Shown: positions 1-64,000 of the stretch, in pieces
Numbering within the stretch: position 1 is the first letter of the stretch
Layout of the letters: every line of letters begins with the position of its first letter
Assembly: GCF_964355755.1 (NCBI RefSeq)
Contig: NC_092678.1
Coordinates: 767,922-831,921, forward strand
DNA: 64,000 nt
Direction of reading: 5' to 3'
Source of the DNA: Antedon mediterranea
Taxonomy: Eukaryota; Echinodermata; Crinoidea; Comatulida; Antedonidae
The notes under the pieces: generated by a model
Seen by the model: only the letters and a program-made list of their open reading frames with translations
Database searches by the model: none
What the model was told of the DNA's origin: nothing
Made by a program: the position numbers and the translations under genes

Positions 1-198
1 TCTGAAACGCTGCATAATAAATTATATAAATAAATATACGACTGTGTTACATTATATGATTCCTATTTTAATAATGTTATTTCTAAATTAAATTTTACCG
101 AATTTTCTAATTAATGTATGTTTTTCTGCAAACAGAAAACAGTACGGGTCGCAATAATAGTTGACGAGCCAGATCGTATTGATTGTGCGATCATTCGG

Positions 199-598
199 GA
201 AAATACGCTAACACGCGCGCGGCTATTGAGTCCTGAAAATACGCTAACACGCGCGGCTATTGAGTCCTTAAAATACGCTAACACGCGCGGCTATTGAGTC
301 CTGAAAATACGCTAACACGCGCGGCTATTGAGTCCTTAAAATACGCTAACACGCGCGGCTATTGAGTCCTGAAAATACGCTAACACGCGCGGCTATTGAG
401 TCCTTAAAATACGCTTACATGCGCGCGGCTATTGAGTCGTCCTGAAAATACGCTAACACGCGCGGCTATTGAGTCCTTAAAATACGCTAACACGCGCGGC
501 TATTGAGTCCTGAAAATACGCTAACACGCGCGGCTATTGAGTCCTTAAAATACGCTTACATGCGCGCGGCTATTGAGTCGTCCTGAAAATACGCATAT
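199..598. repeat. 34-bp tandem array with alternating unit types
   Basis: About 12 head-to-tail copies of a 34-bp unit containing AATACGCTAACACGCGCGG and ending CTATTGAGTCCT. Units alternate between a G and a T at the first base, giving a 68-bp dimer. A longer variant with ACATGCGCGCGG and GAGTCGTCC recurs near 412 and 551, so a multi-unit block was itself duplicated. CG-rich compared with the flanks. No coding potential is claimed. Confidence 0.93.
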
Positions 599-695
599 TA
601 TTTCAATGAGCCTGCGTAGAATGACTTTTTGACTTGACAGCAGTATAGTGGCACGTCAATAAAACAAGATTTGAACCAGGAAATTCAATGACGTC

Positions 696-3177
696 TCATA
701 TTACAGTTTCAGTCGCAGACTGTGCAGCACCGGTGGCCGTGTATATATCTCTTACCTTATATTTTAAGTAGTAAAATCTTGGAAGCACTTGAAACAAAAA
801 GGCAACGAAGAACAGTGATCCCATAGCGAAGAAAGCGGTGTTGTACGAACCAGACACGTCATAGATCCACCCTGAAAACAACATACAAACATTTATTTAT
901 AAGTCGGCATATTATATACAGTTATATCTAATAATAATTATATTATTATTAAACTTACCTGTAAAGAAACCGCCAACCACACCCGAGGGCGCAGTACTGA
1001 ACAGTAATACACCCATCGCTTTGGGAAAGTTCCGAACTCCAACGATTTCTCTCGAAATAAGGTAAATAAGCGGAAGAGATCCACCAACCGACCATCCTAT
1101 AATGAGAATGCTTCCAGCTAAAGATGCGTAACGTGTGCAAAATGGTATCAAGAACGTACACAAACTCGCCGTTAATAACGTTAAAGCAAACAGTTTGGAT
1201 GACGTAATAAAGTTGAATTTAATCGGAACTCCGTTAAACAGCCGACTTACGAGGTTACCAATACCGAAAATTGTCATTAAAAGTGCCGCGTTATGCTCAG
1301 ATATACCGATGTCTACGGCATGCGATACAAGATGGTAGGCAGTACCAATAAACGATAAATAAAATAAATTCGCTATAATCAACATAAATCCAAAAAGAGG
1401 ATACGTTAGTGGTAACTTTAAATACTCTTTAAATAATTCTTTTGTTCCTTTTTCCTCCTCAATTATCTCCTTCTTTTTGTCATCATCATCATCATCATCA
1501 GCGCGTACTTCAATAAACTTCTGATCTTCTTTCATTGTTTTTGGATCTTTAAAAATAACTAGACTAATGAGAGATGCATGGAGTACACAGGCCCCTAGGA
1601 GTAGTAGAGATCCTCTCCAGCCATACATTGATCTTAGTACGTTTATTAAGAAAGGAAAGGTGATCAAGGCAACAGCCGTTCCTGCCGTAACAACACCATT
1701 AGCAATTGATACGTGCTCGTCACAGCTAATTCCTATAAACGCAACCGTGTTTGAAAATACCATTGAAACGCCAAAACCTGCAGACACAAAATACAAATAT
1801 ATCTGACATTGAATGTTGCAAGTTGTATAGTTACTTTTTACGTAAAAAGGGATGTAATATATATTTGGCAGATTTCCTAGCGGAGTATATTTAACAAAGG
1901 AATCTAGGTCAATACATTTTTTAACCAGTAGGGCCTAATTTTCCCACCAAAGATGAGATTTGTTTTATTGTTTTAAATCGAAAATGTTCTTGGCTTTCAC
2001 AATTTATATACGTGTTATATAGGGCCTATGTTATTCAAGAATACATTTTAATCTATCATCTGGGATAACGACGGCTTGAACAAAAAATGCAATTAAACAG
2101 AATTACCTGTAATTAATGAAAAAGTGATAAATAGTTGCCAGACAGATTGTACTCGAGATGACAAGATAAGACCAACTGTTGTTAGTAATGTACCCAACAT
2201 TATAGTTCGTCTATATCCAATTTTGAGGACGATTAACGTGCCAATCGGACCTATAGAAAAAACAGAAAATCAGTCTTTTAAAACATTTTGACATTAAAAT
2301 TCACTACAGCTGTGACAACTCCTTTCCGGGTACACTTTTTTTTATTGGGCGGAATACTTTTTAGGTCTCTGTAGATAAACGTGCCAATCGGACCTTGAGA
2401 AAAAGGCAACAAATCACCCATAACAGTTAGGCATATTTTAGTTTAGGCCTACTTATTGGACTCGGATCCGGTCCAGCACATCCGTTCTCGTCTAGATCAT
2501 GAATTGGCTTAATAAGTAAATGATGATTGACCGCAATGATTTCCTTATATTTACACTCCCTTATTGTGGTATGCAAAACCCACAATAATATTGTATACGG
2601 GTTTTTCATTAAAACTGCGCAATGGTTTGTCTGTTTTATTTGATATAAATTAGACTTCAGAAAGAATGTAGGCCTACATATCTAATTAAAGAATCTAAAG
2701 GTCTAACTAAACTATTAAACTTTATGTGATGTGCTCATATGGACATAATGTCATATTATCTTCACTACCATATTTGAAGTGATTGATTAGTGATTACACT
2801 CGTCCCTGGAGAGCCTTTACTATTATAGTGATGTATTCATTCATAATACGAAGGCAAGACTGACATACGTTGTCGAGACGTAGGACATAAGCCTACGCCT
2901 TCAACCAGTTCCTAACGTACTATGATGGGCCTTCTACTAAATTAAATTATTACGTAGGCTACAAATTATATTTACCAAATAAGTGCAGAATTGTATTGAG
3001 TAAACTGGATGCTGCTCCTAACACTCCTAAACCTACATTTAATTCGTCAGCTAAGTCATTCAGATAAACACCAAAACATAAAGTAAGTCCATCAGTTAAA
3101 ATCAAAACAATATGCGCACCGATCACCAAGACAACGGTTCTCAGCAGAGATGCTTTTCTTTCTTCTGTTTCCTTCAT
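696..3177 (-). CDS. SLC16 / monocarboxylate-transporter-like MFS carrier
   Basis: Predicted plasma-membrane carrier of the major facilitator superfamily, closest in style to SLC16 monocarboxylate transporters; the substrate cannot be read from sequence. Four coding exons in transcript order: 3177-2976, 2250-2107, 1777-959, 871-696. All have GT/AG borders and compatible phases, giving 446 residues, a normal length for the family with about 12 membrane spans. TM1 lies in the first 35 residues (VVLVIGAHIVLILTDG). Exon 2 begins GPIGTLIVLKIGYRR, the conserved loop after TM2. Exon 3 has ANGVVTAGTAV, matching the family's ANG...AG segment, and a charged central cytosolic loop with seven consecutive Asp (about residues 208-214). 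The last exon covers the final span and a short tail. The start at MKETEERK is my choice; the frame stays open upstream, so an upstream exon or start is possible. Confidence 0.88.
1480..1500. repeat. coding ATC/GAT microsatellite (Asp7 run)
   Basis: Seven tandem trinucleotides inside exon 3 of the MFS gene encode a run of seven Asp followed by three Lys in the central cytosolic loop. The length is likely polymorphic; changes would stay in frame. Confidence 0.9.
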
Positions 3178-4014
3178 GTTTTCCTGATTCAACAAGTTTC
3201 GTTTCGTCGCATTTGTGCTGCTGGCTGCATATACCGGTACCAATAGAAACAAAATGGTGTTGCGTATAATAATATACAATAATATAACATAATATAACCA
3301 ATTGGTATTGGTATTAGGTGATTACATTATGTAGGAAATATTGCGTCATGTCCGACTTTTAAAAACACGCAGAACATTATTATGTTAACCGAAAACAGTT
3401 AAAAAATTATTTATAATCTGAATTTATACGTCCTGTACATTCTTTCTATTTATGCATTCAATAACAAATGAAATAATTCAAGAACAAATCAATATATTTA
3501 ACAGCAATACACAATAATAAACATCAACGTAAAACCACAACACTAAAATAAACTAATTCTGAAATGCTATTGTGTTTAAATACAAACAAAAGGCGGCATA
3601 ATAATGACTGTAACCATTTTGTTTTATTCACAAGGGAGTTGACCAATCCAACACAAGGGAGTTGACCAATCACAAGTGAAATTCGGCTGATCCATCGCGC
3701 TATGATTGGTCAAATTACCTGCGTTGCGCGTATATCTGCGTTGCGTATTGTGGCAGAACCACAATATACTTTTTCTATGCCATGTAGTGTTGTTGTCGTG
3801 AAAAAAAAATCTTGCTATTGCCACCTGTTTGGTTTAGTACCAGTAAATTAATCATTAATATAATAATAATTAATCAAACCATATTGTCTAGTTCATTATA
3901 GGATTTAAAATATTTACATATGTGCATTTTAATAACAAAGAAAATGTGTGAAAATTCTGCCTGGAATATTGCATTTGAATGTTATTATTGATATAAATCA
4001 ACATAAATTATTGT
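3178..4014. other. intergenic spacer; partial inverted-repeat element
   Basis: No gene seen. Around 3645-3712 a duplicated AGGGAGTTGACCAATC is followed by an opposite-strand ATTGGTCAA. This is the same CCAAT-flanked core found in foldback elements near 26.15 and 31.65 kb, so it is probably a truncated relative. Confidence 0.55.
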
Positions 4015-4830
4015 GGTGTAGTTTGCATCAATGGCAGCATCCAGTCTATCAGCTGAGGGTCTGTCAGTTCACCACCATATAAGGGATTAAACATCAATTG
4101 AAGACGTCTGATGACATAAACTACTGTGGCAGCTCTTGTGTAGTTTGCATCAATGGCAGCATCCAGTCTATCAGCTGAGGGACTGTCAGTTCACCACCAT
4201 ATAAGGGATTAAACATCAATTGAAGACGTCTGATGACATAAACTACTGTGGCAGCTCTGGTGTAGTTTGCATCAATGGCAGCATCCAGTCTATCAGCTGA
4301 GGGTCTGTCAGTTCACCACCATATAAGGGATCAAACATCAATTGAAGACTTCTGATGACATAAACTACTGTGGCAGCTCTGGTGTAGTTTGAATCAATGG
4401 CAGCATCCAGTCTATCAGCTGAGGGTCTGTCAGTTCACCACCATATAAGGGATTAAACATCAATTGAAGACGTCTGATGACATAAACTACTGTGGCAGCT
4501 CTGGTGTAGTTTGCATCAATGGCAGCATCCAGTCTATCAGCTGAGGGTCTGTCAGTTCACCACCATATAAGGGATTAAACATCAATTGAAGACTTCTGAT
4601 GACATAAACTACTGTGGCAGCTCTTGTGTAGTTTGCATCAATGGCAGCATCCAGTCTATCAGCTGAGGGACTGTCAGTTCACCACCATATAAGGGATCAA
4701 ACATCAATTGAAGACTTCTGATGACATAAACTACTGTGGCAGCTCTGGTGTAGTTTGCATCAATGGCAGCATCCAGTCTATCAGCTGAGGGTCTGTCAGT
4801 TCACCACCATATAAGGGATCAAACATCATT
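4015..4830. repeat. 122-bp tandem array, about 7 copies
   Basis: The phrase GTTTGCATCAATGGCAGC (once GTTTGAATC) recurs at 4021, 4143, 4265, 4387, 4509, 4631 and 4753, a constant 122-bp spacing. Copies differ by single bases, such as GGGATTAAAC versus GGGATCAAAC and GACGTC versus GACTTC. It lies between the MFS gene and the 3' end of CFAP54. No open frame of interest. Confidence 0.95.
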
Positions 4831-4920
4831 TCCAAACTTCTGATGATGTCCAGTGAAACATCAAATGGAATCTATAAAGAACATTAATGTAACTATTTGT
4901 TCGAAATGCCAACAAACCCT

Positions 4921-5046
4921 AAAGCAGTCTACACTATTAAACTAGTTTGACAAAAAAAGTGTGATGTGCCCAAATATGGTATTGACATGCCCAAATATGG
5001 TAGTGATATGACCATATATGGGCACATCACATTTTGATAGTGTAGT
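4921..5046. mobile_element. MITE-like foldback, family A
   Basis: Diverged copy of the commonest foldback in the window. One end reads GTCTACACTATTAAACTAG, the other TTTGATAGTGTAG in inverse orientation, and the centre has inverted CCATATATGGGCACATCAC-type words. No internal coding sequence, so non-autonomous. Confidence 0.75.
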
Positions 5047-5572
5047 GTGGTAACTATTAGGCCTACCGATATGTTTGTTCTGGCTTCCTAAATTCACCAT
5101 TAGGAACGTGGCTAATTAACTACCAAATACTAGGTGGTAAGAATGTACTTAAAGATCTTAAGTAGTACTTACTTCCAATCCAGAAGGTTCAACCTTAACG
5201 TTTGTCAACATATTCTGTATATATACCATACACTGCTTCAATTGCGACTGTAAGGACAGTAGTCATTATTAATAGTTTGTGTACCATGTGTTTAAAAAAA
5301 ATAAATATTAATTAAAATTAAATAAAGTAGAGATTGTCTGGACAATTCTGATGCTACAACCATCTTCTGTCTAGCATTACTCCAGATGACGGTTCTAGCA
5401 TACACACACTGCCAACCTCATTTTTTAACAGTGTTTATTCTCAATGTGCAAACAATAACATTGAAAAGACAATGTTAAATTAAAACAATTACCTACCTAT
5501 ATATCTCATCTTGATTGTTTATTTCGTCTTTTGAATCTACGCTAATTATATTGTTTTCATTTCCATAAACTC

Positions 5573-5578
5573 TTTATT
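5573..5578 (-). promoter_or_regulatory. candidate polyadenylation signal of CFAP54
   Basis: AATAAA on the minus strand (TTTATT on plus), about 22 nt after the CFAP54 stop codon. It is the first canonical signal downstream; other AATAAA words occur further on, so actual use is unproven. Confidence 0.4.
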
Positions 5579-5599
5579 ATACCAGAACAAAAACTCAAG

Positions 5600-8500
5600 T
5601 TACTTTACCTCCAAATTTTCATCTCGTTGAACTTTAGCAGACAACTGACTGATGCGCGCTGTTCTTTTGGACTTGCGAGACGACGGTTTGCCCGTACTTG
5701 GTGGCGTAATTGGTTTATCAGCAACTTTCGGCTTGTCTGATAACGACATCTCAGCATTCTGTTTGAGTCCAACAAGTTTCTTGTGAAGAAATGTAAGGTG
5801 TGTGTACTGTAAAACACGCTTTGCACAAGTTTCGTTGGTGGCAGTAGATGACGTTTTTGATGTGTATGTGTAAAGAAGAAGGATGGCGTCATTAGATGAC
5901 GAGGTCAACGCACTTCTGTACCATTGAACACACAGTTGTTTAGCCGACTTCAATGCCGGAATCTTATTGTTATACTTGACCGGTTCCTTGACCGCTGGTG
6001 ATTTCTCTTTCACGTTTCTAATTGGGATGTCCGGTTGAACAGCTGGTTCAATTGGAGCAAGATGCATTTGAGGTGGAGGATAGATAGCACTGCATTCTGA
6101 TGAGTATACTGATAAGTGAGTGTTTAAAAATGAGTGCATATGCTTAAGTCGTAGAGAAGCGGTATCTGCTAATAATGGTAGCCGGACTACATTCCTGCTA
6201 GTGCTAATATCTGCAGCTGTATCTGTTGATATCTCAACATCTGGTACCTTTGTATCTTTAGTCAGTTTCTTGTTGTCTGCTATTTTCTTGTCATCTGCTA
6301 AGCAGTCATTGACGCCCACAGCCGACATACTGCACATACGCTGTAGGATTGACGTATAGCTAATTAGATGTCTCCAGGTCAGTTGAGGTTCTTCCATTTT
6401 AGCATCCCATTTGTAGTCTTCACTCCCTTCAGTCACAGGGTCTAAAACATTCTTGCCGTCCAGGAAGGGACCACGCAAATCATCAAACCCTAAAATAGGT
6501 CATGATTCAATTAGTTTTTACTACTCTATTTATTTATAGTGTGCTTTGAGAAGATTAATTTGGCACAGTTTTAAATATTCTAGGCTCCCGTCAAATCACA
6601 TAATCTCTTCTCAGGGTTTAGTATTTCATTGATTTCCTGTACTTTAAATGATACCTTGTTGCACTGTTATTTTCACATGTCTGTTCTATTTATCAATTGA
6701 ACAAGTTTGACCTTTAACCTTTTTCTATAACATCATACTGTTTCATTAGAGTCTGTTCCGACTTTACAATGGTTGCATGTGGTATCAATTTTTAGATAAA
6801 CCAAATTGATTTCCTGTAGTTTAAATGATGCCTTGTTGTACTGTTTTTTTCTGTTATTATGATATGGCTGTTAAATATTTTGTCGTCAATTGAACAAGTT
6901 TGACCTTTTTCTTAAATTTCATACTGTCATTTAATTAGAGCCTGTTCACACTTTACAATTTACACATGTAATTGTCGCGTGTGGTGTCAATTTTGAGATA
7001 AACCAGCTGTTTCAAAAACTCAACTGATGAGGTGGATTTTTCAATTCATTAAACCGCAACTGATTAACCACAAGATAAGGAGAAATTTGACCTTACTAGT
7101 GTAAAAAGACGCATATAATATGACCTTGCCTGGTAAATTTTGTCATTTTATATGTGTAAATCCTTTTTTGTAGTCCCAACAGTTCGTCTGCTCATGGACG
7201 TATAAAAATTGATACCTCCATGGTCTGCTTAATCCCAAGAGTAATTTAGGTTACACATGTAAGTGCGAACACAGCTTTAGTTAATGAAGTAAATAATACC
7301 TTGTTCTGCTGCCACCATGAGGTCTTCTTTCAAGAAGCCTGGTATGTCATTCTTCACAGCATCCTTAGCAGGGATAGTAGTCAGTGTAGCATCACCAATA
7401 AGAAGAGTGAATCTACGCTGTGCTTTGGCTATCAAGGTAGCAGCACATACAGCCTGCCAAGCCGCGTGCGATTCTTTTGTTCTCTCTCGTTGCCGTTCTC
7501 TCTCAATTGTTTCTTGTTTGTTGACCTTCTTACTTGATTTCTTAGCAGATGAAGATGGCTGTGAAAGTTAACAAAGGAATTACATTTTCAAATAATCTTG
7601 AAAAGCTGACTATGATAATGTCATTGACTTTTCCATTAATTTAGGTCTAAAACATGATGACATTGTGAACTAAAATACACAACAGGATTTACTTGTTCAC
7701 AAAAAGTTTGGAAGAAAAAGGAAGCTTAACCTAAAGCTCTGTCTACACTATAAAACTTTGTGACAAAACAATTTGACATGCCCAAATATGGGCACATCAC
7801 ATTTGTTGTCACATAAAAGTTTGATAGTGTAGACAGAGCTTAATTTTTTATCAAAATTTAGTGTTTTCTGTTTAGATGATTGGAAAAAGAAACATAAAAA
7901 GTATGACAACATTTTGTTTAGTGTAGTTTTAATTTGAAGTCAAAGCGTTGGGTTGAGGATAAGTTGTCTTGTTACCTTAGCTTGTTGTGACACTGTAGTA
8001 GAACCGTCGTCAGGTTCGACAGGCATGCTCAGTATGTTACTTCCCTTCAAATATGCTTTTGCTATCTCAAGATATGCCTCTTTTATCAACCTATACAAAT
8101 GATGAGTTATTTAATGCGTCTTGTTAAAAACTACTATAGGCCTATAAACGTAGTAACATGTACCACAAAAATCCAAGAAAAAACAAGGGGCAGTATACTA
8201 AATGATAAACATCCATTACACCAACATTATGTATGGCTAAGGCGAGGAAAGCGAGTACGTAGCACACTATGTAGAACTAACAGATATCTAAATTCATTCG
8301 TCCCTTTTTCCAAGATATGCTTCTTTTATCAATCTATACAAAAGATGAGTTATTTTACGTTAAAAACATAACTATAGTGTAAATGAATCACACACATTTT
8401 GTTTATTAAGAATCTTTCAATTAACAATATTATGTTAATTCATTTTGCGCATGTAGATGTATTGGGATGTGTTTCTACCTCCACAGCTTGACACAGTTTG

Positions 8501-11500
8501 ATGATTTCTAAATCCAGACAACCACCGATGACACATCGATTGACCTGACCTAGGTAGGTCATTCAACATCGCAAATTCAAAGCTCTTTATTGATTGTATT
8601 AATATTGTTTAAGGGTTTGCTTAGTGAAGTTTTTTTGCGGTACAGCATGTGATTCCGAAAGGAAATTAAATGTGATACTCTCTATTTCTCTGTATCAATG
8701 ATTTGTATGTCACATTAGTCATTAGGTCATGTTTTGTTATAAATTCAATAAAGCAAAATAATCATTAAATTAATAGGTTGAAAGACCTCAATGGTGAAAA
8801 ACAAGAAAGCAAGAACATCCCGTTTTTCCAGTTCAAATTTATTCTTTTATAATTTTTGATTTTAATTAAACCCACATAACCTTAGTCATTAGGTAATTAT
8901 TTGTGACACACTATTAATTTTGATTGTTTGAATTTGTGCTATTTTTGTGACCTACTTTATTAACCATTATTAATCAAAGTACTGAGCGTAGTGGAGGATC
9001 ACTAAAGGTCAACTTAGACGGTGTCGTACAACGAGAAGATTAAATTAAGTTCTTCCGATGACCTAAAAACTACACCCTACGCTATCTCAAGAAAACTCGT
9101 CCAGTCGGGATTCAACTCAGACAGCACCAACAAGTAAAGGCGTTTCGTTGGGCCTTGTGGTACGACGCTGTCCGAGTTGGCCTTTAGTGAGATCACTTAC
9201 TGTAGATCGTGGTTGGAAGTAAAGCTGGTTGAGATGGCTTGGATGAGTGTATCTACAACAGACCTACACGAACAAAATCCACACTTGAACAGTTGTTGTT
9301 CTACTTTACCTGGCAAGAGAAACAATCACAATATCAAGAAGCAAGAATATTTATATTCAGGGAAGGTGTTTATGTTGTTATGTGTAATATGGTAACATGT
9401 ATAATCAAATTAATTCCATCTAAATATGAAAATATTATTAATATCTAGAAGTGATACAGTAGAATTGGTATCAAAATGCTTGGTAAATTGTAGATCATGT
9501 CAATCAATGAATTCTACTACAAATAGGAATGTGTTGTATTCGAGGGGGAATTTATTCAAAGAATTCATTTAAATACATACCAAAGGTAAGCAGTATTTCT
9601 GCTTGTAAGGTTGGGTTTGTACGAACGCACAGTTTGCTGAGAGACAAAGCACTTGCTAACACATCACCACTTAAGCGCCACAGGTTTGAATCTGATTCAT
9701 TTCTATCAAAACAAAAAAAAACAGAATTTTATATTAAGGTTAATCATCTGAGGAAACATAATGTACATTTCTATAAACAATATTTCGTCATGAGGTAATT
9801 TCCCGCATGATCGTAATCAAAACGGTACTGGGTTTGGTCTACTAGCGTTCCTGCTCCAAACTCGTCATCCATTCATAGAAGCCTTAACGAAGTAAGCCTA
9901 CCTGGTGGTGACCATAGAACGGTTCCGAGATAACGACTATACTTCGGCTTTAGTCGATAGAAGATTGAAATATTGTTAGAGATAGAGTATACGATGTTTG
10001 ATTATGTGTAGATGTGTGATTTGTTTTATTATTCAAGTGATGTTCCGCATAAAGAGATGAAGAAAGTAGTTGGTGTTATGGTTTTGCATATCAATTAATT
10101 ATCCTAGACAATATAGGATGCGATAATTATTATTTTATATATATTTTTTCAATATTGATTGTTATGATTATAATAATATTAATAAAAAGATATTTGTTAG
10201 TATAAATTTAAAATACAATGTACAATATACAAAACAATATTTATGATACTAGTCCCCTACCTTAAGCTAGCCTCCCTTGCCAGGCTGTGACCAATCCTCA
10301 TTTTCAGTTTTACCAATAGCAGAATATGTGGTAGGTGAATGTTCTGGAACGGGAAGGCTAGGCTTGATAATGATGGCTGTACGTTATGTATCTCAATACA
10401 CTCTCCAAGAAACTTCATCTGAAAACAAAAAACAATTGAAAACATATTTTGAGGTTTACTGTACAGAACAAAGCTTTTTTTTAATAACCATTTCAATTAA
10501 TAATTAAATACCAGATTGTCAACCAATAAAAGTGAAGGCAACAAGCCTGTTTATACTGTTAAGGCAAATTTACAAAGACGAGCGATAACGGTAAGCAGAA
10601 AACCGTCCCACGTAGAATCTTTATTTTTTAAGAGCTGGTTTCCACTCAACCATCTGCTCCGCATTTTGTGTAAATGTTCATAAGAAATAACATAGATTCT
10701 ATATTGTTATTTTTTGTATACCGTTACTGCTCACCTTTACTGCTAGCCTTTGTAAAATTGGCCTTTCTCTTTTGTAGGACTAAACCGCACCAATTTTTTT
10801 TTCATCAAGGTAAGTATTCACACAACAAAAACACTAACCTGTTGAAGTAGCTTATGTTGCACTGTGCAATAACTCTGCAGTATAGCCTGCACGGCCGACG
10901 ACTTGTTTTCATCTTGTGGGATGACTAAAGCCTCCAAATCAGTTAGATGCGTTCTTGTAAGACACAACAAAAGAGAGGCTTCTGGAGAGAGTGTTTGCAG
11001 GTCATTCAGTAGGTCAATCACCTCCTGTAAATGAGAATGTTATCAAGAAGACAGTGTAAAGGTTATAGAAAGCTCAACAAATATGGCTGAACCAAATCGG
11101 CCAATCGGATACGGAAGTTTGAAGTTATGGTAAAAAAAAATTGTCATTAATACTTTTCATAATTATCAATTTATATACTAATGTATTAAAAAAATTACCT
11201 TCAATGTTTCCTTAACATCTGATAGTGATCGGCCTTCTTGTAGGTCCAAGAGGGCGCCCTGCATCAGAAACTCTGCTTGTAGTTCAATGTCTCCGCATGC
11301 CTCAGCTTCTGTAAGTCCTTGCATACAATGATCTCTGCATTCACTTAATTCCAGTTTGTTACAATCAACATCTAAAAGTAAAAACATATTTCTTACTTTC
11401 ATACTCAATTGGTTCTCAAGCAATCAGTTACACTTCATGGTTTTAAATAATTATAAGACTCTTCCATTAGGTTATTCATGATAAAGAGTTATAATGAATA

Positions 11501-14500
11501 TTGGACAAATTCAAGTAGTCTCTTCTGATTGTATCCTTTTATGTTGGTAATTACGTTAGTGTTCCTTTACGAAAGCACTATTAGTGGATGTTTTGATTTG
11601 ATATTTCATCACAACTTTCCAGGTCAAGAATAGGTATGATCTGCCAAAATGTTTTTCTTTTTTTCAAATATTAGGCCAAATTTAGATAAATTGCTCACCT
11701 GATAAGCGCCCCATACCCTTCACACCAGTCATCAGGTTCTTCACCAGCATCAGCCTGCTATTCAGCCACAGTCTACCATCAAGGCGTGCCCGGCTTTGAG
11801 AGTTCTGGTACTGGAAGTGACTAGACTGGATATCCTCATTGTCTTCATCAAGAGAGTACAAAGATAGTGGTGGTATATGCTGTCGACTACCTTTCATTGA
11901 AGAAGTTCTGTAAAATGAGTGACAGAAAGTTCTGTAAAATGAGTGACAGAAAGTTCTGTAAAATGAGTGACCGAAAGTACTGTAAAATGAGTGACCGAAA
12001 GTTCTGTAAAATGAGTGACAGAAAGTTCTGTAAAATAAATGACATAAAGTTCTGTAAAATTAGTGACAGAAAGTTCTGTAAAATGAGTGACAAAGTTCTG
12101 TAAAATGAGTGACAGAAAGTTCTGAGACCTTAGGATTGGAAGGCTACAGCTTGATAATGATATAATTTACCTGAAAGGTGTGGTTGTCTTCTTTGTAGGT
12201 ATTTCTTTGAAGAGTGAGCTTGATTGTATTGCCAGCATAGCAGAGGCAACTATGGAGGCCGATTTGGATGCTAGTTGATGTTGGCAGTAAATAGAGCCCA
12301 ACTCTAGCTTACCAAGAAGTACTAACTCTAATTCAGATGCATGTAGACATTCCGCACCTAAACATAATATTCATTTTCATTATGAGTAATTGCTTTTTGA
12401 TGAATGTCTAGTAAAAACAATTTATAAAAAAAACTGATAATAATAATAATTTGATCCTAATTAATATAGATAACAATAAAGTATTTTGTAAACCTTTTTC
12501 TTCCATGCAGTCTACCAGGATGTGGAGAAATCTCTCAGCAGTACTCAATAGTACTCCCTGTGAAACATAAAAAAACAACAGATTGTGGTATAACCACAGT
12601 GACGTTACGCAGGAGGCATAGGCCCCTAGGTAGTTGCATTGGGGCTGCTCATGCTCTGGGGCCCCTAGGTAGTTGCATTGGGGCTGCTCATGCTCTGGGG
12701 CCCCTAGGTAGTTGCATTGGGGCTGCTCATGCTCTGGGGCCCCTAGGTAGTTGCATTGGGGCTGCTCATGCTCTGGGGCCCCTAGGTAGTTGCATTGGGG
12801 CTGCTCATGCTCTGGGGCCCCTAGGTAGTTGCATTGGGGCTGCTCATGCTCTGGGGCCCCTAGGTAGTTGCATTGGGGCTGCTCATGCTCTGGGGCCCCT
12901 AGGTAGTTGCATTGGGGCTGCTCATGCTCTGGGGCCCCTAGGTAGTTGCATTGGGGCTGCTCATGCTCTGGGCCCCTAGGTAGTTGCATTGGGGCTGCTC
13001 ATGCTCTGGGGCCCCTAGGTAGTTGCATTGGGGCTGCTCATGCTCTGGGGCCCCTAGGTAGTTGCATTGGGGCTGCTCATGCTCTGGGCCCCTAGGTAGT
13101 TGCATTGGGGCTGCTCATGCTCTGGGGCCCCTAGGTAGTTGCATTGGGGCTGCTCATGCTCTGGGGCCCCCCTAGGTAGTTGCATTGGGGCTGCTCATGC
13201 TCTGGGGCCCCTAGGTAGTTGCATTGGGGCTGCTCATGCTCTGGGCCCCTAGGTAGTTGCATTGGGGCTGCTCATGCTCTGGGGCCCCTAGGTAGTTGCA
13301 TTGGGGCTGCTCATGCTCTGGGCCCCTAGGTAGTTGCATTGGGGCTGCTCATGCTCTGGGGCCCCTAGGTAGTTGCATTGGGGCTGCTCATGCTCTGGGC
13401 CCCTAGGTAGTTGCATTGGGGCTGCTCATGCTCTGGGGCCCCTAGGTAGTTGCATTGGGGCTGCTCATGCTCTGGGCCCCTAGGTAGTTGCATTGGGGCT
13501 GCTCATGCTCTGGGCCCCTAGGTAGTTGCATTGGGGCTGCTCATGCTCTGGGGCCCCTAGGTAGTTGCATTGGGGCTGCTCATGCTCTGGGGCCCCTAGG
13601 TAGTTGCATTGGGGCTGCTCATGCTCTGGGCCCCTAGGTAGTTGCATTGGGGCTGCTCATGCTCTGGGCCCCTAGGTAGTTGCATTGGGGCTGCTCATGC
13701 TCTGGGGCCCCTAGGTAGTTGCATTGGGGCTGCTCATGCTCTGGGGCCCCTAGGTAGTTGCATTGGGGCTGCTCATGCTCTGGGGCCCCTAGGTAGTTGC
13801 ATTGGGGCTGCTCATGCTCTGGGGCCCCTAGGTAGTTGCATTGGGGCTGCTCATGCTCTGGGCCCCTAGGTAGTTGCATTGGGGCTGCTCATGCTCTGGG
13901 GCCCCTAGGTAGTTGCATTGGGGCTGCTCATGCTCTGGGGCCCCCCTAGGTAGTTGCATTGGGGCTGCTCATGCTCTGGGGCCCCTAGGTAGTTGCATTG
14001 GGGCTGCTCATGCTCTGGGCCCCTAGGTAGTTGCATTGGGGCTGCTCATGCTCTGGGGCCCCTAGGTAGTTGCATTGGGGCTGCTCATGCTCTGGGCCCC
14101 TAGGTAGTTGCATTGGGGCTGCTCATGCTCTGGGGCCCCTAGGTAGTTGCATTGGGGCTGCTCATGCTCTGGGCCCCTAGGTAGTTGCATTGGGGCTGCT
14201 CATGCTCTGGGGCCCCTAGGTAGTTGCATTGGGGCTGCTCATGCTCTGGGCCCCTAGGTAGTTGCATTGGGGCTGCTCATGCTCTGGGGCCCCTAGGTAG
14301 TTGCATTGGGGCTGCTCATGCTCTGGGGCCCCTAGGTAGTTGCATTGGGGCTGCTCATGCTCTGGGGCCCCTAGGTAGTTGCATTGGGGCTGCTCATGCT
14401 CTGGGCCCCTAGGTAGTTGCATTGGGGCTGCTCATGCTCTGGGCCCCTAGGTAGTTGCATTGGGGCTGCTCATGCTCTGGGGCCCCTAGGTAGTTGCATT

Positions 14501-17500
14501 GGGGCTGCTCATGCTCTGGGGCCCCCCTAGGTAGTTGCATTGGGGCTGCTCATGCTCTGGGGCCCCTAGGTAGTTGCATTGGGGCTGCTCATGCTCTGGG
14601 GCCCCCCTAGGTAGTTGCATTGGGGCTGCTCATGCTCTGGGGCCCCTAGGTAGTTGCATTGGGGCTGCTCATGCTCTGGGCCCCTAGGTAGTTGCATTGG
14701 GGCTGCTCATGCTCTGGGGCCCCTAGGTAGTTGCATTGGGGCTGCTCATGCTCTGGGCCCCTAGGTAGTTGCATTGGGGCTGCTCATGCTCTGGGGCCCC
14801 TAGGTAGTTGCATTGGGGCTGCTCATGCTCTGGGCCCCTAGGTAGTTGCATTGGGGCTGCTCATGCTCTGGGGCCCCTAGGTAGTTGCATTGGGGCTGCT
14901 CATGCTCTGGGCCCCTAGGTAGTTGCATTGGGGCTGCTCATGCTCTGGGCCCCTAGGTAGTTGCATTGGGGCTGCTCATGCTCTGGGGCCCCTAGGTAGT
15001 TGCATTGGGGCTGCTCATGCTCTGGGCCCCTAGGTAGTTGCATTGGGGCTGCTCATGCTCTGGGGCCCCTAGGTAGTTGCATTGGGGCTGCTCATGCTCT
15101 GGGGCCCCTAGGTAGTTGCATTGGGGCTGCTCATGCTCTGGGGCCCCTAGGTAGTTGCATTGGGGCTGCTCATGCTCTGGGGCCCCTAGGTAGTTGCATT
15201 GGGGCTGCTCATGCTCTGGGCCCCTAGGTAGTTGCATTGGGGCTGCTCATGCTCTGGGGCCCCCCTAGGTAGTTGCATTGGGGCTGCTCATGCTCTGGGC
15301 CCCTAGGTAGTTGCATTGGGGCTGCTCATGCTCTGGGCCCCTAGGTAGTTGCATTGGGGCTGCTCATGCTCTGGGGCCCCTAGGTAGTTGCATTGGGGCT
15401 GCTCATGCTCTGGGGCCCCTAGGTAGTTGCATTGGGGCTGCTCATGCTCTGGGGCCCCTAGGTAGTTGCATTGGGGCTGCTCATGCTCTGGGGCCCCTAG
15501 GTAGTTGCATTGGGGCTGCTCATGCTCTGGGCCCCTAGGTAGTTGCATTGGGGCTGCTCATGCTCTGGGCCCCTAGGTAGTTGCATTGGGGCTGCTCATG
15601 CTCTGGGCCCCTAGGTAGTTGCATTGGGGCTGCTCATGCTCTGGGGCCCCTAGGTAGTTGCATTGGGGCTGCTCATGCTCTGGGCCCCTAGGTAGTTGCA
15701 TTGGGGCTGCTCATGCTCTGGGCCCCTAGGTAGTTGCATTGGGGCTGCTCATGCTCTGGGCCCCTAGGTAGTTGCATTGGGGCTGCTCATGCTCTGGGGC
15801 CCCTGGGTTTAGCCAGTGGGGCTGCTCATGCTCTGGGGCCCCTAGGTAGTTGCATTGGGGCTGCTCATGCTCTGGGGCCCCTAGGTAGTTGCATTGGGGC
15901 TGCTCATGCTCTGGGGCCCCTAGGTAGTTGCATTGGGGCTGCTCATGCTCTGGGGCCCCTGGGTTTAGCCAGTGGGGCTGCTCATGCTCTGGGCCCCTAG
16001 GTAGTTGCATTGGGGCTGCTCATGCTCTGGGGCCCCTAGGTAGTTGCATTGGGGCTGCTCATGCTCTGGGCCCCTAGGTAGTTGCATTGGGGCTGCTCAT
16101 GCTCTGGGGCCCCTAGGTAGTTGCATTGGGGCTGCTCATGCTCTGGGGCCCCTAGGTAGTTGCATTGGGGCTGCTCATGCTCTGGGGCCCCTAGGTAGTT
16201 GCATTGGGGCTGCTCATGCTCTGGGCCCCTAGGTAGTTGCATTGGGGCTGCTCATGCTCTGGGCCCCTAGGTAGTTGCATTGGGGCTGCTCATGCTCTGG
16301 GGCCCCTAGGTAGTTGCATTGGGGCTGCTCATGCTCTGGGGCCCCTAGGTAGTTGCATTGGGGCTGCTCATGCTCTGGGGCCCCTAGGTAGTTGCATTGG
16401 GGCTGCTCATGCTCTGGGGCCCCTAGGTAGTTGCATTGGGGCTGCTCATGCTCTGGGGCCCCCCTAGGTAGTTGCATTGGGGCTGCTCATGCTCTGGAGC
16501 CCCTGGGTTTAGCCACTGAGCACTCATAGCGGTTACTTAATTAAGTTTAATTGGATTTTAATTGTAATACAAAATTAAATCTATTAACACTAATAAAGAC
16601 TAACCTTGATTTTTTCTAAACTTGGTGAATTTTTTCCCAATGAAAACCTTCCATTGTCATCGCGTACCTTCACACTTTCGACAGACGCCTCATCCACGGA
16701 AGAAGTAGCTAGATAAATTTTTAAAAAAAGTTTAAAATGTTGCCATATGGATCGAATAAAAGAAACAAATGATTTAGCTGTCCTTTGGTGAGTGCTTTAA
16801 AAGTAGTATTTAGGATATGAAGGAAAACTTTTTGTGTTGTTTACACACACGTGGAAATTCAGCGCAGCAGGCTATGGATCACAGGTCATATTCCTACATT
16901 CATCCAAAGGTTCTTAAATATTCTAATAAACTAAGTATTCCCACCTAATGCATCCTCAATGGTAAGTCTTGGTGTGATAATAATCTTGGCGTCTCTTTCA
17001 GCTTTACGTGATAACACAGATGTCTGCACTTTACAAATACTACTGCCTGCAGCACTGCTTGTTGTTTCTTTTGCAACATCAGGTATACTGTAAATACAAA
17101 TGAATAGTGACTGTGAAGATCAATTCAATAGTAATGGAGGAGTCAACCAAGGCAATCTTGCCAAGATAGGAACTTGTGTAACAGTCTTTTGATCTTATGT
17201 CTGGCTGTACAAATGTACTATAATCTTATTACTGTTTCATATTATATATAAGGCAATCTAAGAACAGGACACTGAGCTCGCCTTGCCAAGATAGGAACTC
17301 GTAACAGTCCTTTGTCCATAATATTTAATAATATATACTTACACAGCTTCTTCTCTTGACGGTAGGACAGGAATAGTATCAGCAATGACAATCATAAGGT
17401 GTGATTGGGCTAGTGACAAGTGGCACGTAAGATGAGGACCATATAACGTGGCCAACGATGGCGACAAACGCTTATCTACCAGAGTATTCAGAATCTACAA

Positions 17501-20500
17501 AACATAAATATACAGTCAGTCAACATTGCTTTACTTATAATGAGTGGCGTTGTGGCTTGTGGTTATGATGATTGGCTTGCAATTTAAGGGTCCTGGGTTC
17601 AAGTCAGGATTTTTTCTAAAGACAATATTAGAACTCCACTCTTATAGACAGTATGCTTGTCTTGTGAACAGGATTACCACCTTTAAGGATAGTGAATGAA
17701 TTTTCTTATGGAAATGGAATTTGCCTAAATATATAAACCCCAACAATATATTATAAAATAAAAACAGCTCTCAAAGTTAATTTGATAAACTGTAAACAAA
17801 GGAAAAATTTCCATGAAACATTTGAATGACTATCATAATTTTAAAAAACAATTAAAAACTTGTTATTTCAACCAATGTTATGACGATATGTAAAACAGTG
17901 CTGATTATGTGTTTATCATAGAAATGGGCGCTATACACTGTAAGTGTTAATGTTACAACACAATAAACAATACCTTTAGATTGATGGCATCAGTAACTGG
18001 CTTTGCTGTGTTGAATTTCAAGGTTGTCTAAAAAAACAAATTAGAATAATACACTTTTTGAATAAACTATCCTCTTTAGTTGTGTGTAATACTTTTACTA
18101 CAAATATTTTATAAATTGAGAAATACGTTTTATTATCCAGTTTATTTTACCATTGTGGTTGAAACGAGTCTAAAGTTACTATCAGCCGTTTGAGGAAGGC
18201 GTTCACCATTTAGAATCCAAGCAAGGACAGTCAGTGCTTCTGTAAACAGACCAAGATCCGTCAATATTCTCATCTGAAAATAAATGATAATATTAAGATT
18301 ATTTGCTGTTGAAATAAATATCTTGCGTGCGAGTGTGCGAGTGTCCAAGACATTGGAATCGTAATTACATTGGCAAAGGTTTGAGGCTCACTCGCTCCAT
18401 GGTTCTGGTGGAAGAACAGGTCTTCTCGGATAAAAACTATAAACCGTAGGTCCAGTGTACACATTCACACACTCATGTGCACTTTAAAGAACCTATTACA
18501 TCTTTCGAGATGAGCAGGAGTACTAGTACATCACAGTCACTGATACATGGCAGAGCCGTCTGGGAGACCAGAAGAGGTTACCCGGTAAAACGAAATAATA
18601 CAAAACAAAACATTTTTTTTGTTAATACTGTAATAATATTGTCAAATGTTACCTTTAGAATTCTGCCGTCAATTGCACGTTGAAGATCGCGGCAGATGAA
18701 AGTGGTGAAATAGTTGTACAACGTAAGAAGAGGCAGAACCTTGTAAGACAAAAATATTAATAACTAGAGGGTACTCCGAGAGTACAAACCTCCGCCTACT
18801 GTAAAATTCCCCTACATAAAATTCCCCCTGAATATTTTTTTTTTACATTTTTTTTTATTAGTTCTATGTGTAAATATGTTAACTGCACACTACAAAGTTG
18901 TGGATGACAGTGTGGTGTAATGGTTATGTATCCAGCCTCTCACAGTTGAGATCGCTGGTTCAAGTCCCACTGAGGGTTTTTTTTTTTTTATTATTATTTT
19001 TTTTTATTTTATTTTTTTTTTGTGGACCTTGATCTTTGACCCTGACCCTTCAAAATTTAACCACAATTATATGATGTGTCATTGATCATTGTGGCTAAGT
19101 TTGGTGAGAATCGGATCAAAACTGTGGTCTCTAGGCAGTAAAATAGTTTTTTGTTAGTTGTGACCTTGACCTATGACCTTTCCCCCTCAAATTCGAACTC
19201 GTCCGAGCTTTTTGGGCATAGATCATTGTGTCCAAATTTGGTTAGAATCGGATAAAAACTGTGGCCTCCAGGCTGTTCACAGACACACACACAAACATAC
19301 AGGGGTGAAAACATAACCTCCTTGGCGGAGGTAATAAAAAGGGAGAACTGTGAAGAAACAAGAGCGGTCAAAGACAACTAGCTAATTCCCAATGTAAAAA
19401 TAAAGGTATACAAATATTGGTAATTTTAATTGTTAGCAGTGATGATAAAGTCACATCTTATATGCTTTTATTTATATATTCCTTTCAGTGATATATAACA
19501 AGAAGTACTGAGGAGACAAGAGCTGTCAAGGACAACTATCGCAAATAAAGGGTGTGTCTCTCCAACTTATTGTAATTAAAACAAAAAATGGAACAAAAAA
19601 GGAAGGACACAATTTATTAAAGATCTGCCTACCAGTAAATTGTGTCTCCCCCGAAACAATTCTTCAGTGACCCATCGCAAAGATGACACCAGAGTTCTTG
19701 CCTCGCACCTGAACCGGTCAGACAGAAGGTCAACACCTGGAACTAGGTACTGCACCTCACAGCCTTCACCTATGTCATAGAGGGCGTAGTCACGATCAGC
19801 GGTGGGATGCGGGAGTGAGGTACGAAAGATGGCTTTGAAAAGGTAGGCCGATAAAAAACAGCTTTCCATGCGTAGACCCAAGTCAGATGTTAAAATATAT
19901 CTATTGAAATAAATTAATGTTAGTAAAAATGGTGAAATTCAAAGCATCTTCAGATCTAGAAAGACATTTTAAATTGATTTTTAATATAATAATATAGATT
20001 TATATAGATAGAAAGAAATTCAATAAACAATATCTGGAATAATAATACGCAATGTATCTGGAAGAACAGAACTCCAGCACCAATACTTACTGAGCAATCT
20101 TAGACGCCAGAATGGCGCCCAGAAGACATCCCCACATTCCACACCTCTGCAACAGCTGAGTGCTGATGTCATCTTCACTGTTCTTGCCAAGGATTTGACG
20201 CCATGTGCTGAGTGTGTCAGAGGTCAGCAAAATCAGATCTAAACCCTCTGACCACCATTTGTACGCAGCTCTGAAAAAAGATATATATAATAATATAATA
20301 AATTAATAGTTATCGAAAAATGTGATGTGCCCAAATATGGTAGTGATATGACATCATCTTGGCCATATATGGGAACATCACATAATAGTGTAGATACAGT
20401 AGTAAAACACACATGACTCACCTGATGTTGCCAGAATGATAATAAAGGTTGCCCAGTTCATGACTTCCCTGAGCTGCTAAGTCCTTGTGCTTTCTTGATA

Positions 20501-23500
20501 GTAGCATTTCTGTGACGAAGTAACAAGGAACATAGTCCTGCTAGTTTTTGTGTATTTGTGAGTGATTTTTAAATTTCTTTGTTGACATTTCCAGATATAT
20601 TTCATTGAAATGTTATATTTTATCTTAATGTGATACTCTGTGAAAGGGTTTACACTGGCTTTAGGGGATTTAGTTCCCTTTTGTGTTTCCTGCCACTTAG
20701 TTTGTTGTTGAATTTTTTTATTTTTGGCAATAAAGAATAAGAATATGGTTTGAACTTAATGCAAAGTTTTCTTTAGTTTACCGTATTCAATGAAAAAAAA
20801 ACTAATCCTAATCCTACCTATTGTTTTAGTATACGATGAAATGACAACGGAAAGCTGTGACCGAGGCAGAGCTGGGGTTTGAATCTCGCTCATGCTTTTG
20901 AACTCTGAGTTCTTGAGGTCAGGGGGCACATCTCCCTGAGTGTTGTCATCTGTCTCAGTGAAGTCTACATGACTTTGTCGACTTGTGCTAGAGCCTGAAG
21001 GAAAATTATCAGGGATGAATGAGCATGTAGTTGAAAAGTGTAACATCTGAGTCCACAGCTCATAGAGAATATTGGTATTATGAGCTATACAAATTTAAAA
21101 CTATTAACCATTAATGAATGGTTAAATGAAAAAGGAAAATCATACAAGATGAGTAAACAATGAGAAATGATCTTGAGTTAATTTGCCGAATGATCTTGAG
21201 TTAATTTGCCGAATGATCGTAATCAAAACGGTACTGGGTTTGGTCTACTACCGTTCCTGCTCCCAAAAGTCACCAGGGATGAATTAGTATACAATGAGTG
21301 AATGGGGAATAGAGAGAATATTTCTATAAGTTGAGTCAGGGTTTCGAATAATATTATTCACCAGTGTTGCGCAAAACTCTCAAAATGTTTACAAAGCTGT
21401 GCAATAGTACATTCAGAAGTAATAATGTGAGAAAATAATGCATGACAGATGAAAAAAATCAACCATTCAAAAGGCAAGAATACACAGAAATGTTGTAGAG
21501 CACTCAAACCACATGAATGAGAACGTTTCTTTTTCTAACAGTACCCAGAATAACCTAGTACATCTTTCGAGATGGAGGTTACCCAGTGTATTAGTACACA
21601 CACATCCACTGATCATAACTGGGCCCTCTGGGACAACAGTCTTTGACTGAAGAGGTTACCCAGTGTATTAGTACACACACATCCACTGATAATAACTGGG
21701 CCCTCTGGGACAACAGTCTTTGACTGAAGAGGTTACCCAGTATAAAGAAATAACAATAACAATAAAGAATCTTGTTGAGTCATGGTAACATTAAATAAAC
21801 TATACATATCTGTTGTCCATATATATAAATATTGTTGAGTAATTGCAAAATTAAATAAACTTTGAGTACTACTTACATATCTGCTGTCCAGCTAGGTACA
21901 GAACAAGAAGCTTCCTAGAGTGTTGCAGAGCCCTCGATGTGTAGTAACAAGTATCAAGTGCTTGGCGGAAGTTCTGAAGACTGTCAGTGACATCCAAAGG
22001 AACACACACCAGCTTCATAGCATCACGAGCACCTGCAAAATATAAATTAACTTTTTTGGCAACAACATAGAAACTCCAACAATAACACAAAATAATCAAC
22101 CATTCTCTCTGATGGCTGACAGGAAATCCTGCAATTCTATTAGTAAAAAAAAAAAAATAAATAAACATATGTACCTCCATACACATTGTGCCCCTCAGGG
22201 TCTATTCTACCCCCCATGTCTAATGGTTCCAACTCTCTATCTTGCATACTGCTTATCAGATGTACGTTCATATAGTTTTTGACTGTTATGGGTTCACCAG
22301 TGATTTCATCAGGAAACTTAAAAGCATTCTGAGGAGGTTCTGGTCCTCCATATGCCTTGACCCTTGACCTCAGTTTCTGCTGCGCTTGACAGATCAACGG
22401 CCCAACCTGTTCTGAGTATCGTTCACTGTAACATATAAATAAATGAGTATTGTTATCAGAATTTTCTGATTTTTCTTCTGATTTCAATTGATAATAAAAC
22501 ATCCAAGTGATATTTTAAACAAATGATTTAAACAATTTCCACACATATATAGATGAATCGATACCCTTTTGTATCTTTTGTTTTATCATAGAATTGTGTG
22601 TATGTGTTGATGATGTGCTTATCTGTGCAATTTTTCTGTATATTTTTACTGTTTTATTTATATACGATATGCCAAAAACAAATGTATGTTTTAAATGGAC
22701 AAATAACTATGAACTGTTTTGCGAGATTTCTCTTTCACTTACTTTGTGAGAACATTAAACCTCATAGCTAAGTCAGCAAGTCTCTCCCATTGCTGCTGGT
22801 AATACAGCATTTCCAGGACTCTCAGAACAATACGTCGGATCCAGTGCTTATCTACCATACTACAATCGTCCATGTACTTCTCAAATTTTAGGCTAGCGCC
22901 CCCAAGTTCATCAGTGACTGTCCCCATAAGGTCACTATTCACCATATCTTTCATATATTTCTTGGACTAAGGGGAAAAAAAAGATATTTATATTAGAAAC
23001 GAAATAGTATTAATATTGTAACATAATGGAATAAATATTAATTATTATATTTTTTCTTCCTTTTATTAATCGCCATTTACATAGTGCTCGACACATTTAA
23101 TACATAATAAGTAAGTTTGAGCAATCATTCCATAGATATTTTTTGGTGTTTTTTGTACTTTTCTTTTCAAAAAAAAAATGTGTACCGCAAAGGTCCCTAA
23201 ACCTTGCAACCACACCTCTTAAACCATAACAAACTAACAGTACCTTGGAGCGGCTGTCATTTTGCAGTACATTTAACATGTCCAGAATGCAGTCAGCAGC
23301 CACAAAGAATGGCTGACAGACGATAGATCTGATGGCTTCAACAGAGAAGATCCCAGAGGAGTAACCACCAGCAAAGCTATAGAGTAGGGCAGTGTGACCA
23401 CAGTTCCACATGGCTCGGGCAGCATTCTGCAACAAAGTCCAATGCTGCCCTCTATGAGCTAACACCTGGATGGAAAAAAAAAAGAAGGTAAGGTTTTTAA

Positions 23501-26500
23501 TTGAGTTGCCGAGCGATTAAGGCAGGGGCGCTGCAAACCATATCTATACAATCAGCACAGGTTCAAGTCATTCCTCGACCATTGTTCTGGTGGAAGAACA
23601 AGTCTTCTCGGATAAGGACTTAAAACTGGAGGTCCATTGTACACATCTAGCTCATGTACACTTTAAAGAACCTAGTACATCTTTCGAAAGAGTAGGAGGT
23701 TACTCTGGTGTACTGGTCCATTCAGCCCATGTAGTTGTGGATAGATGAACGAAAATGTTTTTGACCTTTCATTATTAAACTTACAACTGCCCTCTTGAGG
23801 TTGTTGAATGCCTTGTTTAAATCATTTGTGAGAGCCTGCAGTGAGACAGCGTTATATTCCTGATGATTATGATGTCTCTCTTGTCTACCAGGCCTGTCTA
23901 CTTCAGTTGAGCGATAAGTTGGTACACTGTCTGACTGTTTATCATCAGGAGGGGGTGGCAGCTTCTTCAACTTTCCACCTGAAAATAATGTTAACAAGGT
24001 TAAAGGTCAACTATGTCAGATGCCTTGCCTGACATTCAAAGCTCTAGAAGTTGTAGGTTAAAAACAGCATTTTTTTCCACAAATACTCCCAAATTTACAG
24101 AGAATTTGATACAATTATTTCAGAGTTGTTTTGCCAGAAAATCTGATTTGATATCCAGACACAACAACAAGTTTATTTAGTACAATTTATTAGTATTACA
24201 GTCAACTCTCCAAATACCAAACTTTCAGAAAACAAGAAACTTTCCCAAAAATAGACTTTTCTTGAGATTCAAATTTATTTTGATCATTAAAATCAACCGA
24301 AAGGTGTCTGGTATTGGGAGAGTTGACTGTATACTACTTTTGATCATTAAAATCAACCGAAAGGTGTCTGGTATTGGGAGAGTTGACTGTATACTACTTT
24401 ATTTTGATCATTAAAATCAACCGAAAGGTGTCTGGTATTGGGAGAGTTGCTTTTTAAGTAATAATAATACTGTTCAATTTATATAGCACAAAATGCAGGC
24501 CGCCTTTAAGCGCTGAACAATCAACAGAAAATGTAAAAAGCACAAAACTAACTAGATTTTAGATAATTATAATTCAACATACCCACTGTAGCGGCAGCGG
24601 CCACTTCAATAGCTGATTGATGGACTCTCAAACCTTGCTTTCCTATGTTGATTTGGTGTAGCTTTTCAATTATAGCATCTCTCTCGCCCTCTCTTGTATC
24701 GTCCTGACGTGTAACGGCTCTAGAGGGACCACCATCCCAACCTACCACCAAAGTTCCTGACGTCTCAAATGTGATCCATTCATTGTCAATGTAAGAGGAC
24801 CTATTAACACAAATTTGGATAATTAAAACTAAAACATTTTAAAATTGAAAGTATGGAATACACAACAAATAAGTACAAATCTCAAATTAAGTAAAGTAAT
24901 AGAGTAACAAACAGCTTTCGTTATACTTTCTGAAGTGACAATACAGGTGAAACCATATACTAAAACATAATCTATTGAAAGTATGGAAAACATGAAACCC
25001 AAATACCGAAACTTACTGAAAAGTTTTATTAAAGTCTAAAATGTCCCAAATTCATTTTTAGCATTAAAGACACATTTTGAATACCAGATTTTCCAGAAAA
25101 CCAGAAATATTAGGCCAGGCCAAAGGAGACATGACAATAACAACTGTCATTACTTTGTGAAGTGACAATAAAAGTGCATACGTACCTATAGATGTCACCT
25201 GACGTGGGTCCAAGCAGTTTGTTGCGTTTCTCCACTTTGTTTAAAAACTGTGCAAAGAAACACAGACCTTGCAGGATGTTGAGTTGACATCGCCATGGTA
25301 ACTCATCAGAGCAGATATTCCTCAATCTCTGTCTTCTCTTCATTGTACGGTAGAACTCTGGCAGAGTTCTGTCAAGAATTTCAAATGACTACAAAATATA
25401 ATCAACATAAAATAAACATCAATGCGGTGGATTAGTTAGGGAGGGACACGACATCAATGCAGCGGTGGATTAGTTAGGGAGGGACACAGAATTGTAACTT
25501 TGTAGGTGGAGTGTACTGTAAAATAACTTTGTGTTTATAAACCTTTTTTTAAAATATTTATTTCATTCTGTTGATCAAGTTGGTCAATCAAGGATAAAAA
25601 CACAGAAAAGTACAAAAACATTCACTGTGGTCCATAAATGAAACACCTTAAATAATTCCCAACAGAATTGAATAAAAAACATATAAAAATATAAAATGAA
25701 TACACCAAGAATTGATACTTAATATTATTATAAATAAAGATAATAGATAGATACCTTCAATTCTTTCTCTTCCTGGGATGCTTTGGCAGCTTCTGACATC
25801 CTCTGATTTGATCGCACAGGAACCAGCAGTTGGAACTTCTTTCTTTTCTTCCTTGGACTCTTTCCATCTGGAGATTTCAGGTGAGACTTGTTAATCTGTA
25901 AGACAAGAGATTTAAAAAATGTGTATGGGCGTCAATCAAAAGATATATAATATATAAGTGTTTGTAACTTTCCGTACAAAAAAAACAAACACTGTAATTG
26001 TATTACTGAGTTGAGGAAAATTAGGATTGGACCTTCTTTACGGAGCCATGGCAACCACATCTATAATGATCTACTCTTATACTTGGTTCTCAAGGATGTA
26101 AACACAATGTATGCGTGTTGACCAATGACAAGCGACAGTTCAAATAATCCATCGAATGTGATTGGTCAACTCACTTACATTGCGTTATGTTCTTGTGTTT
26201 TCTCTAGTGGAAACCAAGCATTAGTGTAGTGTAAGTTCTTTATCATGTACATGGGACCAATAGCTTTACATCTCATCTGAAGGATGAGGCAGTAAGAACA
26301 CATTCTATATCTACCTTTGAGAATTCAATAGCAGCAGCAGCAAATTTCTTGGGGTCATCGCCAGCTACTGTGAGGGCGCCCTGCTGTTTGGTGAGGATTA
26401 GCTTAGCTGATGAAAGATGTTCATTACGCCTAAACATATTTAACAAAAAAAAAAAAATAATAGCCATTCTTATATAGCGCATTATTATGGGAGTCTGTTT

Positions 26501-29500
26501 CCATACGTGCTTGATCCAAAAAAAGATTGTTAAAAATCAAAATATATTGCTACTTTCAAAAATTGATATTAAAATGATTATCCCTTTGTATGTATTTTTT
26601 AATGATTTTCCTAAAACATTCAAATCAAATAAAATTGGTATTATTTCAAAAATCTACATAAAAAAAACAACATAGCAGCCAGTGGTGTACAATTATTAAA
26701 AAACTTCAATTAAAAAATTTACAAGATTAAACCTTGATTTAATGATCTGAATGATTAAAATGAAAATCATTCAAATATTGATATAAAGCTCTGTCTACAC
26801 TATCAAACTTAAAGTGTGATGTGCCTATATATGGACATGATGATGTCATATCAATCCCATATTTGGGCACATCACACTTTTTTTGTTAAACTAATTTGAT
26901 AGTATAGACAAAGCTTAAGAAACATTGAAACATTGCACACAAGGCAGGGGCATATACGAAATATTATGAAACCAGAATGACATTTTCAAACATTTACCTT
27001 AGAAGCCATGTTTTAGTTTCATCGCACCATTCAGTTGCTATGTCAACTAAACCTTCACTCAACGCCTTCTGCATGACTTGAACAAAGAATTCCAAATACC
27101 GAGCACGACGCCGGAATTTAACAACTAAATTAAGACGCAAGTAGAAAGGTGTTTTGTATATAAAGACAAAGTCATTTAAGCAAACAAACGTCCACTTTAG
27201 AATAGAATAGTTTTGTTGTTTGTTTTTCTGTTAATGTTTTAACCTTGTAAGAGAAAAGCAATATTATTGTTTCACTTGTTTTGTGAATGAAATAAGTAAT
27301 CTTTTTTATCTCACTTGCCTTGTACATACATATTTTGTTTGTGTACTGCTTACCTTCTTTGTATGCATGTCTGCTTGCAAGAGTGCTTACCTTCTTTGTA
27401 TGCATGTCTGCTTGCAAGAGTGCTTACCTTCTTTGTATGCATATCTGCTTGCAAGAGTGCTTACCTTCTTTGTATGCATATCTGCTTGCAAGAGTGCTTT
27501 ACCTTCTTTGTATGCATGTCTGCTTGCAAGAGTGCTTACCTTCTTTGTATGCATATCTGCTTGCAAGAGTGCTTACCTTCTTTGTATGCATGTCTGCTTG
27601 CAAGAGTGCTTACCTTCTTTGTATGCATATCTGCTTGCAAGAGTGCTTACCTTCTTTGTATGCATGTCTGCTTGCAAGAGTGCTTACCTTCTTTGTATGC
27701 ATGTCTGCTTGCAAGAGTGCTTACCTTCTTTGTATGCATGTCTGCTTGGAAGAGTGCTTACCTTCTTTGTATGCATGTCTGCTTGGAAGAGTGCTTACCT
27801 TCTTTGTATGCATGTCTGCTTGCAAGAGTGCTTACCTTCTTTGTATGCATGTCTGCTTGGAAGAGTGCTTACCTTCTTTGTATGCATGTCTGCTTGGAAG
27901 AGTGCTTACCTTCTTTGTATGCATGTCTGCTTGGAAGAGTGCTTACCTTCTTTGTATGCATGTCTGCTTGCAAGAGTGCTTACCTTCTTTGTATGCATGT
28001 CTGCTTGGAAGAGTGCTTACCTTCTTTGTATGCATGTCTGCTTGCAAGAGTGCTTACCTTCTTTGTATGCATGTCTGCTTGGAAGAGTTGCTATGAAAGC
28101 ATGTAGAATATTTGGGTCTTCTGAACCTGTCAACTCATTCGTACTGTGAGCTGGAAAAGCAAAGTAAAGAATTAAGTAAATACTTCGATTTATTCATTTA
28201 GATGAAAACCAAAACCACATGCACAAAAATTATAGAGAATGATACGAAAAATAAACACACTTTGGCCAATAATCGCTGACATTGGAGAAGTCTTGTTAAG
28301 TATTCTATGTCACAAGATGTTCAGCATTTGTGATGATTCATTTAGATATTAAAGTCTATGACAGATAGGATAGGAAAAGAAAAAGAGACAAAACTGAAGT
28401 AAGATGGAGAGATGACCTGAGAAAATTAAGCACTGTCTACACTATCAAATTAGTGTAGACAGAGCTCTCAAGAGAGAGAAGTAAATGGAGAGCTTTGGAG
28501 GCGGAATGTTCTGATCCTGAAGAAGATGATAATTTGATAGAATTATACCTAGTTTGGATAGCTTCAGCATGTGAGCTTCCAAAGCACGAAGTTCTTCATT
28601 CTGGGGTCCTTCGACGTTGAACGTCAGTTGACCTCCTCGTCTTACTTTCTTCTTGCGGTGTGCCTGAGCTCCACCAGCATTCTCATCAGTCTCAGCAAAT
28701 TCAACAACGGTTTCCTGTGCCTTGGGTTTCTCCGATTCCTAGTCACAATTAGGACAAATTTGATTTATTAAAACAAAAAAAATAATATTATAATAATAAT
28801 TATATAGGCATATGTTGGAGACAAAAGAGAAACAATGCTATTTTTAGAATTCAAAAGCTATTTTAATTTTCTAGGATTTATTTTTTATAATTTATTTACT
28901 AGGATAAATTTTGTGAACAAACTAAAGCTTTGTCTAAAATTTATGTGACAAAAAAATTGATTTGCCCATATATGGACAAGATGATGTAATATCATTACCA
29001 TATTTAGGCATATCATTACCATATTTAGGCATCACTACTATTTGGGCACATAACAATAGTGTAAACCGAGCTTAAGTATACCTTCTCAATAGCAAGCATT
29101 TTCTTGCCACTGTCGGATATCATGTTAGCCAACGGTCTCTGCTTCCAGACACGCAACACCTTAGCCATGTGGTACGTGATGGTAGCAACCATATGGTGGA
29201 GGTTGTCACAGACAGTCTGTTGACGACGCACAAGAAGACTGGAGGGAATCTCTTGCAGCACTGCATGGCAGAATGTCACAATCTAGAAAAAGAAGAATCA
29301 TATAAAAACTGTACCTAAGAGCCCACAATATCAGCATTGGCAGGGGTTTGAGGCCGACTCACTCCTAGTTCACAATATCAGCATCGGCAGGGGTTTGAGG
29401 CCGACTCACTCCTAGTTCACAATATCAGCATCGGCAGGGGTTTGAGGCCGACTCACTCCTAGTTCACAATATCAGCATCGGCAGGGGTTCGAGGCCGACT

Positions 29501-32500
29501 CACTCCTAGTTCTGGTAGTGGAACAAGTCTTCTCAAGTAAGGACTATAAACCGTCCAGTTTAGTGTTTTGATTCAGAGTGATCAGTCTATCAGTTTGGCT
29601 AAGCTTAAAGAATTTATTTAGATGGTGATCGGGATCCTGACCAATTTTATACACAGTTTGTAGGATAACTTACCTGTATAACCGGTACAGAGGGTATCTT
29701 ATAGTGTATAATAGGTGCTAACAATCCGTAGCATAGTGAGTGCTTAACTTACCTGTATAACCGGTACAGAGGGTATCTTATAGTGTATAATAGGTGCTAA
29801 CAATCCGTAGCATAGTGAGTGCTTAACTTACCTGTATAACTGGTACAGAGGGTATCTTATAGTGTATAATAGGTGCTAATAATCCGTAGCATTGTACCAC
29901 CGCTTGCAGTGCTAGGTTTGATTCATTCAACCAACCAGCTAGCTCCAGTGCTACTAACATACGCTCACATTCCCTCATACGAAGAAGCTACAAAGTATGA
30001 AATGGAAATGTATTATGGTGGGTTTCAATAATTATTTTATCCATCCAATCAATATCACCCAACTCATCCCATCTGACGACAACTACAATAAAGCTCTGTC
30101 TACACTATCAAACTTTATATTTGACAAAAATAATGTGATGTCTTCATATATGGACATGATGTCAAATCACTACCATATTTGGGCACATCACACCTTTTTT
30201 GATAGTGTAGACAGAGTCTAAGACAAATGTGTTCGTGTGCTTTAAAAAGAAAAAGTCTTTGAAATCCTAAAATAAGAAAATTGATGGAGAGGAACAATTG
30301 TCACCGCTCTGTTCTGATCTTGCAATTTGAAGTTCTCAAATGAGAGCTTGACAGAATTGAATTCACATAAGCTCGAGTAAAAAAGTGCAAACATATTTGG
30401 AAATTACCTGTCCTTTGTAGTAAGGTCCTTCATCAGAGAGCTTGTTGCAGTAGATGGCGCCAGATCTGGTATTGACGTCAACATAGATAAAGATACTGGT
30501 AAGAAACATACGCAGTAGAACAGGTGATGCTTCACTGGCAGTCCTTGTGTTTAACCTGTAATACGATTAAAAGGAGAATTATAATAAACAAAAGTACTGA
30601 ATATATATAATGCAACATTTATTTTGTGAAGAGCACAGAGGACTTACACCTTTTCAACAACATTCTTCTCATCATGTCACCAGCAGCCAATTACAGCGCC
30701 ATTACGTCTGTCCACACAGTGGCTCAGTTGTTAACTAGTACACCAGGTTAACCCCCTACTAAAGAAAATACACTCCTTGAGAAAAGAAACAAATGGAAAA
30801 AGAATTGATAATGACTGTACCTTCTGAGAGTCAGTTCAAAGTCTTGCTGCGCACATTCATTAGTAACATCTGTTTCACATTGTTTGGGAACCGCAACAAA
30901 ATGATCCCACAATACACTTGTGGCTTGCTGAGATGTATCATAGCAACCAACTTGGTATGCAACCTAAAAAATAATATTCCAATACAGATCAAAATCAATA
31001 TACAGCAAAATTGGGGTAGTTGCATAAGCTATCACAGCACAAAGTTGTTTGTAAGTATGCACACTACCGCTATATATCGTTGTATATTATATAAATCCAA
31101 AGGCAAATTACTGAAAAAATGATATTTTTTAAAACATTTTTTTCCCCTCAACTTGTATAAAACTTTATTTCATTATTTTCTTTGTGATAATTTTTTTTTC
31201 AAAGGGTCTTACGACTACAGAATTTAAATATTTCTCTGTAAGATTGCTGCAATATATAGCAATGTAAATATATATTTCTAAATAAATGTGAATGAATGAC
31301 TTATAGTATCTGTATAGAGGAATAGCAAATCTTGATTACCTGACTAAGAAACGCCCAGCTCATTAGTATAGGCATTGTATGCGATGCCATAATTGGTTTA
31401 CTTGTATGCCCAATGCTGCCACCTATCAGCTTGCCGTCAACAGTGTATGCAGCCACAGCAAATACATACTTCTCATTGGCTACAAGTCCAGACACGCTCA
31501 GATGACAATCATAAGCTGGTACCTGGAAAGAAAGATAGATCTGTTATGTTTGATGGTTCTGCATATAGGTGTATTGTCCTCAAACTTGGTTCTCACTAGG
31601 ACGTAAGGGCAAGGAAGTTATTTGACCAATCACAAGCAATGGGTTATCCAAACTGCTCACTTGTCATTGGTCATCTCGTTTCTTTCCTTGTGGTGCGTCC
31701 TAGTTGGAAACAAGCTTTAAACTGTGCCTCTACACTTGCTAAGGATTACTGCAGAAAAACAAGATATTCTGAATTTTACATTATTGTTTAACATTACATT
31801 AAGTGTTTATTTGTCATGTTTTAAACGATATTGTTGATATCACTTACTTGCTGGCCTGTGCCTGGAATATTGTAATCACTCAGCCTCACTTTGACATTGC
31901 TTCCTGCTGATGTACAACCAAATAAGGAGTACCAACCAACCTACAAAAAAAACACACAACCAAATAAGGAGTACCAACCAACCTACAAAAAAAACACACA
32001 ACCAAATAAGGAGTACCAACCAACCTACAAAAAAACACACGTGATGAATTTGTTGTGAAAATAAAACATTTTAACTGACTGGCTTACTGTTCTTTTTTTG
32101 TCATTCAATTCATTTGTTCAAAATCTTTAAATTTTTCCTTCTGTCACAGACAAAATTATATCAATATCAATAGATGGTGTACAGCAAACATGACTACTAA
32201 TATACAACACCATGAAAAACAAATACAAATCAACACCACATGTTCAATATTATAAAATGGTTAATATTCCTTACCTTTTCTTGTGGGTTAAAGACACCTG
32301 GTTTGAATACCATTGTCCTGTCTGTCCTACACAGCAGAACTGGGGGTGGTGGAATGCTATTGTCACTTGTGTTCTTTGGTGTCGTGTTTTGCTTGTACAG
32401 TTTATACTCTTCTTCTTGGGCCTTGGTAATTAATGCCATGGCATCCTACAGCGGGGGATAAACATAAATATTGCAAGGCTTTTTTTTATTGTACACTGTG

Positions 32501-35500
32501 AGGAGAATGAGAATTCCTTTTATTAAAAAACAGATACCATATAAGAGATCATTGTGTGCTTGTATACCTCCAAGAACTGTTTGGGTGTTCCATCTGAGTG
32601 AACTTGACCTGAGTGACCTTGTTTAAAGCTCTGCAGTGACTTCTGCATTAAGAACAATGCTTTATATATGTTGTTTTTTTTACATTTTGCTTCTAGCTCC
32701 TCTATTGATTCCACATGAATATCCTCTTGCTTACTGCAGGCCTACAATGAAATTAAAACAAGTGTCATACAAGTAACAAATATTGTTATGATGCAGCAAT
32801 AAATAATATATTGTTATGTAGTTCATATATTCAGAACTACATATCAATATACTAATCAAAACCAGAGGAAAATATAATAAGTATATAATAATAAATAAGT
32901 AATATATATAGTATATGAAGCACATAATTTGCTGGTCTCCCTCACTCAAAGGCAATGTATATGTCAACTGAAACAAGAAATGAGCACGGTAACTTAATTT
33001 CCAATCCCTAGGTTACACAGAAAAGGAGGATTATAAAGAAACTACGCTCTAGTTATACGGTGTATTATAATTTAAATAAAACAATAAATATTGTACCTCT
33101 ACAGGACTCCTCTTATTAGTTGACCTCTTGAACTTTGACCGTGTAAGACTTGCTGGATCTGGTCCCATAGCAACCAGCTTGATGCAAACTCGATGATACA
33201 TGAAGAGCAGCTCCAAGTGGAGATCTCGAAGGATGTTATGGACTCCTTCAGGATTAGCATCATCTGTTGTCTTGTTGTCCTTCATCCAACTAATATCAGA
33301 GATAGACTTACCATCGGTCAGCGCGACAGCTTCTCTGGCGAGTGACATTCCTTGCAGTGCTCTTATCAAGATGCCTCTGGCCGTCACCAACTGTTCCCTT
33401 GCTCCTTGTACTAGGATAGTTGCTGTGTACAGTGAGGTACTGACGTGTATTGCTACATCAGGGCCTTCACTCACAATGCTCTTTGTGGGAGACTTGCTGG
33501 CAGCTGAAGCTGTAATATCAATTAAGAAATTGTAAAGCTCTCACTACACTATCAAACTAGTTTGACAAATATGGTAGTGATAAGCTTAAATATGGTAGTG
33601 ATATGACATCATCATATCCATATATGGGCACATCAAAATTTTTAGCCACATAAGGTTTGACAGCAATGATAGTTGATAGTAAGAAGTGTACATACTAGAC
33701 TGTTTCATTGAACCTTGAATCAGGATAGTTGTAGTGTAGAGAGATATTGCCCTTTTTAAGAATTTTACAATGTACATTGGACCAGATATTACACATAAAA
33801 CATCTTTCATACCACACAAGGGTCACTTTGTGTCAAGTTCTGCCATCAAAAGATGCTCATCCGTCATTGTCAATGTTATACTCAATGAAAATTCAAAATA
33901 TAGAATTGCTAACAGTTTTAATGTATTAAAAATACATGACAAAAGAAGCTTACTTGGAATGGCTGTGTTGTTGCCCTCTTTGCCTGGCTGTTTTCTGTCG
34001 GTTTCTTGTTTGGTATCTTGAGCCGCATTATTCTCAAGCACCAAAGCTAAGCGAATAGCAACCTCAGCCGTCACCCCTGGGTCAACGTTGTTCAAACCGC
34101 ACCAGTACATCACTTCATGTATAATGTTGAGGATGTGTACCCACTGGAATTGAACAAGTGATATATTTCACTTTACTAACCATTCATGCCAAAAGATATA
34201 GTGAACTTTCAATATGCAATGTTGATCTAGGACTTAAGCTCTGTCTACACTATCAAACTTTATGTAACAAAAAAAATGTGATGTGCCCATATATGGACAT
34301 GATGATGTCATATCACTACCATATTTGGGCACATCACATTTTTTGGGAGTCAAATTAGTTTGATAGTGTAGACAGAGCTTAACCCTTCATTTCAGAAGAC
34401 TGAGACATGGACCATACTAATGTATGTTATGTATATAAGTTACTCACCTTGCCAGGTTGATCCATCCTTTGCAGGTACTTTCCACTATCTGTTGCTCCTG
34501 TCTGGAACTTCTGAAACACTGCCTTACACTTTGACCATAAAAACAGTGTAGCATCAACCATCATATCACGGTCAATGCTTTCCTATAAAAAAACAATGTA
34601 TATTGGTAGATAAAGATTTTTGCATTAGGTTCACGATCGTGTGACTCAATTACACATTAAACCGTCTGACAGCCTAGCTACTAAGTTAGTGCTGATGAAG
34701 AATCCTCGGATGAGGTTCGAAAATGTCCCAGGTATGTGAAATTTTGCTTGATTGCGAGATTTAGTTTAAGTTATCTTATAATAAGATAATTTGATTTTGA
34801 TTTGAGTTTAGTTTAGTTTTGATGGGTAAGTTTAGGCGGTGTGTGCCTTTTTAACCCCATTTCCACAACGAATCCAGTCGGATTTAAAATGTGTTGGTGG
34901 AGAACATGGTTGTGTGAAATCAAGTCAGACTTACAGCCATTGTATCTTGAATACAGGAGTACAGGACCTCAGCCAGCTGCACCATCTCATCACTTGTAGA
35001 AACTGTACGATGGGACACTATTGTTAAATAAACAAACTAATATAACATACTTTACTATGCATAACCACAACAAATAAATATAAACAATTTAACAATAAAC
35101 AATCACAACTGTTAAAATAGAGTTACTACGTTATACATGAAATGATGGCGCTACCAACAATAAAGTGTCATGTGACAGCATTGTGACAGCATTGTGTCAC
35201 CACTCCTGAATAACACGAGTTTACATAATCTTTTTTTAATTCTTTCATTCTTTGTATTGGATCATTCAAAAGAAAATGATAAGAATAAAGCTCTATTAAA
35301 TGATAAGAGTAAAGCTCTATTAAATGATAAGAGTAAAGCTCTATTAAATGATAAGAGTAAAGCTCTATTAAATGATAAGAGTAAAGCTCTATTAAATGAA
35401 AAGAGTAAAGCTCTATTAAATGATAAGAGTAAAGCTCTATTAAATGATAAGAGTAAAGCTCTATTAAATGATAAGAGTAAAGCTCTATTAAATGATAAGA

Positions 35501-38500
35501 GTAAAGCTCTATTAAATGATAAGAGTAAAGCTCTATTAAATGATAAGAGTAAAGCTCTATTAAATGATAAGAGTAAAGCTCTATTAAATGATAAGAGTAA
35601 AGCTCTATTAAATGATAAGAGTAAAGCTCTATTAAATGATAAGAGTAAAGCTCTATTAAATGATAAGAGTAAAGCTCTATTAAATGATAAGAATAAAGCT
35701 CTATTAAATGATAAGAATAAAGCTCTATTAAATGATAAGAGTAAAGCTCTATTAAATTGTACTAGAGGGTGAGCTCGCTTCGCTCGCTCCCCTCTAGGAA
35801 GTGTAGACGATGGTTCTCGGAATGATAATGTTCTCCTTATACGTTTTCTGTCGGTTACCATTATTGAAAATGCTTGACATTCGTAAAACTAAACTACTTT
35901 GTTTCACAGTGTTTTAGATGATTAATAACATTTTAAAGTACAGTTTTTATTGTTTGGTAGGGCCCTTTGGGGAGGCGGAGGTCATTTGAGGGAGGTGCTT
36001 ATTCGAGGGATATATGTTAAATTTTGTAGTTTTAATAATATGGTAACATTTATAATAAAATGAAATCCTCTAATAGATATGAAAAGTGCTAAAAAAGAAT
36101 AACAAATGCTTGGTAAATTGTAGATAACAGTGCGGTGAATTCTACTACAAATAGTATAATTGTGTTGTTATAAATATGTGGATGGACGTTTATTAGATAG
36201 TTGGGTTGTTGGGGGGGGGGGGGGTTATTATTCAAAGTGATGTTTTATTGGAGAGGCGTTTATTCAAATGAATACCATCCTAATAATTATTAATACATTA
36301 TTTAATTTAATCATCTTTTGAAACTAACTGCCGTGACAGAGTGGGCCCAAGAAAGAAGAACTTACGGCTTGCAACATGGGCAGACATCTCGGTCCTAACG
36401 GGACACAGGAAGATAGCCTACAGTTATTCCTGCAAGCTTACTCAATAAAACTCAGCTATCGGGATTTCACTCGAAAAATGTCTTATCATCAAATCTCCCT
36501 ATGTAATTTTATAATACTATTCCCCACAATATATTCTGATTCTTTATGGCGTATATTTAATTTGATCTTTATTAATTTGCAGTATAATTCCTATTATTTA
36601 ACTACTGTACCTTCACACACGCGCGGTATGTTTTAAAATAAACAAAAAACTGAAATGGCTATGATTATATCTGATTTTTTTTTCGTCTTCCAAAGGGACA
36701 TTGTATTGATTGATGGAAAGTGCCTGTTTCCAGTCACCTTTAGGGTCAAATCTATTATTTTAACTGCTCCCTTGTGTATAAAAGAGAGAAAATATTTGAA
36801 ACCAGGTTGTTGCAAGGTGAACTTATCTTAAACCCGGAAATTACTTTGACCGGGAAGAATTGAAATTGAGATGAAAATCTAATGTTGAAATCATAAATTG
36901 TGTTAAAAAACTCTTTATAATATCTTCCTAAGATAGAAATATGGAACAATAGCGTCGCTGTGAACACTAATGTTATCAAATCTACGTTTCGCGTTACATC
37001 TCAGATAGATAAGGTAGGTATCCAAGGCGGAGATTTGTACCGAAGTTTTTGCATTGTGCTCGCCTATGTCAGAATTAACCATAATTTATATATAGATGTG
37101 AAAAAAATGTGATGTGCCCTGCATATATGGACATGTTATATCACTAACATATTTGGGCACTTTTTTTTCTCAAACTAACTTGTTAGTGTAGATAGAGGTT
37201 ACCTTGAGCCGATATGTTCCGAGTTCCCGTCCCCGTAGCCTCATTGTATTCCTCGGCTTGTTTCTTAGTTTTCCTATTCACATTCACAACTTCCATGCAT
37301 TGGATAAGTTCTAATGCCTTCAGATCAGCAGCGTATTCTGGTGACTCAAGTGACTGTAAATACAAAATAAATAGTAAAAATAATTACTTTTTATAGCTTG
37401 GAATCTAGTCTTTTAAACTACAATATTCCTATTGCCTTTAGGAGCTGTAGCTTGGTGGTTAACATGCTTGCCTTCCAATCCCAACGTCCGGGGTTCAATC
37501 CTGACCTACTGCCAGGGTTGTAACTCACAACTCTTTCAACTCCACTCTCTAAGACTCAAATGAGACTTAGTTTATAAGCAAACTAAATTATTAAATAGTT
37601 TATCCATCCTGTAATTAGTGAGTAACACGCTGTTGGATGCGTATGAAAAAAAAAAGAAAAAAAACCGAGGACCAGTGACAGATCCAGGATGAGGTAGTAG
37701 GGCCAAATATTTGTAAAGTGTTGAACTTAACCTAATGTCCTTTAGGGGCCTGTAATTAAAGGTGTTGAAAGGGCCTCCACAATATTTTCACTCAGTTATT
37801 ATTTTAAATGAAGTTTAACAAAACAGATAAAAGAGTTTCTTAAATACCTTGATTTTTTCAAGCAACAGAGCAATCAATAAATCATACACCTCCCATTGTT
37901 CATAATTATAGGCCCACTTAACAAACTTGACAACAGCACTTAAGGTGACCCCATCCTCACCAGCGCAAGCCATCTCCATTACAGTTCTATCCAAGACAAC
38001 GCCAGAAAGGGTCACGTCACTGATTGTGCTGGGAGCCGTTCTCGGATTTTTACCCCCTCCACCTGTGGCAGAAAAAAGTTTATATTAATAAAAATGGCAT
38101 TGTAACTAATTAGCTATAATTTCCATCTACCTATCATAGGAATCCTGTTGTGTTGTGTGCTGAACACAACAAATTCTGAATGACTCGGATAGACTTTCTT
38201 TATCAGTGCTTCTACGAATGGATGACTTTTGGAAGCAGGAACGCTAGTAGACCAAACCCAATACCGGTTTGATTAAAAAAATTCTAGAAATTTCCTCATG
38301 ACTCTTAATCATCTCATTTCAATTGTGCCTTAATCAATTAACTCATGAACCTCATTTATTAAAAGGAATTGAAATTTGTTTTTTTCATACCAGAGATTAT
38401 TTCCATTCCGGCAAAGAACATTTCAGTGAACGTGTCCAGAATGTAATCTTCAGAGTCAGCTGCCGGAGGGCTAGTGAGCAAAGTGCGACGAGTACTATCA

Positions 38501-41500
38501 CTTAGTGTATCCAACAATGCTAAGAACTGGGCTGCACTGCCCTCAAACATGTCCGATAACAGTTTCTCAACTGGTGTTCTAGGCCATGGAAGCTGAAAGT
38601 AAATAGTCAAAATTATTAGTATTTTGGCGGTAAACATTTCATTGTTGAAAAGTTTCATTAATTATGGATTAATGGATTAAACACAGTTAAATTTCATGTA
38701 CGCTATGTGCTTCAAGAGAGAAGTAAAGTTAGATTGAGAAATGTTATTATTGAAATATAACAGTACTTTATCACATTTTTTAAAATAAAAAACCTAAATA
38801 TTAAATTAAACTACTGTTGGTGTTCTGTTTTATAGACAGAAATAAAATAATGAAGGTGGAATAAGAAAAAAATCTTTAGTTTAAAGTTAAAAACACAAAA
38901 ATGAAGACGGTGCTGCCTGTTAAAAAAATGAACATTTAGTTACATTTTAGTTACATTTTATAGAAGTTTATATAGTGTGTTTATTCACAAATCATCAAAG
39001 AATTAACATATAGAATGAGCTGGACTAAATGTTAGGTACATAATACCTATGCTGATGTTAAGAATAGCTGAATTAGTGACAGTTTAACAGAATTATTCAC
39101 CAAATGTTATATTAATATTAGTTCCCATAATGAAAGAAAGGTGCATAATGATCGAAAGCTCTAAAGAAGTAAATTTCACATTTAAACAAATTCTAACTTA
39201 TACAATTCTGTAGAGAGGTTAATAGTAGAATGTTTAAATTGTTAGAATGGTGATAAGTACGATGCACTCATGTGTGACATTACTCACTGATCCCGGTTTT
39301 TTGTAAAGGTCGTCTAGTCTTTGTTTAGACGTTTTATGCCAAATTAATCTACCATCGCTTGCTACTAACGTCATCACACGCACTTCCGTTGGCTAAATAA
39401 TCGCATTTGTTGCAAAGACAAAATTTTAAGTATAAAAACTCACCAGTTAAAAAGCTCATGTATTACAAAAAAAATAATTATTGGCAAAAATAAAACCCTT
39501 GAATGTAAAATATATATATAAAATGAAAATGATTATGCTTGAAAATCGTTTAATAAGCAAATCCTAATATATACTGTATGATACCATGCATGTAAGGTTG
39601 TTAATTTAGCAAATTTATTAATAAAAATAATTTTAATATTTATTTTAATCATGTAACACAAAAAGCTGAACTAATATTCCATATTTGGAAGTGAATACCA
39701 GTAAATATTTATACAACAATATTTACAATTCAATAGTGAACATTGTTAATTAGCAAAGTAATATTAATGCGAGCTTTGGTTTTGGGACGACAGACGGTAT
39801 TTAAACAGACTCTGACGGTTATGGAATGTCAGACAGATACTTGTTCAACTTGTCACAATCCGCATTTCTTCGTTTACAACCCTAAAAAATAAGCTTGTTA
39901 ATATCAACATGGACGATTTGATGATGTCATCATTGTGGCGTATTTACCGACTGGGCATCTTTTATGTTACTCCTGGTCTTTGGCCGTAGAAGTCCTTTGG
40001 GTCTTTTACGAGTATCAAACACTGTTCGTTTGTACACCATTATACCAAGCTGAAATAAATCAAAAACATCTATGTACAAAGGTTGGTAAGAGAAGATGAT
40101 GACGAGGACCTAATAAAATGTTGATAGATGCAGTGAGTGAGGACACCTAAAGGCCAGACAGCGAGAGAAGGTTGTACATGTTTTCCCGACGACCTAAAAA
40201 CTATGCCTGACACAAGATACAACAACATCGTTGTACAACGCTGTCTGAGTTGGCCTTAAGAGTCAAGAGGATCTAATAAAATGTTAATGGATGTAATAAG
40301 TGAGGACGTTCAGAATGAAGGGATAGACAAGTAAGCTAAATGAAGGGATAGACAAGTAGGCTAAATGAAGGGATAGACAAGTAGGCTAAATGAACGGATA
40401 GACAAGTAGGCTAAATGAAGGGATAAACAAGTAGGCTAAATAAAGGGATAAACAAGTAGGCTAAATGAAGGGATAGACAAGTAGGCTAAATGGAGGGATA
40501 GACAAGTAGGCTAAATGAAGGGATAGACAAGTAGGCTAAATGAAGGGATAGACAAGTAGGCTAAATGAAGGGATAGACAAGTAGGCTAAATGAAGGGATA
40601 GACAAGTGGGCTAAATGAAGGGATAGACAAGTAGGCTAAATGAAGGGATAGACAAGTGGGCTAAATGAAGGGATAGACAAGTAGGCTAAATGAAGGGATA
40701 GACAAGTAGGCTAAATGAAGGGATAGACAAGTAGGCTAAATGAAGGGATAGACAAGTAGGCTAAATGAATGGATAGACAAGTAGGCTAAATGAAGGGATA
40801 GACAAGTAGGCTAAATGAAGGGATAGACAAGTAGGCTAAATGGAGGGATAGACAAGTAGGCTAAATGAAGGGATAGACAAGTAGGCTAAATGGAGGGATA
40901 GACAAGTAGGCTAAATGAAGGGATAAACAAGTAGGCTAAATGGAGGGATAGACAAGTAGGCTAAATGAAGGGATAGACAAGTAGGCTAAATGAAGGGATA
41001 GACAAGTAGGCTAAATGGAGGGATAGACAAGTAGGCTAAATGGAGGGATAGACAAGTAGGCTAAATGGAGGGATAGACAAGTAGGCTAAATGGAGGGATA
41101 GTCAAGTAGGCTAAATGAAGGGATAGACAAGTAGGCTAAATGAAGGGATAGACAAGTAGGCTAAATGAAGGGATAGACAAGTGGGCTAAATGAAGGGATA
41201 GACAAGTAGGCTAAATGAAGGGATAGACAAGTAGGCTAAATGAAGGGATAGACAAGTAGGCTAAATGGAGGGATAGACAAGTAGGCTAAATGGAGGGATA
41301 GACAAGTAGGCTAAATGGAGGGATAGTCAAGTAGGCTAAATGAAGGGATAGACAAGTAGGCTAAATGAAGGGATAGACAAGTAGGCTAAATGAAGGGATA
41401 GACAAGTAGGCTAAATGAAGGGATAGACAAGTAGGCTAAATGGAAGGATAGACAAGTAGGCTAAATGAAGGGATAGACAAGTGGGCTAAATGAAGGGATA

Positions 41501-44500
41501 GACAAGTAGGCTAAATGAAGGGATAGACAAGTAGGCTAAATGGAAGGATAGACAAGTAGGCTAAATGAAGGGATAGACAAGTGGGCTAAATGAAGGGATA
41601 GACAAGTAGGCTAAATGAAGGGATAGACAAGTGGGCTAAATGAAGGGATAGACAAGTAGGCTAAATGGAGGGATAGACAAGTAGGCTAAATGGAGGGATA
41701 GACAAGTAGGCTAAATGGAGGGATAGACAAGTAGGCTAAATGGAAGGATAGACAAGTAGGCTAAATGAAGGGATAGACAAGTGGGCTAAATGAAGGGATA
41801 GACAAGTAGGCTAAATGGAAGGATAGACAAGTAGGCTAAATGGAGGGATAGACAAGTAGGCTAAATGAAGGGATAGACAAGTAGGCTAAATGAAGGGATA
41901 GACAAGTAGGCTAAATGAAGGGATAGACAAGTGGGCTAAATGAAGGGATAGACAAGTAGGCTAAATGAAGGGATAGACAAGTAGGCTAAATGAATGGATA
42001 GACAAGTGGGCTAAATGGAGGGATAGACAAGTAGGCTAAATGAAGGGATAGACAAGTAGGCTAAATGGAGGGATAGACAAGTAGGCTAAATGGAGGGATA
42101 GACAAGTAGGCTAAATGAAGGGATAGACAAGTAGGCTAAATGGAAGGATAGACAAGTAGGCTAAATGGAGGGATAGACAAGTAGGCTAAATGAAGGGATA
42201 GACAAGTAGGCTAAATGAAGGGATAGACAAGTGGGCTAAATGAAGGGATAGACAAGTAGGCTAAATGGAAGGATAGACAAGTAGGCTAAATGAAGGGATA
42301 GACAAGTAGGCTAAATGGAAGGATAGACAAGTAGGCTAAATGGAGGGATAGACAAGTAGGCTAAATGAAGGGATAGACAAGTAGGCTAAATGAAGGGATA
42401 GACAAGTGGGCTAAATGAAGGGATAGACAAGTAGGCTAAATGAAGGGATAGACAAGTAGGCTAAATGAATGGATAGACAAGTGGGCTAAATGGAGGGATA
42501 GACAAGTAGGCTAAATGAAGGGATAGACAAGTAGGCTAAATGGAGGGATAGACAAGTAGGCTAAATGAAGGGATAGACAAGTAGGCTAAATGGAGGGATA
42601 GACAAGTAGGCTAAATGGAGGGATAGACAAGTAGGCTAAATGGAGGGATAGACAAGTAGGCTAAATGAAGGGATAGACAAGTAGGCTAAATGGAGGGATA
42701 GACAAGTAGGCTAAATGGAGGGATAGACAAGTAGGCTAAATGGAGGGATAGACAAGTAGGCTAAATGGAGGGATAGACAAGTAGGCTAAATGAAGGGATA
42801 GACAAGTAGGCTAAATGGAGGGATAGTCAAGTAGGCTAAATGGAGGGATAGACAAGTAGGCTAAATGGAGGGATAGACAAGTAGGCTAAATGAAGGGATA
42901 GACAAGTAGGCTAAATGGAGGGATAGACAAGTAGGCTAAATGGAGGGATAGACAAGTAGGCTAAATGGAGGGATAGACAAGTAGGCTAAATGAAGGGATA
43001 AACAAGTAGGCTAAATGGAGGGATAGTCAAGTAGGCTAAATGGAGGGATAGACAAGTAGGCTAAATGGAGGGATAGACAAGTAGGCTAAATGGAGGGATA
43101 GACAAGTAGGCTAAATGGAGGGATAGACAAGTAGGCTAAATGGAGGGATAGACAAGTAGGCTAAATGGAGGGATAGACAAGTAGGCTAAATGAAGGGATA
43201 AACAAGTAGGCTAAATGGAGGGATAGACAAGTAGGCTAAATGAAGGGATAGACAAGTAGGCTAAATGAAGGGATAGACAAGTAGGCTAAATGAAGGGATA
43301 GACAAGTAGGCTAAATGGAGGGATAGACAAGTAGGCTAAATGAAGGGATAGACAAGTAGGCTAAATGGAGGGATAGACAAGTAGGCTAAATGAAGGGATA
43401 GACAAGTAGGCTAAATGGAAGGATAGACAAGTAGGCTAAATGAAGGGATAGACAAGTAGGCTAAATGAAGGGATAGACAAGTAGGCTAAATGAAGGGATA
43501 GACAAGTAGGCTAAATGAAGGGATAGACAAGTGGGCTAAATGAAGGGATAGACAAGTGGGCTAAATGAATGGATAGACAAGTAGGCTAAATGAAGGGATA
43601 GACAAGTAGGCTAAATGAAGGGATAGACAAGTAGGCTAAATGAAGGGATAGACAAGTAGGCTAAATGAAGGGATAGACAAGTGGGCTAAATGAAGGGATA
43701 GACAAGTAGGCTAAATGGAGGGATAGACAAGTAGGCTAAATGAAGGGATAAACAAGTAGGCTAAATGAAGGGATAGACAAGTAGGCTAAATGAAGGGATA
43801 GACAAGTAGGCTAAATGAAGGGATAGACAAGTGGGCTAAATGAAGGGATAGACAAGTAGGCTAAATGAAGGGATAGACAAGTAGGCTAAATGAAGGGATA
43901 GACAAGTAGGCTAAATGGAGGGATAGACAAGTAGGCTAAATGAAGGGATAGACAAGTAGGCTAAATGAAGGGATAGACAAGTAGGCTAAATGGAGGGATA
44001 GACAAGTAGGCTAAATGGAGGGATAGTCAAGTAGGCTAAATGAAGGGATAGACAAGTAGGCTAAATGAAGGGATAGACAAGTAGGCTAAATGAAGGGATA
44101 GACAAGTGGGCTAAATGAAGGGATAGACAAGTAGGCTAAATGAAGGGATAGACAAGTAGGCTAAATGAAGGGATAGACAAGTAGGCTAAATGAAGGGATA
44201 GACAAGTAGGCTAAATGAAGGGATAGACAAGTAGGCTAAATGAAGGGATAGACAAGTGGGCTAAATGAAGGGATAGACAAGTAGGCTAAATGAAGGGATA
44301 GACAAGTAGGCTAAATGAAGGGATAGACAAGTAGGCTAAATGAAGGGATAGACAAGTGGGCTAAATGAAGGGATAGACAAGTAGGCTAAATGAAGGGATA
44401 GACAAGTAGGCTAAATGAAGGGATAGACAAGTAGGCTAAATGGAGGGATAGACAAGTAGGCTAAATGAAGGGATACACAAGTGGGCTAAATGAAGGGATA

Positions 44501-45691
44501 GACAAGTAGGCTAAATGGAAGGATAGACAAGTAGGCTAAATGGAGGGATAGACAAGTAGGCTAAATGGAGGGATAGACAAGTAGGCTAAATGGAGGGATA
44601 GACAAGTAGGCTAAATGGAGGGATAGACAAGTAGGCTAAATGGAGGGATAGACAAGTGGGCTAAATGAAGGGATAGACAAGTGGGCTAAATGAAGGGATA
44701 GACAAGTAGGCTAAATGAAGGGATAGACAAGTAGGCTAAATGAAGGGATAGACAAGTGGGCTAAATGAAGGGATAGACAAGTAGGCTAAATGAAGGGATA
44801 GACAAGTAGGCTAAATGAAGGGATAGACAAGTAGGCTAAATGGAGGGATAGACAAGTAGGCTAAATGAAGGGATACACAAGTGGGCTAAATGAAGGGATA
44901 GACAAGTAGGCTAAATGGAAGGATAGACAAGTAGGCTAAATGGAGGGATAGACAAGTAGGCTAAATGGAGGGATAGACAAGTAGGCTAAATGGAGGGATA
45001 GACAAGTAGGCTAAATGGAAGGATAGACAAGTAGGCTAAATGAAGGGATAGACAAGTGGGCTAAATGAAGGGATAGACAAGTAGGCTAAATGGAGGGATA
45101 GACAAGTAGGCTAAATGGAAGGATAGACAAGTAGGCTAAATGGAGGGATAGACAAGTAGGCTAAATGGAGGGATAGACAAGTAGGCTAAATGGAGGGATA
45201 GACAAGTAGGCTAAATGGAAGGATAGACAAGTAGGCTAAATGAAGGGATAGACAAGTAGGCTAAATGAAGGGATAGACAAGTAGGCTAAATGGAGGGATA
45301 GACAAGTAGGCTAAATGGAGGGATACACAAGTAGGCTAAACGAAGGGATAGACAAGTAGGCTAAATGAAATCACTGTGTTCCGTCACAAGTATAATACCA
45401 GAAACAAGTCAAAGTTCTCAAACATTTATTTGTTTATTTGTACAAAAATGCTTACCTTGACAGCAGCTTGTCTGAAGATATCCTCAATCTGCGGGCTACA
45501 CGCTGCTGAGCTGATCTTTTCCAATTGACTCAAGTCATTCACCTTTGATAGAGCACGTCTAGCAAAGCTCTGTCAATACCAAACATATAAATAGTAATAC
45601 AGTTAAACAGAAGGGACTATATTATGACAATAACTAGTGGTGTTTGTTTGTTGTTTGTGTTTGTTCTTGTATGTAAGATTGATTAAATCAA

Positions 45692-45754
<63 letters not shown>

Positions 45755-48700
45755 GTGATGATGACGATGATGATGATATGTGTATGTTTGTGATAATGAT
45801 CTGATGATGTATTATGAACTTAAAGAGAAATAAATATTACTTTTGGCTTGACTTTGACTGTGAACCAATTATAAAGAAAATGTTTTACTCTCAGTACAGT
45901 GTTTACCTCAGCTTCAGGCCCAGCTTTGCAGTCATAATAACACTGGCACACAGCAGTGTACAGGGTTGACCTCCAAGGCAGGTATCTGACTGCTAACAAG
46001 GGTACTGAGTTCTCCATACACATACAAGCCCACAACAGGTACTCCAACACCTACAACATAACAAATATGTTAATATATAACACCTAAATAATTTCATGTC
46101 CTTTGATTGGACGATTGTGGGTCACATGGCATGCAATAGTATCATATTTTAACAGTTCTTAACATTACAATTTGTATTTCATACTCCTTAGGATCTACGC
46201 ATTGTGCATATCTCATGTTTAGCTTAAAGAATAGGAATTTTTCGATTTGAGATGGCCTAGGATCTACACATTGTTCTATGGATCATGACATAGAATCCTC
46301 TGAGTGTATCCACATGCGCACAATATGATTCCTAGGTCATCAAAAGTAGCTTCTTAATGCTTTACCTTAGAGGAATGGCCTAGAGTCATCATGTGTCTTG
46401 AAACACTGTAAATATGGATAGTACCTGAAAGACAGGTAATATTAATACAACTTATTACCTCTTTCATATCAACTAGAAAAACTCCAAAGACATGTCATGG
46501 GTGTTTTCCGAGTGATCTTACCCACTATTGATCTTATGATCACTTGGGAAAAAGCTCACGATGTTATACAGATATCTGAACAGTAAATATTAATACAACC
46601 TAATTTACTTATTTCAGATGAAAAACATAACAAATGCATCAAATTAATCAGTATACCATAGTTACAGAAACTACAGACAGACAGACGTTTATTTCATTCT
46701 GTCTGTTATTTCAGCAGGTTGGTAATAGCACTGTGTCTTGGTAGTTGATATGCTTGCTTACAAATCCCAGGGTCTTCATTCTGTCCGTTATTTCAGCAGG
46801 TTGGTATTAGCACTGTGTCTTGGTAGTTGATATGCTTGCTTACAAATCTTTGTTATTAAGTCTTTGGTTCAAATTCTGTCAAAGTTCCAGGATTTTTCTG
46901 ACAGTCGACAATACACAGGTTTAGAAAGCATGGATTTCTCATATCATAATTGATCATGACGTGAGTTGGATGGTATTCAAGATTTTTTAAATAAGCAAGA
47001 ATTTAATAAGTTTGTTTTACTTAATTATTAACTTACCATTGTACACTAACCAACAAAGCGTTTCTCTGTTGAGAACAATTTGAGTAATGAGACGAAGAAA
47101 GGCGAGAAGTTTGAGACATTTGCTCACAGATTCTGTGTTTTGCAGCTTAGAATCAGATTGTAACACTAACTGGTAGTTGCAGATGCTTTTACCATACAGA
47201 GCACGAAACTAAAACATAGCCAGATAAAACAAAGTATGACAACAATTTAATCTTACTTAAGTCATCAACAGATATGGTTAAACTTTATTCCTTCCTTCAC
47301 AGGGAATTCACAAGTTCAAGAATATAATAATGATGAAATGAGAAACATTAAAAATTTAAGAAAGAAAAACATCAAACAGATTATCTATGAAAATGTTCAT
47401 AATAATATCGTATCCAAGTAGGAATAAAAAGGGTGTTCTTTCTTTACGCAGCATAGTTTATTTAATTTTAGTCTGGTAATGATATTTGGAATTTGTCATT
47501 AACCCTTGACATTTGATTCCTATCCTGTAAAATCACATCACGTATTATTTGGGACCTTTTGCAAAACCTACGATTATGACTACCCATTGATACATTGTGT
47601 CAAACCTGTGTCAAGGGTCAAGGAATCCTAATGACCTCCAGACAGTAAATATAAGGCTCCACATTTATCAAGTTGAATATAATGTTTATTGAATGGATGC
47701 GAGACTATGGTATCCTTACAGTTAAACTTGCATGATCAGTTTCCAAACCATCTGGAAAGAAGATGTGTTTGACAGATTTGATATCAACTATATCTTCAAT
47801 ATGTTGATCTCCAAACTCATCTAGATATTGACCATAACACTGCCAAACAGCCAGGTTGTACTCCTGAAATATTTTATTTGAACCATATTTAATTAGGGTG
47901 ACCCATCCAGCAATTGCTGATCATTTGGGACCCTCAGTCTACAGTGGTTTAATGCACAGGGCAAAGGCCCCTGCTTTAGCACTCCTAAAGGGGCCCTTCG
48001 ACGCTGGGTAGTTGCATTGAACTGCTCATACTCTTGGCCCCTATAAGCTCCGAGGGCCCTGGGTTTAGTCAGTGAGTAATATGTATTATAAATCTATGTG
48101 TACATTCAACTCTAGTCTCCCAATAATGTAAACACTTGGTTGGGCATAATAGGTGTGGTTTCACAGACATTCTGATAATCTAGTAGTATGTTATTACTAA
48201 TGGTAAACCAGACCTTTGGGTTTTGAGAGAGTTTCCAGAGAGTCCAGTATTTGGGAGGAGAAGACTGTATGAAGTTATATACATTAGTACATCATCAGCA
48301 GAGGCCTACGTAACTTAGTACTTACTTTAATTGAAACAAGAAAATCACCCATTTCAATTAGTTTTTGCTGGTATAAAACTTTTGGCAGTCGACCTTCAAA
48401 TGAGTTCCACAATTTGAATAGTGAATCAGACCTTTTATGTACAAAAGAAATTGTTTAAACATTTATATGAATGGCCAGTGCCATTCCTTTTTAACGCCAC
48501 AGTCAAAAACTCATGCCTCCTATTCCTAATCCTATCTATAATGTCAGCCTACGCCTACCATAGGTAGAGGCATTAATTGAGTTGCAATTAAGTAGGGCTT
48601 GCCTAAATAGACTTGTTTATTAATATCCTAGCTAGTAGGCTAGGGCCTATGCCTAGGCCTATTCATTATTTATTATTAATAATAATAATACTAGGCCTAG

Positions 48701-49086
48701 GCTAGGCCTAATATTTAAAAGCTAGGCCTAGGCCTAGGTTGAGATTATTTATTTAGGCCTAGTTTTAGAGATTATTTACATATTTTGTTATTAAATAAGG
48801 AGGTCAAAAAATATTTATTTTTGCGAGATTTCAGCTAGGCTTAGGCCTATCGTACTCGCATAAAACCACAGGGGAAGAATCAATCTCACCCGCGAGACGT
48901 TGATTGAGCCTCGGCCTTCCGTCCATGTTTGGTCTTTCCCACAGACGATGTTTTTCTTATTAATTGTCGGAAAAGTTTAGATTCTTCGTTGAATGCATTA
49001 ATCACGGGGTTAGATTTACTATCATAGAAGTTAGATGTTGGTAGTTTTTGGGTAAGAACAGCTTTATGCTGTAAGGTTGCAGACAT
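5600..49086 (-). CDS. CFAP54: cilia- and flagella-associated protein 54
   Basis: Orthologue of CFAP54/FAP54, a very large structural protein of the C1d projection of the central-pair apparatus in motile cilia. FAP54 works there with FAP46, FAP74 and FAP221, and mouse mutants have ciliary and sperm motility defects. I traced 57 coding exons (coordinates in the six block entries). All borders are GT/AG, phases agree at every junction, and the sum is 9,768 nt, an exact multiple of three, giving 3,255 residues (human about 3,100). Identity rests on the N-terminal family region (EYNLAVWQCYGQYLDEFGDQ; GTIHIYSVSRHMMTLG; CMENSVPLLAVRYL), a helical-repeat-rich body, a fibronectin-III-like segment near residues 955-1046 and a basic C-terminus. 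Introns hold two kilobase-scale minisatellites and several amplified splice junctions. The stop is preceded by GAG-GTAAAG, a potential donor, so an extra 3' exon is not excluded. Confidence 0.95.
6631..6990. repeat. diverged tandem duplication, about 180 bp, intron 56
   Basis: Two diverged direct copies share TTGATTTCCTGTA, TTTAAATGAT, CAATTGAACAAGTTTGACCT, a TTAGAG-CTGTTC block and TTTACAAT, in the same order. Old duplication within the last CFAP54 intron. Confidence 0.65.
7732..7843. mobile_element. MITE-like foldback, family A (short form)
   Basis: Compact copy with well-preserved ends: TAAAGCTCTGTCTACACTAT at left and its inverse at right (TTTGATAGTGTAGACAGAGC). The centre is a single ATATGGGCACATCAC arm. 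Inserted in CFAP54 intron 55. Confidence 0.87.
8305..8350 (-). other. decayed extra copy of the exon 55 acceptor region
   Basis: On the minus strand ACTCATCTTTTGTATAG is followed by ATTGATAAAAGAAGCATATC. This closely matches the real exon 55 acceptor and first codons (ending at 8090: TTTGTATAG then GTTGATAAAAGAGGCATATC). It sits about 230 bp upstream in the transcript and is followed by unrelated sequence, so it is a partial, probably non-functional exon-start copy. Confidence 0.7.
8996..9195. mobile_element. MITE-like foldback, family D
   Basis: Inverted ends: left TCACTAAAGGTCAACTTAGA and GGTGTCGTAC; right GTACGACGCTGTCC and GAGTTGGCCTTTAGTGA. No coding content. The right end lies within about 10 nt of the donor of CFAP54 exon 54, so the element starts almost at the intron's first base. 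A second copy is near 40.14-40.26 kb. Confidence 0.8.
9387..9572. repeat. dispersed repeat H, copy 1
   Basis: Shares ordered blocks with 35,985-36,290: ATGGTAACAT-TATAAT, ATGCTTGGTAAATTGTAGAT, AATTCTACTACAAATAG, TGTGTTGT and TTTATTCAAA. The end abuts the donor of CFAP54 exon 53 within about 10 nt. Type unknown; no coding sequence. Confidence 0.65.
10559..10772. mobile_element. MITE-like foldback, family C
   Basis: Left end GGCAAATTTACAAAG then ATAACGGTAAGCAG; right end inverse (CTGCTCACC, CTTTGTAAAATTGGCC). An inner AGAATCTTTATTT / AACATAGATTCTA pair gives a second, nested inverted match. Lies in CFAP54 intron 51. Confidence 0.7.
11905..12124 (-). repeat. 24-bp minisatellite of amplified 3' splice sites (exon 49)
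   Basis: Nine tandem copies plus a partial. On the minus strand each carries CACTCATTTTACAG followed by AAC, i.e. a complete acceptor. The copy nearest the exon (AG at 11909-11908) is the acceptor that continues the CFAP54 frame. Copies 3-4 have a GACC variant, copy 6 ATAAATGACATAA, copy 7 ATTAGTG (adds an in-frame stop on the minus strand) and copy 8 is 2 nt short. Confidence 0.93.
12622..16513. repeat. 39-bp minisatellite, about 100 copies
   Basis: Fills nearly all of CFAP54 intron 46. The unit contains CCCCTAGGTAGTTGCATTGG then CTGCTCATGCTCTGGGG. Length variants of 38 bp (one G fewer) and 41 bp (two extra C) mix with the 39-bp form, often alternately. Two interior units (near 15,800 and 15,960) and the terminal one (16,500) carry GGGTTTAGCCA instead of the CTAGGTAGTTG part. 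Both strands show long open frames only because 39 is divisible by three; not coding. Confidence 0.97.
17541..17700 (+). mobile_element. tRNA-headed SINE-like repeat (tentative)
   Basis: Has a box-B-like GGGTTCAAGTC after a GTGGCTTGTGGTTATGATGA stretch resembling a box A region, followed by AACTCCACTCTTATAGACAG, similar to the body of the 37.44-kb element (CAACTCCACTCTCTAAGAC). Lies in CFAP54 intron 43. No cloverleaf or anticodon arm could be formed. Confidence 0.5.
18762..19338 (+). mobile_element. SINE-like composite element with ACCTCC...GGCGGAGGT tail
   Basis: Begins ACTAGAGGGTACTCCGAGAG and ACCTCCGCCTACTGTAAAAT. It has a tRNA-like part (GTGTGGTGTAATGGTTATGT ... GCTGGTTCAAGTCCC), then repeated TGACCTTGACC-type words, an (AC)n stretch and the end ACCTCCTTGGCGGAGGTAAT. 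A diverged copy is at 53,127-53,808. The self-complementary 3' tail resembles a widespread marine-invertebrate SINE end; a conserved-core (Nin-type) SINE is possible but unverified. Confidence 0.75.
20310..20402. mobile_element. family A foldback, partial
   Basis: Retains the centre (TGTGATGTGCCCAAATATGG, CCATATATGGGAACATCACA) and one degenerate end (TAGTGTAGATACAG). The other terminal inverted repeat is lost. Confidence 0.65.
21576..21740. repeat. 76-bp tandem repeat, 2+ copies
   Basis: GAGGTTACCCAGTGTATTAG starts near 21,576 and 21,652, with a third partial at 21,728. Each unit ends ACAACAGTCTTTGACTGAA. The upstream ACATCTTTCGAGATG links it to the SINE-like body at 23.6 kb and 18.5 kb. Confidence 0.85.
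23507..23725 (+). mobile_element. tRNA-derived SINE-like element
   Basis: The head TTGCCGAGCGATTAAGGCAG matches a tRNA (Leu/Ser type) box A region and is followed about 50 nt later by AGGTTCAAGTCA (box B). The body (TTCTGGTGGAAGAACA, GTCTTCTCGGATAA, AAAGAACCTAGTACATCTTT) recurs at 18.39-18.53, 21.54 and 29.51 kb. In CFAP54 intron 32, plus strand, opposite to the gene. Not a functional tRNA: arms do not pair. Confidence 0.75.
24276..24451. repeat. 60-64-bp tandem repeat, 3 copies
   Basis: TGATCATTAAAATCAACCGA recurs at 24,281, 24,341 and 24,405, each followed by AAGGTGTCTGGTATTGGGAG. In CFAP54 intron 31. Confidence 0.88.
24458..24530 (-). mobile_element. retroposon 3'-tail-like fragment (tentative)
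   Basis: ATAATAATACTG-TTCAATTTATATAGCAC followed by AAGCGCTG is, on the minus strand, the GCGCT...TATATAAAT...(TTA)n tail also seen at 59.2 kb. A similar scrap is at 26,448-26,490. Only the tail is recognisable. Confidence 0.4.
26081..26225. mobile_element. MITE-like foldback, family B
   Basis: Left end ATACTTGGTTCTCA, right end TAGTGGAAACCAAGCAT (inverse), with inner GTTGACCAATGACAAG and ATTGGTCAACTC arms. Same family as 31,580-31,720. In CFAP54 intron 28. Confidence 0.75.
26784..26917. mobile_element. MITE-like foldback, family A
   Basis: Near full-length: TAAAGCTCTGTCTACACTAT at left, GATAGTATAGACAAAGCTTA at right; inner TGTGATGTGCC / GGGCACATCACA arms flank ATATGGACATGATGATGTCA. In CFAP54 intron 27. 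Confidence 0.9.
27348..28094 (-). repeat. 37-bp minisatellite of amplified 5' splice sites (exon 26)
   Basis: About 20 tandem copies. On the minus strand each unit ends CATGCATACAAAGAAG then GTAAGCA, a near-consensus donor. The first copy is partly exonic: the last 30 nt of CFAP54 exon 26 plus 7 intron bases are the unit. A C/G variant (TTGCAAG/TTGGAAG), a CATGT/CATAT variant and one unit with an extra T (near 27,500) allow phasing. The unit length is not divisible by three. On plus, all three frames lack stops over the array; not coding. Confidence 0.96.
28426..28468. mobile_element. minimal family A foldback (ends only)
   Basis: Only about 43 bp: AAGCACTGTCTACACTATCA joined almost directly to AGTGTAGACAGAGCTCT. 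The two terminal inverted repeats remain with the interior deleted. Confidence 0.75.
28922..29075. mobile_element. family A foldback, diverged
   Basis: Left TAAAGCTTTGTCTAAA, right AGTGTAAACCGAGCTTAAG. Centre has CCATATATGGACAAGATGAT and a duplicated ATATCATTACCATATTTAGG. Ends about 7 nt from the CFAP54 exon 24 donor (29,082). Confidence 0.75.
29323..29513. repeat. about 47-bp tandem repeat, 4 copies
   Basis: ACAATATCAGCATCGGCAGG repeats with GGCCGACTCACTCCTAGTTC. Followed by the SINE-like body (GAACAAGTCTTCTC), so it is an internal expansion of a SINE head in CFAP54 intron 23. Confidence 0.88.
29668..29890 (-). repeat. about 79-bp triplication of the exon 23 donor
   Basis: ACTTACCTGTATAAC (minus strand: end of exon 23, CAG, then GTAAGT) occurs at 29,668, 29,747 and 29,826, each with the preceding exon-like sequence (minus: GGTGCTA inverse, ATACCCTCTGTACC). 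Only the 29,826 copy is attached to the rest of exon 23. Confidence 0.9.
30089..30221. mobile_element. MITE-like foldback, family A
   Basis: Left TAAAGCTCTGTCTACACTAT, right GATAGTGTAGACAGAGTCTA, centre ATATGGACATGATGTCAAAT. In CFAP54 intron 22. Confidence 0.9.
31580..31720. mobile_element. MITE-like foldback, family B
   Basis: Left AACTTGGTTCTCACTAGGAC, right GTCCTAGTTGGAAACAAGCT, near-perfect inverted ends of roughly 40 bp. Inner TTGACCAATCACAAG / CTTGTCATTGGTCA arms. In CFAP54 intron 19. Confidence 0.85.
31915..32035 (-). repeat. 42-bp triplication of the exon 19 acceptor
   Basis: AATAAGGAGTACCAACCAAC then CTACAAAAAAA recurs at 31,921, 31,963 and 32,005. On the minus strand each copy is a T-rich tract, TTGTAG, then GTTGGTTGGTACTCC, the first codons of exon 19 (VGWYS). 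The copy at 31,940 joins the rest of the exon. Use of an upstream copy would read an in-frame TAG. Confidence 0.92.
33532..33664. mobile_element. family A foldback, diverged right end
   Basis: Left TAAAGCTCTCACTACACTAT and CAAACTAGTTTGACA; centre ATGACATCATCATATCCATA; right end reduced to ACATAAGGTTTGACAG. In CFAP54 intron 15. Confidence 0.75.
33710..33765 (-). pseudogene. decayed partial copy of CFAP54 exon 16
   Basis: The minus strand reads ISLYTTTILIQGSMKQS, against SLYTATILVQGAREQL in true exon 16. Hand alignment of 48 nt gives 35 identical bases. It lies inside intron 15, about 250 bp upstream of the real exon in the transcript, and ends at AGTATGT. It looks like an old tandem duplication. 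An alternative exon is less likely because the flanking frame has stops. Confidence 0.65.
34234..34382. mobile_element. MITE-like foldback, family A (best copy)
   Basis: Left TTAAGCTCTGTCTACACTAT, right ATAGTGTAGACAGAGCTTAA, perfectly inverse. Interior TGTGATGTGCCCATATATGG, ATGATGATGTCATATCACTA and ATATTTGGGCACATCACA. TTAA at both ends suggests a TA or TTAA target. In CFAP54 intron 14. Confidence 0.93.
35279..35757. repeat. 24-bp minisatellite, about 20 copies
   Basis: Unit AAAGCTCTATTAAATGATAA plus GAGT (GAAT in the first copy and two near the end; GAAAAGAG once). Both strands are open through the array because 24 is divisible by three. Followed by a GAGCTCGCTTCGCTCGCTCC palindrome-like stretch. 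In CFAP54 intron 12; no splice site is embedded. Confidence 0.95.
35985..36290. repeat. dispersed repeat H, copy 2, with G14 run
   Basis: Longer relative of 9,387-9,572 (AATGCTTGGTAAATTGTAGA, GAATTCTACTACAAATAG). Contains an uninterrupted run of about 14 G near 36,211-36,224 and repeated GTTTATT-GA words. In CFAP54 intron 12. Confidence 0.65.
37095..37200. mobile_element. family A foldback, partial
   Basis: Centre TGTGATGTGCCCTGCATATA / ATATTTGGGCAC with the right end TTAGTGTAGATAGAGGTTA. It ends directly at the donor of CFAP54 exon 12 (GT at 37202-37201). Confidence 0.7.
37440..37620 (+). mobile_element. tRNA-headed SINE-like element
   Basis: GCTGTAGCTTGGTGGTTAAC (box A-like) and CCGGGGTTCAATCCTGACC (box B) spaced as in a tRNA, then CAACTCCACTCTCTAAGACT. 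Opposite-strand relatives at 55.51-55.57 and 55.69-55.75 kb share GGATTGGAAGGCAAGCATG. In CFAP54 intron 11. Confidence 0.72.
40141..40262. mobile_element. MITE-like foldback, family D, copy 2
   Basis: CCTAAAGGCCAGACAGCG at left and CGCTGTCTGAGTTGGCCTTA at right, inner GACGACCTAAAAACTA shared with the 9.0-kb copy (GATGACCTAAAAACTA). Confidence 0.75.
40316..45370. repeat. 25-bp minisatellite, about 200 copies, with higher-order structure
   Basis: Fills most of CFAP54 intron 7. Unit GGATAGACAAGTAGGCTAAA plus TGAAG, with a small set of recurring variants: TGGAG, TGGAA or TGAAT; GTGGGC for GTAGGC; GATAAACAA, GATAGTCAA or GATACACAA. Rare variants recur at exact unit multiples (GATACACAA at 44,473 and 44,873, 400 bp; GATAGTCAA at 41,099 and 41,324, 225 bp; TGAATGG with GTGGGC at 41,991 and 42,466, 475 bp), so blocks of units were duplicated. 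No indels seen in the core. No open frames. Confidence 0.97.
45691..45778. repeat. (ATG)n microsatellite
   Basis: About 28 trinucleotides with a few interruptions (GGTGATG, GACGATG) in CFAP54 intron 6. Confidence 0.95.
46690..46895 (+). repeat. duplicated SINE-like head
   Basis: GCACTGTGTCTTGGTAGTTG and ATATGCTTGCTTACAAATC occur twice about 86 bp apart, with TTATTTCAGCAGGTTGGTA before each. The second is followed by TTGGTTCAAATTCTG (box B-like). Tandem duplication of a tRNA-like head in CFAP54 intron 4. Confidence 0.65.
47957..48080. repeat. single-copy relative of the 39-bp minisatellite
   Basis: Contains GGGTAGTTGCATTGAACTGC, TCATACTCTTGGCCCCTA and GGGCCCTGGGTTTAGTCAGT. These are the same words, in the same order, as the 12.6-16.5-kb array and its terminal unit, but not repeated. 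Upstream it has AAAGGCCCCTGCTTTAGCAC. Probably a non-expanded copy of the dispersed element from which the array grew. In CFAP54 intron 2. Confidence 0.75.
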
Positions 49087-49959
49087 TTTACGAAACCTTT
49101 CAATCGCATTGCCACAAAATTAAAATCGTCAGGCAGTAGTTTATAATTGAACTGCGGCTGCGCACTACTTGCTTTTTGTTGCTATGTGTTAAGTTCATAC
49201 TTAATGGTTCAATGAGCACATTGTATAACGCCTTTTGTAATATACTTTTATTACATTTTTTAACATAATTTATACATTAAAAGTCTTATAAAAATGATTA
49301 TTTATGATGAACTAATATTTTGTATTGTACTAATAAATTAATAAAAACATTGTAACGCATTTAGTAGTAAATTTAAGTTACCTTTGATGGATTACTTACA
49401 GGAAAATAATAAGTAACAGTTATGTAACAGTTATGTAATACAATAAAACTGTATTATTAAAATACTGTAAGCTCCACGTTTTGTACACAAAAAGTACATA
49501 ATTCAAAGGGTGGAATTTGAATTTTGTGAAATACATTTATTGAAAAATTGCTGTTTTTCATAAATTTCAATCCATTTTTATGGTTCAAAACATAGATTAA
49601 ATGTAATGCAATATCTATAAAAAAATCTTTACACAATAATTATAGTACCGGCTTATTTCTACAATGCATTTGGAGTCTAACCGTTTGTTTTAACATTACA
49701 TTATCTCCAATGAGATAGATTAAAAATAAATAGAGGACCGCATACAAAAATAGTTTGTAGAGCTAGCTATTGGTTTGAAAAAATGATGTTTGTTTTGATA
49801 ATATTTTGACAGGACTTAAAGTAATTTAAGTTAAATCAAATTAACTAAAACATTTTTACAACAAAAGTATTTGTAAAATTACGACGGATAGTTTCACATA
49901 AATTAATAAATGTATGAGATTACAAAAAGTTAAATGTTATAAATTAATATAAAAATGAA
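49087..49959. other. CFAP54 upstream region
   Basis: The sequence from the CFAP54 start codon up to about 49,200 is CG-containing (AACTGCGGCTGCGCACTACT) and is the probable 5'UTR/promoter. No TATA box or clear RFX X-box is visible. Beyond that it is AT-rich with nothing recognised. Confidence 0.4.
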
Positions 49960-50203
49960 TATAGAGTATCACGGTGTGACATCACAACGATAGAGAGCGC
50001 TGCATGGTTGCTAGCCAACCAAAAAATGTGTTAAACGCTACTATAAAAACAAATATTTAGTGATCTTTCGAAATTTTAGTTTGTTTTTATTGAAAATTAT
50101 TAATTATGTTTTCAAATGACTACTTCAATAAGCCTATTCCAAACCATTGGTGACCTTGGAGCCACCCACTGTCGTGACGTCAGCACCGTGATACTCTATA
50201 CTT
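49960..50203. mobile_element. MITE-like foldback, family G
   Basis: Left ATAGAGTATCACGGTG then TGACATCACAACGA; right TCGTGACGTCAGCACC then GTGATACTCTATAC: inverse ends of about 30 bp. Interior contains GGTTGCTAGCCAACC. Sits between CFAP54 and BRK1, possibly inside the BRK1 3'UTR (AATAAA on minus at 50,086-50,091). Confidence 0.82.
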
Positions 50204-50400
50204 AAGAAAATTTACAATTACAGTATTAACAAACGGTAGATTTATAGTATAATAATATATACATAATCCAAGATTCCTTGTTCATATTATCTTTTGTTGT
50301 TATGCTCGAAATTTGTTACATGGTGAAATGTTGTATTTCATTTGCGGACGACGATCGGTGCCAATTGACCGTCGATGTTTTACATATATTGTCCGTAGAA

Positions 50401-51136
50401 TCAAATCATTGTATCCCCTCTTGTAACCTGAAAAAAAAATAATAACAGAAATTAAAAGTACAAAATAAAAACCATGATACTGTTTAAGAACGTGAAAAGA
50501 AAGTAGTATATATAGTATAGATAAGATAGGCAATTTGATGAAAATATACCCTTGCTTCAATATATTCCACTCTCCTTTCCAAAGATGTCAATTTTTCATT
50601 TAACAATGTCAGTCGAGATCGGCATGATATATCTGTATATAAAAAAAGTTATTCATAGATAAATGAAAATCATGGCTTTAAATAATAATAAACAATTTAT
50701 ATTTAAATTAAAGTACAAAAAATAATGATAATGATATGATGTATTATCATTATTGTAAGATATGTAGGGCTACTACTACTAGTAATAGACATGATGATTA
50801 TTATTTCGTCATCATAGTCGCACATCTAATAGTTCAGGGTTGCTAGACATAGAAGCTAGGCCCACTTAGCAGTAGCCTAGACGGTAGTAAACGACCGTAT
50901 CCACGCCGCCTAGCAGCTGTACACACACAAACCGTTGGTTGGGAGTGGGCTGGGTGGGCTCAGCCGAACGATGCAATAAAACTACTCAAAATACAAGCAA
51001 AATAACTACCAAATGAGTTCAGAAAGTCGGCAATTTTCTTGATACTTGTTGTAATTATTTCAATATACTCTCGATTTGCCCAATCTTCATGAATCTGCTT
51101 TTGAACAGCACTTTGCTGCGGCCTAGAAGGTGCCAT
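50401..51136 (-). CDS. BRK1: BRICK1 subunit of the SCAR/WAVE actin-nucleation complex
   Basis: Small coiled-coil subunit (BRK1/HSPC300) of the WAVE regulatory complex, which relays Rac signals to Arp2/3-driven actin branching at the cell cortex. Three coding exons: 51136-51010, 50632-50550, 50427-50401; GT/AG borders, phases 1, 0; 237 nt, 78 residues (human 75). Exon 1 holds the near-invariant [12 protein letters not shown] and [13 protein letters not shown]. Exon 2 has [19 protein letters not shown] and VEYIEAR. Exon 3 is only eight codons plus stop (VTRGDTMI). The start ATG (MAPSRPQQ) is preferred over an upstream in-frame initiator because conservation begins there. Same orientation as CFAP54, about 1.3 kb upstream of it. 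Confidence 0.97.
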
Positions 51137-52520
51137 TTTGTACCTTTTTATTATCCGGAAGTAAATAAATTTAAAAGGCATTACTTATATACTGCCCTCT
51201 ATAGTTTCGATTAGATCAAAACTTTTTTTTGACATAAAATTCGATTACGTTTTTATAAACAAACTGTAAATAGACACAAATGTAGTAGGCGTTTTTCTCT
51301 TCGCATTTCGTGATAAAAACAATAATTGTAAATATAATTAGATTTTGTAGAAAATAAACTCAAAGCGATATGACGATTTTGCAAACGAAAATTAAAGCAA
51401 TTAAATAACGACAAAATGAGTAGGCTATTTATGTAATACTAATTATTATGGCGCGCTTAAAATAACATATGATCAATTATTTACTTAGAAAAATAGATCA
51501 TTATATTTAAAATGAGATTCTGTACGTAGCCAGGCTTTATTTCTTCCTTTTAATTGCAGTACATCACGCAAAGAAGCATATAGAATACACTAAGTATTCT
51601 TAATATCGAACATTTATTTACAAATTGACAAAGTCTAGTACAAAGTGTTAATTAATTGGTAACAAAGGCTGATACGTGATGCTGCATGTAATGTTGAAAT
51701 GTTTATTTAATGCAGTTATTAATTGTGTGACTTAATTAAATTCCAAGTTTGTTTGTTACGTGTTCAAAATGTTTTATTTATTGTGTGGGAGGGACGATTT
51801 TATTCCATGAAACATATCCTTAATTGGTCTGTCGGTTAATTAATAAAACCGATTAACAACAGTTTTCTATTTAAAAGAAAACGATGCAAGTACACAAAAT
51901 AATCTAAATCAGACTCGGCTGTCATGTCGTGTGTATATTACCATGTACAGCGCGCTCTATTTACCGAAGGCAGGCGTGGCGTTCCATATCCAGACTGTTT
52001 GTTGTTGTTTTCGGTGGAAATCACGGTAATCACACAGTCCAGATTATTCCAAGGTTTTTGCTGTTTTTACGACTTTATTATTGAAATCTAGCTAACATGT
52101 TAAACTGTTGGTTGGCGTATGTTGATAACTTCAAATGCAAAGTAAAACAATGAAGTAGTAAGTGGTATTTAGTTTGTTGAATTCGTAGGCCAAAGGCTAG
52201 GCCTAGACTATCGATCGAATGACAGCTGACATATTCTGTCACGACACGGGGTCATGCAGGTTAACTGCCCTGTACCTTGTAATCTGCATGTGTTGGTATT
52301 CTTAATGTTATGCGGGCTGAGAGGTTAGCTATACTACAGTAGTGGGCCTATATAATATTATTTTAATAACCATAACTGTCTTCCATTTGTTTCTTAGATA
52401 AAAAATATTTGTTTTAAATAATAGCATTTTGCATATAGCATATAGCCCTATCTATAATATAAGAATTGCACAATAAATAAAATATGTTATTATATTAGGT
52501 TAGAATGCTACTACAATGAA
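51137..52520. other. intergenic, BRK1 upstream side
   Basis: No gene found. 51,905-52,030 is relatively CG-rich (TACAGCGCGCTCTATTTACC, GGCAGGCGTGGCGTTCC) and could be a promoter or noncoding first exon of a plus-strand gene, possibly the distant RD3-like gene; this is only a suggestion. Confidence 0.3.
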
Positions 52521-52523
52521 TGA

Positions 52524-52555
52524 CCATGGAGTAAAGAATATTCTTTACTCCATGG
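52524..52555. repeat. 32-bp perfect palindrome
   Basis: CCATGGAGTAAAGAAT is followed immediately by its exact reverse complement, with no spacer. A 7-bp direct repeat GAATGAC brackets it (518-524 and 555-561 of the 52-kb block), resembling a target-site duplication around a minimal foldback. Confidence 0.92.
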
Positions 52556-52699
52556 AATGACTTACTTTAGCTAAATACTTACATTAATATTTCTATGAAT
52601 TTATTATTCTCAGTTTTGATTGTAAATAAAGAATAACTACTGTATGCTACATAACAGACAATAAGCCTGCATAACCAGTTTGTTCAATATACAGTGTTT

Positions 52700-52976
52700 A
52701 TTATGGAACGCCGTTTACGCAACATTTCGATGATATGAATTTTATGACGCGATATGTGAATGAAATGCATTGATACAGGGTATGAATTGAATGGCGTGAT
52801 ATATGAATGAAATGTTTTGAATTTAATTCTTTGAATTGAATGTTTTGAATGAAGTGTTTTAAATGAAATGTTTTGAATAAAATGTTTTGAATGAAATGCA
52901 TATCGATGCATTTCATTCACATATCGCGTCATAAAATTTATATCATCGAAATGTTGCGTAAACGGCGTTCCATAGT
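52700..52976. mobile_element. foldback element with about 68-bp inverted repeats, family E
   Basis: Left arm starts TATGGAACGCCGTTTACGCA and runs to TGTGAATGAAATGCAT. The right arm is its inverse with a single mismatch that I can see (GATATGAAT versus GATATAAAT). The loop consists of about seven GAATGAAATGTTTT-like short repeats. GTTTAT lies on both sides, a plausible 6-bp target duplication. No coding sequence. Confidence 0.92.
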
Positions 52977-53126
52977 TTATTATTATCATATCAATATCAT
53001 TATAGAATCACTTATTGTTATCATTTTAAATTGTTATGGCATATTTGTATGTGTTTATCTGTATTTTATTTTACCTGTTTTCAATGTTGTATTGTTTTAT
53101 GTTTTAAACAAACAAATAAATAAACT

Positions 53127-53808
53127 AGAAAGCCACTCCGAGAGGGCATACCTCCGCCTACTGTAAAATTCTCCTACATAAAATTTCTCTGGTAAAAAAT
53201 ATATATATATATATTTGTGTGTGTCTTAATGCTGTTTGTGATTTAGGCTAATTTCATTACAAGCATGTGTATGCGAGTTTGGTGTAATGGTTATGTAACA
53301 AGCTTTTCAATTAACAATAGCTTCAGTTGACTAACAATAGAACAGCAACGCGAAAATCAAACGAGTGAATTTGAAAAGAAATAGGTTTTTTAAACTACTC
53401 GCATCAAAAAACGTGCACATTAAATCAAATTATGATTTAAAATTACAAATCACAAATTATAACTCTTGCCTCTTGTTCAAAAATGAAGTTTTTTGGACAA
53501 GTAGTTCTCGAGAAAATAAAATTTCAGTTTACTTGTTACTTTAAGACTGCTCGCCGGCTTTTGAAAAATTCTGTCCTATCTTTTAACACTAGCAGGTCTA
53601 AACAAGTATACTAAAAAGTGGTCCAGAATTGGGAATGTGGTCCCAAATGGTCCCAAAATTTAATGGAATGGTCCTTGACCACATATCTATCTGTCTATTC
53701 ATTTTGGTAAAGATCTTGTAATTACTGCTTGAGTAATCCTGCTAACAAACAAACAAACAAACACACGCTACCGATTACATATACCTCCTTGGCGGAGGTA
53801 AATAAAAG
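53127..53808 (+). mobile_element. SINE-like composite element, copy 2
   Basis: Diverged partner of 18,762-19,338: ACTCCGAGAGGGCATACCTC, CCTACTGTAAAATTC, TTTGGTGTAATGGTTATGTA and the terminal ACCTCCTTGGCGGAGGTAA. The middle is longer and mostly unrelated. Confidence 0.72.
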
Positions 53809-53819
53809 GCTTTTGTTTA

Positions 53820-55013
53820 AATTTATCAAACATTCTTCTTAGCAAAAAATATCTTGTTTCTAAAGCAAATTTTTATTATATATTATATATTTTATACTCT
53901 TAAAATCTTAGAAGACAAAGTCCATTTCATAAGATAAAAAGAACTGGTTTGATACATAAAGCCTTGGTCTTAAGCACTTTCTTAATGAACTATCTTAACC
54001 TAGCAAAAAAGATTGCAATACCAGCCGTAGCCTAGCTAGAGTAAATAATGTATTTTATTCCCTGGATATTAAAGCATAGAACCAATGCATTCATCAACTA
54101 GTTTTACCATTCAATTTCCAATATTTATTTAGATGAATACCTGTAGGCACTTTGTAAACATTGTACTGTAGATAATAATAATACAGACAACAAAGGATAT
54201 AGAGAATATATAGTCATTTGATATATACAATATTCGAGGCAAAATTAACAAAAGTATCAGTTACCTAGCAACCTTTGTCAACACAGACAAAGCTGGAAAT
54301 ATCGTACGAAAATAAATCTTTCCTCTTTTATGTTGCTGTGGTTACGTATTCCATCTGCCATCAGCATTGTCAACAATGTCGATTTTTTTCTTCAATAATT
54401 TTCATGCTGATCTGATAATCCTAATGCCACTACTGTGTCATACTAATGTCACCATCGTGTCAGTCATCCAATTTCCGTAGCACATCTAATGTTAGCCTTT
54501 TTAATTACATTTCTCAAACTACAGTTTTTTTACACAGACGCGTGTAAATAGACAGCATAAATGGATTTTGGACAACTGCAACTTTTTAAAATATATACAA
54601 CATTTCTTCTTTTTTACACTTTCATTAAAGTTTATCCCCACGGTGTCAATATATTAAGAATATGTCCGCTGCTGACTTGTGACATCCAGATTGTAATGAA
54701 CCAACTGATGCCTCGGCCATAAATAACTCTCTTGTGCATAAACTAACAAATTAGAAAACTTCTGCTGCAGGTCTTTCTAAAAATAAAAATTGTACATTCG
54801 TACGTACACTGCTTTTAAGTCCATACTTAAGGCAAGAAATTTAATCTATTGCAATGAAATACGTAAATCAAAAACGCTATTTATGATTTGTAACGCTAAG
54901 AAAATATTTATGTGTTTAAGAATTTTGAAATGATATATTGGATGATTCTTAAATGTATAAATCTAACTAAACACTTTGATACATTATAAACATTCTGATA
55001 AATTATAGAAATC
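53820..55013. other. intergenic, nothing recognised
   Basis: AT-rich; no exon-like or repeat structure stood out apart from short A/T runs. Confidence 0.4.
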
Positions 55014-55264
55014 TCCAGGGTAATGTACCCACGCCAGGGTAATGTACCCACGCCAGGGTAATGTACCCACGCCAGGTTAATGTACCCACGCCAGGGTAAT
55101 GTACCCACGCCAGGGTAATGTACCCACGCCAGGGTAATGTACCCACGCCAGGATAATGTACCCACGCCAGGGTAATGTACCCACGCCAGGGTAATGTACC
55201 CACGCCAGGGTAATGTACCCACGCCAGGGTAATGTACCCACGCCAGGGTAATGTACCCACACCA
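55014..55264. repeat. 19-bp hairpin minisatellite, about 13 copies
   Basis: Unit CCAGGGTAATGTACCCACG. Each unit contains GGGTA-ATG-TACCC, a 5-bp stem with a 3-nt loop. Two units have a base change (AGGTTA, AGGATA). Long open frames on the minus strand arise from the lack of stop words in the unit and are not coding. Confidence 0.95.
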
Positions 55265-55504
55265 GGATAAAGAACTTGATTTGTTATTATAGTCTTTGGT
55301 AAAATTTAAAAATTCATTCCAGATTTTAAATGAACAATGCCACGCATGCTTAACCCGGGTGACAGCGAACTTTTCAGTTTCATCATTTGAAGTCGCTTTA
55401 GGAAATGTTTTAAAACTTACAGATGAACTTGCCTTCTTTGTTCTGTTAGGCTTTGTTCTGTTAGGCTTTGTGAGTGGAATAGAAAGTTGTGACCCTTTAG
55501 TTAG

Positions 55505-55760
55505 CATTGAACCCTGGACCTTGGGATTGGAAGGCAAGCATGTTAATCACCAAACTTTAGCTCCAATACAATTAAATTAAATCAAAAACATCTGAATATT
55601 TGGGCACATCACATTTTTTGTCACATAAAGTTTGATAGTGGAGACAGATCTTAATAGGAAGTGAAGTAGAAAAAGTTGTGATCCCTTGTCAGCATTGAAC
55701 CTTGGACCTTGGGATTGGAAGGCAAGCATGTTAACCACCAATCTACCGCTTCACTACAAC
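55505..55760 (-). mobile_element. two tRNA-headed SINE-like copies flanking a family A fragment
   Basis: GGACCTTGGGATTGGAAGGC with AAGCATGTTAA-CACCAA occurs at about 55,517 and 55,707, matching the minus strand of the 37.44-kb element. Between them, 55,598-55,654 (TGGGCACATCACATTTTTTG ... TTTGATAGTGGAGACAG) is one arm of a family A foldback. Confidence 0.65.
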
Positions 55761-58700
55761 CTGTCATTCAATCAAAAACATCTGATTATTTCATACTTGT
55801 TTTGAGGAAAAAATCTGTATCTGAAATCTGAAGATGTTTTTTTTGACACTTTATGAGGAAAAGTTGAATTATGTGAATTTGAGCATTTCTCATTATTTTG
55901 TTTGACTGATGTCACATTAGCCAATAGACAGTGATGTTTTTAACGTTTATTCTGACACTTAGTGTCATGGTAACGATAGCTGGAGGATCAGATTGATAAA
56001 ATGTGTGCTTGCTAAAGTTGATATTGCTGCAGGATTAGTAAGAAAGTATTTTAATTGTCATCATTAATATCAAAGTTAGTCATTATAGAGGTGCTTTTAA
56101 ATGCTTGTAATGTACGCCTACAGCATTTCTTGTAGAGGGTGATTGGATTTTATTCAAAAGGGGCTTGTCACAATAGAATTTGTCTTTTTTACAAACATGT
56201 CAGGTTTTAAAATTTAAAGTATCTTTATCGTTAGGATGAATGTGACTTTGACAGCTGCTTGTGAGTGATGACACTTGCAGCTGTATAGTCTACTCAATGT
56301 TGCACATTAATGTTCCTCTCCTATGGAAAAAAATATTTCGTTTGAAGTTGAATAATATCTAAAACACTGATAATACATTTTCTGAGATTCAATTTAATTT
56401 CTATTTGAAATTGGTTTTTGGAGAATAACTTGAACCACAGTGGAATTCAAAATAAAATTATGATGAGTTTGTAGATAAACTTGAAACGTAATTAGGATGC
56501 GGCGGCGAACCAGTTCTGAGAGTGAGACATCGTCCTTGACTGACCTCCTTTCTTTCATGTCCAGTTAGAATTCCATACTTATATAAATATCCATGAGATG
56601 CTCCGTTAATAGCGATAATGAGAAATTACCAAATAATGAAATTTCAGTAATAGCATTTCAAAAACAGCAATGAAGCTGTCGCGTATGAAGCGTTGTGATT
56701 TGGCAGTTTGAATGCGATAATTAAGGACGTCTTATCGTTCAAATACATCTAAAATGAGTTTACACAGAGTGAGTGAACGAGTCAATCACTGCAGCACAAG
56801 TTAAAATACTTGTGTTGAATTGAGCACTTTTAGTTGTGCTACTGATTTGCTTACATACAGTACGTTTTTGTTTAAGCGTCTTTAATGACGACAGATTTTA
56901 TTTGGTAAGGTAAGCTTTTTTTGATGTACCGTTTCTTAATGATCTGCATGATTTATATCCCACCTGTTTGTCTAAGCCAAATAAATAAATTCAAAAGTCT
57001 TTATTACCTCATTTTGCAAACATAAGCCTCTGCTTTGCTTAATTTCTTCCTATGCTCATTGTGGGTAGGTTTATCGTAACAGCATTACGGGATACACAGC
57101 TTTCAGCATATTAAGAGAGTTTTATCCCTACAGCCTTTACTGTTTTAGCCAGTAAAACATAGGATTCTTCAGGCAGCAGTATTGAGAGTTATATCCCTAC
57201 AGTATTTCACTATAATAGTTTACACCAGTGAAATATAGCCTATTGAGTTTAGACTTTCGCTGGAGTTTTTTTCATGACTACTGGCAGTATACGGTTTTAC
57301 CGTTTATTCCTATTGAGAGAATATATCGAGTGTACTAGGAAAACTAGCCTACATCGCTATCTATTCAAAAGTTTCATAGTTTCCCTGTAGTTTTTTCATT
57401 ATTATGTTTTGGAGAAACTAGGATTGTTTAACCAGCAAGTGTTGCGTAAAATATTCTTTACTGCACAATTTTGGATGATCATACAAAAAATAGTAGGTAC
57501 TACTCTAAAGATCAAAATTATATATTTAAATATTATTTTTATTTGTTTACTATTATGATAGGTTGTGTGTATCAAATTGTTCCTTATTTTATAATCATTT
57601 TGTAACGTATATCATAATATTAATAGACATATTTTATATTTATCTCTGGTGAACATTTTATTTTTATTTCAACTTTATTTATAGAGGGTAACCCTTCCAG
57701 CTGAATCCGCAGGTCAGCTGATATCCAGGGGCCCTCTTAAAAATGACAAAATATATAAAACTATACTTAACTAATACGAATCTACTATAAATATTTAAAT
57801 TTAAAACAATTAATTATCTAAAAAAATAATTATCTAAACAAATATTCAATTAGACAATTACGATAAAATGTGTATTTTAAAATTAAATTTAAACGAGTTA
57901 ATATTGAGGGTCTTGTCCCATTGAGAGCGATTTAGTTCACTTGTTGGAAAGGGAGGAGTTGGAAGGGGGAGGAGTTGTCTCTTGCCTGTCTTGTGTTCGT
58001 ATTAATAATTTATAATGTTCATGTCTTTAAATACTGTGTGTTCTTTTTATATTGGGTACAAGAAAAACAATAATACATCAGATGGGACAAATTGTATTGT
58101 GGTATATTCCAAAATCTAAAATAAAAGCTTAACTATGACAGTGATAAAGTACTCAATCAATGTTGACAGGTAATATAATGCATGTGCATTTATCGAACCT
58201 CATCAGCCGTGGCGGAACAAAGGTTTTTTTTTACTAAATTAGTTTTCAAAAAACAGAGCAATGTTGAAATGAATACATTAACCGAGATGGCATTGTAATA
58301 ACTGACACCTCTCTCGCTTCAGATGTCTAAAGAGGAATTTTATGGAATTATTTATTGATTACCTTATGTTTTAGGTTTTATTTGATAACATTGCCATCTA
58401 TTTTTATTTACTGTAAATAATCTATGGATACTTTAGAAAACCCCTTTAATCCTGCTTTTAATGTAAAGTATAATATATTGTTACTATTATTATTATTATT
58501 TATTGGACAATTATATAACACCCTAAAGGCCTAAACAGAATAACTTTCATTAAAACTTTAAATTTAAACTTAAAATTGTTAAATTATTTCACATAAAAAC
58601 CCTATTTTTAATTTAAATCTAACGTTATGCGGAAATCTTAAGAAAAAAAATATTACTTATTTTTTAATATAAAATCATAGTCAATAACTGAATTGATTTA

Positions 58701-58890
58701 AAAAAAATAATATCAATCAACAACATAATAAAAACATGTTACAACATTACTAATTAATTTCCATTATATCGGCGAGTGGTTTACAGTTTCTTTATTCGGA
58801 AAAAAAAAATATTACTAATAATATTATTAATATAAAATCATAATCAAAGACTGAATTGACTGAATTAACTTATTCATTCATTAATTTATT
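55761..58890. other. intergenic region upstream of the RD3-like gene
   Basis: No coding sequence found on either strand. Contains short repeated phrases (ATATCCCTACAG near 57,120-57,210). The 5' noncoding exon(s) implied for the RD3-like gene should lie here or further upstream, but I could not place them. Confidence 0.35.
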
Positions 58891-58894
58891 CCTT

Positions 58895-59265
58895 CCCCGA
58901 AACCTTGACTCAGAAATACCGGGATGGTGTCCGGCGGGGGATAGTTTAACCCTAGCTTAAGTTAGTGCATGCTTCATTTACACTCTATTCTTAATTCTGG
59001 CCCCGAAACCTTGACTCAGAAATACCGGGATGGTGTCCGGCGGGGGATAGTTTTACCTTAGTTAAGCATAGTTAAGCTTAGTTAAATTTTTTTTTTCACA
59101 TTATTGATTGTCTTCATCCCCGAAACCTCGACTAAGAAATACCGGAATGGTGTCCGGCGGGGGATAGTTTATTACCATTAGTTAAGGTCTTATGTTAAGC
59201 ACCTAGAGGGGTCAGTGATCCATTAGGCGCTATATAAATACTGTTTATTATTATTATTATTATTG
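58895..59265 (+). mobile_element. retroposon-like element with triplicated GC-rich module
   Basis: CCCCGAAACCTTGACTCAGA and AATACCGGGATGGTGTCCGG then CGGGGGATAGTTT occur three times (near 58,895, 59,001 and 59,117). They are followed by CCATTAGGCGCTATATAAAT and a (TTA)n tract, a typical simple-repeat retroposon tail. No open frame. Lies about 190 bp before the RD3-like CDS. Confidence 0.7.
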
Positions 59266-59420
59266 ATTTAAAAAAAAATTAACATCAATCAACAACATAA
59301 TAAAAACATGGATTAAAATACTGTAAGGTTCGTTTACAACATGAATTACAACATTCAGTATATCGTCGCCGGGCAGTTTATTTCTTTACGATGTAAATAA
59401 TCATTATAATAATACATTTA

Positions 59421-59432
59421 TATCTTAACAGA
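59421..59432 (+). promoter_or_regulatory. probable 3' splice site in the RD3-like 5'UTR
   Basis: TATCTTAACAG followed by AGGAAAGAAG, 25 nt before the start codon. The pyrimidine-rich run and AG suit an acceptor, implying a spliced noncoding leader. Confidence 0.55.
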
Positions 59433-59456
59433 GGAAAGAAGATACGTTTGTCTATT

Positions 59457-60029
59457 ATGAATTTATTCAAAGCTGAGAAGAGGCTTCCATCTAAGAGCGA
59501 CGTTGAAATCGTCCAAGAATGTCTGCTCACAGAACTAGAACAACAAATTGTAGACGTGGAAGAAGTTGAAAAGGAGCAAAAGGAAGCCGTGGAAAAAGCA
59601 TCCAAATGCACATATCAAGCGGATTACTCATGGTTAGCCAACCGAAAGATACAACATTATCAAATACCGGTGCTAGAAAGACTACAAATAGAGGAGTTAT
59701 GTTTATCTGTTAAGCCGTCAGAAACGAGACAAATCATAATGAGATTTAGAATGTTATTAACGAGGAAAACGGCGTTGGAGGATGTTGCTCCGGTTCTGAT
59801 TTCCGTGATAAAACAAATTATTCAAGAACGCAACAAAGAGGAGAGTTTTTCCGAGTGGTTAGTTCGAAGGTCGTCAAGTTTGGTGTCGTTGAGATCGAAC
59901 GTTAGAGTTTCACCTGTGAACGATTCGACAGATCAAACGAATGAATCTAAAAATAGACACCAGTGTTTTATAACAAACTCAACAACAGTAATTAGTTTCT
60001 GTAATAACCTTGATGATTTACCAGTATAG
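59457..60029 (+). CDS. RD3: RD3-like protein
   Basis: Homologue of vertebrate RD3/RD3L. RD3 binds retinal membrane guanylate cyclases, suppresses their activity and aids their export to photoreceptor outer segments; loss causes retinal degeneration. Here 190 residues (human 195), start MNLFKAEKRL. An in-frame TTG upstream is not needed. Family landmarks: N-terminal helix ECLLTELEQQIVDVEEVEKE (coiled coil, 21-40), then CTYQADYSWL (51-60), VLERLQIEELCLSVKPSE (72-89) and RFRMLL, all aligning with the human protein in order, and a short RVSPV near residue 152. Coding sequence is a single exon, unlike vertebrate RD3, which is split by an intron. Copy identity (RD3 versus RD3L) and a photoreceptor role in this animal are inference. 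Confidence 0.92.
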   Translation: MNLFKAEKRLPSKSDVEIVQECLLTELEQQIVDVEEVEKEQKEAVEKASKCTYQADYSWLANRKIQHYQIPVLERLQIEELCLSVKPSETRQIIMRFRMLLTRKTALEDVAPVLISVIKQIIQERNKEESFSEWLVRRSSSLVSLRSNVRVSPVNDSTDQTNESKNRHQCFITNSTTVISFCNNLDDLPV

Positions 60030-60348
60030 ACATCGGCACATTTTTGCATTTCAATTACGGAACATTCTCTATTAAAGGCATCAATGGTGAAAATGGAAAA
60101 ACTGTAAATTACAAAATGTACTTGTGCCTTATCTACAGATAGGTAAATTAAGGACACATATAAATTTTATATTTCAATTGACTTTAGAAGACGTCATGTC
60201 AGGAGTGACAATTAATTACGGTAAAATAAACAATCCAAATTGATGTTTGCCACGATTAGTCTGGTAAATTGAATTAAGTGAATATTGATGTTTAAATGAG
60301 AAGATTATCTTACATAGGTTTTGAGTACAGACTTAAAATCATTAAAGG

Positions 60349-60573
60349 ATTATGACAAAATTATTTCACTGCAATTACTGCAGTAACTACATTGTTTACT
60401 GCAATAACGTATGATTTCAGGCAATAAACAATTTGCATGGTTAACCCATAGAGGAATATTTTCTCCATGGTTAACCAGATAAAAGCTTGCTAGTAATCGC
60501 ATAAACAAGTTAATAATGAATAAACAAAGTATAGTTACTGCAGTAATTGCAGTTGACTAATTTTGACAGATGG
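60349..60573. mobile_element. MITE-like foldback, family F
   Basis: Left TGACAAAATTATTTCACTGC then AATTACTGCAGTAACTA; right TAGTTACTGCAGTAATTGCA then GTTGACTAATTTTGACA, inverse ends of about 40 bp. Located 320 bp downstream of the RD3-like stop, perhaps in its 3'UTR. Confidence 0.85.
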
Positions 60574-61719
60574 TCCATTCTACGCTTCCAACGTTATTTC
60601 GTTTTTACTAAGAGTACACTTTAAAATGAGTGCTATATTACTATTAGTGCACTATTGCATGATGGTAAATGGTGCTAACTGTGCATTAATGGCACTATTG
60701 TATGATATCTATGCAGGGCACACTATAGTATTAATTATTATATTATGTGAAAGCAATCATTTCAATTAATTACCAAATTTTCCTCTCATTTTGTTTGCTT
60801 GAAATGGTCAGTAAATGTATTATTTAATTAAATACCAATGTTTTATTTGGCAGTGTACAATACTTATAGGTCTACAATTTCTTTGCGTTAGTTTTGAATG
60901 TTTGTCTCTAAATTTTAATAATTTTATCAAAGTATACTGTACATGCTTTGTATTGAAATGCTTGCCCAATGATCCGAAAATCATAACGCTACTAATCAAA
61001 CGAATTATCCAGTTAAAAAAGTACTGAAGAAGTCTGACTATAAACAAAGTTAACTCCACTGCGCAAGGCCATTTTTACAAGATGCCAAACTATATATATG
61101 TTAAAAGATAAATAGATAAAGTGAACAGACAAACAATACTACTAAACTGTGAAACTATAATAAATAAACTCAAAGGGTATATGATTTGTTTAAAGAAAAT
61201 CTTATCTGATATAGTGACCATAATAAAAATAAAACTGGATCATCTATAAAAACTACCTCTTATAAAGATAAATTGGAAGGATCAGTTGGTGCTAATTGAG
61301 TGAGTTTTTGAGGAAGGGCCTACATACGTGAGTTAAAATAATTACATCGTATCATACAACTATATCACATTACAACATATCACATCACAACATACATTAC
61401 GATTGTAACATCAAACTTTCATTGTAGTCGTTCTCACTTTCAACTTGCAAACATGAAACCAACATACCATTAAAAATCAAATCAAACTTGTAATTTACAC
61501 GCTCACATTTTGTTTCAATAACTCGTTAACAAAATGTGTTTGATCAAAAGCGTGGTAATCCAACACCAATTCTTCGGCAACCTGACTTCTACAAATTAAT
61601 CATAAAAGGTTTCATCTATTACAACATAATTCCTTAAAATTCCATCGCAAACGTGTTTGCTGATGTTTCAAAATTACTAACAACGATTTTTGTGAAATTC
61701 CTTTTACTATTAATTACAA
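60574..61719. other. intergenic, nothing recognised
   Basis: AT-rich, only short chance frames. 61,360-61,390 has a small CATATCACATCACAACATA repeat. Confidence 0.4.
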
Positions 61720-62300
61720 TTATGATTTGTTATGGCTTGCTAGCGCAATAAACGCTTTTGGTTTGTGAATGTTAAATCTTATATGTATGTCTACATTAAA
61801 GCTCTGTCTACACTATCAAATTTATATGCCCAAATATGGTAGTGATATGGGCACATCACATTTTGTTGTCACATCAATTTTGACAGAGCCTTAGAAGTAA
61901 GAAAAAGGTAGGCTTACACTGTAGGATATTGAACCTTCTATTGCTTAAATCAAATTGAATATTAAATAAATTATTAATTATGATTTTTGATGGCGATATC
62001 ACTAGCGTAATAAAGGCTCTCTTTTGGTTTGTGAATATTAAATGCTTTATTGTATGTCTATATTGAGAAGTAAGAGAAGGTAGGCTTACACTGTAGGATA
62101 TGAACCTTCTATTGCTTAAATCAAATTGAATATTAAATAAATTATTAATTATGATTTTTGATGGCGATATCACTAGCGTAATAAAGGCTCTCTTTTGGTT
62201 TGTGAATATTAAATGCTTTATTGTATGTCTATATTGAGAAGTAAGAGAAGGTAGGCTTACACTGTAGGGTATTGAACCTAGCATTGCTTCAAATTGAATA
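61720..62300. repeat. about 171-bp tandem repeat, 3+ copies, one with a foldback insertion
   Basis: GTAGGCTTACACTGTAGG recurs at about 61,908, 62,080 and 62,251, with TGGCGATATCACTAGCGTAA and CTCTTTTGGTTTGTGAATAT between. An older partial unit at 61,730-61,795 (GCTAGCGCAATAAACGC, TTTTGGTTTGTGAATGTTAA) is split by the family A foldback. Confidence 0.9.
61797..61893. mobile_element. family A foldback inserted in the 171-bp repeat
   Basis: AAAGCTCTGTCTACACTATC ... TTTTGACAGAGCCTTA. Sister repeat units without the insert read TATATTGAGAAGTAAG where this one reads TACATT-element-AGAAGTAAG, giving an empty-site comparison and implying a TA or TTA target. Confidence 0.85.
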
Positions 62301-62309
62301 TTCAATTCA

Positions 62310-63530
62310 ATTAAATAAATCCAATTTACGTCTGTAGGCTCTGTATCGGTTTCTTCCCATTTATGCTTGGCATTCGTTTAACTTGAAATTTATCTCCGAA
62401 ACATGAACTCGCATTTGTGTGTCAACATGGTAAACGACGCTAGTAAACACTACTAATGTAAATCTATTAATAAGACTTAAAATAACCTTTAAAAACATAA
62501 AACCTATAAAATATTTAGCCTTAAGTTGTTCTGCAAAAAATGAACGCGTGTTTGTATGTGAATATATTAGACTATGATTAGTGAACTACTAACTGTAAAT
62601 GAAGATAATTGAAGACGATAAACACATGAATCTTTTAACCTTAAATTGCACTTGGATTGCTTACAGATAACAGCCACTAGATCAAATCTATTTAATCTTT
62701 AAATTGAAAACCTTTAAAAACATTTTAAAAACGTAATTACCATAAAGTTTAGCTCGTTTGTTAGGCGAGTTAAGCGAAGTCTGAATGACGCAAGGGCAAA
62801 GTGGGATGCTACTTTCAATCGCATTAGATCGTAAAGATAAATTACGTTGATCGTTACCGTTGAACGGCGCCCTAATTCAGGGGTATTATAACTCAAATGT
62901 TAAATGATATTCTTACTAACTGGTTGATGGTCATGTATACAAACCTATTCGACATTGGGTTACAGTCGATGACATAACTTGTGGACAAGTTTTATCAGAT
63001 TGCAATACATATAAATAATAATTCAGTTGTAGGTAAATCATAGATTGTTTTTGTTTTTGGTTATTGTAACCACAAGAAATAAATTGGTGTGGTTGTCAAC
63101 TGGGTTGTCAGAGGCCCCCTGTGAAACCAGCATATTTAATATTACAGCCCTGAAAATGTAAAATACAAAAGTAATGATTATCTCTAAATTTATTAATTAT
63201 TGTTATTATAAGATATTCTTATTATGTATTGCTTAAAATATATGGTAAATGTCATGTGTTTTTAACACTAAATCTTGCATTAAACTGATTACAGTTTGGT
63301 CCTTAAGCACCAAACTTAAGCACCAATTTTAAATTTAATTGTAGCCTCATACTAGAGTATGTTAGGAACAGTTAGAATAGCTTGGCTATTTACTTAACTG
63401 TAGAATTATATACTTGAACAATACATAATTTGTTCAGGTTCCCCACAGGCAAGTTTCAGGGACTTGTTCACCTCAGGGGAATTGTCCTTAGAAATGAGTT
63501 TACTATTTATAAGCATTTGCAGATGTTTGT
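62310..63530. other. intergenic, nothing recognised
   Basis: 62,755-62,880 is richer in CG (TAAGCGAAGTCTGAATGACG, TTGAACGGCGCCC) than its surroundings and may be regulatory; otherwise AT-rich with no exon-like sequence. Confidence 0.35.
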
Positions 63531-64000
63531 TATGATCTAATAATTCTACAAACTAAAGTACATACTTATATAGTACATACTTAGGTTGACTAGACACACC
63601 TTTCAAACCAAAATACTAAATTCTTATTTTTGTACACCGTTTCATTTTCCTCGTAAAAACAAATTGAATAATAATTCTACAAACTAAAGTTCATACTTAC
63701 TAAAGTACATACTTACTAAAGTACATACTTAGGTTGACACACCTTTAAAAACAAATTACAAAATTTCTATTTTTGTTTCATTTTCCTCGTAAAAACAAAT
63801 TTCATAAACGTCCGGTGTAGGCCTATCTAATAGTTCCTTATATAGAATAACAGATTAACATAATATTTCTTCCACTGAATTTATCTCTTATTTGTAAAGT
63901 ACATACTTAGGTTGACACGGCAACATTGACACACCTTTTAAAACCAATTACTAAATTCCTATTTTTGTTTAATTTTCCTCGTAAAAACAAATTTTACAAA
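63531..64000. repeat. irregular direct repeat running off the window
   Basis: AAAGTACATACTTA-GGTTGAC, CACACCTTT-AAACCA, and TTTCATTTTCCTCGTAAAAA followed by CAAATT occur three times (near 63,560, 63,690 and 63,895). Small inserts, such as TAGGCCTATC and GGCAACATTGAC, separate the copies. Confidence 0.8.

Follow-up and report, generated by a model that had tools for sequence, protein, structure and literature searches.

Tandem arrays across splice junctions of CFAP54, dynein and myosin genes in Antedon mediterranea are about as frequent as chance predicts

Several exon borders of the CFAP54 gene of Antedon mediterranea lie within tandem repeats, which raises the question of whether such repeats form preferentially at splice junctions or simply fall there. 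The gene is found in the window, the whole stretch of 64,000 nucleotides analysed here, which is part of contig C9 of a genome of 354 Mb in 18 contigs. An earlier note on this DNA had placed four borders (donors of exons 23 and 26, acceptors of exons 19 and 49) within repeats whose units span the border, and TRF together with a reading of the minus strand agrees, with four CFAP54 arrays having units that cross predicted exon borders. The exon numbers used below are those of our gene finder and differ from that earlier numbering. The features of the gene are:

4014..49068, minus strand: CFAP54 gene, 71 predicted exons of which at least five are array copies; 49068 is not necessarily the 5' start
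27347..28088, minus strand: 37-bp x 20.0 array over donor 28058 of exon 28150-28058 (TRF, gene finder, exon homology)
29666..29892, minus strand: 79-bp x 2.9 array over donor 29832 of exon 29987-29832 (TRF, gene finder, homology)
31914..32040, minus strand: 42-bp x 3.0 array over acceptor 31940 of exon 31940-31848 (TRF, gene finder, homology)
11903..12124, minus strand: 24-bp x 9.3 array reaching 5 bases into exon 11907-11699 (TRF, gene finder, exon homology)
4014..4846, minus strand: 122-bp x 6.8 array of the terminal coding exon (TRF, gene finder, weak C-terminal match)
8311..8355, minus strand: decayed acceptor copy of exon 8090-7976, 42 of 45 bases identical
21799..21819, minus strand: decayed copy of donor 21877, a 21-column aligned core with one mismatch and one gap

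The exons were predicted with a purpose-written spliced gene finder with a fixed intron cost, and nine exon-sized pieces match Pfam CFAP54_N on the minus strand. A query made of exons 22-26, 28-31 and 35, omitting the doubtful exon 27 and the array copies called as exons 32-34, aligned over positions 2-481 with residues 879-1353 of the solved chain 9ijj_H (E 1.3e-97), exons 58-61 aligned over query positions 7-217 with residues 2307-2498 (E 3.9e-15), and exons 68-69 gave a weak match to the C-terminus of the chain (E 0.022). Ab initio gene finders may call array copies exons, as happened in CFAP54, and this should be taken as a warning. The adjacent gene at 756-3224 on the minus strand is a predicted multi-pass transporter, which, judged by eye, we take to be of the monocarboxylate transporter kind.

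The unit of the 37-bp array consists of 31 exon and 6 intron bases and the array holds 20 donor copies, 19 of which score 7.6 nats and one 6.3, where the median of 550 predicted donors is 5.3. The 79-bp unit includes 61 exon bases and supplies three donor copies to an exon that encodes QCYGLLAPIIHYKIPSVPVIQ, and the 42-bp array has three acceptor copies in front of an exon encoding VGWYSLFGCTSAG... There are nine acceptor-like copies in the 24-bp array at 11907; the start of its exon falls in a poorly aligned stretch of the 9ijj_H comparison and this acceptor is therefore supported mainly by the splice model. All four arrays lie inside the range of 5600-49086 originally given for the phenomenon, which leaves out the terminal-exon array at 4014-4846, where the first copy is coding and ends with a stop and the remaining copies lie past that stop. 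The decayed extra acceptor formerly assigned to exon 55 was recovered and belongs to exon 8090-7976; a decayed partial copy said to lie at exon 16 was not identified, and what we did find is a decayed donor copy next to the exon that ends at 21877.

For comparison 27 pieces of 10 kb were taken from the same genome, 18 with dynein and 9 with myosin genes, all picked by Pfam match with their repeats still unseen. The dynein pieces represent 18 of 19 loci, one of two similar copies on C1 being omitted, and the myosin pieces come from seven loci with 65 of 334 candidates scored. Piece L004 contains 2,559 N. Gene models are partly ab initio, with paralogue support for 264 of 385 dynein exons and 53 of 144 myosin exons. 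Five additional junction arrays were found in these pieces:

L001: 31 bp x 8, donor array
L003: 77 bp x 2.8, acceptor array
L003: 50 bp x 10, donor array
L017: 138 bp x 2, donor array
L023: 150 bp x 3, acceptor array

With the last acceptor copy taken as its start, the L023 exon aligns with myosin-Ic (E 8e-13 for a whole query of exons 8, 9 as re-read and 11, with exon 10 omitted). CFAP54 is thus not special, and junction arrays are not confined to it.

The comparison of repeats with exon borders that the earlier note had proposed was run on CFAP54 and the 27 pieces, with predicted exons and a random null. Only strong arrays were considered (TRF score of at least 100, unit of at least 20, at least 1.85 copies), the dispersed 21-bp element being excluded throughout and the terminal-exon array at 4014-4846 being excluded from the placement count as well. 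Each array was collapsed to one unit and placed at random within its own locus, wholly exonic placements not being allowed; collapsing was restricted to strong arrays since collapsing weak in-exon repeats broke the frame in L002. Expected values are ranges, with the low end counting supported junctions only and the high end all predicted junctions. The script returned 4 of 13, 4 of 19 and 2 of 13 arrays at junctions in CFAP54, dynein and myosin respectively, against 3.0, 5.9 and 2.9 expected. The final counts of four, four and one were settled by reading, which removed the terminal-exon array, brought in the array at 11907 and removed an array in L027 that is wholly intronic.

Junction arrays occur about as often as chance predicts. 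Of the 44 strong arrays in all loci nine cross a junction, where 8.0-11.3 are expected (P(>=9) 0.40-0.85); an excess is not confirmed in CFAP54 with its 4 of 12 against 2.3-2.5 (P 0.18-0.23), and there is none outside it, where 5 of 32 compare with 5.7-8.8 (dynein 4 of 19 against 4.2-5.9, myosin 1 of 13 against 1.5-2.9). The one-sided 95% upper limit for nine arrays is 15.7, so that enrichment above about 2-fold can be excluded under the stricter null and above about 1.4-fold under the other. In the distance profile, which also omits the array at 11907 and a 393-bp unit, unit coverage is 1.45% in deep intron, 0.7-0.8% within 30 bases of a junction and 0.01% in deep exon, without a peak at junctions. 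A preference for junctions, which the earlier note had asserted over random minisatellites, is therefore not supported. On reading, no strong array lies wholly within an internal coding exon, where about 7.8 of 44 would be expected under free placement; the single "inside" exon row of the script is the array at 11907, mis-sorted through collapsing, and weaker sub-threshold repeats do occur inside exons (L002, L005, CFAP54).

The same data bear on the idea that mutation is directed at junctions, with co-transcriptional R-loops or slippage at the pyrimidine tract duplicating DNA preferentially at splice sites, as had been proposed for this gene. Its appeal lies in the four junction arrays within one gene and in the modest surplus over expectation there, yet the 27 other pieces have no surplus and coverage does not rise at junctions. 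Five of the nine junction arrays are donor arrays, which require no pyrimidine tract, the remaining four being acceptor arrays, and the nine units vary evenly in how much of them is exonic, from 0.21 to 0.96 (KS P 0.76, shares entered by hand). Decayed copies with a score of at least 34 are not commoner at junctions either, being found at 6 of 712 junctions (3 of 356 donors, 3 of 356 acceptors) and at 5 of 144 intron points, for which the stretches searched were longer (278 against 215 bases). Among the five control hits one belongs to a residual array (L018) and another to the 21-bp element (L010), and removing both leaves 3 of 142; at a lower score of 24 the counts are 4 of 356 donors, 9 of 356 acceptors and 6 of 144 controls. 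With no excess to account for, targeting of this kind is not needed and we regard it as unlikely.

The explanation that we favour, and consider quite probable, is that these are ordinary tandem duplications from end joining and slippage that fall on exon borders by chance and are tolerated through exon-proximal splicing. End joining of staggered breaks would most likely produce the first duplication, which slippage or unequal exchange would later expand. Duplication of an exon end together with the intron start would give the order exon-E-I-E-I, and the spliceosome would stay with the copy adjoining the exon body, i.e. the first donor or the last acceptor, so that the extra copies would then fall within the intron and the mRNA would be unchanged. 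Junction duplications would in this way be near-neutral, unlike duplications within coding exons, and being tolerated they should be as frequent as random placement of units in exon-dense genes makes them; that the arrays do occur at chance frequency is probably because splicing at the exon-adjoining copy leaves the mRNA unchanged. Tolerance of junction duplications may be incomplete, as coverage at junctions is about half of that in deep intron.

Reading frames support the suggestion, already made in the earlier note, that the repeats are tolerated since no site but the exon-proximal one preserves the frame. Of the nine arrays eight were read (five donor and three acceptor), the array at 11907 giving no reading, and in these eight distal copies yield a stop or a frameshift; for the 77-bp array of L003, whose acceptor came out in a wrong phase, the frameshift follows from the unit length, as 77 is not divisible by 3. 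As judged from these predicted frames, productive use of several copies is argued against, and since the arrays persist and their distal copies break the frame, the exon-proximal site is presumably the one used. The weakest point is that several host introns were short before expansion (71, 109, 137 and 188 nt, compared with 247-933 nt with the arrays), because under intron definition the intron-proximal site would be preferred, and with it a broken frame. In nine of nine cases the present host intron exceeds in length the exon that adjoins the array (at 11907, 263 nt against 209), and as an array grows and its intron becomes longer, exon-proximal choice may itself be stabilised. Exon-defined minigenes with introns of 365 nt, in which two identical donors stood 52 nt apart, are reported to use the upstream donor exclusively (PMC9225289). 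That exon-centric proximity rule resembles our case in that duplicated identical donors compete and the exon-proximal one wins under exon definition; it differs in concerning two sites in a minigene, whereas the natural arrays here have 2-20 predicted sites.

The frames also weigh on whether the copied sites are under selection, either as regulated alternative sites or as intronic decoys that bind U1. A strong site is retained in nearly all copies and human IFI6 is reported to employ repeat units as alternative donors (PMC4526556), but near-identity is expected from recent expansion, distal use leads to stops or frameshifts in the eight arrays read and there is no excess that needs explaining; we think selection on the copies very unlikely. 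The IFI6 gene (6-16, G1P3) has a minisatellite that bears splice donors (Turri et al. 1995, as cited in PMC4526556), and in the junction arrays, too, the repeat units contain the splice site at the predicted exon border. The IFI6 repeat is one of tandem units that supply donors, as here, with the difference that downstream units of IFI6 are reported to serve as donors for several mRNA species whereas distal use in our arrays would break the frame.

A published route by which repeats create introns, in which an exonic segment with AGGT is duplicated in tandem and a new intron results (PMC4974935, PMC10809524), might be thought to apply as AG followed by GT is present within several units. However, in nine of nine cases the host intron has its second splice site outside the array and in none of nine do both sites come from the unit, and the introns at two dynein arrays have positions and phases common to paralogous dynein loci, so that these two junctions predate their arrays. 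For the L001 intron there was no exact match in the dynein paralogue alignment and the junction of the 77-bp array of L003 was not found in it. We hold intron creation to be highly improbable. The introns within tandem repeats of the UBC type, with their dual-specific splice sites (PMC10809524), are similar to the present arrays in that splice sites recur at the period of the array, and differ in that there one AGGT plays both roles, as donor and as acceptor, and the length of the intron is a multiple of the repeat unit, where here a single site is in the array. Human segmental duplications contain internal tandem repeats with an average unit of 30 bp, some at exon-intron boundaries (PMC2812944), and minisatellites at such boundaries are thus common to both; the emphasis of that study is on new introns and on alternative splicing among recent paralogues, whereas at least two introns here predate their arrays.

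That the borders are misplaced and the arrays plain intronic minisatellites is extremely improbable, for although a purpose-written gene finder predicted the borders, residues borne by the units align with solved CFAP54 and with myosin, three of four dynein junctions align with paralogues, the fourth being absent from that alignment, and weak support is limited to the border at 11907.

Returning to duplication by end joining and slippage, one array preserves a possible trace of its origin. At both copy junctions of the 77-bp array of L003 (gene-strand 6515-6729) there is a 16-base telomeric filler, AACCCTAACCCTAACC, observed in this one array only; four contig starts were examined, and C3 begins with CCCTAA repeats. 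Both observations are consistent with break repair, and the filler AACCCTAACCCTAACC suggests that at a break either telomerase was active or a telomere was captured. A literature search on telomeric filler gave no paper; tandem duplications are reported to arise through end joining (PMC5730883).

Kindred human cases are already published and the arrays of CFAP54, dynein and myosin are a further example. They suggest that seemingly targeted splice-site repeats need only random duplication and tolerance, and they offer natural tests of splice-site choice among 2-20 near-identical adjacent sites. Among the open-licence matches listed, none dealt with whether arrays that span junctions are neutral. 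More tentatively, as a possibility that we would not rate as even, tandem duplication at junctions may be near selectively neutral here, even where a single intron holds up to 20 near-identical strong donors. In that case, how frequent arrays are at junctions relative to deep intron would be a genome-wide, RNA-free measure of how strict exon-proximal choice is, and such arrays should be missing from genomes relying on intron definition.

CFAP54 also has two very large intronic minisatellites, at 40314-45369 (25 bp x 202) and 12621-16508 (39 bp x 100), which together make up ~9 kb. A dispersed element, short and containing 21-bp repeats of the TGCCCAAATATGGTAGTGACA type, is present at 4967-5021 and 28989-29032, and period-21 repeats, matched by period and without comparing letters individually, are present in 11 of 18 dynein pieces. 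Finally, the region of C3 from 19.6 to 25.1 Mb has at least 19 myosin-head matches to profile positions 342-408 and at least 12 to 563-641, with similar scores; strung along 5.5 Mb, they look like a regional expansion of myosin genes.
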